Program-made: the position numbers and the translations under genes
Notes under the pieces: generated by a model
Told to the model about the DNA's origin: nothing
What the model saw: only the letters and a program-made list of their open reading frames with translations
Database searches by the model: none
Part shown: piece by piece, positions 1 through 64,000 of the stretch
Layout: every line of letters begins with the position of its first letter
Position numbering within the stretch: position 1 is the stretch's first letter
Assembly (NCBI RefSeq): GCF_041381155.1
Contig: NC_091143.1
Span: 27,467,331-27,531,330 of the forward strand
From: Argopecten irradians
Taxonomy: Eukaryota; Mollusca; Bivalvia; Pectinida; Pectinidae
Direction of reading: 5' to 3'
DNA: 64,000 nucleotides

Positions 1-530
1 AAGACTTCAATGAATGATTTATAAATAGGGACTGTTTGTTAATATCATAAATGGCTAGATATGTATTGGCTCTTTTTGGCCCCTAAATCTACCAAATTTC
101 AAATTAAGTATTTAGAAATTAAGTTGCTGTGTTTGAAATATTGAATACGCCCCTGATAAAAACTTAAGATATTTTTGTTGACAGAAAGTATGTTTTTGCT
201 ATATAACCATAGTTACTATGAATAAATTATGCAAATTTGAAAATTTGGTCAATTTTGGCATATTTTTTGTACAGTTTTTTTTTAATTTTAAAAGCAATAG
301 AACACAACCTAGAACAAACTCTATATTCTAAGGAAATTAGCAGACACGAAGAATACATTATTTTGAGAAATATAAAGTTTGCGGATTTGGGGACCACAAA
401 AGACCCTTACCTACTCCTTTTTGAATTGGTATGATGGTTTGATATATCTAGAGGAATATGATCTTATGTTTATTGATGTTACACATAGCATGTATCTTTA
501 AGTATCAATACTATATTAAATACATAAACT
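1..530. other. Gene-free AT-rich stretch
   Basis: No gene is supported. Short open frames lack any recognisable motif, and the AT-rich composition matches other intergenic parts of the window. Confidence 0.6.
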
Positions 531-902
531 TTTAAGATACTCCACCGCTGACAGAGCATATAAATGATACTCGTCATTTGAACAATAACTGATGTTTAAT
601 TTTGTTTTTAAAACCTATACATGTGTCTAATTAACACAAAAATACACATGAACTAATGTATATTACTCTTGGTGCATGTTCAATCAGTACTTCATTCCAT
701 ATAACACATAGTGCCAAGGATTTTTTTCAGGACACAATTAATTATTTTTAATATTTTTTTCTTAATGTAAAATATGAAGCCCATGAATCTTTTCAGTGGT
801 GGTAATAGTGTAAAGTGAGTAACTTTTGTAAAATACTGATTCGTCTGCTTCTGTTTTTTATAGCAAAAAAATACCATTCGTCAGCGATGTAGCATCTTTA
901 AA
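531..902. mobile_element. MITE family M1, complete copy
   Basis: The element has inverted ends: TTTAAGATACTCCACCGCTG at the left and the inverse of CAGCGATGTAGCATCTTTAA at the right. It has no coding capacity. A second near-complete copy lies at 39812-40174 and partial copies occur at about 6530, 19115, 22792 and 56045, with shared internal stretches (ATTAATTATTTTTAATATTT, TTCGTCTGCT, GTAAAGTAAGTAACTTTTGT). The architecture is that of a non-autonomous DNA transposon; the superfamily is not clear. Confidence 0.7.
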
Positions 903-3834
903 CATACATGTATATTCCAATATTATTTAAATCGGCCTTAATCAGAAAAGATATCTCCCAGACATGGATTAATACTTTCAAAATAGCATAATTCAAACCG
1001 TTTTATCTGTTTATTGGCTCAGTTCATTGTCTAGTTATCATAACTGTGCGTTCACACCGATTTGTTATAAAGAGGAATTATATTGTATTCAACATACTAC
1101 AGTGGGACCCACTTAATTTGAAATCGGTTATATTGAAGTGCTACTTAATGTGAAATAAATTATAATCCCTCTTCATACATATCCAATGTATTTCTCCTTA
1201 AACTTGTTATATTAAAATCTGGATAATTTTAAGAGATTTTCCATTACCCAAAGGTTTCATTAAATTATGCCAAGGTATACATATATAATTAATTTTGGTT
1301 ATAATTTAGAATATTATATATTTACTCACAAAGTTTATCCAGTTCGTATAGATGATCAAATCTTGATTTAAACGATTTTTTTTCTGCATTTAGTTTGATA
1401 TCTACATTGTTTTGCCAAATTAGATTGTTTTGCCAAATTTATATATTGTATTCAATCGAAATTCTTTAAGTGCTACCCTTATATTTATAATAACAATATC
1501 AGTTTTACAGTACATATGTTAATAATATATACCCGATACATATACTAAAACAATGTATAATTATGATAATGTTAGTACTGTTTGATATCGCTTTTAGAGA
1601 AGATTGCTTTTGTTTTGTTGTGTTGTCTGTAAGCTTCATTTTCACATTTTTTATTATGATTTGGTATTTACAAATTCTTGTGATTTATCTCCTGTGATAT
1701 ATGCTATAGTTGTATATGTGTTCTTAAGTGTGAAGTAGAGGTACCGGTTAGCACATATCTCTCGCCTTAAATCACAGGCACCTACTGTGTCTGTTAAAAC
1801 AGCTAATATAGTACATAATTATATAAACTATGTATCATTTATGTGTATTTATGTACGAGACAATGTCTCTTAATATTAATATAACAGAAAGATGAGGACT
1901 ATGATTTCATAAATAGATAAGGCATGATTACTTAAGAATGTATCTAACTTTTATCAAAGTATCAATAAGTAAATCTTGTTCTCGTGTATCGCCCATTTCT
2001 GTTATCAAACATCAACGTCAGGACCATATTGCTGAACACAATTATTCTGGAAACTAAAAATAAAAATAACACTTGGCTTACGAAAATTAATTGAGCTTAT
2101 CATAAGAAGTTTTCACATTTTGCTGAAGATCAGTAATTTTTGATAAATGGTTTATTTTGAATGACAAATAAAATAACTATAGAAGGTTTTCGGTAAAAAA
2201 TAAATTTTTATATATATGTTATAGATAATTAGAAAATCTCTAGTTACTTTAATAATTATGTTTGTCAATATCACCTCATTTTAGAGTCATTTTCCGAAGA
2301 TTGTAATTAATGCTTACGGCGTCGTTCATAATGCTTATGTTATGGCTGTATTATTTAATCCAGTATCATTGTACTGTGGAACTTGTATGGTATGTGTATA
2401 ACCACCAACAGTCATGACATAACTATCGTGGATGGAGATCCATACCACACGAATGTATGTTATGTCATTCTTTTCATGTTGCTCTGTTGGGATGTGTATT
2501 TTATTTCGACGCGTTAGACTAGCTAACGGCAGAGTAGCAACAAAGTACAGTTTAGAAATAATCAAGTGATGTATACTAGTTGCTACTTTAGTAGTTGTCC
2601 TTTCGTTTCGTCCTTCCGCGAACAGTAGTCATGACGATTGAGAATTAAGTTGGTTCTTGGCTAGTACTTACGTGTATGACAGTGTTCTCATTCAACATTC
2701 TTGGACTATATTTCCGTTGAAGTCTTCCTTGGAAAAAATATAAGATTAGGTTTCATTTACCAAATATTTATTATATATACATCAATGAAACATTAGTTGT
2801 GTAGACCCAAAGAAGTTTGATGTTTTGTTTTAAGAAAAAATGTTCCATAAATCTTAATTTGAATTTGAACCCTATCATTGTTGCCACTTAAAAAAGATAC
2901 ATTTATCCCTGTTTGAACTTTAAACGAATAAAAGGAAAACTGTTTCTGAATCAATGGTTGTTTATTGCTCATTGCCAAAATGAAAAAAAACATCATTGCA
3001 TTAGTTGAAAAAAAAACTTTATAGATGATAGAAAGCGAATTAGATAAATTAGTTTCAAAACTTCGCAAGATTCAAAAGCTTCAATGTATGACCAATTTTC
3101 AATGAAAACATTAATTTGGTTTCTTAAACCTTTGACAGCATTCTCGGTTCTCCAGGGGATGCTATCACTGTCGATAAATCTACCCTGGACTATCTCAAAG
3201 CGTAACTGGAGGCAGTTTAGGAGAAAAAAACTGACCAATCAAAAGCCTGCAGAGACTTCCTGTGAAGATTACAAAGAGAGAACGATGCTTATATTCAAAG
3301 CAACACAGTCAACCACAGTGTACTATTATACAATCCTTTGATGTAAATCAAAGAATTTAATTACCTGTGTCGACTCTGTTGCCTCTAGTTTTACGTTATT
3401 TACTCATCTTGATAAAACCTATTATACACATGTACACTCTAACTTGACGCTACCCAAATTGGTGCAAATTTACTATATATGAAGTAGAATTTTCAGTAAA
3501 TCTACAATCTAAACTGACAATAATTGTCCTGTACAAAAATTAAGATGCTTTATAGTTACTGTGACATTTTACATACGCCATATTCTCGGGTTTCCTGTTG
3601 TTAATTATCCCTATTCAAACATGAAAATAAGGAAAATATAAAAAAATTACTGCAAAACGACGTCGTGCAACAACCTAAAACACCATATATTTTAAAAGAA
3701 GGAAAACAATTGCTGAATGGGATATTTTTTTTACAGATATGTGACTTAAATGAACTAAAAAATGTTTGACCTTTCCTTGAATTAATTCAAATATTTTTAT
3801 TGTATCTAGACATATATCTATAATTCAAATCATT
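903..3834. other. Gene-free stretch with minor repeat traces
   Basis: No gene is supported. A CAGTGGGACCCACTTAATTT stretch at about 1102 resembles the left end of a pogo/Tigger-type element, but no matching right end was found. Open frames at 2335-2565 (-), 2793-3238 (-) and 3084-3341 (+) overlap one another on opposite strands, match no family I recognise and show no splice context. Confidence 0.5.
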
Positions 3835-5101
3835 AGCTCACCTGGCCCGAAGGGCCGGTGAGCTTATGTCATGGCGCGTCGTCCGTCGGCGTCCGTCTGT
3901 CTGTCAACATTTCCTTTAAATCGCTACTTGTCATAGAGTTCTGCATGGATTGTAACCAAATTTTGCCACAAACATCCTTGGGGAAGGGGAACAGAGCTTG
4001 TATAAAAAATTTTCTCTGACCCCCCTGGGGCAGGAAGGGCAGGGCCTAATAGGGGAAATAGAGGTAAATCCTTTAAATCGCTACTAGTCATAGAGTTCTG
4101 CATGGATTGTAACCAAATTTGGCCACAAACATCCTTGGGGGAAGGGGAACAGAACTTGTATAAATTTTGGCTCTGACCCCCCAGGGGCAGGAGGGGCGGG
4201 GCCCAATAGGGGAAATAGAGGTTAATTCTATAAATCGCTACTTGTCCTAGAGTTCTGCATGGATTGTAACCAAATTTGGTCACAAACATCCTTGGGGAAG
4301 GGGAACAGAGCTTGTATAAATTTTGGCTCTGATCCCCGGGGGCAGGAGGGGCTGGGCCTAATAGGGGAAATGTAGGTAAATTCTATAAATCGCTACTTGT
4401 CCTAGAGTTCTGCATGGATTGTTACCAAATTTGGTCACAAACATGCTTGGGGAAAGGGGAACAGAACTTGTATAAATTTTGGCTCTGACCCCCCCACGAG
4501 CAGGAGGGGTGGGGCCCAATAGGGGAAATAGAGGTTAATCCTATAAATAGCTACTTGTCCTAAAGTTCTGCATGGATTGTAACCAAATTTGGTCACAAAC
4601 ATTCTTGGGGGAAGGGGAATAGAGCTTGTATAAATTTTGGCTCTGACCCCCCGGGGGCAGGAGGGGCTGGGCCCAATAGGGGAAATGGAAGTAAATCCTA
4701 TAAATCTCTACTTGTCCTAGAGTTCTGCATGGATTGTAACCAAATTTGGCCACAAACATCTTCGGGGGAAGGGGAACAGAGCTTGTATAAATTTTGGCTC
4801 TGACCCCTCGGGGGCAGGAGGGGCGGGGCCCAATATGGGAAATAGAAGTAAATCCTATAAATTGCTACTTGTCCTAGAGTTCTGCATGGATTGTGACCAA
4901 ATTTGGCCACAAACATCCATAGGAGAAGGGGAACAGAACTTGTATAAATTTTGGCTCTGACCCCCGGGGGGCAGGAGGGTGGGGCCTAATGGGGGAATTA
5001 GAGGTAAATATTTGAATTCCTTCAGAAAAGAAACAATGAACCTGTATTTAGTTGGCATAACAAACCAGGTTAGCGATACAGGCCCTCTTAGCCTCTTGTT
5101 T
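3835..5101 (+). mobile_element. Pearl-like hairpin-ended element with 157-bp tandem core
   Basis: The left end is a short hairpin (AGCTCACCTGGCCC, loop GAAG, then the complementary arm, 3835-3864), followed by a GTCCGTC-rich stretch and seven direct units. The marker CTGCATGGATTG recurs at about 3943, 4100, 4257, 4412, 4570, 4727 and 4884, giving a period of 155-158 bp. The right end is a unique flank closing with a GC-rich near-palindrome (ACAGGCCCTCTTAGCCTC). Known bivalve pearl elements have the same plan of left flank, tandem ~160-bp cores and right flank. Open frames reading through the units are repeat artefacts. Confidence 0.85.
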
Positions 5102-5808
5102 TGGATAATCGAATCATTTGAAACAGGGCTGGACCGGGGATGCGTCGAAGTTCTCTATTGCTAAATATATGCACTGCTGAATAATAAACAAATCATGTGA
5201 TATTAAAATTAAAGGCATCTAGTTGGCATCGTGTTGAATGTTAAAATCTGGATTCAAGTACACGTAGAAAATTTAAAAAAATATCTTCAAAAAGTGTACC
5301 AATTTGGGTAGTGTCACGTTAACAGCAATGCAGAACTTGTTTGAGCTTGAGTTGAAACCATTTGGAATTTAAGCTCACACTTTATGGACCGTCATTTGGG
5401 ATATTCACTAATGGACTACTGAAAATGTACATATGAAGAGTCTGCAAATCTGACATTTTATGATGGCTTGGTTTTGTTTCTGATAATTGCCTCCTACGGG
5501 CACGTGAAGTTATCTAAATCTCACGAGTTAAATAAAAACGAAAACGCCATACATCATGTAACATATGAAAAGAATATAACAAAAGATACATAATATAAAG
5601 AAATAAAACAACCATATAGGAAACCGTGTTTGTTTCCATGTTTTAAGTATTTCTATCAACAAGGAAACTTTCGTAATTTGAGAGGAGGCACTTAAACAAG
5701 TACCTCCGGGAACTTCCCAGGCGTGATAAGGTCCAACAATACTTGAAACTAATCACGTCAATTTATATTTGGACATGTAGATCATGATGAACATCTTAAG
5801 GGCAATGC
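5102..5808. other. Gene-free stretch
   Basis: Intergenic sequence between the pearl-like element and the promoter of the Mab-21-like pseudogene. Nothing codes here. Confidence 0.6.
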
Positions 5809-5810
5809 TA

Positions 5811-5992
5811 TATAAAGGCTTAGCATGATTTTTAACGTTCACACAAAGAAATGAATTTGAAACATCGAAGTCCTACAGCAAATTGCAGATTACAATTCTG
5901 GCTAAGTGTACTCATGAACAGACTACAAGATGGAGCAGTTCTGACACATGTCTATAGTGATGCTCTCTATCAGAGTCTAGCACCATAACCAG
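5811..5992 (+). promoter_or_regulatory. Putative TATA promoter and non-coding exon 1 of the Mab-21-like pseudogene
   Basis: A TATAAAGG box starts at 5811. About 30 nt downstream lies a plausible start site near 5842, and a non-coding stretch ends in ACCAG/GTAAGT at 5992/5993. A pyrimidine-rich acceptor ending CTCCTCAG at 6877 lies before the coding exon. The arrangement fits a leader exon joined to one large coding exon. The assignment is inferred from signals only. Confidence 0.45.
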
Positions 5993-6141
5993 GTAAGTGT
6001 TCCATCAGGCCCTAATATAGGCCTATGTAACAATAATTAATATAAATGTAAAAAAAAATAATAAAAAAAACACCCAAAAAACAACCATAATATCAGGTAT
6101 TGTACTATTCAGATCCATTTATATATTTACCGCTGTCAAAC

Positions 6142-6306
6142 GCATATTACAAAGTAAGTTTCCTTGCAGGTAGATATCCATTGTGACGTCATTATTTTGT
6201 GAGTGCATTTTACGTCGTTTTCACAGAAAGGTATGACGTGACGCTAACAAAATAATGACAACAGGATCAATACCTACCCGCAAGGGCAGACAACTCTGTA
6301 ATATGC
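6142..6306. mobile_element. MITE family M2
   Basis: The ends are inverted (GCATATTAC and GTAATATGC), with further inverted matches inside (GTAGATATCCATTGTGACGT against the complement of the CAATACCTACCCGC side). A second copy is at 17511-17680 and a right-half fragment at 43208-43248. In this model it lies in the intron of the Mab-21-like pseudogene. It is non-coding. Confidence 0.7.
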
Positions 6307-6529
6307 AATTAGGAAGACGATACATATACGCCAACTTAATTTTGCAGCTACTTGATTTCGTGCCTTACGATCATTTCAACCTGGACATTTAATTTACGGA
6401 GTAAGGATTAAAAACAAAACTCGATCATACTTGTAATTGAAAGGGCGAAGTCGTGAATACGCGTTATTTGATCGGACGTCAATACGCGTAATTTGATCGC
6501 ACGAGAAAATAAGCTAGTTTATAGTTGAC

Positions 6530-6680
6530 TCTTTTTAAATAATACTGATAATGTTGTAAAGTAAATTACGTTTGTAAATAAAGAAAAAACTGATTCGTCT
6601 GCTCCTGAAAAAATGCCATTTGTCAGCGGAACTTCATTAAATAATTAAAAATAATTAATAATCTTTAATATTTTTTATAT
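6530..6680. mobile_element. MITE family M1 fragment, rearranged
   Basis: The stretch shares TTCGTCTGCTCCTG and TGCCATTTGTCAGCGG with the complete M1 copies. It then continues into an inverted piece of the same family around AATTATTAAT. It is incomplete. Confidence 0.5.
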
Positions 6681-6877
6681 TGAAGTAAAGTAATAAGCTA
6701 AAAATAGCCGAATTGACCAATCGCACCAAGCCAAAGTAAAATGTACATTATATAAAGTGTGACTGGCTTTTCCTTTTCTCCGCATACTGTAGACATTGTC
6801 ACGTAAAATACAACTTATTTTGTGTTCTATGTTATCTGTCCATGATGAGATGATATATTATTATTTTTTCTCCTCAG

Positions 6878-9094
6878 AGCAATCATAGCAGAATATTACC
6901 AGGAAGGTGTCACAACACATAACCAACAGCAAAACACCTTTGTGTGGAGCAGTTGCCAGAAACTAACCGTAGGTCGATGGTTTGTGGGTACGTTTCCTTA
7001 GTTTACAACAAAATTGTCTTTCACTGACCCTGACGAATATAAGGACATAGAACACTAACCATGATGAACTCAACGGACAGTGAGCGGATGTCTGTACTAC
7101 TATCAACAGCACTGGAGAGGAGGTTTGTTGGTACAGAGGAATCACTTAGCATTAAGAGAAAAGCAACAGTCATAAGATAATACCTACAAAGTTCTGGTGA
7201 TTTTGGTGCCATTGTAACAGGAAAATATGGAGAGGGATGTAGCCAGAGGGGCTCGGACAGGGACTTTATGATTGTAGATAAAAGTGTGGTAGTGATCACC
7301 CTGATCAGTGTATCCCTCCAATACCTGGCGAACAAAACCATTCAAGAGGCTGTCGACTGTGGCCCCGGATATGTTCATTTAGAGGTGGGTCAACTCAATA
7401 GCATAGTAACATCTGAGGTATATAATTCACTAGTTATGTTCAATAATAAAATGTGTATTTCAAGTGATATGTACAGAGAACAGGTTAGCAAAGCTCGGGT
7501 TCTCACACTTGGTGTGGAATATTTCAAATGGACACAGTACTGCATTCTGTATAACTGACGTAGATTATGACGTTGTTAATTGTTTTCCATGCTATATTTG
7601 GCCAAAGGAGGCAGAGGAATGGATTGCAAGGCAACGTCTTTGTGGATGGCCAGATAAAACCTTAATAGACAAGATTGTGAAAAGTGGATGCCATATGGTC
7701 CCTGTAGGAGACAAATGTTCAAATGAAACTTTTTTACAATGGAGGATCTCATTTGCAGTAGCCGAAAGATGTTTAGTTCACTCCTTTAGCTATGTCCAAG
7801 TAAAAGTGTAAGTGTTGCATAAGTATTTCTTAAACCAGATAAAAATGACACTGAAGGAAACCATTGGTGATGATGACATCTTGTGCTCCTAGTTCATGAA
7901 AACGGTTATGTTTTATGCTATAGAGGATACCAGACATGTTCTGGCAAGACAAACACATTTTTTATTGTTTTTGGTTTTGCTTCAATATTCTCATTTGATG
8001 GGTCAAAGTCGGATTCTGCCCTAATTACTTCATCCCAGCCAACAACATGTTCAAGAGGAATGTACACGGACGGCATCAACAAATATTACTGTGCATTTTG
8101 GAAAACTGTCACCAGAAGAAGTGGCTGTGCCTCTCATTAGGGGACTTCTTCAAACCTTCACTCTGGGAGGAAATGTGTTATACAAATTTGTCACGCCCAC
8201 TGTCTGAGCAATGAAAACTTTTACGTGAACATTGTGAATTACGTGAAGCTTTAGCCTATATTCCCCTTTATTTAAAAAAAACACATAAAGATGTTTGAAT
8301 TATTGTCTGCGTCGGAGTCTGATTTTGATGAAGTTTGCACATACGTCCATGCAATGTGTAGCCTTAGATGTGTTGCATCAGATCTGATCTCAGAAGATGT
8401 GCATGATAGAAGGGATATTGCAGGCAATAAAAGAAGGTACAAGAATTTGAGGAAATGTAGGTACTGGATATCTCCAAATGCATTAATGGGCACTGATGTG
8501 ATGCATCTAGCAACATATCACTTCCTGACTGGAAACTGCAATAAATCTGTGGAGATCTGCAGACAAGTAAAAGAACTGGCTTTGTGTTACGACGGCGGTT
8601 TTCCGTACCAACTATACTCAACTTTGCAACAGCACCATTGGTGGTATAGACCTCGCGATCGTTCATTAAAGATGCTCCAGAAAATATACTCACATTTCAT
8701 CGCATTTTCTCATATAGAAATGGCTCTTCCCCATCTGTGCCTAGAAATATCCAAGAGAACCATATACCTATCCATACCACCCTTGCCATACGTATTCTTT
8801 CTGGAGTTCTTGTGTTATCATGAGCTTGGAAATACTAGCGGGCGAGACGAAGCACTTCGTAACCTCATACAATTCCAGCATGACGAGTACCAGGGAGGAC
8901 AACGTTTCTGGATAACCCACACACTGTTGGGGATCTGTTATCAAACACTCGGTGATTTTCACATGGCAATCATGGCTTACTGGGAATCTGCACGGTCGAA
9001 GTCTGAATTAAGTTATTTGAACTCTGCCATTGACAGGATTGCTCTAGTGTATTTATGTATGTATGCGTCACAGTTACTTCCAAATGGCATATAA
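6878..9094 (+). pseudogene. Mab-21/cGAS-like nucleotidyltransferase receptor with C-terminal repeat region, pseudogene
   Basis: The reading starts at an ATG at 7061. In order there are an N-terminal helix, a nucleotidyltransferase-type motif (GKYGEGCSQRGSDRDFMIVD, about 7228-7287), a central Mab-21 stretch (WPKEAEEWIARQRLCGWPDK, then CHMVPVGDKCSN and FLQWRISFAVAER, 7600-7770), a helical part (LHKYFLNQIKMTLKE) and a fully open 267-codon tail (8291-9094) resembling the TPR-like C-terminus of large bivalve Mab-21-domain proteins. Family members are cGAS-like receptors or relatives in innate sensing; function here is inferred. The gene is broken: an in-frame TAA at 7178, a frame change between about 7480 and 7550, another near 7811, stops at 7890 and 8022, and more frame loss between 8100 and 8290. 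Introns are unlikely to explain this, because conserved motifs continue directly across the breaks in another frame. Confidence 0.8.
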
Positions 9095-9784
9095 GGTCAA
9101 AATGCTTTCCACGTGCTAGGAGTCATACGGACCTGTCTCAAGACCAATAGTTGACTACACTTGTAAAAGTTAAAACCCGATAATGAGTCATTTTAAACTT
9201 TTTTTAAACCCGTATCATTAGATGTCTAGTTAGAAGAGTTCAATCAAGCAAAGAGCTCAGTGTATTTTTTGTCTAACAAACCTCACTATGTGATAAGCCT
9301 AAGAATATAAATCTTGCATGTGTTATACTGACGAATAGGTGTCAATGTCATTAAATGTTTAGTCAACTGGAGAGTTAACTTAAGCAAAGACCTCAGCTTC
9401 ATACTGAGAGACTTGTTTTAGTAGATGACTATCTATGAAGAGTTCAATCCTTCAGTGTATTGGATGTCTAACAGCCATCACTAGGTGGCTAACCAAAAAA
9501 TTAAATTCTTGCATGTATTATAATGAGGAAAATGTGTCAGTATAATAATGATATGCTGAGTGTCAACCTCAACCTGTCAACAGGTGACTTACTATGAAAA
9601 GTTCATTCCTTCGATATGCTGAATGTTTGACAAAGCATCTGGCCCTTTCAATGCCTAGATATGTGAGAGTTTTAATATCATTATGGCTAGCTTTTGTTTA
9701 GAGTTAAATCGTACTTTGTTTGAATTTGGGGACCTGTATCAATAGCTAACTAGCTTTGTAAGTGTTAAAATGGGCTGAGTAGCA
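9095..9784. repeat. Degenerate direct repeats downstream of the pseudogene
   Basis: Three loosely similar units start at about 9215, 9415 and 9580. Each carries a form of TATGAAGAGTTCAATCCTTC and of ATGTCTAACA, and the first two also carry TCTTGCATGTRTTATA. The spacing is roughly 165-200 bp. No gene is seen. Confidence 0.45.
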
Positions 9785-9786
9785 TA

Positions 9787-9997
9787 CTGTAAATCCAGTT
9801 TCTGTCGCCGCTTCTTAATTTCGCAAATTTTCATAACAAGTTCGCAAAGATTTACATTTGTGGATTTTAAAAATGTTCGGAAATTCCTATCAGTATAAAT
9901 GATTGAAATGTTAAGTAGCAGATATCAACTTTCGCGAATTTACTTGGATCGCGAATTCGCGAAAGTAAATCGCATGCGAAAGAAATTTGGTTTACAG
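9787..9997. mobile_element. MITE with TA target duplication
   Basis: The element runs from CTGTAAATCCAGTTTCTGTC to the inverted AAGAAATTTGGTTTACAG, flanked by TA on both sides. The interior is rich in TTCGCGAA-type palindromes. TA duplications and short inverted ends suggest a Tc1/mariner-driven non-autonomous element. Confidence 0.65.
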
Positions 9998-10211
9998 TAC
10001 CCAGAAATTTGTTGTCAATGGATGGCCAGTCTTTAAAGTTACTAAATCATTAGATTTACATAGATTTCTTAGGGTTTTTGACTTCCTAAAAACGTTCTTA
10101 TACCTGAAATTAGAAAGTTTTCAAAATTACAACATTTAATTTTGACCTATTGGCAATGTTTATCAACGTTAAAAGATCGCCAAACACAACAAGAAATTGT
10201 ATCTGTCGGCA

Positions 10212-10356
10212 TAGTCCGCTAAACCTGCCTATATTATTAGGCTTTTTTTTTTTATTTTTTTTTTTTTTTTGCCTAATATATAGTCTATATATTAGGCAAA
10301 AAAAATAAAAAAAAAATTAAAAAAAGCCTAATAATATAGGCAGGTTTAGCGGACTA
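10212..10356. mobile_element. Foldback element with 9-bp target duplication
   Basis: The arms TAGTCCGCTAAACCTGCC and their exact complement flank T- and A-tracts. The whole 145 bp is one near-perfect palindrome, differing only inside the homopolymer runs. The nine bases CTGTCGGCA directly abut both ends (10203-10211 and 10357-10365). A 9-bp duplication with long inverted ends is typical of Mutator-like (MULE) elements; that class assignment is inference. Confidence 0.8.
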
Positions 10357-10365
10357 CTGTCGGCA

Positions 10366-11200
10366 TTGACTGTTTACAACGGAAAGAACCGAGTGCATCT
10401 TTGAGTTCGGAATTGGGGCCGCTGAAAATCTCATCCGGCTAATGGATATAAAAGTAATAACACCACTAAGAGGCAACTTATATTTTATCGGTTTAATTGG
10501 CCTGATTAAGCATAATAGCCGATACATTTACAGCGTATTAATTCTTTAATTCAACACACAACCACATATACTTTATAAACTTTTTTCATATATCGTTAAG
10601 TAGAATCCTTGTACACATTTATAGACAGTGGCGTCGATAAACGGAAACTAATGAATACGCAAATTGCCATGCAAATACATTACGATTTAGAATTTTACGA
10701 TGCATTTTGATGAATGTGGGAGCGCTTGAAGGCGCGAGATTTGGGTGTTTGAGGGCGTCCGAGGGTCTCCCCCGTGTAAAAATATTTCGATTTAGAATGG
10801 CTGTGATGAGTTTTACGATGTATTTTAATGATTTTAAAGCGTTCTTAACATGATACTTTTTTTATTTAAAGTTACCTGCATTAAGAATTGGTAATTGTGA
10901 ATGCCGTCATATCTATGCAACTCTGCTCGATCTGAACATACTGGCTTCACACCATCGGTACATTGTTGTTTAACACAAAATAATAATGAATTAATTGTCT
11001 TGCTAAGTCATATAAACAGATGAATCTTTTAAGAGACATTTTTTTTAGATAGTACGTATAATCCCCTGATTGACATTTTTAGTCTGGTTCACGAAAATGT
11101 GCAGGAGGACCCTTTTTTTCTTTCAAATGTGCAATTTTAGAACATTTCAGTCGGTCGGTGAAAATGGGGGGGGGGGGGCAACCAGAAATGTTTGCCCCCG
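10366..11200. other. Gene-free stretch
   Basis: No gene or clear repeat is seen, apart from a G-tract at 11166-11178 just before the Tc1 remnant. Confidence 0.5.
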
Positions 11201-11212
11201 TCCTGGGAAACG

Positions 11213-11422
11213 GATCTAAATCCAATAGAGCACGTGTAGAACATGCTACAGTAATCCATTTCTTCCCGCGTTTACCATCAAAGGTCACTGCAAAAACATG
11301 GAACAGCCCTGCAAGAGGAATGGGCATCCATCCAGCAAACCCGGAAACGGGACTTAATTGCGAGCATGCGTCGGCGATGTCGAAGTCTTATTGAAGCTAG
11401 GAGACGTCACACAATATACTGA
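11213..11422 (+). pseudogene. Tc1/mariner transposase C-terminal remnant
   Basis: One frame reads DLNPIEHV, the hallmark of the third catalytic region of Tc1-type DDE transposases. It then reads LQEEWASIQQTRKRDLIASM and ends RRHTIY plus stop. Both pieces are in the same frame, with stops at 11237 and 11249 between them, so the remnant is dead. The rest of the transposase upstream is not recognisable. Confidence 0.75.
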
Positions 11423-12449
11423 AATGAAAATTACACGAGAAAACTTTTTTAACGCGAATTTCATTTTCGCTCCCATTGCTGTGTTTTTGTGATTTTGGGG
11501 GTAGCTCTGTTTCGCAAGTAATGTATCGGGCACTCGTGAAAATTCCATAGTTTTCCTGCTGGAACCTGTGTTTAGACATCTTAAAGACATCATTAAAGTA
11601 TTTTTATGATTATTGTACAATTAAATGAAATTGATATACTACAAAATAAAAGTGATCCTTAGCAAATTTTGAGTAGTATATAATATCATGACAAATAAAA
11701 ATAAAATAATGGTAGAAGCAAGTATAAAACCATATAATATAATGAAAACCCTTCTTTATGGCTACAAAAACATGTACAGCATATGATTATTCACACTTAG
11801 TAACTCTTCACACAACTTTTGCATACGTTTTAACGTTTATTAGATTAACACAGTAATCAGGACCCTGTAGTCGATAAATTTGTGTTTTCAGTCGATAGCA
11901 GATATGTCCATTAGACAGATGAGATTTCCTTCGATCGGATGTTTGGAATATTCACGCGTCGCGCATGCACATAGGGGTTGTTTACACTCGCCGAAAGATA
12001 ATAATATGAAATTGTGACTAGGTCGTTCCTATTTATTTTCAGTTTTTCTCCATTTTGAACAAAATTGTTATACAAACTTTTAGATATTGTTATTAACACA
12101 AAGTACACAACTTCTACAATTAATTTTAGTTCTATATTTCTTTTTATCTTTTATTACATGATTTTTTAAACGATTTAGTTCCTTTAAGCTCTAAACGTCA
12201 GACAGAGGGACATGTGTAAACATTTGACTAGTTATGTGTAAACAATTCTATTACCGTTATTTCTGAATTTCATGTATAGATTTTTATCATAGACTTACTT
12301 ATGCACATTGCATTTTAGTATGGTCGGACAAAATAGCAATTGGGTAACTGTCTTAGATTTGGAGAGTCAATGTCTGTTATTGCTATTTCTTAGAAAGTAC
12401 TTAGATAATTTTTCTCTAGTCTGAAGTTTGGTAATGATATTCTGAATTG
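11423..12449. other. Gene-free stretch
   Basis: Likely the 3' flank of the Tc1 remnant followed by AT-rich intergenic DNA. No coding sequence is supported. Confidence 0.5.
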
Positions 12450-12769
12450 CAATCTGATTAAACTACAGATCCTTATTATCACTACATTTGATAAGAGGAT
12501 CTGAGAACATCCCATAAGGGGTCACGTCAATATGACCTTTTGAAATGGCCAATCAAATTGACACTGCCAGAATCTTGACTGGGGACTCATCTTGCCCGAA
12601 GTGCACAACAAAGCTAATTGTACATGTATACTGGGGCTAAAAGACGTTTTCAATTGATGCTCTGAAGTACACGTGGTATAAAGGTCATCTGGACGTGACC
12701 CCTTATGGGATATTGTCAGATCCTCTATTGAACGGAGTGGTTATAAGGATCTGTGTTTTAATCAGATTG
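12450..12769. mobile_element. Foldback MITE family M4
   Basis: The left end reads CAATCTGATTAAACTACAGA and the right end is its near complement (TTTTAATCAGATTG). Just inside, GGATCTGAGAACATCCCATA pairs with TATGGGATATTGTCAGATCC. It is non-coding. A longer copy is at 19292-19680 and an 84-bp deletion copy at 43765-43848. Confidence 0.75.
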
Positions 12770-12929
12770 TTTGAATTGCTTTCTTAATCCTTTAGGTTCA
12801 TTTTTATGTGTTTGCAGTTCTGAGATTGATTAGAATTACAAAAGAATGGGTATCTGATAAATTTTAAATATAGCATAGGTAAAATGAAAGAAGGGATCCA
12901 TTCTTAAAACTGCTTGATATATAATGTTC

Positions 12930-13262
12930 AACGGTGGTCGTCAAAATCAACCTTCTAGATCAATCTTACCGTACACAGACATGATGTCTTCAGGTAAATT
13001 CAGGTCAATTTCAGGCGTTATTTTAGGTAAAATTTACCAGCTAAGAAGTCAAAGATCAAAATCTTGACATGGGATTGATCTGAATTTCACATGAAAAAAA
13101 TTTCAGATCAAGAAATTTACCTCCTGAAATCCATATGAAGATTTTGATAAACATTTTTTTTAAAGTTCTCTTCATAGATTTTTCTTTCATGTGAAATTGA
13201 CCTCAATTTCAGGTCAATATTTTTTTAGGTGAACTTGATCTGAATATTACCTGTATTCCTGG
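12930..13262. repeat. AGGTCA-rich inverted repeat region
   Basis: Forms of CAGGTCAATTTCAGG, their complement (TTGACCT) and ACATGAAA/TTTCATGT occur several times in both orientations within 330 bp. This is probably a decayed foldback element; no gene is present. Confidence 0.4.
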
Positions 13263-14069
13263 TTATTTTTATTAAAGAATCTGTTTTAAAATCCTGTGGT
13301 GATCTGGGTGTATAATTGATAGACCTGTGTCAAACGATTACTAGCTATTCAAAAGTTATAACCTGGCATATGCTTATAACAGGAAAATGATAAGTTAATA
13401 AGATGGTACTGCTCTTTCAAGAGCAATTATAAAGAAAAGTATGGCGTAAGTATATTTATTTATTTAGATGACTTATTAAAGTGAATAGTCGGGCAAAGAA
13501 AACCAGTCTAAATGCGTTCATTGGTCTTCCAAAAGTTCTCAGATATTAATACGACGGCCAAGTTCTACTTACGTTTCCCAGTTCTGACCATTAAAGTAAA
13601 GGAAAGTTGAAAGCATTGAAAGCGAGGCTGCGTGTAAATGTAACCACGGACATAGTCAGCCGGGAGGACGTTTTTAGGATTCCTATACTTTTAATTAATT
13701 TCTTCGTACGCAGACAGATTTTGGCGAGAGATTTTATTTTTCTTTTCATAAGAAATTATACTGGATACATTCACACCATTGTTACCGACTTTAGCCATCC
13801 TTGCCCGACTGTTCACTTATTAACAGGGTTCAATCTAATTAAAATGAGGCCATGCAGTAATCGTACGGCGTGTGTTTCCAAAGAGATTTTTGGGGGACCG
13901 ACGAGGCAACGGATACCGACCGAACATCTGATGATAATAGGTCGATTATCATATGATTTGCAGGCGATAACGAAAAAAAAACATTCTTTTTCGAAACAGA
14001 CGCAATACGATTACCGCCCGGCCCCCTTTTTATATAAATGATGTGGGACCAGTGCTGTCCGATGTCTAC

Positions 14070-14154
14070 CCCCTATCCCCGGATATCGGCCAATCATTGT
14101 GACAACAGCATAAAACTTATGTCACAATGATCGGCCGATAACCGGGCATAGGGG
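14070..14154. repeat. Hairpin inside the Harbinger element
   Basis: CCCCTATCCCCGGATATCGG and AATCATTGTGACA on the left pair with TGTCACAATGATCGG and GATAACCGGGCATAGGGG on the right, around a short loop. Confidence 0.7.
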
Positions 14155-14568
14155 ATAATCGGGAGTATACCGCTGGTTTTGGCCATTTTTCCGACATCGG
14201 ACAACACCGGTCAAAAAATTGTCACACAACATTTGCATAAATGGCATCGCCAAGACGCCGTGCGGAGGCCGTCCAAAGTCCGTCGGTTAATCGTACGGCG
14301 TCCGTTTCCAGGAGAGCTTTTTGGGCAACGGTGAGGCAATAAATACCGACCTAACATCTAATACTGATCGGACGATTACTCTAGAATGTTTACGCGATAA
14401 TCTGCCTAATTACCGAACATGGTACGAATATCGCCCGATTAACCTACGGACAACGAACGATGTTTGTACCGGTTCCGGCCGAATGTCGGCCGTGTGGTGG
14501 CCGTTTGCTATGTCTTTTTGGTAAGAGGTTTGTAATGGTCGCCCTAGCTGGTATGCTCAAATCATACG

Positions 14569-14735
14569 ATGGCTGCACCAAGAAGACTACGAGAGGCGAT
14601 GCCGGAAGAGGAATCGGCTTAAGCAAGACTTCATCACCATATGGTACTGGCGGCGCTATTAGAAGAAGCGGAAAGAGAGCGACAGAGGGCCCCAAGAAGA
14701 AGACGGAGGTGGTGGGTCCTTGACTGGACATGTGG
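14569..14735 (+). pseudogene. Harbinger transposase N-terminal fragment
   Basis: The frame reads MAAPRRLREAMPEEES, an in-frame TAA at 14620, then ALLEEAERERQRAPRRRR followed by WWVLDWT. An acidic stretch and then a run of arginines with RWWV is typical of the start of animal Harbinger transposases, and the DDE core is absent. It is a broken gene, probably left by the internal deletion. Confidence 0.5.
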
Positions 14736-15037
14736 TTACCCTCGAAAAAAGATGCTATCTTCTGCATTATCTCGATGGGGAATTCTGGTTCTTTACGGCG
14801 CCTCTGAGACTGCGACTGGGACTGTGACCATGGCTGCAACTTAACCACAGAATCCTGCGACGCATCTTACTCTATGGGTCCGGTTCCATAGGAGCTCTCC
14901 TCGTCACTGCTGTTATCATTGGCAGAGGCAGCTTTCTTTTTCCTGGGTGAGGTTCTCCGAAGAGCTGCTGGTGCTTTCTTCTGAAAGCCTTTACCTTTGC
15001 CTTTGCAATCATTTCCTTGTTTTACTTTAGGCGGCAT
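14735..15037 (-). pseudogene. Harbinger Myb-like accessory protein, N-terminal fragment
   Basis: Starting at 15037, the frame reads MPPKVKQGND and a Lys/Gly-rich basic stretch, then an acidic DNSSDEESSY segment and an in-frame stop at 14867-14869. It continues in the same frame with a Gln/Ser run and PEFPIEIMQKIASFFEGN, which resembles the first helix of Myb/SANT-like domains. The rest is lost at the deletion junction. Assignment rests on layout and weak similarity. Confidence 0.4.
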
Positions 15038-15599
15038 CTTGTTAACTTTTGTGTAAAAATCTTGCTATATCGTAATGCTGTACACGGCAACTGACGGGTG
15101 TTTATATAGTCCGTCCGATGCTCGGCCGATATTCGGTTTAGTGTGACCGGCCGATGTCTGTAACATATCTGATCCACACCGGTTCTAGCCGGTCGGACAT
15201 CGGTGGGTTACTTTTCGATGTGTAAAAAGGCATCGGCCGGATATCGATCGGTCCAGTCCCGTTCTACTCAAAAGCTACATACACGTCGGTTATCGATGTC
15301 CGGCCGGATATCGGACGATACCTAAACGATATGTTAAGGGTATGGCCGGTTCTTAAAGTCTCAAGACACCGGAGAGATTTTAACTTCGAGTTAAAACTCT
15401 TCCGGCACCTCCCCGATGCTGCCTGAGCACCCCGGCCACCGGCCGTCCATGTCTGGTGTTCGGCGGGGAGCCGGACTAAAATGGCTAAAAACCATGCCGG
15501 AAATTCATCCTAAGCCTAATCGGAAGGGGTTGTGACAGAAGCATAAGGTAGAGTATATTTATTGGAGCATTATTACAAGTCAAATTACATTGCAACATG

Positions 15600-15825
15600 G
15601 TTTGGGTTTTATTAGTTTAAAGCCCCTATTGATAGCCAGGGTAATGTAAGGACGTGCCAGGTTTGTTGGTGGAGGAAAGCTGGAGTACACAGAGAAAAAC
15701 CACCGACCAGTGATCAGTACCTTGCAACTGCTCTACATGGGATTATAACTCGCGATCTAGAGGTGGAGGGCGTGTGGTAATGCGTCGAGACATCTTAAAC
15801 ACTCGGTTATCGCGGCCCCGACTTT
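15600..15825 (-). mobile_element. tRNA-Leu/Ser-like-headed SINE
   Basis: Read on the minus strand, a tRNA-like head begins at about 15824 with an A box-like part (inverse of CACTCGGTTATCGCGG). A decayed B box (inverse of GGGATTATAACTCGC) follows, then a body, and then the tail CATTACCCTGGCTATCAATA. It is the same family as the better preserved copy at 31455-31681. Confidence 0.7.
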
Positions 15826-16795
15826 TCCACAAAACAAATTTTTAAGCAACTCTATAGTCAGTACGGTCACTCCAATATACGGGAAGTCTGATTGGAAAAC
15901 AACTCTGGGAACTTCTCGCGGCTACGACTTCCAAGCAAACTATACAGTTGTGTAAGTTCAAACAGATCACGTTCAGATTCCAAGGGGAAATCATTGTCGG
16001 AAACTCGATCAGCTGTATCCGCCGCGTCTTTGCACTCAACACACACCATGTACATACACAAGTGCTATTGTGTCTCCTCCGTACAAAAATATGAAAGTTA
16101 GGACTACGAAAAATTTGGTTTTTGGATCTATATCGCGGCGATAGATTGATACCTCCCTGACATATATTAAGCGGTTCAGTGATGATTTCAAACTCGACAT
16201 TATCAATAGTCGAACGACCCTTTTCATCAATATCTTATACTACCTTTCCATACCTGTAAATTCTATATGGCTGCCCCGCATTGCTACTCTAACAGCGGTA
16301 CTATAGACACGCCAAATGGTTCCGAAATATACATTGTTGAATTTGAATTTGATTACGAATGGCTTTCAACTTTTGACTACTTTTATCTTTTTTATAAGTA
16401 ACTGATACCACGGTATAAACAAGGTCCACAACGCGTAACTGCCATTTACTATGTGTATCGTTAGTTAATTTTAAAATTTAGAAATTATACTCGTTCTAGC
16501 TCATGTCTTATTAAGATTTAAAAATTAACTGCTCTAGCTCGTGTCTTATTAAGATTTAGAAATTAACTAACTCGAGCTCGATAAACATGATAAACAACAG
16601 CTGTGGATCTCTATTTATCTGTACCTTATCTTATATTGTGAGTAAAAACCATGCGAGAATGGTAGGAGGACTGATGTTTGGTTATATTCCTTTAACATTT
16701 TAAGTAAGTGGTATTATTAGGATATTTCATAGTGATACATGTATTCTCTAATAACATTTATAGTCACTTTAAAGCTACCGATAATTTCTATAATA
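15826..16795. other. Gene-free stretch
   Basis: Overlapping short frames on both strands (15842-16230) have no recognisable features. Two imperfect copies of CATGTCTTATTAAGATTT / CGTGTCTTATTAAGATTT lie at about 16500-16570. Confidence 0.5.
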
Positions 16796-17321
16796 CAGTG
16801 AAACTTTCTTAAGACGAATCTGGATGATACGAATTGCTTGTTCAAATTCCCGGTTTTGGATCCTCTTTATCTAGACTTCTTAAAAACACGTAATACGAAT
16901 TTGCTTATAGCGAATTATCTTTTGATACAAAGCGATATCGTGCTCCTGTCAAGCAAATAGTTGCTCTTTAACATTTTTTTCCATTTTTGTTTCCGATAGT
17001 ACTGAATGTAGCTTTGGTTTAAAGTGAAACTTTGGGCCCAAAAAGGGGATCGATTGATAGAAAATCAAATACAATCAAATAACACAAGTATACAATTCAA
17101 TATCGATAAGGGAAAATCTGCCACAGAAGATATTGCTGCCGACTTTGACATTTGTGAGTAAGCTTAGTATTTATGTTGATTCGGGGTACAATCAGCCTAT
17201 GAATTTAATTAACTTGTAGTTTCAGAAACGTTATAGCGAATATCTGTTATTACGAATTATTTCTTCTGGTCCCATGTGACTCGTTATAGTAGATCTTCTA
17301 AATACTGAGCAGGCGTCACTG
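16796..17321. mobile_element. Pogo/Tigger-type non-autonomous element
   Basis: The left end is CAGTGAAACTTTCTTAAGAC after a TA, and the right end closes on GTCACTG. Near both ends are forms of TTATAGCGAAT/CGTTATAG, as in foldback pogo relatives. No transposase remains. Confidence 0.55.
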
Positions 17322-17510
17322 TGTAATTTGAGCGAGCGGAATGTTATTGTCTTGTAATTCGTTGTAAATATAACATTTTCAGATGTAACTAATCATTAAA
17401 ATATTTAAACGAACTCTGTTATTTGAATGGATGAAACGTAATATACTCCGATAACACATACCATGACCAATGTTATTAATCATTATCACACATTCCTCCT
17501 TATTCCGTCT

Positions 17511-17680
17511 TTGCATATTACAGAGTTAGCTCCCTTGTGGGTAGGTATCGATTGTAACGTCATTCATTTGTGAGCCCAATTCACTTCGTTTTCATCGAAA
17601 AGTATGACGTTACGCTCGCAAACACATGACGTCAAAATCAATACCTACCCGCAAGTACAGATAACTCTGTAATATACAAA
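17511..17680. mobile_element. MITE family M2
   Basis: The inverted ends are TTGCATATTACAGAGTTA and TAACTCTGTAATATACAA. GTGGGTAGGTATCGATTG pairs with CAATACCTACCCGC inside, and GACGTTACGCTC lies near the centre. Confidence 0.75.
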
Positions 17681-17778
17681 TACAGAATACTCGGTGACTA
17701 TGTCCATATAATGTTGGTTATCCGTTATCACCCAACCGACCTGTAGGGTAACGTCTTTTTACGGTGAGTAGGTTATAT

Positions 17779-18108
17779 TTATAATTTAGGAAATCTTTCT
17801 TTCGGACAGGAAAAATGAAGTAAACACAGAAAAGTTACAAATATTATGATCCATACCAGTAATAAAATAAATACTGAACTATGCGTGGGCTTGATTTCCC
17901 TTTCGTTTGGCTCCGAGCTGAGCGTTCGGGACACAAAACAGTCAAAACAAGTTTCTGGTCCTTGTTCGTTTGTAGTTTCATGTGACAGCTGTCCGGTATC
18001 TTTGGCACTATATGTGTCCGTGAAGTAGCACATGACAACGGACGAGAGTTGCACTATAAGACACATCACAATGATAATGCAGTCTTCTAAAACACAAAAA
18101 CGTAACAT
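17779..18108 (-). CDS. Hypothetical two-pass membrane protein or exon
   Basis: One open frame of 109 codons reads two hydrophobic spans, about residues 8-29 (EDCIIIVMCLIVQLSSVVMC) and 83-103 (VFILLLVWIIIFVTFLCLL). Between them lies a polar loop with a CFDCF pair, and the tail is short. A TTTTAG acceptor-like site lies near the start of the first span, so this may be an internal or last exon rather than a complete gene. I recognise no family. No promoter, partner exon or poly(A) signal was tied to it, and it could be chance. Confidence 0.25.
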   Translation of the reverse strand: MLRFCVLEDCIIIVMCLIVQLSSVVMCYFTDTYSAKDTGQLSHETTNEQGPETCFDCFVSRTLSSEPNEREIKPTHSSVFILLLVWIIIFVTFLCLLHFSCPKERFPKL

Positions 18109-18739
18109 ACCGCAAATATTTGAAGCCGTCTTTAAATTACATAAGCTGTATCTACCAATCAGATAAAGCTTTTCTTGTAGTAATTATCAAAACTTTTTAC
18201 AGTACATTTATGCAATTTTTCCAGACTTTATACTTACATAACTTATACTTAAAGCTGTTAGGAAATTAAAACCAAATAAAACCTATCATGTAAGATCACT
18301 CAATACTGGATCCCAGGAAATTTTAAAGTGATCTTATTTTGTATGTGGCCGTCACTACGTAGAAGGGTTGCCAAGACAGGTTTCAATGTACTTCATATTT
18401 CGTTTCAACCGACAGAAAGTCTCTCTAATGGGCCGGAAATGGTGAAGAGTTTGATCAAATACACTAGAGAGTACTTTAGTCAAGCTCAAGATATGTGATG
18501 TAAGTTACAACTAAGGTTAACTGACCACTCAGTCATTAGTCTCGTCCATTAGTCGCCGGACACCTCATTCTCAAACCCGGAAAGCCCTCAGGTCAGGGAA
18601 ATCAATCTTCTATTGGGTGACTGATATCAAGCTACTGTCCTCTGTCGGTAGCTATGGAAAGTCCAATGCTCTGTGATAACGACAGTCCTCCTCATCCCCT
18701 TCCACTGGTTCTCGTTGTCGTCATCATGCTTCAACTAGG

Positions 18740-18866
18740 TTGTTTGGTTAGGGTTATTAAGTTTAACGGCCAGTGTCATTTAAGGTCGGCTTCACATGTA
18801 TGCAGTGTGCTGCGCTGTGTGAATGTGTGTATGTTTTGGGAGACTGCGGTATATCAAACCTAGTAA
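18740..18866 (-). mobile_element. Long-SINE tail fragment
   Basis: The stretch shares the family tail and the following TGTATGCAGTGTGCTGCG, TTTTGGGAGACTGCGGTATA order with the other copies. The tail itself (AACGGCCAGTGTCATTTAAG) is diverged. Confidence 0.65.
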
Positions 18867-19114
18867 AAACGGTTTCACTGCGGAAGTACGTATCTTACTT
18901 TGGATAGGAATACACATGGCTTACAAACGGAATGTTAGAATCATTCTTCTCATTTTACTCCACAATGTCTGGCACCATTATTACTTTTACTAAAAGTTTG
19001 CCTTACATTTTAGTTTAGTATGATGCAATAAAAGAAATATAGGCATATTAATAAAAAAGTCATTAACAACTGAACAATATGTTTTTGGCTCATCATATTC
19101 TAAAGTAAAAATTT

Positions 19115-19236
19115 CAGCTCAAACTTTTAAATGGTGTAAATGTTGGTAATGGTGTAAAGTAAGTAACTTTTGTAACTGAAGAAAAAAACCTATTCGTCTG
19201 CTCCTGTTTTTGATAGAGAAAAATTGTCAGCGGTGG
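19115..19236. mobile_element. MITE family M1 fragment
   Basis: Right half only: GTAAAGTAAGTAACTTTTGT, TATTCGTCTGCTCCTG and GTCAGCGGTGGTGCATCTTA. Confidence 0.65.
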
Positions 19237-19291
19237 TGCATCTTATGCAACTGTTTAGAATATTCTAATTTTCATAATGTATGTAATAAAC

Positions 19292-19680
19292 CAATCTGAT
19301 TAAAATACAGATCCTTATTATCACTACCGTTTGATATGAGGATCTGACAATATCCCATTAGGGGTCACGTCAGGATGACCTTTGGAAATGGCCAATCAAA
19401 TTGGCACTGCCAGAATCTTGACTGGGGACGAACTAGTTTGAAACAGCTGTCCGAATTATTTTCGTGTACGTAGTCATCTCGCCCAAAGTGCAAAACAATG
19501 CTCAATGTGTATGCTTACTCGGACGGAATGGTGTTAACAATTTACGTAGAAATGTGTAGAACATGTATTTGATCTGGAGTACACGTGGTAAAATGTCATC
19601 CGAACGTGACCCCATATGGGATATTGTCAGATCCTATATTGAACGAAGTGGTTATCAGGATCTGTATTTTAATCAGATTG
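19292..19680. mobile_element. Foldback MITE family M4, longest copy
   Basis: The ends CAATCTGATTAAAATACAGA and TCTGTATTTTAATCAGATTG are exact complements. Inside, GACAATATCCCATTAGGGGT pairs with CCCCATATGGGATATTGTC. It carries central sequence missing from the 12450 copy. Confidence 0.8.
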
Positions 19681-20584
19681 GTCATAAACATATTGCTTTT
19701 TTAGGAATTTATTTTGGTAAGACAAATTTGAGTAATTAAATCATACCTAAAAAGACACAATTACATAACTCTTATTTCTTAGCATAAAGTCTTTTGTTAT
19801 TTCTAGTAAAATTGTATCGAATTTTCCAAAAAAAAAATCTTAAATTGAGAAATCACTCATTGTTCACAGTAGAAATACGAGATTCCATTAACTAGTTCAC
19901 CCCTGACGACTCACTTGAAATCTTCCCAAACCGAAACTAGAACAGTTCATTATAAAATTGCAGGGGGATATATGTTAGATACAAGCGAAACACAGTAATC
20001 TACGTGTGTTTTTGTAAATCATAATAGACCATAGTTACAACAGTGACATTTATTCAAACATGCATCATAAATATAGACAATCTATGAAGACGCAACCCTT
20101 TAACATCATAGTTTACTTTACAATTACAAATCATAAAGTCGAGAATAGTTTATTAACGTTTGGAAAATACAAAACTAAATCTAAAGTTAATATTTACTAT
20201 TTTCTTACTGCGAGATGATTCTCAATAGCAGGAAATACCGATGTATACGTATTTAGACGTGTATGAGCATGTTATTATCGGTCGTATATCATGTTGACTT
20301 ATATATATACAAATGTCTCTATAAACCGATCCATCATCCTTAATCATGTCATGACCACCTTATTATACTGCCCTACATGTGTATGATATTGTTTACTTTC
20401 CATGTGTGGGGGTCGCTTAAATGAACTTCCTCGTACTTATGATATGTGGTTCTCTTTATTAAATATCATCATTTGTAATATTTAAATAAATAAAATAAAT
20501 AAATAAACAATTAAATAAATAGATTGCATGAATGATTCAGACTTCCGTTAACCACTGTATACCTGATTTCACGGCTATTTTCAA
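19681..20584. other. Gene-free stretch
   Basis: AT-rich intergenic DNA with a short AAATAAATAAATA microsatellite near 20490. Nothing codes. Confidence 0.5.
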
Positions 20585-21080
20585 GTTTTATATGTGCCAT
20601 AACTGAGCGAATATTTTGACATGCTAATTTTTCTGCGTAAATCTATTGAAAAACATGAGGTTTGATGAATTGAATTGTGAAAATCATTCAAATTGACAGA
20701 CAAGCATGCATGATGACTTATTAACATAAATTACAGCACATTATGAATGCATTGTGAAACTTGTTTTTATGTTTTATGCATGTCTAGATAAAAACATGCA
20801 TGCACCTGCAGAAAAAAACTTTACAATTACTAATAACACTGTAGAAATGTGAAATGAGGTTTGATTTCATGGTTTGAATATATGTACACATTTCACTGTA
20901 CTATCCACTGTAATATAGATGTAAAAATACTGAAGTTTGGTAGTACTGCTAACATTCCTTTTAAACTCTTAATTGTACAATATAGAAACTTCATATTAAA
21001 AGGATTGTATTTCTCAAAGTTTTGGTAATTTTTGGTGGTGAATAAAATATTCTGAATACGTGGGTATGAAACTGTTTGCA
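20585..21080 (+). repeat. Diverged direct duplication upstream of gene A, copy 1
   Basis: It pairs with 21680-22160. Shared blocks in the same order include TATATGTGCC, GTGAAAATCATT, CACTTTACAATTA-like, ACATTTCACTGT, TGTAGATGTAAA-like, TTCTCAAA and TGGTGAATAAA. Conservation of short blocks across about 500 bp argues for an old segmental duplication. Confidence 0.6.
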
Positions 21081-21679
21081 TGTGTTGTGACTATTTGTTA
21101 AATGTTTTGATATTATTGTATGAATTACTAGTGATGTTTATCTGCTATGTGTAATTGTTATAATTCAGAAAATGAAAGAAAAAATCTATAAAAGTATTCT
21201 AGATATCTCAAAGAAGATATAATTTATATACAATTACCATGAAAAAATTAAAATAAAAAAATGGTGTTTGATAATAATATAAGGATTTGAAAACTGCCGT
21301 TTAGGATATATAACAGAGGCCATTACAATATTGGGTGAACGAGAGTTTTCATTTTATACATATTTACTTATATCAACACTGATTTATTGTGAATAGGAGC
21401 GTTGCGTAGTAGATCTATTATCGCCAAAACTAATATAGTATGTGTATTCAAAGATTAAACGTGCCACTCTTGAACAATTAAATATGATTCCTTTAGTCTT
21501 ATTTTGGCAGCCTGTAGTCATTTCAAAAGAAAAAAGTGTCCCTGGTTTCAGTTTTCGTTAAATTACTGATATATATAATACCCAATTTTAATTTTTTAAC
21601 TAATTATCTATGCAAAAACTCAAAACTCTTCACTTTGACGAAAAAACCCAATTAATGACTACTTTATGTTTTGGTGCAT

Positions 21680-22160
21680 TGGTGTTATATGTGCCGTAAG
21701 TGAGCGGATTGTTCTATCAGAAATCAACTGAAAACCGTCATGTTTGATAATGAATTGATCTGTGAAAATCATTAAAATAGACATATAGAAATGTATGATG
21801 CCTTATAAACGTTAGTTACAACACAGAATCTATACACTATAAAATTTTTGCTTTTATGCCTAATGTATGTTAATACGGAAATTTACCTGCATAAATCACT
21901 TTACAATTATCAATATCACTCTAAATATGTGAATTGAAATTATAGACTACAACTCAGCTTCATGGTATGACCGCATGTGTTCATTTCACTGTGCTGTAGA
22001 TGTAAATATAATGAATTTTATCAGAACTGCCAAACATTCGATAACGCATATTTCTATTTGTAAAATTAAAACCTATGCATTGTAGGTATTGTTATTCTCA
22101 AAATATTAGTAATTTATGATGGCGAATAAACCTTTAAACCCTTTTTGATTCGTGAGTATG
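21680..22160 (+). repeat. Diverged direct duplication upstream of gene A, copy 2
   Basis: The partner of 20585-21080, offset by about 1.1 kb and ending some 270 bp before the gene A promoter. It is non-coding. Confidence 0.6.
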
Positions 22161-22366
22161 AGGATTTTGGCAGACATAACTATACTATTAGTGCATTAAG
22201 TTATCCATGACTATTGCGTAGTTACCCTATCAATCTGTGGTCACTTAGATCTTTCTAATACACCACATAAAACATCAGTCACAGGTTAACATGGATTCGT
22301 CATAATCATCACCAGTCATTTGTCAATGTTATTGCGGTCTTTTGTTGATTTCACGGATCGCATTTG

Positions 22367-22469
22367 AGGAATATTTCCTGATTTCCTCCTGCAACTGGTA
22401 TAAATATGACAGAGAATCACCTTCAAATCACTCTCAATCTACTCGACACTGAATCCTACCGACGTCCAG
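22367..22469 (+). promoter_or_regulatory. Gene A core promoter and non-coding exon 1
   Basis: AGGAATATTTCCT (22367-22379) ends 20 nt before TATAAATAT (22399-22407). TTTCCTCCTG (22382-22391) lies between them, as in gene B. A start at the A of TCACTCTC (22430) is 31 nt from the TATA box. Exon 1 (22430-22469) ends GTCCAG/GTAAGC. Confidence 0.75.
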
Positions 22470-22791
22470 GTAAGCACATATATTTGTACTGTATTAAGTC
22501 CAGTTGCGATAACGTATCTCTGAATTAGAAACGAACGTTATGTCGATAATTCTTTCAATGTTTAAAGCGTTAATAAGACTTTAGTTTCGTATATATATTA
22601 CTGGTACAAATCATGGTTTCACTATTGAAATTTTATCAAACAAAACCTTTTTGCTTTTCATTGATTTACGAGAATGTTTAGTGGGGATTTTGTTTGGTCT
22701 CCGAAACATATTTGCTACAAGAAACCACTTGCATAAAATACGGAAACTTCCTTCAAAACTGACAATGCTTTCAATACTCTTTAATTACCCT

Positions 22792-23008
22792 TCAAAGATG
22801 CTCCATCGCCTGAAGAACAAATTTTTTTTCGGGACACTATTAATTATTTTGAATATTTGTATCATAAAGTAAAATAACAAGCTCAAACTTTTCAATGATG
22901 GTAATGATGTAAAGTAAGTAACTTTGTAACTGAAAAAAACTTCTAAATCGTCTCCTCCTGTTTTTGATAGAGAAAAATATCATTCGTCAGTGGTGTTAGC
23001 ATCTTTAT
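22792..23008. mobile_element. MITE family M1 copy in gene A intron 1
   Basis: It runs from TCAAAGATGCTCCATCGCC to CATTCGTCAGTGGTG and GCATCTTTATAA. The left third is deleted relative to the complete copies. Confidence 0.7.
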
Positions 23009-23788
23009 AAACTTTTCCTGTAATGTTTTTTCATAGTAATCCATTCTTCATGTTTTGTACATCCAGACCTACATAATGTTGTTTTAAAAGATAATAAACC
23101 GTACATCTAATATTGTATTAAAAGTCGTGATAATGCTATGGTATATTTACTAATTTGATGCGCGCCAATATGCCCGGCAGCCTCTATTATCGAGACCAAT
23201 TGCCTTTTTGTAGACGTGGTATCATTTTAGCAGATTGTGTCTACAATTGACTGATCTGATTGTGTGATCAACGCAAGTCCACAACAAAATAGTTTTCTTA
23301 GACAGAATAGATAGTAATTAAGAAATATATTTAGACGAAGAAACTTTTTCAACTTCTATTAACTTCATAAAACAAATTTGAATATAAAGATAATAATGAA
23401 ATTAAAAACCTGGAACCAGTTTCAAGGAAAGTTTTCAGTTTTTTTTTGTGACAGCCATCAGAGATTTTGTTACTAATTTTCTATCAATGCAGCTATGTTA
23501 TGGAACATTTTACAATATAGAATCTATTTGGGTATTCGATTAACTCTATTATTGTTTTTGTCTCTCTATGTAAAGTCCAATTATAAACACTTCTATTATA
23601 TGCCTAGAATGAAACATCGTACTTTGTTTTTGTTAAATTCAGAAGCAGTGGACTTGGCATACATGTCATATAAGCATTGTGATACATAATATTAGGTATT
23701 TACCTTAGGTATTATTAGAAACTATGAAAGAATTAAAAAAAGTATGTTATATTTTATCGTATGTTTCAGTCACTATCAATCCAACACC

Positions 23789-24560
23789 ATGCTGAAGGTT
23801 ATGTTTCTTTTGTCCTGTCTGGTGGCCAGCGGCCTCTGCCATTATTATGGTGAGTACTCAATAGTTATTTTAGGTCGATTCGTTCATTTGGCTTAACGCC
23901 ATATAAACAATCGCGTTAATTTAAGGACATCCATTCTCTTTGTGATGTGTTGAGTGTGGTGAATGCGTATCTCGTTTTAAAATCTTGTCAGTTTTATAGT
24001 GCTATCTTAGTGAAACATACTGTCAAAGACAATAAACAGCACACCTCATACGGTCACATTCCTACCCTCCTCTACCCTCCATAGTCATCTTTTGAATATC
24101 TATCACTTCTTTGTTATAGGTTTCGAACTTAATAAATACTACAAATGGACACCATCACAGAGTCGTATATAAGATTTCTTATACATTTTCATATTAATTT
24201 CCGGTTTTATCTCGTCTCTGTCGATTTTCCATGCAAAAATGTAACATTAACCACAAAATCTTAATCAGGTTTCCATGAAAAGTCGCCTTTCTTCCCGAGA
24301 AAACGTTTTTATAATCGCATTATATTGATGAGCGTTTCAAGATATACATTATGTTTGCAGGAAATAGCTATGGATATGGCTTGGGTTCTGGATTAGACTA
24401 TGGATACGGAAATAGCCTTGGACTCGGATATGGGTATGGGTCTGGATACGGATATGGACTCGGTCACGGATACGGACTTGGAAACGGATACAGACTCGGA
24501 GGTTACGGACGCGGATACGGCAGAAGGTGGAGGAGACGCTCAATATTCGGTGGATATTAG
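23789..24560 (+). CDS. Gene A: secreted Gly/Tyr-rich cationic peptide precursor (shematrin-like or glycine-rich defence peptide)
   Basis: Spliced coding sequence 23789-23849 joined to 24361-24560, giving 86 residues; both introns touching it use GT/AG. Exon 2 (23770-23849) encodes a signal peptide, MLKVMFLLSCLVASGLC, then HYY. Exon 3 completes a glycine codon and encodes repeats of GYGYG and GYGLG, ending YGRGYGRRWRRRSIFGGY: seven arginines near the C-terminus against one acidic residue. A stop TAG is followed 16 nt later by a third intron (donor 24577, acceptor 25116) and a non-coding last exon with AATAAA at 25188. Gly/Tyr repeats with a basic C-terminus recall shematrins of bivalve shell, and also YGGYG-type antimicrobial peptides; neither role can be proved here. 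It is the first of four paralogues and has no visible defect. Confidence 0.85.
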
Positions 24561-25187
24561 GACACTCTAAATTTAGGTAAATTGAAACCTTGGTTTCTTT
24601 ATTGTTTTGAGATGGTTACAGGATTGGCAGTATAATAATTAAATTTGTTGTGCTATGTAAATATAAGTTATGTCAGACAATGGATATATAATACCGTAGG
24701 GTTGTCCGTGAGTATTTGTAACTCAAAGACTAAATACATTTTAATAAAAAATAACACATATTTTTCATATCGACAAGAGAATATTACAATGAGGAATTAT
24801 TTGTATGTCACCCCACGAAATGGTTTACATACTGCGTTACTCATTACTGTGCCGTTCAATCCAGATTTCATATGGAGACGCGGACAGCTATGTGTTGCAC
24901 ACATTTCTACTTTCATTCTGGTAAACGCACTTGAACATAGCAAAAAGAAACCCTATGTTTTATAGCCTATTCAGGAATCTTTGCGTAAACATGGAAAATT
25001 GATTTGTAAGGTCTGGGCAAATTATATGCTTTTAGATGAGATCTATATTGTATGTTTTAGATGATACCAATGACACGTACATTTCATTAAATATGTTTGC
25101 TTTTATTTCTTTACAGATTCATCATGACTCATGCCGCCCTCCATGCTTTACCATTTAATTTATTACCAAAAATTTTTGTTGTCACGT

Positions 25188-25193
25188 AATAAA
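25188..25193 (+). terminator. Gene A poly(A) signal
   Basis: AATAAA lies in exon 4, which begins at 25117 with ATTCATCATG after TTTACAG. A GT-rich stretch follows at about 25215-25230, so cleavage is expected near 25205-25215. Confidence 0.75.
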
Positions 25194-25212
25194 TGTTCTT
25201 GTTGAATGGATT

Positions 25213-26340
25213 ACGTTGTGGATTTTGTGTCTTTATGAATACATTATGTAACTCAACAGAATATATTACAACAAAATGTAAGGATTATACTTATATCGCT
25301 ACTCATCCATAACTAGAATATTTAAACTTCTAAATAATTCATAGAAGTTTAACAGTTAGAATTTAGCATGTTTTTTCACCTGTATAGTAACGTAACGTTC
25401 ACACGACCATTCATTTAAAGTTATAATATGACCCACGCATTCATTAAAAACCTTTGCCCTGTAAATGTGTTGAAAATTTTAATTTTAATTAATATTCTGT
25501 AAATTGATTGTACACTGCATTATTCATGAATTGAATCTGATCAAAACGTATTTATGAATATTCGCATCTATGTTAGCATAAAATTAATACAAGTCGAAAA
25601 ATACCTAAGTATTGAAAACCGTTGATTGGCAGGTAGGTCAATTAGTCGTAACGTGTTCTTAATAGTATCTCACAAAAATGGAAAGTTCGCCAGAACCATT
25701 GATCGATTACATATTTTATAAAACGGTGAATTGTCTGGTCAAAATACATTTCTTGATTATTTGGGTGTGTAATATCCTAAACAGAAACTTCTAAGTGCGC
25801 CAATATACACAATGATTTATGACTTACACTAATTACAATAAGGATACAATCAACTTGCAAAATTAACTAAAAGTGAAAGTAATGAAGATTTAGCAGACGA
25901 GGAAGTGAGGAAATGATTTGAAAAACAAACATGGTCTGATTAAAACAAAAGAAAAATATATTTGGCAAATATTGTTTCCTGGCATATACAATCCGTATTG
26001 GTTACCTCCAAGGCAGATATTTACAACATATGATGGTTAAATGCTACTCCCTGGCGCACACCATCCACATTGCTTATTTTCTAGGCAACCAAGTACAACT
26101 TGTTATGGTTAAATGTACTCCCTGACATATACCATCAATTATAACTATTTAATTGGAGTTACACGGTTTATCATTTTTAGATTTCCTTTGCAATACTTGG
26201 CAATACCGTAGGCAACATGCTGTGGTCAATGAATGTCCCTCTATCTCATTATCCCTAATATATATTGAATGTGAAAACATTCTTAATTAAGACCGGTTAT
26301 TATATAGGATTTTGCTTTCCGTCTCACTATGCAAGAAGAC
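25213..26340. other. Gene-free stretch
   Basis: The only structure seen is a pair of similar segments near 26030-26140 (GGTTAAATGCTACTCCCTG and GGTTAAATGTACTCCCTG). No gene is supported. Confidence 0.5.
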
Positions 26341-26640
26341 ACTTCACCAATATACCACAGTGTACCAAAACACACACCACACCGCATACAATGGAAGCCA
26401 GTAGTATATTCGTGTTGTGTCTGGTAACCGATGACCCCTTGCTCTTTATATAGTGATATCCCACTGAAGCATGCCACTGAAGACACCAAACAAGCGAAAA
26501 CAACCGGGTCACATTAAACTTACAACGGGCAAAGCAGTTGTCCTTCTCTTTGTGCTGAGCGCTAAGCAGGAACAGAAACTACCACTTTTATAGACTATTG
26601 CGTGTCTCGGCCAGATGACACATTATGAAACCTGTCTGTA
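26340..26640 (-). mobile_element. Long-SINE copy, rearranged
   Basis: Forward-oriented tail pieces (26345-26398) abut a minus-oriented body (26400-26640) containing ATTCGTGTTGTGTCT, GCATGCCACTGAAGACACC, GGTCACATTA and AAACTACCACTTTTATAGAC. The tRNA-like head end is missing. Confidence 0.65.
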
Positions 26641-26689
26641 ATGGCTATCAGAATGTCTAAATCAAAACTTTTAATTTGTTCTTTGTTTG

Positions 26690-26842
26690 ATTAGATTAAC
26701 ATCCTATTAAAAGTCAGGGTCGGCCTCCAATGTATGTGGTGAATAAAGTGCGGGTGTGTTTTGAGAAACTGCGCTAAATTTTGTTGTACAATATCTTCTT
26801 GTATAGTGGACATGCCCTTTTTATAGTGCTATATCACTAAAG
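26690..26842 (-). mobile_element. Long-SINE, first part, split by the LINE
   Basis: Minus-oriented tail and body from TTTGTTTGATTAGATTAACA to GCTATATCACTAAAG. The same copy resumes at 32556 with TAAAGTATGCCGCC, exactly where the family consensus continues. Confidence 0.8.
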
Positions 26843-26959
26843 TTGCCATTTGTGATCTAGGCTAATTGTCATAGTCATCATTGAGAAAGCTGTATCTGTG
26901 GCAGTAGAGACTGCAATGAATGGTATTAAGACAGCATTATTTGAATCTTTTCATTCAAA

Positions 26960-27445
26960 GTTTGACAATCTAGAGGCCCGGATGGTTATCCTTGAAAATG
27001 AAAACAGAGATAAACGAAAAGGTTGAACAGTTTGGAACTTGAAAAACCCTGATCGCCGAGCTACAAAATCATATTCATTCCTGCAGCAATGTCAACTCTA
27101 ACTTTATACACGAGGAATTTGAAAACATGTACCATTACGCGCATCTTTTGGAGTCTGAAATAAACGACGTCGCGCAATACACCAGGAAAAACAATGTTAA
27201 TTTTTTTGGCATTCCTGAAAAGGAAGGTGAAAACTGTGTATCTGAAGTATCCAAAATCCTCGAAAACTCTCTGGATCTACGCGTATCGATATCGAGATTG
27301 CTCACCGACTTGGAAGAAAGTGACCATGGCACAGGCTGTAAAATCTCCTAATCCACGACCAATGATAGTGAGGCTCTTGAAAAGAAATGACAAGATGGCT
27401 ATTATGAAAGCCAGGTCAAAACTAAAGTATATACTAAGCTTTGTT
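26960..27445 (+). pseudogene. LINE ORF1 remnant
   Basis: A coiled-coil-like part is followed by TRKNNVNFFGIPEKEGENC, a core motif of ORF1 proteins of L1/CR1-like LINEs. In another frame PNPRPMIVRLLKRNDKMAIM resembles the following RNA-binding part. A frame break separates them at about 27340. Confidence 0.6.
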
Positions 27446-27668
27446 TGAAATTATTAACAACCATGTAAATAAATTGATGCACTATTGTTCATGTGCTGTG
27501 TATGGATGCAAGTGTTTTTATCGTCAATGGCAAAGCTAAATGTCAATTTCAAAGTAATTTTTGGGGATGTAAACAATTCTCAATCTCTTTATCTAAATCT
27601 ATATTTTTCATTGTTTATTGTTGTATCAAATTGTATCTCAAGCTGCATTGTTAGTGGTAAGCATGTAC
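27446..27668 (+). repeat. Internal LINE duplication 1, first copy
   Basis: It matches 28104-28329 in the same orientation. Shared runs include TGTGCTGTGTATGGAT-type sequence, GCTAAATGTCAATT and GCATTGTTAGTGGTAAGCAT. It lies between ORF1 and the endonuclease. Confidence 0.75.
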
Positions 27669-28103
27669 GCTTGAATTATGTATGAAGGCGTAACATTGGC
27701 TGCCTCATTAGTTTTATAATTTACAAAATAATAGAATATTTTTGACATTTTAATAGTCAATACACCACGGTGTCAACTATCTTAAACGTGTAGTAGTAAA
27801 TTCAGTTTTGTATGATACTTTACATTTTTGCTTCATATCATGCATGTATTCAAAAAATCTGACACAATATCATGTCGTATAATCTAAATCCCATCGCGCT
27901 AACATCCTTTGATAAATGTGAAGGCTCACTGTCTGTTTGTCTGAATTGCAAAGGTACAAGTACTAAGCAGTAACGGTAAGGTCCAGTAATGTATATTCGA
28001 AGGAAACTTAATATGCCTGTTTGTATATACTGTTCTATGTATCATAAATAGCTTACTTCTATCAATGTACTACATATGTTTGGCAACACTTATACTAAAC
28101 ACT

Positions 28104-28329
28104 GTTGAAATTATTAATAGCCATGTAAATATATTGATGTACTATTGTTCAAATGCTGTGTATGGATACAAGTGTCTTTGTCGTCAGTGTCTACGCTAAA
28201 TGTCAATTGTAAAGTTATTTTGGGGATGGATGCAAACAATTCCCAATCTCTGTATCTAAATCTACATTTTCCACTGTTTACTGTGGAATCAAATTGTATT
28301 TCAAACTGCATTGTTAGTGGTAAGCATGT
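28104..28329 (+). repeat. Internal LINE duplication 1, second copy
   Basis: The direct copy of 27446-27668, 658 bp downstream and diverged by scattered substitutions and small indels. It is therefore not recent. Confidence 0.75.
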
Positions 28330-28689
28330 TCCTTATGTACTGTCCTATCTCATAAACGCCTCCTTATCTTTTCCCTATTTCTTCCGCTCTATCACTCGAT
28401 CTCGAACTTTTCCCCTACTTCCTTCCTTACCCTTTTACTCTCCTATTTGTAATGATCTGTCTCGAGCAATACAGGTACACGATTGGCATTTGAAGCTATT
28501 ATTCTTTTATAACAAGCGTAAGAATAAATGTACGGAGCAAACCATTTTTAAATCCTCACATAGCTGTATTTACACTGCTTCTGTTACCTATTGTTTCTTC
28601 TTCTTCTCACTTGTTGGGACGTCTAGCCTAACCCCGGTCCTAATAAACTTGCTTGACTATTTATCTATCTGTCACATATATATACGAAG

Positions 28690-29307
28690 TATTTTGGCCA
28701 CCAGATGAAAATAAGAGTCGCTTTTATAAGTTATATGAAATAGAAAGCGTTTTCTGCAATCACTTTATGTATGACATTATAGCTATATCTGAGACATGGT
28801 TATGTCCAGAAATTGAAGATTCTATTCTTTAATTAGAAAATTTTAACCTTTACAGAGACGACAGAAATAGACATGGTGGAGGTGTAGCTATATATACCAG
28901 TAATACTATTGAATGCAAACGTCCCCTAGACTTAGAATCCCAAAAATATTAAAGTCTTCTACTAGAAATAACTCATCAGACAGGTAATATCTTATTTAGT
29001 ACAATCTATCGTCCTCCTAACCAGGATTCCCGTACTAAAACGACTTCTTATCTTATTTCTCACTGTCCAAATCATGCAGTCCAAAAACCCGTTAAATATC
29101 ATAATTACTGGTGATTTTAATGATAGATGTATTTCCTGGGATGACCAGCACGTGACTAGTGAACTCGGACGCCGTCTTTTTGATATTGCGATCCAGAATA
29201 ATTTGTCACAATTACTTAATAAAGCTACCCATTTTACCACAAATTCATCGCATATAATTGACTTCATTTTTGTTGATAAGTCCAAATGGTGGCAAACGTT
29301 GATATAA
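28690..29307 (+). pseudogene. LINE endonuclease domain remnant
   Basis: Motifs in order are YDIIAISETWL, RDDRNRHGGGVAIYTSNTIE, YRPPNQ, ITGDFNDRCISWDDQHV and HIIDFIFVDK, the usual series of LINE apurinic endonucleases. A frame break lies near 29060 and stops occur within the first half. Confidence 0.75.
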
Positions 29308-29716
29308 AATCACCCCTTTGTAATCTTGATCATAGTTCTTTTCCTGTGAACTGAAATATTATGTTCCAAAGCCTCAGTCATATCAGAGAACCATTTGGGA
29401 CTACAAAACTGCTGATATCGATGTTTTGAACAATGCATTTTACACCGCCCATGTCGATATATTCTTTGGTGTTTTTGATCATTTAGATGATATTATTGAA
29501 AATGTAAACAAGTTTATCTTAGATATGTGCAAAACATTCATAATAAATAAAGTAGTCAATATTCGTCCTCGCGACAAAGCGTGGTTAACAAACGAAGTAC
29601 GTTGAACCTTTAGGACTAGAGATAGATTTTCCAAATTATTTAAAAAAAAAAAAAAACAGGTAAAGACTTCGATAAGGTCAGGTTCCTGGTAGCACGTAGG
29701 AAGCAAATCGGGTAAA
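29239..29716 (+). repeat. Internal LINE duplication 2, first copy
   Basis: It covers the end of the endonuclease and the linker before the reverse transcriptase and matches 29819-30297. It is diverged by small indels, for example a longer A-run at 29641-29656. Confidence 0.8.
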
Positions 29717-29818
29717 ACGCGATGCACTTACACGTTGGCAAGAGTCCACCATTACTAAACTATCTAAAAGAAATACCAATCCTAAACTTTTCTGGTCAAT
29801 TTTAAATCTCTTATAGGC

Positions 29819-30297
29819 AAATTCATCACATATAATTGACCTCATTTTTGTTGATAAAGTCCAAATGGTGGCAAACGTTGATATAAAATCGCCACTTTCT
29901 AATCTTGCTCATAGTTCTTTTTGCCTGTAAACTGAAATATTATGTTCCAAAGCCTCAGTCATATCAGAGAAACATATGGGACTACAAAACTGCTGATATC
30001 GATGGTTTGAACAATGCATTTCACACCGCCTATGTCGATATATTCTTTGGTGTTTTTGATCTTTTAGATGATGTAATTGAAAATGTAAACAAGTTTATCT
30101 TAAATATGTGCAAAACATTTTTAATAAATAAAGTAGTCAACATTCGTCCTCGCGACAAAGCGTGGTTAACAAACGAAGAACGTTGAGCCTTTAGGACTAG
30201 AGATAGATTTTTCAAATTATTTAAAAAAACCAGGTAAAGACTTCGATAAGGTCGGGTTCCAGGTAGCACGTAGGGAAGCAAATCGGGTAAAACGTTA
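29819..30297 (+). repeat. Internal LINE duplication 2, second copy
   Basis: The direct copy of 29239-29716. After GGGTAAAACG it joins straight to reverse transcriptase sequence, so material that follows the first copy is missing at this junction. Confidence 0.8.
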
Positions 30298-31060
30298 ATG
30301 TTAAAAACTATCAACCAATATCACTTCTTTCAAATATATCTAATTGTCTTGAAAAAATAGTATACAAACGTATTTATGAATTCTTTGTGGCAATTAACAC
30401 TCTTATCTAAGAAAATTCTGGATTTAAAAGAAATGATTCTACCATTCATCAATTGTTAAAAATAATCCACAGCATTTACAAAAGTATAGATAATGGCGAG
30501 GATGTTTGCACAGTATTATTAGATGTCTCAAAAGCCTTTGACAAAGTGTGGCACGAAGGTTTACTTCACAAATTAGAAAACATAGGTATTAGAGGAAGTT
30601 TGAAGTTATCTTGTAATAGAAAACAGTATGTAGTTTGCTCTCTGGTGTAACTCCCCAAGGGCTGGATCCTTGGACCGCTCTTATTCTTAGTTTATGTAAA
30701 TGATATCAATGTAGGCATTTTATCTGACATTAACATTTCGCTGACGACACATCTCTCTCATCAACCATAAATAGCAACGAAACAGTAAATACACTTAACG
30801 ACGATTTAATTAATCTGTCTCAGTGAGCAAAACGATGGCTTGTCACATTCAACGCACAAAAACTGAATTTGTTATTTTCTCTAAAAAAAGATTTGTTAAT
30901 AAACTGAACCTTCTGCTTGATAACATTCCGATTAAACGTGTAATTAACCATAATCATCTGGGCATATTTCAATCTGGTAACCTTAGCTGGCATTCTCACA
31001 TCTCAGAAATTGTAGCCAAAGCCAACAGAATATTACCCAAAGTTTGTTTGTTTGATTAAT
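30290..31060 (+). pseudogene. LINE reverse transcriptase remnant
   Basis: Recognisable parts are NVKNYQPISLLSN, VLLDVSKAFDKVWHEGLL, a shifted PQG motif (CCCCAAGGGC near 30655), a shifted catalytic A-D-D (GCTGACGACAC near 30740) and the thumb-like ITEFVIF-type stretch (TKTEFVIFSKK). It is broken by several shifts, then interrupted by a SINE. Confidence 0.75.
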
Positions 31061-31265
31061 TAACGTCCTATTAACAGCTATGGTCATGTAAGGACAGCCT
31101 CCCATGTATGCGGTCTGTTGCGTGTATGTTGTACTGGGTGCATGTTTCGGGAGACTGTGGTATATTCATGTTGTGTCTTCTTGTATAGTGGAACTGTTAC
31201 CATTTTTATAGTACTATATCACTGAAACATTCCGCCGAAGACACCAAGCAACACGCACGTTCATG
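31040..31265 (-). mobile_element. Long-SINE tail copy inserted in the LINE
   Basis: It begins with a GTTTGTTTGTTTGATTAATT tail, then ACGTCCTATTAACAGC, TCATGTAAGGACAGCC, GGGAGACTGTGGTATATTCA and ends after GAAGACACCAAGCAACACG. LINE coding sequence continues on either side. Confidence 0.8.
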
Positions 31266-32295
31266 CCTAAAAACAATATATAAAACTATGATAAGATCGG
31301 TTATGGAATATGGCAATATTTTATTTGATAATTACAGTCAGCAAGAGTCTGACCTTATTGAAAGTGTTCAGCATAGGGCGGCATTAATATGCACAGGCGG
31401 TTATAAGGTTACCAAATATACTAAACTATTAGTTGAATTGGGATGGGGAAAACTAACGTTTGGGTTTATTAGTTTAACGTCCTATTAACAGACAGGTCAT
31501 GTAATGTAAGGACGTGCCAGGTATGTTGGTGGAGGAAAGCCGGAGTACCCCGAGAAAAACCACCGATCATCGGTCAGTACCTTGCAACTGCTCCACTTGG
31601 GATTCGAACCCGCATCCCAGAGATGGAGGGCTTGTGGTAATATGTCGGGACATCTTAACCACTCGGCCATCGCCGCCCTCAAATGATAGATCAAACGATA
31701 AAAATTGCAGACTAAAAATGTTTTTTAAAATTAAGCATGATCTGTGTCCACAATATTTGAAAACTATCTGCCCAATTCAGACTCATAGAACACAAAACTA
31801 CAACTTAAGAAATTCTAATACTATTCTCTCTATCCTGTCAAGAAAATCTTTCTATCATTAATCATTCTTTCCAAAATGAATACGCGACTGGAACAATCTA
31901 CCTGACACATTAAGAAATAGCCTTTCACTAAAGTCCTTCTCTCTAGCACTGTCAAATCTATCCACTCCACAAAAATCTATTTATATACATATGGACACGG
32001 GAAAGGTAAAATCAATCACACTATAATAAAAATGGGATTAAGTGCTGTAAACAAACATAGACATTCTTACAACTTTACGTCTGAACCAATTACAAATTCT
32101 GTGACCTTTGCGTGAACTCCTCCGGAGATGAAATTCATTTCTTTTTACATTGTCCAAAATATAACAGAATCCGTTCCAATATGCCCCTCACTGTTTGTCA
32201 TATATTCGCTACAAATGTAGAACTCATTGTAGAGCTCATGCCAAATGTTCTTGTCAAAATAATTTTTTGTGGCTTAGAAACTAAACGAAATTAAG
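31266..32295 (+). pseudogene. LINE C-terminal region remnant
   Basis: It reads TMIRSVMEYGNILFDNYSQ and ESDLIESVQHRAALICTGG, is interrupted by the SINE at 31455-31681, and resumes with RLKMFFKIKHDLCPQYL, RDWNNLP-type sequence and FFLHCPKYNRIRSNM. This is the usual order after the reverse transcriptase in CR1/Jockey-like LINEs. Confidence 0.7.
31455..31681 (-). mobile_element. tRNA-Leu/Ser-like-headed SINE, well preserved
   Basis: On the minus strand the head starts near 31680 and contains an A box TGGCCGAGTGGTTAAG and a B box GGTTCGAATCCC, good RNA polymerase III promoters. A body and the tail TGTTAATAGGACGTTAAAC follow. The tail is shared with the unrelated-headed long SINE family. It is inserted in the LINE and younger than it. 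Confidence 0.85.
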
Positions 32296-32555
32296 AACAA
32301 AGTATTATTTGACCATTTATTTGAATATATAGTAAATTCAAACAGATTCTGAACCCCTCCTCCTTCCTCTCTCTCTCTGTCTCAGCCCCCCCTCTCTCTC
32401 TTTCTCTAAAGTATGTATGTGTGAGTGTGAGCGTGTGCGAAATTTGTATGTCGTTTGTGTAATTTTACACATTGTTTGTTTCATATATGTTGAGGAGAGC
32501 ATCTAGTAGCCTTCGAGCTATTTGTAATGCTCGTTAAATAAATAAAGAATTAAAT

Positions 32556-32760
32556 TAAAGTATGCCGCCAAAGACACCAAGCAACACCTATTAACCCGGT
32601 CACATTAACTGATAGCGGGCGAACCAGTCGTCCCACTCCCTGAGGGCTAAGCAGGAGCAGAAACTACCACTTTTATAGGCTTTGTTGTGTCTCTGCTAGG
32701 GGACAGAACCAAGAGCGTTCCTAATAGGGCGAGCGCTCAACCGAAAGCCAAAAGTTGGAT
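32556..32760 (-). mobile_element. Long-SINE, second part, split by the LINE
   Basis: It resumes the copy begun at 26690: TATGCCGCCAAAGACACC, GGTCACATTAACTGA, GCGGGCGAACCAGTCGTCCC, AAACTACCACTTTTATAGG, then the tRNA-like head (GAGCGCTCAACCGAAAGCC). Confidence 0.8.
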
Positions 32761-33379
32761 AAATCAACATCATAAATTTAAGATGTGACGAGAAATTTAT
32801 TTTTATGACATAATCTGAATGTTAAGAAATAAAGATCGAGCACACCTGAATTTACTTCACATTGAAAATATGATCATTTGGCGATAAGATCATGGTGTAG
32901 GCCAGCTATTGTCTTTGGTGCTCAACATTCAGTATTTGCATCTGTCACCGGATTTCTGATAATAGGACTAAATTCAGCTTGTATGTAAACGAACCAAGCA
33001 GATGTTTGTGTTTTTACTCCGGCATTCCACTACCTCTTAATATCACGTCCTCAAAACACTGTTTAAAAGTTCGTGAAACAAAATAAACCCAACCCAATTT
33101 GTTCTGTTTTTGTATTCATGTAGGATCGAGGTTAAGTAGATTATCATATTCTTTAGCGTGATCAATATTTGTTCATAAAGGACGAATGCATGTGAATATG
33201 AATGTAAAGGGGCAATCCATTGTCGCATAATAAATAAACCAGCAATCTACGAAATTCAAAGAGGAAACTCCACGCTCACATATTGGTGTTTTATACCAAC
33301 CAAAGATAGATCCTTTCTCATTATGGGATTTTTGATTGTCATATATCAATTAATTCGTTATTCTAAAAATCTAAAAACT
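32761..33379. other. Gene-free stretch
   Basis: No gene or clear repeat is seen. Confidence 0.5.
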
Positions 33380-33640
33380 GAAAATATATGAATAGGTACC
33401 CATAGAAATATCTCGACATAAACTGCTGATTAGAGAAATATTGGTACTATCTGAGAAATGAAGATAATTAAATTCCACTATCAGCCTACTAAGCATCAAA
33501 ATCCAAGGACCATCTTGTTCAATTAATCCCAAAATGCAATATGCACAACTAGAACCCAGGAGAAGCCTGTATATGACACTTGTGACATATCTCTTCAGTA
33601 ATTCCTCATGAGAAATAGCTGTAATAAACATTAATTTCAC
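33380..33640 (-). repeat. Fragment of the CAAGATGGCCG array family
   Basis: It contains GACCATCTTGTTCAATTAAT, CCCAAAATGCAATATGCAC and GAGAAATAGCTGTAATAAAC, reverse-oriented relatives of the array at 60935-61985. About one and a half units remain. Confidence 0.65.
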
Positions 33641-34559
33641 ATTAATGTATACACTAAACCATGCTTCGAATACAACTGCATATCTATATTGATATATAGC
33701 AATGAAATAGATGGCAATTAACCGTATTATTTGGTTGATTAACCGCCAGGTTCATTTAATTAATGTATTGTGTATACAATGTTTAGCGTCTTCGTTATTT
33801 TATGCATGTATACGCGGATATAGCGAATTCGCGATCAATGTTTCATACTCACACAATTATTCGCCAAATATTTGTATTTCGTGAAAAGAACGTGGTTGAC
33901 AAGACGTCTCCTTGTAATAATGTAAACTCTTGCCTCTTTATAATGCTGTTTTACTTGGGGTATGACATCAAATAACTAACATACCCCTACCAGCCACGTT
34001 TTTACTGAATTTGCAGGAACAGACACAACTACTTTTTAGACTATGATATGTCGTAGCCATGGAACAGAGCAAGCCTAAAAGGGTATGGTGTCAGGGAGAT
34101 GTAAGGAAGCTGAAAACAAATAAGGAATAGGAGAAATGATAAATGGGGATAATAGGTACAATTTTAACGCTCAGCCTGCAGAGTATTTATTATATTAGTT
34201 GGTTGAAAGAAAACAGACGGAATTAAGGGTTGAGGCCCCGTTTAATTAGCGGCTGCAGATTACATGATGCAAGCATAGCATATAGGAAGGTATTTCAATC
34301 ATCTCAAATACGTTTATTACATACTTTTAAAGCCACTGAACATGAAACGAAGACTAGTTTTAGGACAATGTAAAACTGGTGTATTTGGGGTAAACATGTA
34401 GATTTGAGGAAATGCACTTAAACTCTTAACTTACACATTTATTTCTTAAAACACTATTTCCATTATAACATTGAATATGTATGTTGGTATCGATTGGGAC
34501 GTCCCATATATACCATATTTGCATGTTATAGTCTACAGCCGCCATTTTCGCGACATTGT
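33641..34559. other. Gene-free stretch
   Basis: AT-rich intergenic DNA; nothing codes. Confidence 0.5.
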
Positions 34560-34690
34560 CAAAAAGGACAACAGTTCTAAAACACGCACCTCGCACAGCA
34601 TACACGCAACATACCGCATACATGGGAGGTCGTCCTTACATGACCATAGCTGTTAATAGGACGTTAATAAATCAAACAAACAAACAAAGA
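34560..34690 (+). mobile_element. Long-SINE tail fragment
   Basis: Plus-oriented: AACACGCACCTCGCACAGCA, GCATACATGGGAGGTCGTCC, TTACATGACCATAGC, TGTTAATAGGACGTTAATAA and an AAACAAAC tail. Confidence 0.8.
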
Positions 34691-35499
34691 AAAAGGACAC
34701 GATGTGCATGCCTTTGTAAAGTCGAAATCAGCGCTCCTAATGCATACTATAAACACTAGTAAGCATAATGGCATGGTTACTTGGTGATAGAAATGTACTG
34801 TGAAATTACAAAACTGAAATGTACAATTTTCGAAATTTATAAACTGCACAACAAACTACGAGTCAACAGTAATATCTAAGGTTAGGACGGATGCATAGAC
34901 ACTTTATATAAGCTAACTTATTTTCAAGTACACCTTAGTGATATGAAGGCACACACAAACACTATTTCAAACAGGGTTTTAAACCTTAAATATTTCGCGA
35001 CAATGAGGAATGATAGGTTGATAATTTACTATAAGCATGCGACAGTTATGGAAGACCTTTATTATTTTTGTCCTAATTCTGAATAATTAATGGTTACTTT
35101 TGTTTCTTCACTATAGCCACTTATGATAGTAAAAGTTGCACAATGCGTGCTCTTAACTGTGAATGATCGGTCAACGTTTGAGGTTTTGATAACTTATCAA
35201 AAGAGTATGACAAAAATATATATTGACAAAGGTGACTGGTAGTGATATGATATATTGATTTGGCATTGTTTATATCGCAAATTCTCCACCCAACACATGT
35301 TATTTTCGATTCTTTATTCTATTTCGTCGGTCAACGTGTTAAGTAACAACACAGGTTTTGTTTACAAAAACATATATTTACTGCTATCACTGTTCTATTG
35401 TTTTGGGAACGGTCACGTATAAACATTTGATTCCTGTTGATGCCTATGACTAGCGTCGTAATCCGCATAGCCCGAGGTCCGTTTTTGTTTACTCATACA
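34691..35499. other. Gene-free stretch upstream of gene B
   Basis: No gene is seen. Only its last part may be promoter-proximal sequence of gene B. Confidence 0.5.
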
Positions 35500-35602
35500 C
35501 AGAAATGGACACTGGTCTGGCGTAGTATGGATGCGTCACGATCGTCAACACTAATTCGTCATCATTACTGCCAACCTTTGTCGTTTTACCGAATCGGCCT
35601 TC

Positions 35603-35708
35603 GGATTTTTTTCCCTGATTTCCTCCTGGAACTGGTATAAATATGGAGAGGAAATATCCCAAAACCATTCTCAATCTACTCTCAACACAGAATCCTTCCG
35701 CCGTTTAG
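35603..35708 (+). promoter_or_regulatory. Gene B core promoter and non-coding exon 1
   Basis: TATAAATAT is at 35636-35644 and TTTCCTCCTG at 35619-35628, with the same 8-nt step as in gene A. The inferred start is the A of CCATTCTC at 35667, and exon 1 ends GTTTAG/GTAAGT at 35708. The position of the palindrome found in A, C and D holds only its right half here (TTTCCCT ending at 35616). Confidence 0.7.
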
Positions 35709-35985
35709 GTAAGTACAGGTACCTGTTGTTCAGTTATCACCAAGGCGATTTTGACAAACTGTTAGTCTCGCGTAGATCACTCTGTATTTTTCTCGTTTTG
35801 TTTCCATTTTAAAATCCATAATGCTTTGTTTCATCTTTTTACTTTGAAAGCTTTGTTTCATTTATGGTTGTAACTTTTTTGTAACTTTTGAGAAAAAAAT
35901 GGAAGTAGAATCTATGCATGAATTATTGAAAATGTTGTAAGCAATAAATTTGATTTGTTTGCAGTCACTACCAACAACCATCACC

Positions 35986-37013
35986 ATGCTGAAGGTATTG
36001 TTTGTCCTGTCCTGTCTCCTAGGTACCGGCCTCTGTACCTACTACTATGGTGAGTAGTCAATTTCAAATTTTATTAAAGTTATCAAACTTATTGTATACA
36101 ATGATTACAAATATTTCACTCAACACTAAAAAACAATTACATTCGAAAAGCACACACAATATCCTAATAACTAATCAGCGGTCATGCAAAATACATTCAT
36201 ATTCATTATGATATACAAGGTACGTCCTTGCATTTTATCCTGGAAACTTGCACAATCACAATCCGATCATATAATTTAATTTATAAGTTGTTCTCAAATA
36301 ATATTCGTTTACTATATAAAGGCTACACAACCTACATGTCAGAGTATACAATACTAGAGTAACTACATTGAAATCATGATTGGAGGCGGGATCGTATTTT
36401 CAGGGTCCCACATATAAATTTTGTTAATTTACGTAGATCACTCAGTCAAGAGATTATAAATATCAAATATCCACCCTTTTGTTCCAACAAAGTTACATAT
36501 AACACATCCAGGGTAGATAGGTTTATTTCGTTCAATTGAACTATATTGTATGTAAATTTATTTTTATGTGCAATCATTTTGCGCTTTTCGTGTGACGCTT
36601 TGAATTACAAATTGCAGTAAAATTATAATCTCCGTTACTAAGTTTCAACAACATATACCGTAGAACTTGAAAATCACAAAATCATTTGGAAATAATTGAT
36701 TTTAAAGATTCCTATGTTATGAAAGGTATATAAAAAATAAATAGGATAATTAAAAAAAAGTAGTCTTACATATAAATTACTTCCATCAGGAAATAACTAT
36801 GGCGGCTATGGATACGGAAATAACCTTGGATACGGATACGGAATTGGTAATGGATACGGATACGGAGGAAATGGATACGGATACGGAATTAGTAATGGAT
36901 ATGGATACGGAAATGGATACGGATACGGATCTGGGTACGGTTCAGGATACGGAATAGGTCGTGGATACGGATACGGGAATCACGGAGGCATGTGGAAAAG
37001 ACGTGGATATTAG
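35986..37013 (+). CDS. Gene B: secreted Gly/Tyr-rich peptide precursor with GYGYG repeats
   Basis: Spliced coding sequence 35986-36049 joined to 36790-37013, giving 95 residues, the longest and most regular member. Exon 2 encodes the signal peptide MLKVLFVLSCLLGTGLC and TYYY. Exon 3 is an almost unbroken run of GYGYG separated by Asn, Ser or Ile residues (GNGYGYGGNGYGYGISNGYG), ending HGGMWKRRGY. Apart from one internal arginine all charge is in that tail, and there are no acidic residues in the mature part. The stop TAG lies 16 nt before intron 3 (donor 37030, acceptor 37449); the last exon carries AATAAA at 37514. Low complexity and Gly/Tyr content fit a self-assembling matrix protein such as a shematrin; a defence role is an alternative. 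Confidence 0.85.
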
Positions 37014-37513
37014 AACAACATAACTATAGGTAAGTGATAGGAATTACGTTGTTAATGCCAGTGTCAGTTCTAAGTTGAGGATTGACAAACCAAACGCTAT
37101 TACAAATAAGGAAAAACATCGAGTTAAAAGTAGATATACGTTACGATTATTTACGACCTGTTAATCGTCATAGTGATGAGCTTTGAAATAGAGAAGGATA
37201 TATTTTTGACCATATTTCAAAAAACTAATTCTTTTAAAATATAATATAAATGTACTTTGTAAGTGGTGAACAAAATGAATATCTATCAGCAAGGTTTTGA
37301 CAACAATTCTATAAAACTTAAGATATATATTTTATAAGGAGCAAATATGATAAAAGAATGTCATTGCTGGATCATCATAATCATAGTTTTTATACCATCA
37401 ATTATATAGTTTTTCTACTGAAATAATATTATTTTTCTTTTCTTTTCAGATTCATCATCCCCTTCACGCTTTACCAATTTAATTATTGCCAAAATGATTT
37501 TTTTACCTCATGA

Positions 37514-37519
37514 AATAAA
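37514..37519 (+). terminator. Gene B poly(A) signal
   Basis: AATAAA in exon 4, which begins at 37450 with ATTCATCATC, like exon 4 of gene A. Cleavage is expected near 37535. Confidence 0.75.
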
Positions 37520-37650
37520 ACATGTTTGTCTAAATGGCGATCAGTTTGTTTTATATGTAAATAAATAAAAAACGGAAGTAGACCATAAAAGGATACTATC
37601 AAGATATATAAGAGGTGCACCATTAAAATATATGTAATCTGATGAAACTG

Positions 37651-37750
37651 CCTGTACAGCTCATCAAGATAATCCAAGAAGCCCAACATGGCATCAACTA
37701 CCTGTACAGCTCATCAAGATAATCCAAGAAGCCCAACATGGCATCGTCTA
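37651..37750 (+). repeat. Two tandem 50-bp copies
   Basis: CCTGTACAGCTCATCAAGAT and the following AATCCAAGAAGCCCAACATG, GCATC occur twice, 50 bp apart, almost identical. This is a recent slippage or repair duplication just downstream of gene B. Confidence 0.85.
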
Positions 37751-37839
37751 AACTTATTATTTTAGAGTGTGTAAAGGGACGTCTAAGAAAACATATTACT
37801 TTGACTAAACAGTTCCTGTGAGTTTTATAAGACCGAATT

Positions 37840-37985
37840 TGGTATGGTTATAAGGTATACCGTCTTATTAACAGTCATTTAAGGATAGCCTCTCTCTGTG
37901 CAATGAGTAAATGACTGTTTTGGAGGCCGCGGTATGGTACTATCGTGTCTCCTTGTTATACTAGAACATTTCCCCTGCACCTGAG
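37840..37985 (-). mobile_element. Long-SINE tail fragment, diverged
   Basis: The order of CGTCTTATTAACAGTCATTT, AAGGATAGCCTC, TTTTGGAGGCCGCGGTATGG, CGTGTCTCCTTG and TATACTAGAAC matches the family. Confidence 0.6.
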
Positions 37986-39066
37986 TTATCGAAATTATAT
38001 TATAATTTGTATTTGCCAAAGAACCAAAGGGTGTATTGTATTGTCTGTTTATTTCGTGCTCACGAAAAAGTTTTCATTAATTCTCACCTGTTTTAAAAAA
38101 TAAACCAACACGCAATTCAAAAGAATAGTAGTGGTAAACTTGTTGATTTTACTGTGATTCTCCATATTGTCGTTATTAAAAAAAATGTTCTGATATATTT
38201 CTCAGTACCTTTTGTATGAAACAATGACATATTTAGAATTCTCAACATGTTGAAATTCAATAATTATATTATGAACATGTAAAAATTCAAAATTGTGATT
38301 TTTCTATGAGACTCCTTCTTATATCGTCCATCGTTATATCAGTAACTAGTAGACAGATTTCCAAGCTAGATAACATGAAACGTGGATTAATTGTGGTCTA
38401 GTTGGTGGTTGTAAAATGACCACAATTATCAGAAGCAATCAGTGCACTATAACCACAAGTAGGTGAATAGGCTAACCATACAATATGTCACTTCTATTTA
38501 GCAACGAAACTCCTAACCATGACAAAAAAAAATTGTCATCAAATCACTATAATGTACATGTCATGAAGTTGCATGATATCTGGTTTAGCTGATTCATACC
38601 CAGTGCTTGCATCTATAAGATACGTACATATTCGGAAGATTTGCAATATATTAAACTAATGATCTAAAATTATAACGGAATGGCATTAAAGCCATAGCAA
38701 CAGCGAAGTTAGCTTATTTTTAAAGTCCATAATGCTGACACCCACATGGTATGTCGATATTCATCGTTACTATGTTGCACTCAACAATTTAATCATTTTA
38801 CTCAATGAGTGCATAGTCATGATCGGCTAATGGTTAACAAAGAGATAAAGTCTTGATTATTACAATGTAAATAGGGCTGCAACGATTAGTATTTTCAGAT
38901 TAATCAGTTACAGGTAATGTATTATGAATTGATTAATCACTGGAAAAATGTTTAAGATAAGTAACTATTGTCGCACTCTGTAAAAACGTTAGAACACCCG
39001 CAACTGACTGATTTTCACCGCTATATCTAATTTAAATTCACTATAGACTACTATGCTGGCATGACC
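37986..39066. other. Gene-free stretch
   Basis: No gene is supported. Confidence 0.5.
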
Positions 39067-39180
39067 TTGTTAATTTGATTGATTAAATTAACGCCCTATT
39101 ATAAATAATTAACAACCAGGGTCATGCAAGGACGGTCTCCCATGTATACGATGTGTTGCGTGTGTGAAGTTCACATGCAC
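39067..39180 (-). mobile_element. Long-SINE tail fragment
   Basis: TTGATTGATTAAATTAACGC, AACAACCAGGGTCATGCAAG, GACGGTCTCCCATG and GTGTTGCGTGTGTGAAG match the family in order. Confidence 0.7.
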
Positions 39181-39200
39181 GACTAATAACAGAAGATTGG

Positions 39201-39320
39201 CGTTCTGTCAATAATGTTTAGCATTGATGTATATAAATACATCCTACAAACTATAAAACCACCGAGGGTCATTCATATATGCATATATATATATGTATGC
39301 TATATATTATTGACAGAACG
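39201..39320. mobile_element. Small MITE with 15-bp inverted ends
   Basis: CGTTCTGTCAATAAT and its exact complement bound 120 bp that also hold an AT-rich palindrome near 39280-39300. No target duplication is evident. Confidence 0.5.
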
Positions 39321-39811
39321 TAAAATTCCTATTCAGCCAAATCTACATGCTATGGAGTGCCATAGCCAAATTTTCGTCATAGCAGTTTTTTTGTTTGCCT
39401 TTTCGTGAAAATAATAAAATGAAGTAACGGCTGTCATCTTCGATTAAAAGTGTATAAAACACTCGTTTTACATTATGGTTAACCCATTTTTATGGTAGCA
39501 GCATGGATCACATCCCAATAGTATAACCAGCTTTCTCAAAAACATTCACTTTTCATAAACTATAAGTTCTACTTATGAAAAGTTAGGAGAAACGCTTAGT
39601 GATGAGAAGTTTAACGTATTCGAATGATTTCGAAAAAAGATAATCTTTCTCTGGATTTGATTCGCAGTAACAATCATGCGCGATATTGAGCATTTCAATG
39701 ACGCGCAAGTTATGCTAAAATAGTTGTGTAAACTAGGACATCGAGTGAAGTCGCATACCAAGTCAAAGACAGATAGATAACACGAAAATACAATTAATTT
39801 CTAAATTCTAA
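39321..39811. other. Gene-free stretch
   Basis: No gene or repeat is recognised here. Confidence 0.5.
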
Positions 39812-40174
39812 TTAAAGATGCTGCAGCGCCGACAGAGCATAAACGATACCCATCATTTGAACAATAACTGATGTTTAATCTTGTATATATGTATCTAACT
39901 AACATAAAATACATGTGAAATAATCTATTTTGCCTTTGTTGCATGCGCAATCAGTACTTCATCCCATATAGGACATAGTGCCACGTATTTTTTTGGGATG
40001 CAATTAATTATTTTTAATATTTTTCTCTTGAAGTAAAATAAAAAAGCTCAAACTTTTCAATGATGGTTATGGTGAAAAGTAAATATCTTTTGTAATTGAA
40101 GAAAATACCAATTCGTCTGCTCCTATTTTTTGATAATGAAAAATTACCATTCGTCAGCGATGGAGCATCTTTAA
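39812..40174. mobile_element. MITE family M1, complete copy
   Basis: Inverted ends TTAAAGATGCTGCAGCGCCG and CGTCAGCGATGGAGCATC, closing in TTTAA. The interior is collinear with 531-902. Confidence 0.8.
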
Positions 40175-40234
40175 TAAAAACTCAAATCATCAAGGGCTGA
40201 TGCCAATAAGATCAGATAGGTGTCACCCCTTTTC

Positions 40235-40925
40235 TTAAACATAAGATCCCAGAGGGGATCTTGGCGCCCACAAAAAATGCTCTATGTCTGACAATGGAAA
40301 AGGCATCTTTTCTTTGCTTTTCAAACTTTTTCAAACATATTAAATTGAAAATATGTGTCAGATCGTGTCAGTACTTGCTGAGAAATAGCAGCAACAACCT
40401 TCAATTATAAAACTCCAATATGGCGGCCTGTTGGCCATCTTGTTCACCGATCGGTCCCAAAATGCAATATGCACAACAAGGGTCGTAGGAGAACCTGCAT
40501 ATGAAATTTGGGACAGATCCCTTTCGTACTTTCTGAGAATTAGCTGTAACAAACTTCAGTTATCAAAATTCAAGATGGCGACCTGTTGACCATCTTGTTC
40601 ACTGATCAGTACAAACTAAATAAGAACTAGGGCCATAGGGGGACCTACATATACATTTGATACAGATCCCTTCGGTTCTTTATGAGAAATAGCGGCAAGA
40701 AACTTCAATCATCGAAATCTGTCAGCCATTTTGTTCACCAATCGATCCCAAAATGCAATATGCACAACTAGGGGCCTAGTGAAACCTGCAAATGAAATTT
40801 GAGACAGATCCCTCAGTACTTTCTAAGAAATAGCAGTAACAAGAATTGTTAACGGACGGAAGGATGACTGACCACGGACGAAAGGCGAATTGAATTTATC
40901 AGATGGTGGGCTAAAAAGGTTAATA
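40235..40925 (-). mobile_element. Hairpin-ended element of the CAAGATGGCCG family
   Basis: One end has the palindrome AGATCCCAGAGGGGATCT followed by TGGCGCCCAC and CTATGTCTGACAATGG. The other end has ATCAGATGGTGGGCTAAAAA. Between them lie about three reverse-oriented units with GGCGGCCTGTTGGCC-like and GGGACAGATCCCTTTCG-like blocks. It is the inverse of the element at 60935-61985. Confidence 0.75.
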
Positions 40926-42263
40926 TATCGTAGTCTCGATGATGGAAGTCAGCGGGAGAATGTTTAATAAAGATTAATAAATGGGGAGGCGTTTGTCTAA
41001 AATTTATTCTATAAAGATGTTTTTTTTTACAGAATAACGACGGGTCCATGCATTGTAATATCAGTAATGTTTCCACTGCAACGAAGTTAGGGTGTTTATT
41101 GGAATCAGATTGTCTGTCGAACATTAGAATTAAGTCCGGATATCTCCTTCTAAACTACTGAATAAATTTCATTGAAACTTGGCAGCAATGTTGGGGACAC
41201 TGTGTGGAATGCGGATTTTATTTTTCAGAAATCTTAGTTGCCATGATAACCGGATCTCTATACACAGGTGTTGTAAAATAGCCTTGTTAGCTTTAAGATG
41301 CTATTTTTTTATTAATTTGACCAATTGTTGTATATGGATGTGTATAATTCCATGCATCGAGCATGCTTCAATAATGGTTACCATTGAAGCATTATTTGGT
41401 TGCCATGGTCCCCATCAAAAAGTATTAGTTAGTCATTGGTGTACAGTCCTACTTTAATGTTATCATAAATCTTGCCATGCGGAATTTTACACGTTTTACC
41501 TAAATCTTAACTTATGATAAACATAAGTAAGCAAAAAATAAAAAAAAAAATAAAGACATTAAGACCGCTGCCAACATGATGTTCATTGCAACTAAATCTG
41601 TCTGAGAAAATGTTTTTCTAAACATTAAAAAAGGAAAAGAAACTATTGAAATGAATGGGCGTGTAATTAAAGATATGTCAATGAATGAGTTGTCCTTTAT
41701 TTTAGTATTTCATTGAAAGATGAATTATGAGTGTCATAAATAAGTATTTTGGACGAAGGGAGATAAATCTCCTTTAGATATAGGTGCACATATATTTACG
41801 GACATTATACTACCAAAGAATGAGAAAATATTCTCCAAATTTGGAATACACTTCGTACGTGGTTCTACAGTCACCAATCAGTACAACATCCATGTGTTTT
41901 AGACAAATAAGCTAAAACTTAAAACAAATTAATCAATTTTCACGGCGTTTCCTATCGTGATTTCACGAACTGGCACCATATTGACATACATTACATATGC
42001 TCCGATTTTCATCGGCCAATACATGGTCAGGTGACGCTCGATATATAGCATATGGAGTCGGTGTTTCCATATTTAAAAACATGACTTGGTGTTTCCATTT
42101 TTAGAAACATCGAGTTAATATTCCTTTGTGAACTTTATTGCACATACAATGCATTCTCAAGGGTGCCGTTCGTTGCCCAACGTTTGTCTTATAATTAATA
42201 TGAGACATTAGATATTGTTTTTGACAAAGTTTGAAGAAACGACACACAAAATATTAAAATTAA
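40926..42263. other. Gene-free stretch with an unplaced repeat
   Basis: A stretch at 41120-41470 (GGATATCTCCTTCTAAACTA, TGGTTGCCATGGTCCCCATC) reads like dispersed repeat DNA. The 92-codon frame at 41179-41457 lies in it and has no recognisable feature. Confidence 0.4.
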
Positions 42264-42365
42264 AGACCTTTGTTGAGGTCTGTATGGTGTTATATTGACC
42301 TTGTAGTATTTGAATTATTTATTCTTCTAGTGCGATGTAACACCATATGGACCTAAACAAAGGCC
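42264..42365. mobile_element. Short foldback element
   Basis: GACCTTTGTTGAGGTCTGTA and TGGTGTTATATTG on the left pair with CGATGTAACACCATATGGAC and CTAAACAAAGGCC on the right. The arms are about 35 bp around a 30-bp centre. Confidence 0.7.
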
Positions 42366-42664
42366 CAAAATTGGTATGTATATATTAAGATAAGTATACC
42401 TATATAAATTCTCGCTCAACCAGTTACAAATGTAACTTCCATTCCCTGTTTCAAATGTGTTGTGTGTTGATATCTCAGGCTCCAGCATGTGCTACTATGT
42501 GCTTGACTGCATAAGTATGTCTGTGATATTGCACAATGACTTTGAAAAAAGATCCACATACCACACTCTCCCTTAAACATACATTTACACGAACCATCAC
42601 ATGCAGAACATTATATATACCGAGGAGGGCGTCCTTAAATAAACTTGGTTGTAGAAATTATTTG

Positions 42665-43065
42665 GTTTGTTAATTTCAATTTACGTCCTATTAACAGCCA
42701 GGTTCATGTAAGGACGGACTCCCATGCATGCTGTGTGCAGTGTGTATGAAGTTCGTGGTGCGAGTGTTGGAGACTGCGGGTGTTGTGTCTAGTGTAACTG
42801 TTGCCAACGAACAACACATCCCATCCGGTCACATTTCACTGACAACGGGTGAACCAGTCGTTTAACAACCTGTATGCTGAGCGCTAAGCAGGAGCAATAG
42901 CTACTGAAACTATTAATTTTATAGACTTTGGGTGTCTCTCGATCAGGTGACAGAACCTATAGCATACCTTGCAGGGGCGAACGCTCAACAAAAGACCAAA
43001 AGTGAGGCGGTGTGAAGGTAGACGTTAGGAAGAACAAAGGTTGTTAGGAAGAAGAGAAATCAATA
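42665..43065 (-). mobile_element. Long-SINE, near full-length copy
   Basis: From the tail (ACGTCCTATTAACAGCCAGG) through GACTCCCATGCATGCTG, GGTCACATTTCACTGACAAC, GAGCGCTAAGCAGGAGCA and ATTTTATAGACTTTGG to the tRNA-like head (GGGGCGAACGCTCAAC), then TTAGGAAGAA. It shows the complete order of the family in about 400 bp. Confidence 0.8.
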
Positions 43066-43207
43066 TAAAAGCATGGGAAACTAAACAGAGGTCCATTAAA
43101 TTTGTAAAACATCACAAGTGCTACAAAAGGTCCTAAATTGTAATTAATATCTTATATAATTAAAAACATGAAAAACTATGTAATGACGTTTTCTTGTTTT
43201 CTTGGTG

Positions 43208-43248
43208 CAATACCTACCCGCAAGTGCAGATAACTCTGTAATATGCAA
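43208..43248. mobile_element. MITE family M2 right-end fragment
   Basis: CAATACCTACCCGCAAGTGC and GATAACTCTGTAATATGC match the right end of the two larger copies. The rest is missing. Confidence 0.7.
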
Positions 43249-43702
43249 ATTCGGAATAGCCTAAGCTAGACTACTTCTTCAAACTACCGGTACAAATGAA
43301 CGTATGTCTTTTCAAAATGTATCTTATTGCATGTTTTTCATACATTTGTGTACATTTTAACTCGTTTTCAGTACATGTTATACTTCTTTGTGTTTAGAAG
43401 TACGTTATATATACAAATAAAATACAACATTAAGTATCATGAAAATAACAGATGTCACACAAATCAGTCTTTCACCAAAAAATCTTTTCCTTGTTATAGT
43501 GCGTCGTCACTGAAGGGCGATGCCTAAATAACAAGGAGCAGTGCTCAGACATGACTTCTCACTAAAGAAAATATCTTTTAAGATATTTTTAAGGAAAAGA
43601 ATTTCTTCAAATTCAATACATTTTTAAATAAAGCAAAGCATTTCTGGATGTCATTTTTTTCAGATTTTAAAATGAAAACTAGAACTGTCACCAGAGTGGA
43701 CG
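43249..43702. other. Gene-free stretch
   Basis: No gene is supported. Confidence 0.5.
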
Positions 43703-44014
43703 ATTAATACCCCCGCTGCACAAATTTAGTAAAAACTCCATTAATAGGGGACATAACAGAACCCCAATCTGATCAAATACAGATCCTTATTACCATTCCG
43801 ATCAATAGAGGCGCAGTGATAACAAGGATATGTATTTTATCCAGATTGATAGAACCCTATATAGTTTACTCAACTCTCCTTTATGTCAGGGTTCTATGTA
43901 CCAAATTTTGTCAAACTCTGTCAAGTAGTCTAGGAAGAGTTCGCCGGACAAAGTTGACAGACAGACGGACAACCCGATTCCAGTAACCCCTTAACTTCGT
44001 TGCGGGGGTATAAT
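43703..44014. mobile_element. Element with inverted ATTAATACCCCCGC ends
   Basis: ATTAATACCCCCGC and GCGGGGGTATAAT face each other 300 bp apart. Before the right end lie GGACAAAGTTGACAGACAGA and CGGACAACCCGATTCC. The interior is interrupted by an 84-bp M4 element. Confidence 0.65.
43765..43848. mobile_element. 84-bp M4 deletion derivative nested in another element
   Basis: CAATCTGATCAAATACAGAT and ATCCAGATTG are M4 ends with almost all of the interior gone. AGAACCC occurs just before it (43759-43765) and again just after it (43851-43857), a plausible target duplication of the host element's GTTCTAT/AGAACCC stretch. Confidence 0.7.
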
Positions 44015-44667
44015 TGATTTCAGGTAAATAGTTGTGGAAATATATTGTCCGAGTGCTAATTACAATCATTAAGAATCACTACTTATAAAATATTAGATTT
44101 GTAAGTGAATTTCTCAAAATAATATATATTTCATAAAGAATATTAGTATATTATTGATTTTGAAGGGGAAACAAACAATTAGTATATACCACAAACACTT
44201 CGTTCAATATTCCATATTTAGTCTACCATTCCATTGTATCATATACATGTACGCTATATGTTACTTTGGAAATCTTGGTATCACTATCAGTATCGATATA
44301 TATGATATTCAGAGTGCTATTGTCAACGTTCAGATTAGCTATCTAAAATAATATAGAAGATTTCATTATTATCATCTACATGGTAAAATGCTCCATTTGT
44401 TCGTGAGGCATTTCCTATCGGTTTCTACTAACCTGACGGATTTATGAGGAAGATTTTTATATTCTATTTCTGATCTTTTGATACTCATTTTACTGTTGAA
44501 TTTTGTTCAAAGAAAAGTTCTTCTGACAAATAATTTCTTTTTATGAATACAACTCTCAGTTACAGTATGAAGATTTCGGTTCGTTGTACAAACAAGCACA
44601 AGACTACAACTTTAAACAAATAGATATTCTTTCGAATACAAGCGACATGGAATTACTCGTGTTTATT
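44015..44667. other. Gene-free stretch
   Basis: AT-rich DNA without recognisable genes. Confidence 0.5.
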
Positions 44668-45050
44668 TATCCCCCGCCCAACGAAGTTTGGCGGGGGGAT
44701 ATACAAATGGTTTCCGTAAATCCGTCTGTCCGTCCGTCCGTACGAATGGTTTTTTTCCAGAGCATAACTCTAAAACCAGAGATATTTTCCACGAAACTTC
44801 ATACACACATTGGTCTTATGGTCTAGTAGTGTCTTTGTGCTATTTTTAGGTTTTCATTTTTTTGCATTTTTCCGTAACCATGGAAACATTGCTGAAAATA
44901 TCATATTTTTGTACCAGGGTTCGTTTCCGGAGCATAACTCTAAAACCAGAAGAGCTATTTCCACGAAACTTCATAGACACATTGGTCTTATGGTCTAGTT
45001 GTGCCTTTTGCTATTTTAAGGTATTTTTCACTTTTTGAGGATCTGAATGG
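44668..45050 (+). mobile_element. Hairpin-ended element with tandem ~170-bp units (CCCCCGCC family)
   Basis: A left hairpin (TATCCCCCGCCCAACGAAG, then TTTGGCGGGGGGATA) is followed by a GTCCGTCCGTCCGT run. Two direct units share GAGCATAACTCTAAAACCAG and CATTGGTCTTATGGTCTAGT, at about 44762 and 44932. The right end is not resolved. Confidence 0.7.
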
Positions 45051-45304
45051 ACTATGTCCTTGTTTTTTTTTATCTAAAAGTGATTCTATACTGTGATTTT
45101 ACGAAAGTACTGAAATACAACATTTTCAAAATCTGCATAACGGGCGTTGGCACACACAAATGAACTACAGCCTCGGACATTGACCACTGATGTTTACAAT
45201 AATAATACTCACTGGACACTGGTCATTGCTGGAAGTCACGATCGTCACTGGTCATTTGCTGTCTTAACGGCGACATTTTGTCATTTTGGGAATTAAATTT
45301 TGAC

Positions 45305-45407
45305 AGGAATTTCCTGATAGTCTGGTATTACTAGTATAAATATAGAGGAAAATTATCAACAAACCATTCTCGATCTCCACTCGACACATACTCGTACCGA
45401 AGTCTAG
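45305..45407 (+). promoter_or_regulatory. Gene C core promoter and non-coding exon 1
   Basis: AGGAATTTCCT (45305-45315) ends 20 nt before TATAAATAT (45335-45343). The inferred start is the A of CCATTCTC at 45366, and exon 1 ends GTCTAG/GTAAGT at 45407. TACTAGTATAAATAT is shared exactly with gene D. Confidence 0.75.
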
Positions 45408-45810
45408 GTAAGTTTACTAGTTATTTGAGTAGCATGTTGTTCCTTTTGGTTATATTCAGTTCAGAAGATTAGTAATGTATTGCTCAATTAAGAATTTGTT
45501 CAATAAATTATGTCAGTCGTTGGCAATTTCATACTGACATCATGAAAATATGAAATAAAATGTTACGTAACGTTGTGTTTTTGCTTTTGTCTCTATAGCA
45601 ACATTATAATATTATTGTATTATGTATTTCATATTATAGAAGCAATATTTGATTGGTGGCAACAAGTTTTAAAGAAACTGAACTCCATTCTTCTTGTTTA
45701 TTTCTGTACCTGTTGAATATGTTTCATAACATCAGTCATTTTAGCAGTGTTAATTTCAGTATTTGATTTGAATAACTATTTTATATTTCAGTTCCTATCC
45801 ACTCGTCACC

Positions 45811-46625
45811 ATGATGAAGGTAGTGTTCCTTCTCTCCTGCCTCGTGGCTGGTGCTTTATGTCATTATTATGGTGAGTACTCAAGAATAGCTATTGACTTG
45901 TTACGCTATTGGTTATATTAACAACCATGGTCATTCAAGGACGGCTTCTGCTATATGCAGTGCGTTGCGTCTGTGCAAGACTTTGATAGTTTGGGAGGCT
46001 GCAGTAGGTTTTTGAATCTACACAAAACGTGTTATCATGGCTTTTTCACTTAATTGGGGAGGACCCCTTTTACCTTATTTTTGGAAAGAAATTGGCAAAT
46101 TTGGAAGGAAATTTCCAGAAGTAAACTGTGTTTTTTTGGGAATTTGACAAAATTTGAAATAATTTTCATTTGGAATGGGGCCTGTTATCGGCCCCAAAAA
46201 GCACTGGTTTTATTATCACACGTAATCAAAAGGTATTATTGACGGATTCATTATATTCTCATCCAATTCCGACTTTCCACTATAAAAAGTTATATTTGTG
46301 CAGTATTAAAAGTAAAAATCAACTTAAACAAGTTTTATACACAAATGAGTAATGTTGTCTCTCCATGAACAGATATTATTAATCATTTGTACAGCTAAAC
46401 AAAGATACACATATATTTATAGAAACATCCTTATTTGCAGAAAATGTAATTCCGTATAGTACTGGTGTCGGTTCAGTAATGGATTACGGGTATGGAAGAG
46501 ACCTGGGATTTTCTGATTATGATGGGTATGGAATTGGACGCGTAGGCTATGGACTCGGAAGCTTCGGACGTGGAGGATACGGCAGCAGATTTATAAGGAG
46601 GAACCCTATTATTGGCGGTTATTGA
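45811..46625 (+). CDS. Gene C: secreted Gly/Tyr-rich peptide precursor, mixed charge
   Basis: Spliced coding sequence 45811-45871 joined to 46441-46625, giving 81 residues. Exon 2 reads MMKVVFLLSCLVAGALC, then HYY. The codon split by the intron gives Glu where A and B have Gly. The mature part is less repetitive than A or B: GSVMDYGYGRDLGFSDYDGY, then GIGRVGYGLGSFGRGGYG and the tail RFIRRNPIIGGY. It has about six arginines against five acidic residues. The stop TGA is 17 nt before intron 3 (donor 46643, acceptor 46893), and AATAAA is at 46962. The signal and leader are nearly those of gene D, so C and D are sister copies. Role as for A: extracellular matrix or defence, undecided. Confidence 0.85.
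45905..46012 (-). mobile_element. Long-SINE fragment in gene C intron 2
   Basis: ATTAACAACCATGGTCATTC, AAGGACGGCTTCTGC and TTGGGAGGCTGCAGTAGG follow the family order; both ends are lost. Confidence 0.65.
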
Positions 46626-46961
46626 GGACATAAACATTCCAGGTATATCATATCGTTTATTATTTATTGCTTGATCTTACCTGTTATAAGTTTTCTATTT
46701 CAAACTTCTAGTATTTATTTGTTTATCACTATTTAAAGCAATTAAAAGACAAAATAAACACAATTTAGAATAATTCAAGTAGACATCCAATCTCGTCATA
46801 GAGAAATACTATGATAATATTTATCTTGTTAACGTCCATAAAATCAGGTTTTAAACAAGATATTATTAATGCTTTTTTTCTCGTTCCTTGCAGATTCATC
46901 TCATCACAACTAATTTATTTTTCATATATATTGCTCTGGCCTTTTTGTGTGTTCTTAATTG

Positions 46962-46967
46962 AATAAA
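46962..46967 (+). terminator. Gene C poly(A) signal
   Basis: AATAAA in exon 4, which begins at 46894 with ATTCATCTCATC. Cleavage is expected near 46985. Confidence 0.75.
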
Positions 46968-47139
46968 ACATGAATATTTGAAAACAATATAATCTTGTTA
47001 TTTGTTGAGTTTTAACACATCTTGTCTGTTGTAAAATACAAGCCGGTATTGAATAGTCTTCGTTGTATAATACAGAACAACAGTGTCAAAAATATACCTA
47101 TGACTTGTCGTTATATCAATATAGGCGAAAAAGAAGCGA

Positions 47140-47919
47140 AACAAGAGGCCCAGAGGGCCTGTATCGCTCACCTGTAAGTAATGTCCTAAATACAGGTTCA
47201 TTGTTTCTTTTCTGAAGGAATTCGAATATTTACCTCTAATTCCCCTATTGGGCCCCACCCATCCTGCGCTCCTGGGTGAGAGTCCAAAATTTATACAAGT
47301 TCTGTTCCCCTTCCCCCAAAGATGTTTGTGGCCAAATTTGGTTACAATTCATGCAGAACTCTAGGACAAGTAGCGATTTATAGAATTTACCTCTATTTCC
47401 TCTATTGGGCCCCGCCCCTCCTGCACCCGGGGGATCAGAGCCAAAATATATACAAGTTCTGTTCCCATTCCCCCATGGATGTTTGTGGCCAAATTTGGTT
47501 ACAATCTATGCAGAACTCTAGGACAAGTAACGATTTATAGGATTTACCTCTATTTCCTCTATTGGGCCCCGCTCATCCCACCCCCCGGGGGTCAGAGCCA
47601 AAATCTATACAAGTTCTGTTCCTCTTTCCCCATGGATGTTTGTGGCCAAATATAGTTACAATCCATGTAGAACTTTAGGACAAGTAGCGATTTATAGGAT
47701 TTACCTCTATTTCCTCTATCGGGCCCCGCCCCTCCTGCCCCACGGGGGGGTCAGAGCCAAAATTTATACAAGTTCTGTTCCCCTTCCCCCAAGGATGTTT
47801 TGTGGCCCAAATTTGGTTACAATCCATGGAGAACCCCCATGACAAGTAGCGATTTAAAGGAAATGGTTTGACGGACGACGGACGTCGCGCTATGACATAA
47901 GGTTCGGGCCAGGTGAGCT
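47140..47919 (-). mobile_element. Pearl-like element, inverted
   Basis: It starts with the right-end near-palindrome (AACAAGAGGCCCAGAGGG), then the unique flank, about four and a half units of 157 bp (marker ATGCAGAACTCTAGG at 47351 and 47508, decayed at 47665 and 47826), and the hairpin end GGTTCGGGCCAGGTGAGCT, whose partner arm is degraded. Confidence 0.85.
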
Positions 47920-48174
47920 AATAAAACCAATCGTTTGACAAGATTAATAGATTTTTATTAAAATATTAATGACATATACAAACCTTGCGACAAAATAGAA
48001 GCACAACGCAAAGTGAGATAATTTTCAAAGCTTTTTTTATAAGCCAGCTTACACTATCTTTGCCACTGACTTACATGTAGGGAGGGTGTTACATTTGTAC
48101 AGGTGTCCCCCATTTCATGATCCTAAAGGATTTTGATTCCCTTTTCATTAATAAATTATCAGAAAAATGAAAAG
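47920..48174. other. Short gene-free gap
   Basis: Between the pearl-like element and the SINE pieces nothing codes. Confidence 0.5.
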
Positions 48175-48790
48175 GGGCAAGAGTTGCACTGTACAAGAAA
48201 ACCATAACATGAATATACCGCACACTACACACCGCATACATGAGAGGCCGTCCTTACATGACCCTGACTGTAAATAGGAAATTTCTCCCAATGTGCTTCA
48301 AAATACAAATAACATAGTCTCAATTCTCCTAGCACTAACCAAAATGAATAATAAACTACGGATTGCTTGTTTAGTTATGATATATTAACGTCCTTTTAAC
48401 AGCCATGTTCATGTAAGGACGGCCTCACATGTATTCGCTGGTTATACCGTGTATGAACTGTGGTGTGTGGTTTGGGAGACTGCGGCATATTCGTGTTGTC
48501 TTCTTAGCTAAATGAAAACCAAACTGGAAAAGCCCGCCAATGTTATTATGATCTCCAGTACCAACATTCATGTGATTTAGGTAATTTGGATGTGCTTTAG
48601 GCCCGAAGATATATACCACTTTTTCAAAAGAGCAACAGTTCCACACTACAAGAGACAACACGAATATACCGCAGTCTCCCAAAACACGCACCGCACAGTA
48701 CATGGGAGGCCGTCCTGGCCGACACTGGATGTTAATGGTGTTGTTGGTACGGGCAATAACCGAATAGACAATACAGGTCATAATGTCTGA
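48175..48790. mobile_element. Three long-SINE fragments in alternating orientation
   Basis: 48175-48285 is plus (CACACCGCATACATGAGAGG, CGTCCTTACATGACCCTGAC). 48380-48510 is minus (AACGTCCTTTTAACAGCCAT, GGTTTGGGAGACTGCGGC). 48600-48760 is plus (GCAGTCTCCCAAAACACGCA, TACATGGGAGGCCGTCCTGG). Confidence 0.7.
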
Positions 48791-49189
48791 TTATAACTGC
48801 ATGCTATCCTATATAACTTTATAGTTTAGTTGATCTTCACCTCGGTGGAAAACGTGAAACACCAGGGTCATGGAATTAATTTCTGGACACTTCCATCTAT
48901 GAAGAGTATTTTATTTTCCTGTATATGAAACTCGAGAAGGTGATTTTGAAGTAAACGTGAATGTGTGATCCCTTTTCGCCCCGCTCATCGAGAAAGGACC
49001 ACCTACCAAGAAAAATAAAAAATATTTCGACTTTGGCCATGGAGGGGGTTTCTATATTTTTTGTAGAAGTCGAAAAAATATAAACTGTTTATGAATGACA
49101 ATGACTGAAAAAAGTTAATTGCAATACGCATGCGAGTTAATGTTGAAATTAGCGAAAGTCACTATTTTACCATTGTTGGACGTCTTACA
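48791..49189. other. Gene-free stretch
   Basis: A short inverted pair (ATATTTCGACTT and AAGTCGAAAAAATAT, about 49020-49085) is the only structure. Confidence 0.5.
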
Positions 49190-49312
49190 ATTCCAGTTAG
49201 AATGTATTTAAGGAGCTCCAAATCCTCAATGACCACGCAAATATCGCGCGTGACTACAGTTATTTGCGTGGTCACTTGAGGACTGGAGCTCCTAAAACAT
49301 TCTAACTGGAAT
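49190..49312. mobile_element. Foldback element with ~52-bp arms
   Basis: ATTCCAGTTAGAATG, AGGAGCTCC, CCTCA and TGACCACGCAAATA on the left are met in reverse complement on the right. The loop is about 20 bp and centred on ATCGCGCGTGAC. It is non-coding. Confidence 0.75.
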
Positions 49313-49557
49313 CGGATTAAGATAGCACAGTACAATACATGTACCTTAATAAGGAAATTTCTTACCGTATATTTACAGTATAAGTGTATTTATAGGGTGA
49401 TTATATTACTGACACGTTGTATATCTACATGTAAACATCGTAGCTTAAATTGGATGTCTTCGACGACGAGCATATGGAAATAATTATCATTACAAAATTT
49501 GACATATCTTTATCTTATAACAAGAAATCAAATACCCGTAAAATCTAGCTGCTGGTT

Positions 49558-49880
49558 TTATTGGTAATCTTTTGGCGTCGGACTGCAAAACGTAGCACAG
49601 ATTTCAACAATTGTTGAGATATACGCTTTTCGATGGCGCCACAGCATTCCGATAACACGGTAGATTTTCATACTGCGTATGACATGTTCTACTCTAACCC
49701 TGTATTTACTCAAAATATTATTGAAACATTGGCATTTTCGACGCTGTCTAACATTTCTGTTCAACATCTGCTGTTGTCTGTATGATGTGAATAAATGGGT
49801 ATCTGTTTGGAAAATTTTTGTCTCCGAGTATTACACAATCATTCGGAAAGTCCAGCTCTATGTTTGCACCTATATTGGGT
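49558..49880 (-). pseudogene. PIF/Harbinger (DDE_Tnp_4-type) transposase C-terminal remnant
   Basis: On the minus strand the frame reads FNNILSKYRVRVEHVIRSMK then IYRVIGMLWRHRKAYISTIV and EICATF, the end of Harbinger transposases with the last catalytic glutamate in RVRVEH. Upstream, in another frame, ELDFPNDCVILGDKNFPNRY looks like the preceding stretch, so there is a frame break near 49800. The rest is absent. It is not the missing part of the 13540 element as far as can be told. Confidence 0.6.
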
Positions 49881-49989
49881 AAAAAATTCAAAATTTGAGC
49901 GTCATTTTGGTGACCTGGAAACCCACTTCTTACAAAACCGAAGAATACAATTATTATCTATGATAACTATCATGTTGATACAATGACAG

Positions 49990-51480
49990 TGCCTGTGACC
50001 ACTATAGTATACAAGGGGCCAATCACAATTGTGAATTATATGGTCCCCCACCCTCCAGGGGGCTGTGGGAGGGGCCAAAAGGGGTAAAATTGAATAAAAT
50101 TTCACAAAATCTTCTTCTCTACTCACAGATGTTGGTAGAATCAAATACTCTTCATAGATAGAAAGGTCTTAAGGTCCCTTTACAAAAATTGTGAATTATA
50201 TGACACCCTGGGGTGTCTAATTTCCCCCCTGGGGAGGGGTTAAGTTTATTATAGTTTATATGTGGGAAAAAACACATTTTTGCGACAATATATTTGGTCA
50301 TTTGTAATAGGAAATGAGTCAAATGTTGGTCAGAATAATCAGTATGTGATGGCCATTTAATCTTTTTCAAACAAAATTTTCTATGACTGAACCCCGTCAG
50401 GGGCCTTCGGGCGGGCGTCAAAAGGGGTCAAATTGGCTAAAACTTCAAAAATCTTTTTATTCCGAAACAAGTCACAATTTGTTAGAATTAATTAGCCCGA
50501 GATAGCATCTTTTAAATATCATTATCCACATTGGTCCACTGGCCGACCCCCTTGGGGCAGAGGGGCGGAGCCAAAAAGGTCATAATAGGCTACTTAAACT
50601 TCAAAAATCTTCTTTTAAAATTCTGGAAATGGAGTAATCAAATACACTTTTATAGATGAAAAGGTCTTAAAGTTTGTTTATAGAAATTTGTAAATTATAT
50701 GACCCTGGGGTCTCTCCTGTTTCCGCTTGGGGAGGTGGGTCAACGTTTACTATAGTTTATATATGAAAAAGGACATTAATGAGCATTTTTTGCTCATTTT
50801 TTCGTGGGAAATGATGTCAAACTTGGAGTAGGTATTATTAGCCCTGAGATAGTCATTTTTATATCATATCCAACTTCTAAGTCTTATGCAGCCGACTGCT
50901 CCCCTGGGGGCAGAGGGGCGGCGGGCTAAAAAATGGTGCAAGAATAGGCTAAAACACATACAAAAAACTTCTAAAAATTCTGGATATATAGTTGCATCAA
51001 ATAACTATAGATGGGAAATGTGATTAGGTTGTTTAATAAAAAATTGGTGATTTTTTATGACCTTGGAGTTCTCATGTTACCACCAATCCCTTGGGAGAGG
51101 GGTCCGAGTTTCCTCTTAGTTTATTTAGGAAAAACTCTTTATATGTGAACAGTTTATTTGCCCCAATTTTTCGTTAGGAAATTAGTCAAACATATACGTT
51201 AAGACTGCATTATGCCGAAGATTTAGCAAAACTTCAAACACAGCCATATCCTGTCCTCCGATGGATCCCTGGGGGTACCAGAGGAGCAGGATTCACATAA
51301 CAGGTTCCAAAACGATGATTAAATATTATCCAAAAACTATTACCTCTTAAGTGTCACAGGTCCTGACATGGAAGACCAAATACTCTCAATAGTCTAAAGC
51401 ATGTTACAAGATCTTATAAATCAACCTGTTGTGACCCAACTATCCCAAAGGACTCCCAGCATATTAGTTGTATCTTATGT
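49990..51480. repeat. Degenerate long tandem repeat
   Basis: Three to four decayed units share AATTATATGACCCTGGGG-type, CTTGGGGAGG-type, TTTACTATAGTTTATAT-type and CCCTGGGGGCAGAGGGGCGG-type blocks in the same order, at uneven steps of about 360-500 bp. No gene is present. Confidence 0.6.
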
Positions 51481-53724
51481 CCATTAATTGTTGATTCATT
51501 ACTTATGTTTAGACCATTAATCTATTATTCTTAACTCAGGTGACATCGTGTTTAAGGCCGCACTTAGGAGCCTACTTGTTTACATTCTATGTATCTGATT
51601 TATTCCATACGACGACTGCTCATTGGGACAACCATCAAATAATATAAGAGACATCACTATATAATAGAATGATTCGATCGCTTAGCCAATATTCATACAT
51701 AACAGTTATAGGATTCGACACAGCTCGGATATGCCGTTTTCACTGATCATAACAGCGATCCCTGGACATACATTTGACTGATGTGGTTGGAGATAGGGGG
51801 GTGTGGGTTGTGTGGGAGGTACCCATTCTCGAGCATGCTTATTTTGGCTTAGAAATCGAGTGTTGACCTTAAAAAGACACTAGAGCGGTACTTTTACGCA
51901 TTGTAATTTACTTAAAATATTGGATTGCTTTTTGTACTTAGTACCCGATAGTGGTCCTTTTTCTACTCTTGATAAAACGAACAACTGTAAATTGCGGGCG
52001 ATTTTGTTTGAAACAAAAATCTCACTTTAATCACATTAAATCGTTCTTAGATAATAGCTTAGGCACATTTAATCCAATTTCTTTGGAAACGCACAGATTA
52101 TTATCAAGACTGAAGTATCTTGTCTACGATTATGACACAGGGGCTTGGCCCCCGGGACACAGGGGCTAGGGTCCCTGGCAGGGGGGGGTGGGGGGGTGGG
52201 TACATGTTAGAAGTCTGGTGACTTAGAATATTTAGAATATTATGTGTATTTCAATGATATTTAGTTAACTTCTCTGAATTCGGCGTGATACTCTGTGATT
52301 AGGAGTTATTCAAGCCTAATAATCTCTTTCCCTGTATTTATCTATTTATCATAATTACTATTCTATTTATCTGTATATGTAAGTCAAATATTTTATATAT
52401 AAATTCATCAAATGGATATAGTGTTGTTTGGTTCTGTAAAATAAACAGTATAGTCTTCTTTTTCAAAATTAAATGTTTAAGACTGGTCAGGAATAGGTAA
52501 TAGATTCAGGCTGTAGGACGGTGGTTTTTATTTTGATACTCTGGGTTCCTCCAAGTATTGACACATCCTTAAATGGCCATGAACCCTAATCGATCTATAT
52601 AAAACACTTTCTGTTTTTGTGTTCATTAATCAGCTACTTTAACTCTTTCATTTTAGTCATTTATTTATTAATTTATACATTTCTTCTGTTTCAGCCGAGC
52701 TTTGACCATGGTACCTTTTGGGCCGACCAGTTTAACAGCTTTTTCCTGACATGAAGACAGCGCCAAGGGGAGTTAACTCATTTCATGAAAATACTAGACA
52801 GAGTTACCTTTCCATAATTGACCTGAGTATTTAATTGTGAGTATAATTTGTTTTTTTTCTCTATACATTTCTCTCATATACCTCTTTGGTTCAATTATCA
52901 GTGTTATTAATTTCTTCGAGATGGATAGTCGAGTGAAATTCGAGTTATCTCCCTTCCATTGTCTGTACATTTGTAGGTCTCTGGTAAACGGGTTTTTTTA
53001 GCAGTGAGATGGTGCAAATTTAGAGGTGACTTGTGTAATTCTTTCATTTCCAGATCTTGTAACTGACTAGTATACATCAATATGCGAGTGAAGGATAAGT
53101 TTAATTCTATTTTTCAAAATCATTTTCTTTCTAATAGCCACGATTCTTTAGTTCTGTCCAGTTTTTCGGGTTCAAATGTTGCTCTAGATTTGATTTTATC
53201 TGTCCTTGGAATCCTTCAGAGGTTAATAATTCCCTTTTTTACATCAATTGGTATACATTTGTAATTTTAGAATCATCTGATTCAGAAAATCAGGGCAAAT
53301 TTGAAATTTTTGGGGCTATTTTGTATCCATATTTCATTAGCTGCACCGTAATTTCTCTGTGTTATATCAGATATATTATGACATAATATGTTATAATCAT
53401 TTCTTTATGATATTCTATTGTTTACTAAGTTATATATCTATAGTATTGAGCCAGTTCTGGAACTTTGATTTGCTTAATTGTTCAGTTCTGGATATTTTTT
53501 GCTAGAAATTCCAAAAATGGGGGGTGGGGGTAAAGAATATGAGTTATCTCCCCCTGACCTCCAAGTTTAATTCAATTGGTCATATTTCCCTGTAGTACAC
53601 TAACTATACTATAGTTATAAGTAATAGTCAAAAGTCTAGGTTCAAATTTCATTGAAATATTTAAACTTTTATTTCAAAACTGTTTCAATTCTCATAATTT
53701 TTCTTACAGGAATCTTCATCGTCG
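51481..53724. other. Gene-free stretch
   Basis: It includes a G-rich tract (52177-52200) and direct CCCCTAGC/ACACAGGGGCT bits nearby, plus two short frames (51951-52169, 53082-53264) without recognisable features. Confidence 0.5.
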
Positions 53725-54085
53725 AAGTGTTGGTTTGTTGATTACTTATTATAATGCCCTATTAACAGAAACAGTCATTTTACGAACGGTCTTCCCTACA
53801 TGCGTTATGTTGCTTCTATTTGGGTGGCTGCGATATGATCGAGTGTCTTTTGTGACGATGGAAATGTTTTAGTCAGTGCAACTCACTAAAGAATGTTGCC
53901 ATGTTGAAAGTTATGATTTACCAGCGCGGATATAAAATAGCACAGTTCGATGGTTCCATATAAGTACATTTACAGTAAAGGGGTGTGCAACAGTTCCCCG
54001 AACGTTCCTCAACAGTCAACTTAAGGCAGCAAAACGTGAGGTGGTGTAAAGGAAGATGTTAGGAAGAAAAAAATATAAGACTCGA
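53725..54085 (-). mobile_element. Long-SINE copy, diverged
   Basis: TTGTTGATTACTTATTATAA, GCCCTATTAACAGAAACAGT, GGTCTTCCCTACATGCG and later AAAACGTGAGGTGGTGTAAA, GTTAGGAAGAA follow the family order. Confidence 0.6.
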
Positions 54086-54144
54086 AAAGTCGCCTTTTAT
54101 TATCATGCATCCTTACATAGCAAACTTAATTGAATTTGTAGCGT

Positions 54145-54290
54145 TTTGTTTGATGGGATTTACGTTCTATTAACAGAAAGAGTCACATAAGGACGGTCTC
54201 CCGTGTATGAAGTGAGGGTGTGTGTTTCGTGAGACTCGTATATTTCTGTTGTGTCTTCTTGTATAGTGGAACTCTAAACTTTGATCGTAG
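54145..54290 (-). mobile_element. Long-SINE tail fragment
   Basis: TACGTTCTATTAACAGAAAG, AAGGACGGTCTCCCGTG and GTTGTGTCTTCTTGTATAG match the family. Confidence 0.7.
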
Positions 54291-54475
54291 TGAAATGGCC
54301 TCTTCCAATAATTCAGTGCGAGTTGCATGTTTATTCAGTTTTTTTAGTCAAAATATAGTCCTAATATAATATCGGATGAAGACTGAAAATCTCCGAACAA
54401 AACTTGACAACGGACGGATAACGCCATTTATTATACGTCTAACAATAATAAAACATTATTTCTTTGAAAAAGCAT

Positions 54476-54481
54476 TTTATT
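54476..54481 (-). terminator. Gene D poly(A) signal
   Basis: AATAAA on the minus strand, in exon 4, which begins at 54542 with ATTCGTCACATC after a TTACAG acceptor. Cleavage is expected near 54458. Confidence 0.7.
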
Positions 54482-55112
54482 GAATAAAAAAAACAATCAA
54501 GATGCAATAAATAAAATGATCAACGATGCTGATGTGACGAATCTGTAATGAAAAGAAAAATATTGTAAAATATTTTACATCATGCAAGTTTACATTGTGC
54601 ATTCATATAACTATATTCACTTTTTCACTGCAGTCTCACTATGTAACCTTACCAAGCGCAGTTGGCAGTCATATAGACAATGAACTTCAAGCTCTTATAA
54701 GACGTCATTATCATTGTGACGTCACAATTGTCGTGCCAGCGATCACGGAAGACGGCTGTTTCAAATGGCTGTTCCATCCATGACGATAAGGAATGATTTA
54801 TTCATTATAGATACCAAATTCCTTGGGATTTCATCATACAATTGTAACTAAATGTAAATATAAGCTTGAAGCGCTAGCGCGCTTCATGTTGAATTTGCCT
54901 CTGTCCAGTTTGCATTTATATTGGCTATGAATGTCAACTGAAAGACGTTCAATGCTTAAGGAACTGTTGTTTTAGGTTTGTTTTAACAAAGATAGATTTA
55001 TCTGTGTAATGAATTAAGTTAAATAAGAATTTGCCGAGATTTCGAAATTATGATGCGAAATGAAAATGAATTGCGGGGAAAATGCTGTGACCTTACTGGA
55101 AACTATATTTTT

Positions 55113-55538
55113 TCAATATCCGCCGGTGACTGGGCGTTGCCTCATCCAGTTGTTTCCATATCCACTTCCAAAGCTCCCGAAGCCTCCTTGTCCGCGGCCG
55201 TAGAAATTGTTTCCATAGCCAGGTTCATATGCATCGTAACCAGAAAAGCCTACGCCACCTCCGAACCCACTTTCGAAATTTGAACCGAAACCAGTAGGAC
55301 CGTAATAATTGTTGTCTGGAAAGCAATGAGTAAAAGTTATTATTGAAATGTAGAAATGATTTGACTTCAGTGTGGACACTTAATAGTGTCCCTTTCTTTT
55401 GTGCATCTATTCTGGTTTTCTTTTATTACAGTCAATCTTATCTCAGTAACACGTGCTTGTATTTTCATATTACTTACCATAATAATGACATAGAGCACCG
55501 GCCACAAGGCATGAGAAGAGGAACATTACTTTCATCAT
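55113..55538 (-). CDS. Gene D: secreted Gly/Tyr/Phe-rich peptide precursor
   Basis: Spliced coding sequence 55538-55478 joined to 55315-55113 on the minus strand, giving 87 residues. Exon 2 reads MMKVMFLFSCLVAGALC, then HYY, and the split codon gives Asp. The mature part has phenylalanine as well as tyrosine: NNYYGPTGFGSNFESGFGGG, then EPGYGNNFYGRGQGGFG and the tail NNWMRQRPVTGGY, with three arginines and four acidic residues. Intron 2 is only 162 bp; intron 1 (55558-57056) is 1.5 kb and holds a SINE and an M1 MITE. The stop TGA is 16 nt before intron 3 (donor at 55096). D faces gene C in convergent orientation, and its leader and promoter are closest to C, so an inverted duplication is likely. 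No defect is seen. Confidence 0.85.
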
Positions 55539-55644
55539 GGTTTCGGGTTTTTTGGGGCTGAAACAGACCAAATATACACTGAAATATATTTCAAAAATAA
55601 AGCAGCTTGTAAATATTCGATGATTAAACTAGGTAAATATTTAC

Positions 55645-56020
55645 AGTTATGGGAGTTTTGGGAGATTGCGGTATGTTCGTGTTGTGTCTTCTTGAATAGT
55701 GTAACTGTTGCCTTTTTTATAGTGCTATATCACTTAAGCATACCGCCGAAGACACCAAGTAAAACACCCCAACTGGTCACATTATACTGACAACGGGCGA
55801 ACCAGTCCCATCCCCTGTTTGCTGAGCGCTAAGCAAGAGCAGAAACTACCACTTTTATATACTTTGGTGTATCTCGGCCAGGTTCGGACGTTCAACTGAG
55901 ACCGTGCCAAGGGAGAAATTAGGAAACATAAAGTCATTTACGAAGAAGAGAAAAGATAAGATCCTAAATTTAGTCGCCTTTTACAGTTCTTCATAGGAAC
56001 CCGGCGTACTTATACCTCTC
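55645..56020 (-). mobile_element. Long-SINE copy in gene D intron 1
   Basis: From GGGAGATTGCGGTATGTTCG through GCATACCGCCGAAGACACC, GGTCACATTATACTGACAAC, GAGCGCTAAGCAAGAGCA to GATCCTAAATTTAGTCGCC near its head end. The tail is missing. Relative to gene D it lies in the sense orientation. Confidence 0.75.
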
Positions 56021-56044
56021 GACCATTTAAATATATCACCATTG

Positions 56045-56408
56045 CAGCTACTATCATTTGAACATGTAAATATAACTGATGTATATTCTTGTAATATAAT
56101 CTTAATAAACTTTGCTTTTGGTACATGCAATCAGTACTTTATTCCATATAGGGCATTGTGCCATGAATTTCTCTTCGGCATGCAAATAATTATTTTTAAT
56201 ATTTATATCCTGAAGTAGGTGAAATACGAAGTTCGAAAATCATTTTCGCAATATACCACATATAAATAATTCTCGTTACGAAGTTCGAACTTAGCAATGA
56301 CGGTAATGGTGTAAAGTAAGTAGTTTTTGTATCTGAAGAAAAATACTCATTCGCCTGCTGCTGTTTTTTGATAGGAAAAAATACCATTCGGCAGCGGTGG
56401 AACATTTT
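56045..56408. mobile_element. MITE family M1 copy in gene D intron 1
   Basis: TCATTTGAACATGTAAATAT, CAATCAGTACTTTATTCCAT, TAATTATTTTTAATATTT and CATTCGGCAGCGGTGGAACA are collinear with the complete copies. An extra inverted block (ACGAAGTTCGAA, twice) is inserted in the middle. Confidence 0.7.
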
Positions 56409-57056
56409 TTGATATTGCTTAAGTAAGAAGACATATGAAACCATTCAGAGTCTTCTAAATGAACATCCCGAATGAAATTGTTTAGGTGGGAAACAACATA
56501 AACCTAAGCTTGACAACATGCTGGGGTGTCCTAGAAAACGGTATGTTGCACAAATTTACACAATGATTTAGAACATCTAAAGCTAACACTCGAGCATGTT
56601 ATGGCGATTAATTATGCTGTAAGAATTGGTAAAATTGTTTAAATTTATTGAACTTTTATTGGGTTATTAAAACGAAAGTTATATCTATTAAAATATTTTT
56701 GGCCCTAAATGGCCTTAGTTGTCGATGGGCCGTAAAACTCAAACAAACAAACAATTTTGTGTTTAGATAATTAAGACAAAATGTGTAGAGCAAACTTTAC
56801 GATTAACCATTTGAAATGTATTTTCTTTATCAAATACACAACTGTTACAATACTGTTTGAAATAGCATGCCTGGTAAGTATATACAAGCTGAGACTATTG
56901 ATGTCAATTTAAGGTAGAATTTTGTAGTATTTTCAACATTGATATTTGTACTTCAATACTGTATTCTTATGATTATGAACCAGGATTCTGATTTATGTTT
57001 TTTATGGCAATGATATTGTACAGTGTATCAACAACATATAGAAATCAGAAGCTTAC

Positions 57057-57159
57057 CTTTGCGATGATACGATTCGTTTTCGAGTGAAGATTGAGAATGA
57101 TTCCTTGGATATGCTTTGCAATATTTATACTAGTAACACATGAAAATAAGGAAATTCCT
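57057..57159 (-). promoter_or_regulatory. Gene D core promoter and non-coding exon 1
   Basis: On the minus strand AGGAATTTCCT (57159-57149) ends 20 nt before TATAAATAT (57129-57121). The inferred start is the A of TCATTCTC at 57098, and exon 1 ends GCAAAG/GTAAGC at 57057. Confidence 0.75.
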
Positions 57160-57879
57160 GGCAATTTTTCGAACCGTAAAAATGGCACAAATCTTAGACA
57201 TTACAGTAAGTGACATTAATGAGTGTATCGTATTCCTTCCTCAGGTGATTTGTGTCCGGTGATTTATGTTCATAAATACCTGTGATAAAAAAAGCCCGAA
57301 ACTGTAATGTTGTCATATAACATGCATATTATGTGTGCCAGTGTCCGGTACATGTACTTTACAATAATGTTTATTTCATTCCGGTTTATCAATATATGCA
57401 GGGCCGAGTACTGATATACATTGTACCAAATAACGAATTAACTCCCAGTGATGTTGTAATCGATATTTGAGTTATTCTTAGTGAAGTCGATAAAAGTCAC
57501 CGTATTTCCTGTCGTCAACAATAAACCATTAAAGTAAAGCGAACGTGTTTTAGGAAGCTTAAATTGAAAGATGAAAGTAAAGTTTGGAGTACAAAAGCCA
57601 GCCACATGAATAGGTTAATTGAATTCATAAGCACTAGAATGTCAAGCTGAGGACGAATAGAAGTTATGTTGTCCATTAACTTGCACTTATGTGACAATAT
57701 CAATGACTGTTGTCAAATATCAGGACGTTACGACGTACTGTTATATGAGGTATTCAGATATTTCTCACCTTTCTGACACATCATATTATGATATACCTTT
57801 CTTCATGTGTGGTCAACACACTGTTTAATTGATATTCTGTAAATTATATCCGATTTACTACCTCAAGAGCAATAAGACT
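57160..57879. other. Gene-free stretch upstream of gene D
   Basis: No gene is seen; promoter-distal sequence of gene D. Confidence 0.5.
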
Positions 57880-59233
57880 ATCGTAACGTCCTACTAGTCA
57901 GAGTTTTACATGGATTGTAACTAAATTTGGCCACAAACATCCTTGGGAGGGAGAACAGAACTTGTATAAATTTTGGCTCTGACCCCCCCGGGGGCAGGAG
58001 GGTCGGGGCCCAATAGGGGAAATAGAGGTAAATCCTATAAATCGCTACTTGTCATAAAGTTCTAAATGAATTGTAACCAAATTTGGCCACAAACATCCTT
58101 GGGGGAAGGGGAACAGATCTTGTATAAATTTTGGCTCTGAACCCCCGGGGGCTGGAGGGGCGGGGCCCAATAGGGATAATAGAGGTAAATAATTTAAATC
58201 GCTATTTGTCCTAGAGTTCTGCATGGATTGTAACCAAATTTGGCCACAAACATCCTTGGGGGAGAGGGAACAGAACTTGTATAAATTTTGGCTCTGAACC
58301 CCCGGGGGCAGGAGAGGCGGGGCCCAATAGGGGAAATAGAGGTAAATTCTTTAAATCGCTACTAGTCATAGAGTTTTGAATGGAATGTAACCAAATTTGG
58401 CCACAAACATCCTTGGTGGAAGGGAAACAGAACTACTATAAATTTTGGCTCTGAACCCCCGGGACAGGAGGGGCGGGGCCCAATAGGGGAAATAGAGGTA
58501 AATCCTTTAAATCGCTACTTGTCCTAGAGTTCTGCATGGATTGTAACCAAAATTAGCCACAAACATCCTTGGAGGAGGGGGAACAGAACTTGTATAAATT
58601 TTGGCTCTGAACCCCCGGGGGCAGGAGAGGCGGGGCCCAATAGGGGAAATAGAGGTAAATCCTATAAATCGCTACTTGTCCTAGAGGTCTGCATGGAATG
58701 TAACCAAATTTGGCCACAAACATCATTGGGGGAAGGGGAACAGAACTTGTATCAATTTTGGCTCTCATCCCCCGGGGGCAGGAGGGGCGGGGCCCAATAG
58801 GGGAAATAGAGGTAAATCCTTTAAATCGCTTCTTGTCCTAGAGTTCTGCATGGATTGTAACCAAAATTAGCCACAAACATCCTTGGAGGAGGGGGAACAG
58901 AAATTGTATAAATTTTGACTTTGACCCTCCGGGGCCAGAAGAGGCAGGACCCAATAGGGGAAATGGAGGTAAATCCTTTAAATCGCTACTTGTCATAGAG
59001 TTATACATGGAAGTAACCAAATGTGGCAACAAACATCCTTGGGAGAAGGGGAACAGTACTTGTATAAATTTTGGCTCTGGCCCCCTGGGGGCAGGAGGGA
59101 TGGGGCCCAATAGGGGAATTAGAGGTAAATATTCTAATTAATATTCCTTCAGAAAAGAAACAATGAACCTGTATTTAAAACATTACTTGGCATTACAAAC
59201 CAGGTGAGCGATACAGGACCTCTGGGCCTCGTG
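57880..59233 (+). mobile_element. Pearl-like element, eight units, left end missing
   Basis: Units of about 157 bp carry the TGCATGGATTG-type marker near 57908, 58063, 58220, 58377, 58533, 58690, 58848 and 59005. The right flank (CAATGAACCTGTATTTAAAA, GGTGAGCGATACAGGACC) is intact. The left hairpin and GTCCGTC-rich stretch are absent, so it is truncated. Confidence 0.85.
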
Positions 59234-59428
59234 TTAACAGATTGGATACATGATAGGCACAATGAAACATCATTTATAAAGAAAATATGGAAAAAATTTA
59301 TACACTTTAACATTTCATAATTATAATTATAAATATAGTAAACTTACCTACTACATAATCACAATGCTGGGTGATAAAAGTGTTAATAATATTTGACCAT
59401 TTTTTGGATGAATCAACTGACATTTATA

Positions 59429-60412
59429 CAGTCAAACCTCGATGATTTGAACTTCTCGCTGTATCGAACTTTTTGTCTGGTCCCGAATTTCTTCACTATA
59501 TAACATTACTAACTAACCCATGTATGAATCGAAGTTTTATGAATCGAAGTTCTCGATGTATCGAACTTTTTTCATGGACTATTTGTTATAGAATCATACG
59601 TAACTGACACTCGATGATTCGAATAAAAATTTACCTGCACAGATCAGGTGTTCGCCGATACCCCGCGGCATGCTGTCCCACCTAGCTGGCTCGCAACGGC
59701 CCTTCGCCGGACAATAGGGATTATGACAGCTTGTGTTGCTTGCTTGATATCATCAAGATAATTAATATCACTAATCAGGCCGATACCCGGTGCTTTGTTT
59801 TTACAAGCTGCGTTATTAAATCATAAGTACGACAAAGATACAGTTAGTCGTTTTTGATGTTCGCCGCCGCCATTGGTAGCAGTTTGTAGAATTCACGGAA
59901 CGGTAAATAGCGAGCCACATTATCAGTAGCTCATACTCAAAACTGTTACATTGCACAACTTTGGCATAAATACTTGAGCAAATCGATCATTCTAAATCGA
60001 AGTATTTTGTAGGTGTTGTAGCGCTTTCGGTTCCTCCTTTTTAGTTTCGTTTTTACATCGTGTTTTCGTTTTTATATTCATTCCGTATTATTAACCATCG
60101 CTTAAATAGTCACCAAACGAACACTTGGACATTGGTTAGGCTTAGTACACGTAAGTCTTGTTTATAATATACCTATGCATTGCTAACGATAGCAATACAT
60201 GTGATTAATTGCATACTTCGTTTTTATTTTGTTTTGCTTGTGGTACAATGATTATAAAATTTACGGAACGGAGACGATATCTACGCAACTACCACAGTTG
60301 GTCATGGTAAAAACAACCATCGGTCTAATTTCAACCACGAATAATTCGAAGTCTCGATGTATCGAAGTTTTTCTGACGGTCCCTTGAACTTCGATACATC
60401 GAGGTTTGACTG
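59429..60412. mobile_element. Pogo/Tigger-type non-autonomous element, 984 bp
   Basis: CAGTCAAACCTCGATGATTT at the left and ACATCGAGGTTTGACTG at the right are inverted, with TA on both sides. TCGATGTATCGAACTTTTT-type repeats lie inside both ends. No transposase frame is seen. Confidence 0.75.
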
Positions 60413-60489
60413 TATATATATTTTTTTATAAAATATAAAGAGCATTCCTTTCATTTTGTAGTAATTTGGGATATATGTACTACACAACT

Positions 60490-60780
60490 GGGCTACATTA
60501 TGGTTGTTACACACAAATAAAAATGGAATTCGTCTCCAGTACAAGCGCTACAAAGTGGACATACTCTATCTTGACGTATCCCAGCCCATCTTCTAGTTGC
60601 AACCGGAAATTTTATATTTGATGTTCTAAATTTGCATATTGTTTTCCTGTCTTTTACAAATAGTCCACCGGGATAATCATCGAAGCCAAAATGGTATTTA
60701 AATATAGAGTATGTCCGTCCTCTTTGCGTGTTTTCTAATTGGTTTAAACATGTTTGTATCAATTGGTCGTGCAATTAGAG
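60490..60780 (-). pseudogene. LINE C-terminal fragment
   Basis: On the minus strand SIFKYHFGFDDYPGGLF, CKFRTSNIKFPVATRRWAG and VCPLCSACTGDEFHFYLC form the C-terminal CRFRxxNHxLP...CxxC...GDExHxLxxC pattern of Jockey/I-like LINEs. Endonuclease and polymerase parts are absent nearby. Confidence 0.65.
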
Positions 60781-60934
60781 CCAGCTTCAGACCTTCGTTA
60801 ATGCCAAAAATGGAATGTTCTCAGTATTGCCACAGGTTGTTCCATGTTACAGGCATTGTCCGTCCCGCACTCTTAATGAAGGTCTGTCAAAACCTTGGCT
60901 GTATTGACACTAACACTTGTGAGTCTCCTCCACT

Positions 60935-61985
60935 GGCTTATTTTTCAGCCCACCATCATCGCTATTTCTCAGAAATAGCCATCGCTATTTCTCAGAAATA
61001 GCGATGACCCCTAGGACCCTTGTTGTGCATATTGCATTTTGGGACCGATCGCTCAACAAGATGGCCGACCGGCGGCCATCTTGGATTTTGACAGTTAAAG
61101 TTTGTTACCGCTATTTCTCAGAAAGTACTGAAGGGATCTTTCTCAAATTTCATATGTAGGTCCCCCTAGGACCCTAGTTGTGCATATTGCATTTTGGGAT
61201 CGATCGCTTAACAAGATGGCTGACCAGCGTTGTTACCGCTATTTCTCAGAAAGTACTGAAGGGATCTTCATCAAATTTCATATGTAGGTTCCCCTAGGAC
61301 TCAAGTTGTGCATATTACATTTTGAGAAAGATCGGTCAACAAGATAGCCGACCGGCGGCCATCTTGGATTTTGATAGTTAAAGTTTGTTACCGCTATTTC
61401 TCAGAAAGTACTGAAGGGATCTTTCTCAAATTTCATATGTAGGTTTCCCTAGGACCCTAGTTGTGCATATTGCATTTTGGGACCGATCAGTGAATAAGAT
61501 GGCCGACCGGCGTCCATCTTGGATTTTGATAGTTAAAGTTTGTTACCGCTATTTCTCAAAAAGTACTGAAGGGTTGTTTCTCAAATGTCATATGTTTGTT
61601 CCGCTATGACCCTAGTTGTGCATATTGCATTTTTAGACTGATCGGTCAACAAGATGGCCGCCAGGCAGCCATCTTGTATTTGGATAGTTATCGCTATTTG
61701 TCTGCAATTACTGAAGGGATATCTCATATTTTATGCATAGTTTCCCCTTGGGCTTTAGTTGTGCATAGTACCTTTGGGACTGATTGGTCAACAAGATGGC
61801 CAACCTGTCGCCACCTTGGATTTCACCGCTGATTCTCAGAGAACAATAAAGCGATTTGTCTTAAATATCATATGTTGTATATTTGAAAAAGTTTGAAAAG
61901 CAGGGAAAAGATCCTTCTTTCCATTGTCAGACATAGATCATTTTATGGTGGGCGCCAAGATCCCTCTGGGATCTCTTGTTTAAAG
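60935..61985 (+). mobile_element. Hairpin-ended element with CAAGATGGCCG tandem units
   Basis: After a TTTTCAGCCCACCATCATCG end come six units marked by TTGTGCATATTGCATTTT at about 61024, 61179, 61307, 61462, 61617 and 61760 (steps 155, 128, 155, 155, 143). Each has a palindromic GGCGGCCATCTTG block and CGCTATTTCTCAGAAAGTAC. The right end has TGGGCGCCAAGATCC and GGGATCTCTTG, the inverse of the left end of 40235-40925. A 36-bp local palindrome of AGAAATAGC is at about 60961-61004. Confidence 0.8.
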
Positions 61986-62202
61986 ATATTTTACATAGGT
62001 TCAAAGAACATTTACATATGACATTCAATATTCATTATTTTCATCTAAATCGTCATATTTATACTAAAACTTTCAAGTTCTCTGATCTTGTAAACCAAGT
62101 TATTTACACGGGCTGCTAGATATAATGCACTCTCAAGGTGTTCCTTGAAAAGACAAAGTGGTCTGTGGCTTATTGGTAAGTTTCCAATTAACTGACAGGC
62201 TT

Positions 62203-62335
62203 GTTTGATTAAATTAACGTCCTAATAACAGCAAGGGTCATATAAGAACGATCTCCGTTGTATACGGCGTGTAATGTGTATGAAGTGTGTGGTGCGTATT
62301 TCGGGAGACTTTGTTATGTATATTCGTGTATATAG
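62203..62335 (-). mobile_element. Long-SINE tail fragment
   Basis: GTTTGATTAAATTAACGTCC, TAATAACAGCAAGGGTCATA, and TTTCGGGAGACTTTGTTATG precede the LINE fragment directly. Confidence 0.75.
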
Positions 62336-62337
62336 GC

Positions 62338-63711
62338 AAAACTTGAGGAGCCTATTCCTCGTTGGAATCTACATAAGGCGGACTGGGCTCAGTTTAAAAC
62401 CTTATGCGCCGAGGAGCTCATTGAGGATAAATTTTTGAACCTCGATGACCCCATTAAAATTTTCACAGAAGCGCTCACTTCTATCGCTACAAAAACCATA
62501 CCAAAATCCGTGCCAAAACCTACAAAGTTCCTTCTGTCAAGTGATTCAGTTATCAATAGATCTGGTAGAAATGCAGCTCTTAGGCGGTACTTGGCTTCGC
62601 CAACCGTCTCAAACTACAATATGTACAACAATTTTAAAATATGGAGAGCTAAAGCTCGAAGGTCTATTAAGTCCGACAAGAAAAGTACTTGGAAAGAGTA
62701 CGTTTCAAAAATTAACTCCAATACATCTTCTAAGAAAGTTTGGGAAATGATTGGCAAAATTAGTGGAAAAAGAAAAACACCATCCTCCAACCTCATTAAC
62801 CAAAATAAAATCTTCTCTACAAAATCCGAAATAGCCGACGCCTTTGCCAAAAATTTTGCTAACAATTCATCCGTCAAAAATCATTCAAAAAAATTCCAAA
62901 AATTTAAAAAAGAGAAGGAAAAGAGACGTCTAAATTTTAAATCTTCCAATAGTGAAAGTTACAATAGGCCTTTCGAGATACCAGAATTGCTGGAGTCCCT
63001 CGAGAAATCAAAGGACTCGGCAGCTGGACCAGACGAAATTCCATATATGTTTTTAAAACAATTACCAGACGCTTCACTAAACTGTCTTTTAACTATATTT
63101 AACCAAGTCTATTCTTCTGGCAAAATTCCCGAGTCTTGGAAGGAATCTACTATTATACCCCTTCCGAAGCCCGGGAAGGATGCTACTGATGCCAATAACT
63201 ATCGTCCTATCTCACTGACGAGCTGCATTTGTAAAACTCTTGAACGTATGATAAATACTAGATTAGTTTGGTTCCTGGAATCAAACAATATTTTAAGTCC
63301 TTTGCAAAGCGGCTTTAGAAACCGCAGGGGAACGGTAGACCATTTAGTTAGACTAGGAACATTTATACGAGAAGCCTTTGCCAAGAAAGAACATCTTGTG
63401 GCCGTATTCTTTGACATTGAAAAGGCATACGACACAACTTGGCAATATGGAATCATGAACGATCTTCATGATATCGGCATACGTGGTAATTTGCCAAAGT
63501 TTATTTCAAATTTTATATCCGACAGGCATTTCAAAGTTCGAACGGGTTCAACTTATTCAGAAACACAAAAACAGGAGATGGGTGTCCCTCAGGGTGGTAT
63601 CCTGTCCGTCACACTTTTTGGATTAAAAATTAACAGCATTACTAAATGTCTTGGCCAATCTACGGAAGGGTCTCTATTTGTGGATGATTTCTTGATCTGA
63701 TCAAAAAACAT
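62338..63711 (+). mobile_element. LINE reverse transcriptase fragment (Nimb/I/Jockey-like), 5' and 3' truncated, long open frame
   Basis: One frame is open from about 62338 to a stop at 63698, over 450 codons. Before the polymerase come a basic linker (WRAKARRSIKSDKKSTWKEY) and WEMIGKISGK. Polymerase motifs in order are KSKDSAAGPDEIPYMFLKQL, WKESTIIPLPKPGKD, NNYRPISLTSCICKTLERMI, GFRNRRGTVDHLVRL, VAVFFDIEKAYDTTW, GVPQGGILSVTLF and FVDDFLI. The catalytic A is V (FVDD), as in many I-like LINEs. No endonuclease lies upstream, where a SINE piece joins. Downstream, after a stop and SKNM, another SINE starts. The long intact frame marks it as much younger than the 26843-32555 LINE. Confidence 0.85.
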
Positions 63712-63712
63712 G

Positions 63713-64000
63713 TGGCCCTGCAGGTAGGGCGTTAGAATTGTACCTGCTGCCCCTATTGCATGATCGTAAAAGGCGACTAAATCTAGGATCTTATTTTTTC
63801 TCTTCTTCCTAATTGACTTTATCTTTCCTAATGCCTACCTTGGAACCGCCTCGCTTTTGGCCCTGAGTTGAGCGTTCGCCCCTGTGAGGAAGGCTCTGGG
63901 TTCTGTCCCCTGGCCGAGACACACCAAAGTCTATAAAAGTGGTAGTTCCTGCTCCTGCTTAGCGTTCAGCACACAGGGAGTGGGATGACTGGTTCGCCCG
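63713..64000 (+). mobile_element. Long-SINE head and body, running out of the window
   Basis: It starts GTGGCCCTGCAGGTAGGGCG, then GTCGCC-type and TTCTCTTCTTCCTAATTGAC stretches. A tRNA-like part has an A box-like GAGTTGAGCGTTCGCC and a B box-like GGGTTCTGTCCCC. CTATAAAAGTGGTAGTTCC and GACTGGTTCGCCC follow. This is the best head of the family in the window. Confidence 0.8.

Follow-up and report, generated by a model that had tools for sequence, protein, structure and literature searches.

An eight-gene family of small, putatively secreted Gly/Tyr-rich proteins in the scallop Argopecten irradians

The shells, ligaments and periostraca of molluscs are made of fast-evolving, lineage-specific, low-complexity proteins, and gene finders can miss such proteins because their coding part is split and repetitive. 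The C-termini of the shematrins are given as RKKKY, RRKKY or RRRKY (PMC11358866). The secreted KRMP precursors of Pinctada have about 100 residues, and KRMP-3 has 101 (PMC4498902). The myticalin genes of mussels are described as having three exons, the first of them untranslated, and an intron in phase 1; exon 2 contains the mature peptide, and there is a dibasic site as well as a C-terminal extension of acidic character (PMC5577615). Scallops themselves possess abductin, the elastomer of the hinge, whose genes are present on contig C9 of the genome studied here; with 208 of 208 residues of striated myosin identical to the solved scallop protein, they mark the host as very probably the bay scallop.

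The analysis started from a window of 64,000 nucleotides of this genome (NC_091143.1, positions 27,467,331 to 27,531,330), in which an earlier note had proposed a four-member cluster of small spliced genes, A to D, encoding secretory Gly/Tyr-rich proteins. All four gene models were found where they had been claimed, with open frames (Table 1), and the common four-exon plan was recovered: a non-coding exon 1, an exon 2 carrying the signal peptide, a phase-1 coding intron, an exon 3 carrying the mature protein and a non-coding exon 4. All introns of A-D are of the GT...AG type, and every copy has the TATA box and the poly(A) signal ascribed to it, the former (TATAAATAT) lying 71-73 nt 5′ of the first donor and the latter (AATAAA) within exon 4. 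The exon 1 length of 40-42 nt presumes a transcription start 31 nt 3′ of the TATA box. The precursors comprise 86 (A), 95 (B), 81 (C) and 87 (D) amino acids, in agreement with the 81-95 residues announced.

Table 1. Features of genes A-D, in positions of the window; the 5′ ends of all exons 1 are inferred
Gene	Feature	Position	Strand	Remark
A	TATA box	22399..22407	+	
A	exon 1, non-coding	22430..22469	+	5′ end = TATA+31
A	exon 2, 5′ leader, signal peptide and first mature residues	23770..23849	+	ATG 23789
A	exon 3, mature protein, stop and start of 3′ UTR	24361..24576	+	
A	exon 4, non-coding	25117..25193	+	drawn to AATAAA at 25188
B	TATA box	35636..35644	+	
B	exon 1, non-coding	35667..35708	+	
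B	exon 2, signal peptide	35965..36049	+	ATG 35986
B	exon 3, mature protein	36790..37029	+	C-terminus KRRGY (sole copy without GGY)
B	exon 4	37450..37519	+	drawn to AATAAA at 37514
C	promoter block TTGACAGGAATTTCCTGAT	45300..45318	+	35 nt 5′ of TATA
C	TATA box	45335..45343	+	
C	exon 1, non-coding	45366..45407	+	
C	exon 2, signal peptide	45792..45871	+	ATG 45811
C	exon 3, mature protein	46441..46642	+	
C	exon 4	46894..46967	+	drawn to AATAAA at 46962
D	promoter block version	57146..57164	-	2 mismatches
D	TATA box	57121..57129	-	
D	exon 1, non-coding	57057..57098	-	
D	exon 2, signal peptide	55478..55557	-	ATG 55538
D	exon 3, mature protein	55097..55315	-	
D	exon 4	54476..54542	-	drawn to AATAAA at 54481

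The number of members turned out to be larger than four. The cluster has at least six, since E and F lie directly outside the window, and G and H are located 16 Mb away on the same contig, which brings the family to eight genes; the two intervals concerned are C10:27.489-27.551 Mb and C10:43.290-43.297 Mb. The interpretation of A-D as paralogues of a small spliced secretory Gly/Tyr-rich family with a poor fit to shematrins was retained, with its size revised. A 35-base signal-exon pattern gave eight matches in 846 Mb, four of which are its own sources because it was written from A-D, and the same pattern reversed as a control gave none in 846 Mb. A weak match on contig C1395 (E 0.0065) contains four internal stop codons and was left out of the eight. 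The absence of visibly broken copies, first noted for A-D, extends to all eight genes. The TATA box TATAAATAT is present in seven of them, with a variant in G, whereas the ATTC described at the start of exon 4 is confined to A-D: the starts in the other members, chosen by eye, read ATTG (E), GTTC (F), ATCA (G) and AATC (H). In a tree of the eight proteins, only the separation of A and B from the rest is supported, and four of the five inner branches are left open.

Signal, frame and splice sites are conserved among the paralogues. Across the eight genes, mean identity is 0.66 from the TATA box to the end of exon 1, but 0.43-0.44 in intron 1 (initial 190 nt) and 0.37 in intron 2 (initial 130 nt); exons and proximal promoters have been kept between copies, whereas the compared parts of the introns have not. 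Pooled over non-independent pairs of paralogues, pN/pS was 0.23 for the signal, 0.50 for the body of the mature protein and 0.39 for its tail, values that are rough because a dS of 1.0-1.5 brings synonymous sites close to saturation.

All eight proteins begin with a signal-like N-terminus of 17 residues, followed by a mature part of 64-78 residues without cysteine. Glycine accounts for 23-42% of the composition, tyrosine for 9-27% and phenylalanine for 0-14%. The Gly/Tyr repeats reported for the cluster are strong in A and B, and the other six genes mix Phe and Tyr; the GGY C-terminus was confirmed in seven of the eight, B ending in KRRGY as had been noted. The mature protein is organised in two parts in every member, a Gly/Tyr/Phe body followed by a conserved Arg-rich tail, with net charges (Arg, Lys, Asp and Glu being the only residues considered) of 0 to -4 for the body and +2 to +6 for the tail. 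The whole mature protein carries -1 to +6 across the family, and the pI varies among copies from 5.5 to 9.7. The basic residues are arginines, with lysine absent from seven mature proteins and present once in B, and methionine occurs 0-3 times per mature protein. Dibasic sites exist in five of the eight proteins (none in D, G and H), for which reason a shared proprotein cleavage mechanism was set aside. AlphaFold2 modelling of mature E with an alignment of eight rows gave a mean pLDDT of 45 and no residue at or above 70, and the mature protein is accordingly predicted to be disordered. A Pfam-A scan of the eight proteins with E up to 1 returned Keratin_2_head in two members (best E 0.0087), TrAA12 in one (E 0.014) and KRTAP in one (E 0.79), the first member, to which the comparison of scores with curated cut-offs is confined, falling under all three; the best E in the NCBIfam scan was 0.12, and a profile search of the PDB yielded no match at E 10.

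By the features compared, the family is no shematrin, KRMP, abductin or myticalin. Shematrins are likewise Gly-rich, Tyr-containing secreted proteins of molluscs whose C-terminal end is basic, but the RKKKY, RRKKY and RRRKY termini are absent from all eight proteins, which bears out the poor fit initially perceived. The KRMP, too, are secreted and combine a Gly/Tyr-rich region with a basic one; in them, however, the basic region is lysine-rich and comes first, whereas the scallop order is reversed and arginine-based, and no lysine-rich basic region follows the signal in any member. An origin of the DNA in Pinctada was considered and rejected: the reverse primer of P. fucata KRMP-3, complemented and without its adapter, matched one place in the genome with 2 mismatches, a match judged to be due to chance because three same-strand frames nearby show nothing Gly/Tyr- or Lys-rich. 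Abductin is also Gly-rich, and the one abductin gene that was modelled matches the family in plan (TATAAATA, a non-coding exon 1, a signal exon, a phase-1 intron and one low-complexity exon), a comparison that covers the exons through the mature part; the family has a further exon, the non-coding exon 4. Mature abductin, in contrast, contains 63% Gly, 11% Met and 1% Tyr and has GGFGGMGGGX repeats, which the family lacks; a genome search with the abductin repeat did not retrieve A-H, nor did genome searches with D, E and H retrieve the abductin loci. Finally, myticalins resemble the family in that their paralogues are clustered, exon 1 is non-coding, the signal is conserved, an intron is in phase 1 and cysteine is lacking. 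They differ from the scallop family, in which exon 3 encodes the mature part, all eight proteins end in a basic C-terminal stretch and a dibasic site is not general. Because the gene plan is partly common to these antimicrobial peptides, it does not discriminate between functions, and neither is function fixed by Gly/Tyr composition alone.

The sequence establishes the gene structure, paralogy, constraint, charge layout and genome census. It is fairly probable that A-H encode disordered secreted structural matrix proteins. We infer that the signal exports each protein, probably from an epithelial cell. The body would most likely self-associate, bind chitin and be cross-linked through its tyrosines by dityrosine formation or DOPA-quinone tanning, while the tail would anchor the protein to an acidic matrix, a mineral surface or the acidic bodies of the family itself. 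Such proteins would go into periostracum, shell matrix, hinge ligament or byssus. The composition, the two-part charge layout, the predicted disorder and the plan in common with the one modelled abductin gene speak for this reading. Chitin binding was shown for the Gly/Tyr region of pearl oyster KRMP-3 by its authors (PMC4498902). The pooled pN/pS, lower than 1 in all three regions, together with the absence of broken copies, fits genes for a material better than an arms race. Against the reading stand the differences in properties among copies and the stronger conservation of the tail relative to the body, which could point to a specific bioactive end. The result is a compact family in a scallop that is very probably a farmed one and has an abductin described before; the conserved signal and tail are markers for locating the family in further scallop species, and the two-part design is open to recombinant expression tests.

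An antimicrobial role is less likely than this structural one. Glycine-rich antimicrobial or mucosal defence peptides whose cationic tail hits microbes are an unlikely reading of A-H, even if the positive charge of the tail in all eight members speaks for it. The clustering of paralogues with a conserved signal also recurs in mussel antimicrobial families (PMC5577615, PMC12294457), but according to the myticalin authors glycine-rich antimicrobial peptides are not known from any bivalve (PMC12294457), a gap in print that such a function would fill. Four of the eight mature proteins (C, D, E and F) have a whole charge of just -1 to +1, release of the tail at dibasic sites is not conserved, and selective constraint in each region with every copy intact argues in the same direction. 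As regards the promoter, the block TTGACAGGAATTTCCTGAT of gene C is found exactly or nearly so in E, F and G, and the block just 5′ of the TATA box includes GGAATTTCC in genes C and D and, in genes E and G, AGAATTTCC, sequences that we take to resemble an NF-kB-type site. However, the block is poor in B (8 mismatches) and H (6 mismatches), and the strict kB site GGGRNNYYCC was found in none of the eight genes on either strand within 300 nt upstream of the TATA box. A broader version, in which A-H would be the first bivalve glycine-rich defence family, epithelial and induced through the kB-like block, with a coating or condensing body, a microbe-attacking tail ending in GGY and perhaps a structural barrier function too, is put forward with little confidence.

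Gly/Tyr-rich secreted proteins also form adhesives and threads. The genes might on this ground be lineage-specific proteins of the byssus or the adhesive gland of the foot instead of shell or mantle, and the sequence holds nothing against the foot; no evident description appeared among the matches listed from the scallop byssus literature, and we consider a foot origin rather improbable. It is very improbable that A-H are neuropeptide-like precursors from which a short peptide ending in GGY is cut at basic residues. The arrangement of A, with RRR followed by SIFGGY, and of C, E and F, with RR followed by a seven-residue peptide ending in GGY, would suit such processing, but dibasic sites are missing from D, G and H, B has just two residues past its basic run, and the C-terminal residue is a tyrosine with no amidation signal there. 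Low-complexity frames can arise easily, but an account by chance open frames or decaying copies without a product is hardly credible for eight intact copies whose splice sites and frame are conserved while their introns have diverged. The window contains four open stretches of at least 50 codons in which at least 15 of 30 residues are Gly or Tyr, whereas not one of 40 random windows from a first-order Markov model contained any, and the Gly/Tyr frames exceed the chance expectation.

The genes for small, glycine- and tyrosine-rich secreted proteins, four of which (A-D) lie in the window, belong to a set of eight that is an apparently new family among the small, low-complexity secreted proteins of molluscs. 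A 35-base pattern of the signal exon, allowed up to three mismatches, found at least eight matches in the 846 Mb host genome, four by construction (the pattern had been written from A-D) and four others (E-H); the reversed pattern, run as a control over the same 846 Mb, found none. A search with the signal consensus returned the same eight genes, so that the family exceeds the four members of the earlier note. At least seven members each were recovered with the precursors of D and E and at least six each with that of H and with a consensus of the C-terminal tail, the members missed being A or B. The only extra place among these searches, on another contig (C1395), was a weak match with stops inside and was not counted as a member. 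E and F are located outside the window, about 12.9-18.9 kb past its right edge. On the contig of A-F, but about 16 Mb off and 40-45 kb from the contig end, lie G and H; they form a divergent gene pair (43.291-43.296 Mb of the 43.34 Mb contig) that is perhaps subtelomeric.

Gene models of the four window members, rebuilt by script from the raw window (window coordinates; ?, 5′ end predicted from the TATA position)
Gene	Strand	TATA	Exon 1	Exon 2	Exon 3	Exon 4	Open frame (residues)
A	+	22399	22430?-22469	23770-23849	24361-24576	25117-	86
B	+	35636	35667?-35708	35965-36049	36790-37029	37450-	95
C	+	45335	45366?-45407	45792-45871	46441-46642	46894-	81
D	-	57129	57098?-57057	55557-55478	55315-55097	54542-	87

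The exon plan proposed earlier for A-D was reproduced at the same places, with GT...AG introns, a coding intron of phase 1 and AATAAA within the last exon. E-H, modelled in the same way, encode precursors of 88, 95, 86 and 83 residues with the phase-1 intron and GT...AG splice sites, and none of the four is broken. A fourth exon starting with ATTC holds for A-D, whereas the start differs in E-H, where this exon was chosen by eye. A six-frame scan for Gly/Tyr-rich open stretches detected four in the window, whereas 40 random windows from a first-order Markov model had none. Mean pairwise identity among the eight genes was 0.66 between the TATA box and the 3′ end of exon 1. In 60-base blocks further upstream, named by their start relative to the TATA box, it was 0.57 at -80 and likewise at -140, 0.49 at -200, 0.40 at -260 and 0.38-0.43 in the four that cover -500 to -260; values in the introns were 0.43-0.44 for intron 1 (first 190 nt) and 0.37 for intron 2 (first 130 nt). 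This profile indicates that exons and proximal promoter are conserved while introns drift. Pooled pN/pS was lowest in the signal (0.23), against 0.50 in the body and 0.39 in the tail; with dS at 1.0-1.5 and non-independent paralogue pairs, these values are rough.

Taking the first 17 residues as signal, the eight mature proteins have 64-78 residues, no cysteine and at most one lysine. Each combines a Gly/Tyr/Phe body, whose net charge is 0 to -4, with an Arg-rich 20-residue tail of +2 to +6, typified by SFGRGYGxRFMRRSPVxGGY. The C-terminus is GGY in seven of the eight; B, already the exception in the earlier note, ends in KRRGY. The Gly/Tyr repeats of that note are strong (GYGYG) only in A and B, the sole supported clade in a tree of the eight proteins; the other six mix Phe and Tyr. 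AlphaFold2 gave the mature part of E a mean pLDDT of 45, which is consistent with disorder.

Comparison of the eight proteins with Pfam and NCBIfam yielded no match of weight that would explain them, PDB sequences gave no match, and no description of the family was evident in the titles and abstract openings among the literature matches listed. The poor fit to shematrins suspected at the outset was supported, all eight proteins being negative in the C-terminal test. Shematrins, KRMPs (the family has no lysine-rich region) and myticalins (whose exon content differs) were set apart by description, and the Met repeats of abductin are missing from the family. The host genome has three abductin genes, at about 40,835,500, 40,849,100 and 40,866,300 of another contig (C9), spanning about 31 kb. 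The product of one has 136 residues, with Tyr at positions 4 and 20, Cys at 6 and 10 and a GGFGGMGGGX repeat, features that match bay-scallop abductin as described in PMC13052691; the other two genes have different mature exons. On a further contig (C5, 45.94 Mb), two exons of a striated-muscle-type myosin heavy chain, trimmed to their myosin part, give 107 and 101 residues without a single difference from PDB chains 1dfk, 1dfl, 1b7t, 1kk7 and 1qvi, and lower scores against 2ec6 and 2os8. The first set of chains is from the bay scallop, Argopecten irradians, and 2os8 from another scallop; with the abductin evidence, this makes the bay scallop very probably the host. In the single abductin gene that was modelled, the plan is that of the family: a non-coding exon, a signal exon, a phase-1 intron and one low-complexity exon. 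This likeness fits a matrix gene without proving it, because part of the plan recurs in the myticalins of mussels (PMC5577615).

Tissue and product of the family can only be inferred. In KRMP-3 the Gly/Tyr region was found by its authors to bind chitin and is proposed by them to undergo quinone tanning (PMC4498902). On this analogy, the most likely mechanism is that of a matrix protein whose body would bind chitin and cross-link via tyrosine while the arginine tail would dock to acidic matrix, mineral or other bodies; in KRMPs the two modules stand in the opposite order. That the proteins are instead glycine-rich antimicrobial peptides acting on microbes through the tail appears less likely. 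The tail is indeed cationic in all eight, yet the whole mature charge is only -1 to +1 in four, dibasic sites are missing in three and the pooled pN/pS reveals no excess of amino-acid change. A promoter block, TTGACARGAATTTCCTGAT, begins 35-36 nt before the TATA box (45300-45318 in C), with no mismatch in C, E and G, one in F, two in D and four in A, and poor copies in H (six) and B (eight); this block could be the target of a tissue or immune regulator. The kB-like sequence inside it, GGAATTTCC in C and D or AGAATTTCC in E and G, would suit a defence role, although the strict kB consensus is absent from the 300 nt upstream of the TATA box, on both strands, in all eight genes. Proof of antimicrobial activity would be notable, since according to a 2025 paper (PMC12294457) bivalves have no known glycine-rich antimicrobial peptide.

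Elsewhere in the window, positions 7181-9094 (+) probably hold a Mab-21/cGAS-like nucleotidyltransferase gene, judging from the frame 7434-7811, which exceeds the PF03281 cut-off; 8276-9094 (+) gave weak TPR-like matches only, below cut-off, and the gene may be spliced or frameshifted. Mab-21/cGAS-like proteins include innate immune receptors. Non-LTR retrotransposon pieces at 62336-63700 (+) and 28972-29307 (+), with reverse transcriptase (PF00078) and endonuclease (PF14529), are ordinary repeats. A GC-rich unit forms tandem blocks at 47215-47754, where it measures 157 bases, and at 57940-59140, a block recognised by eye.
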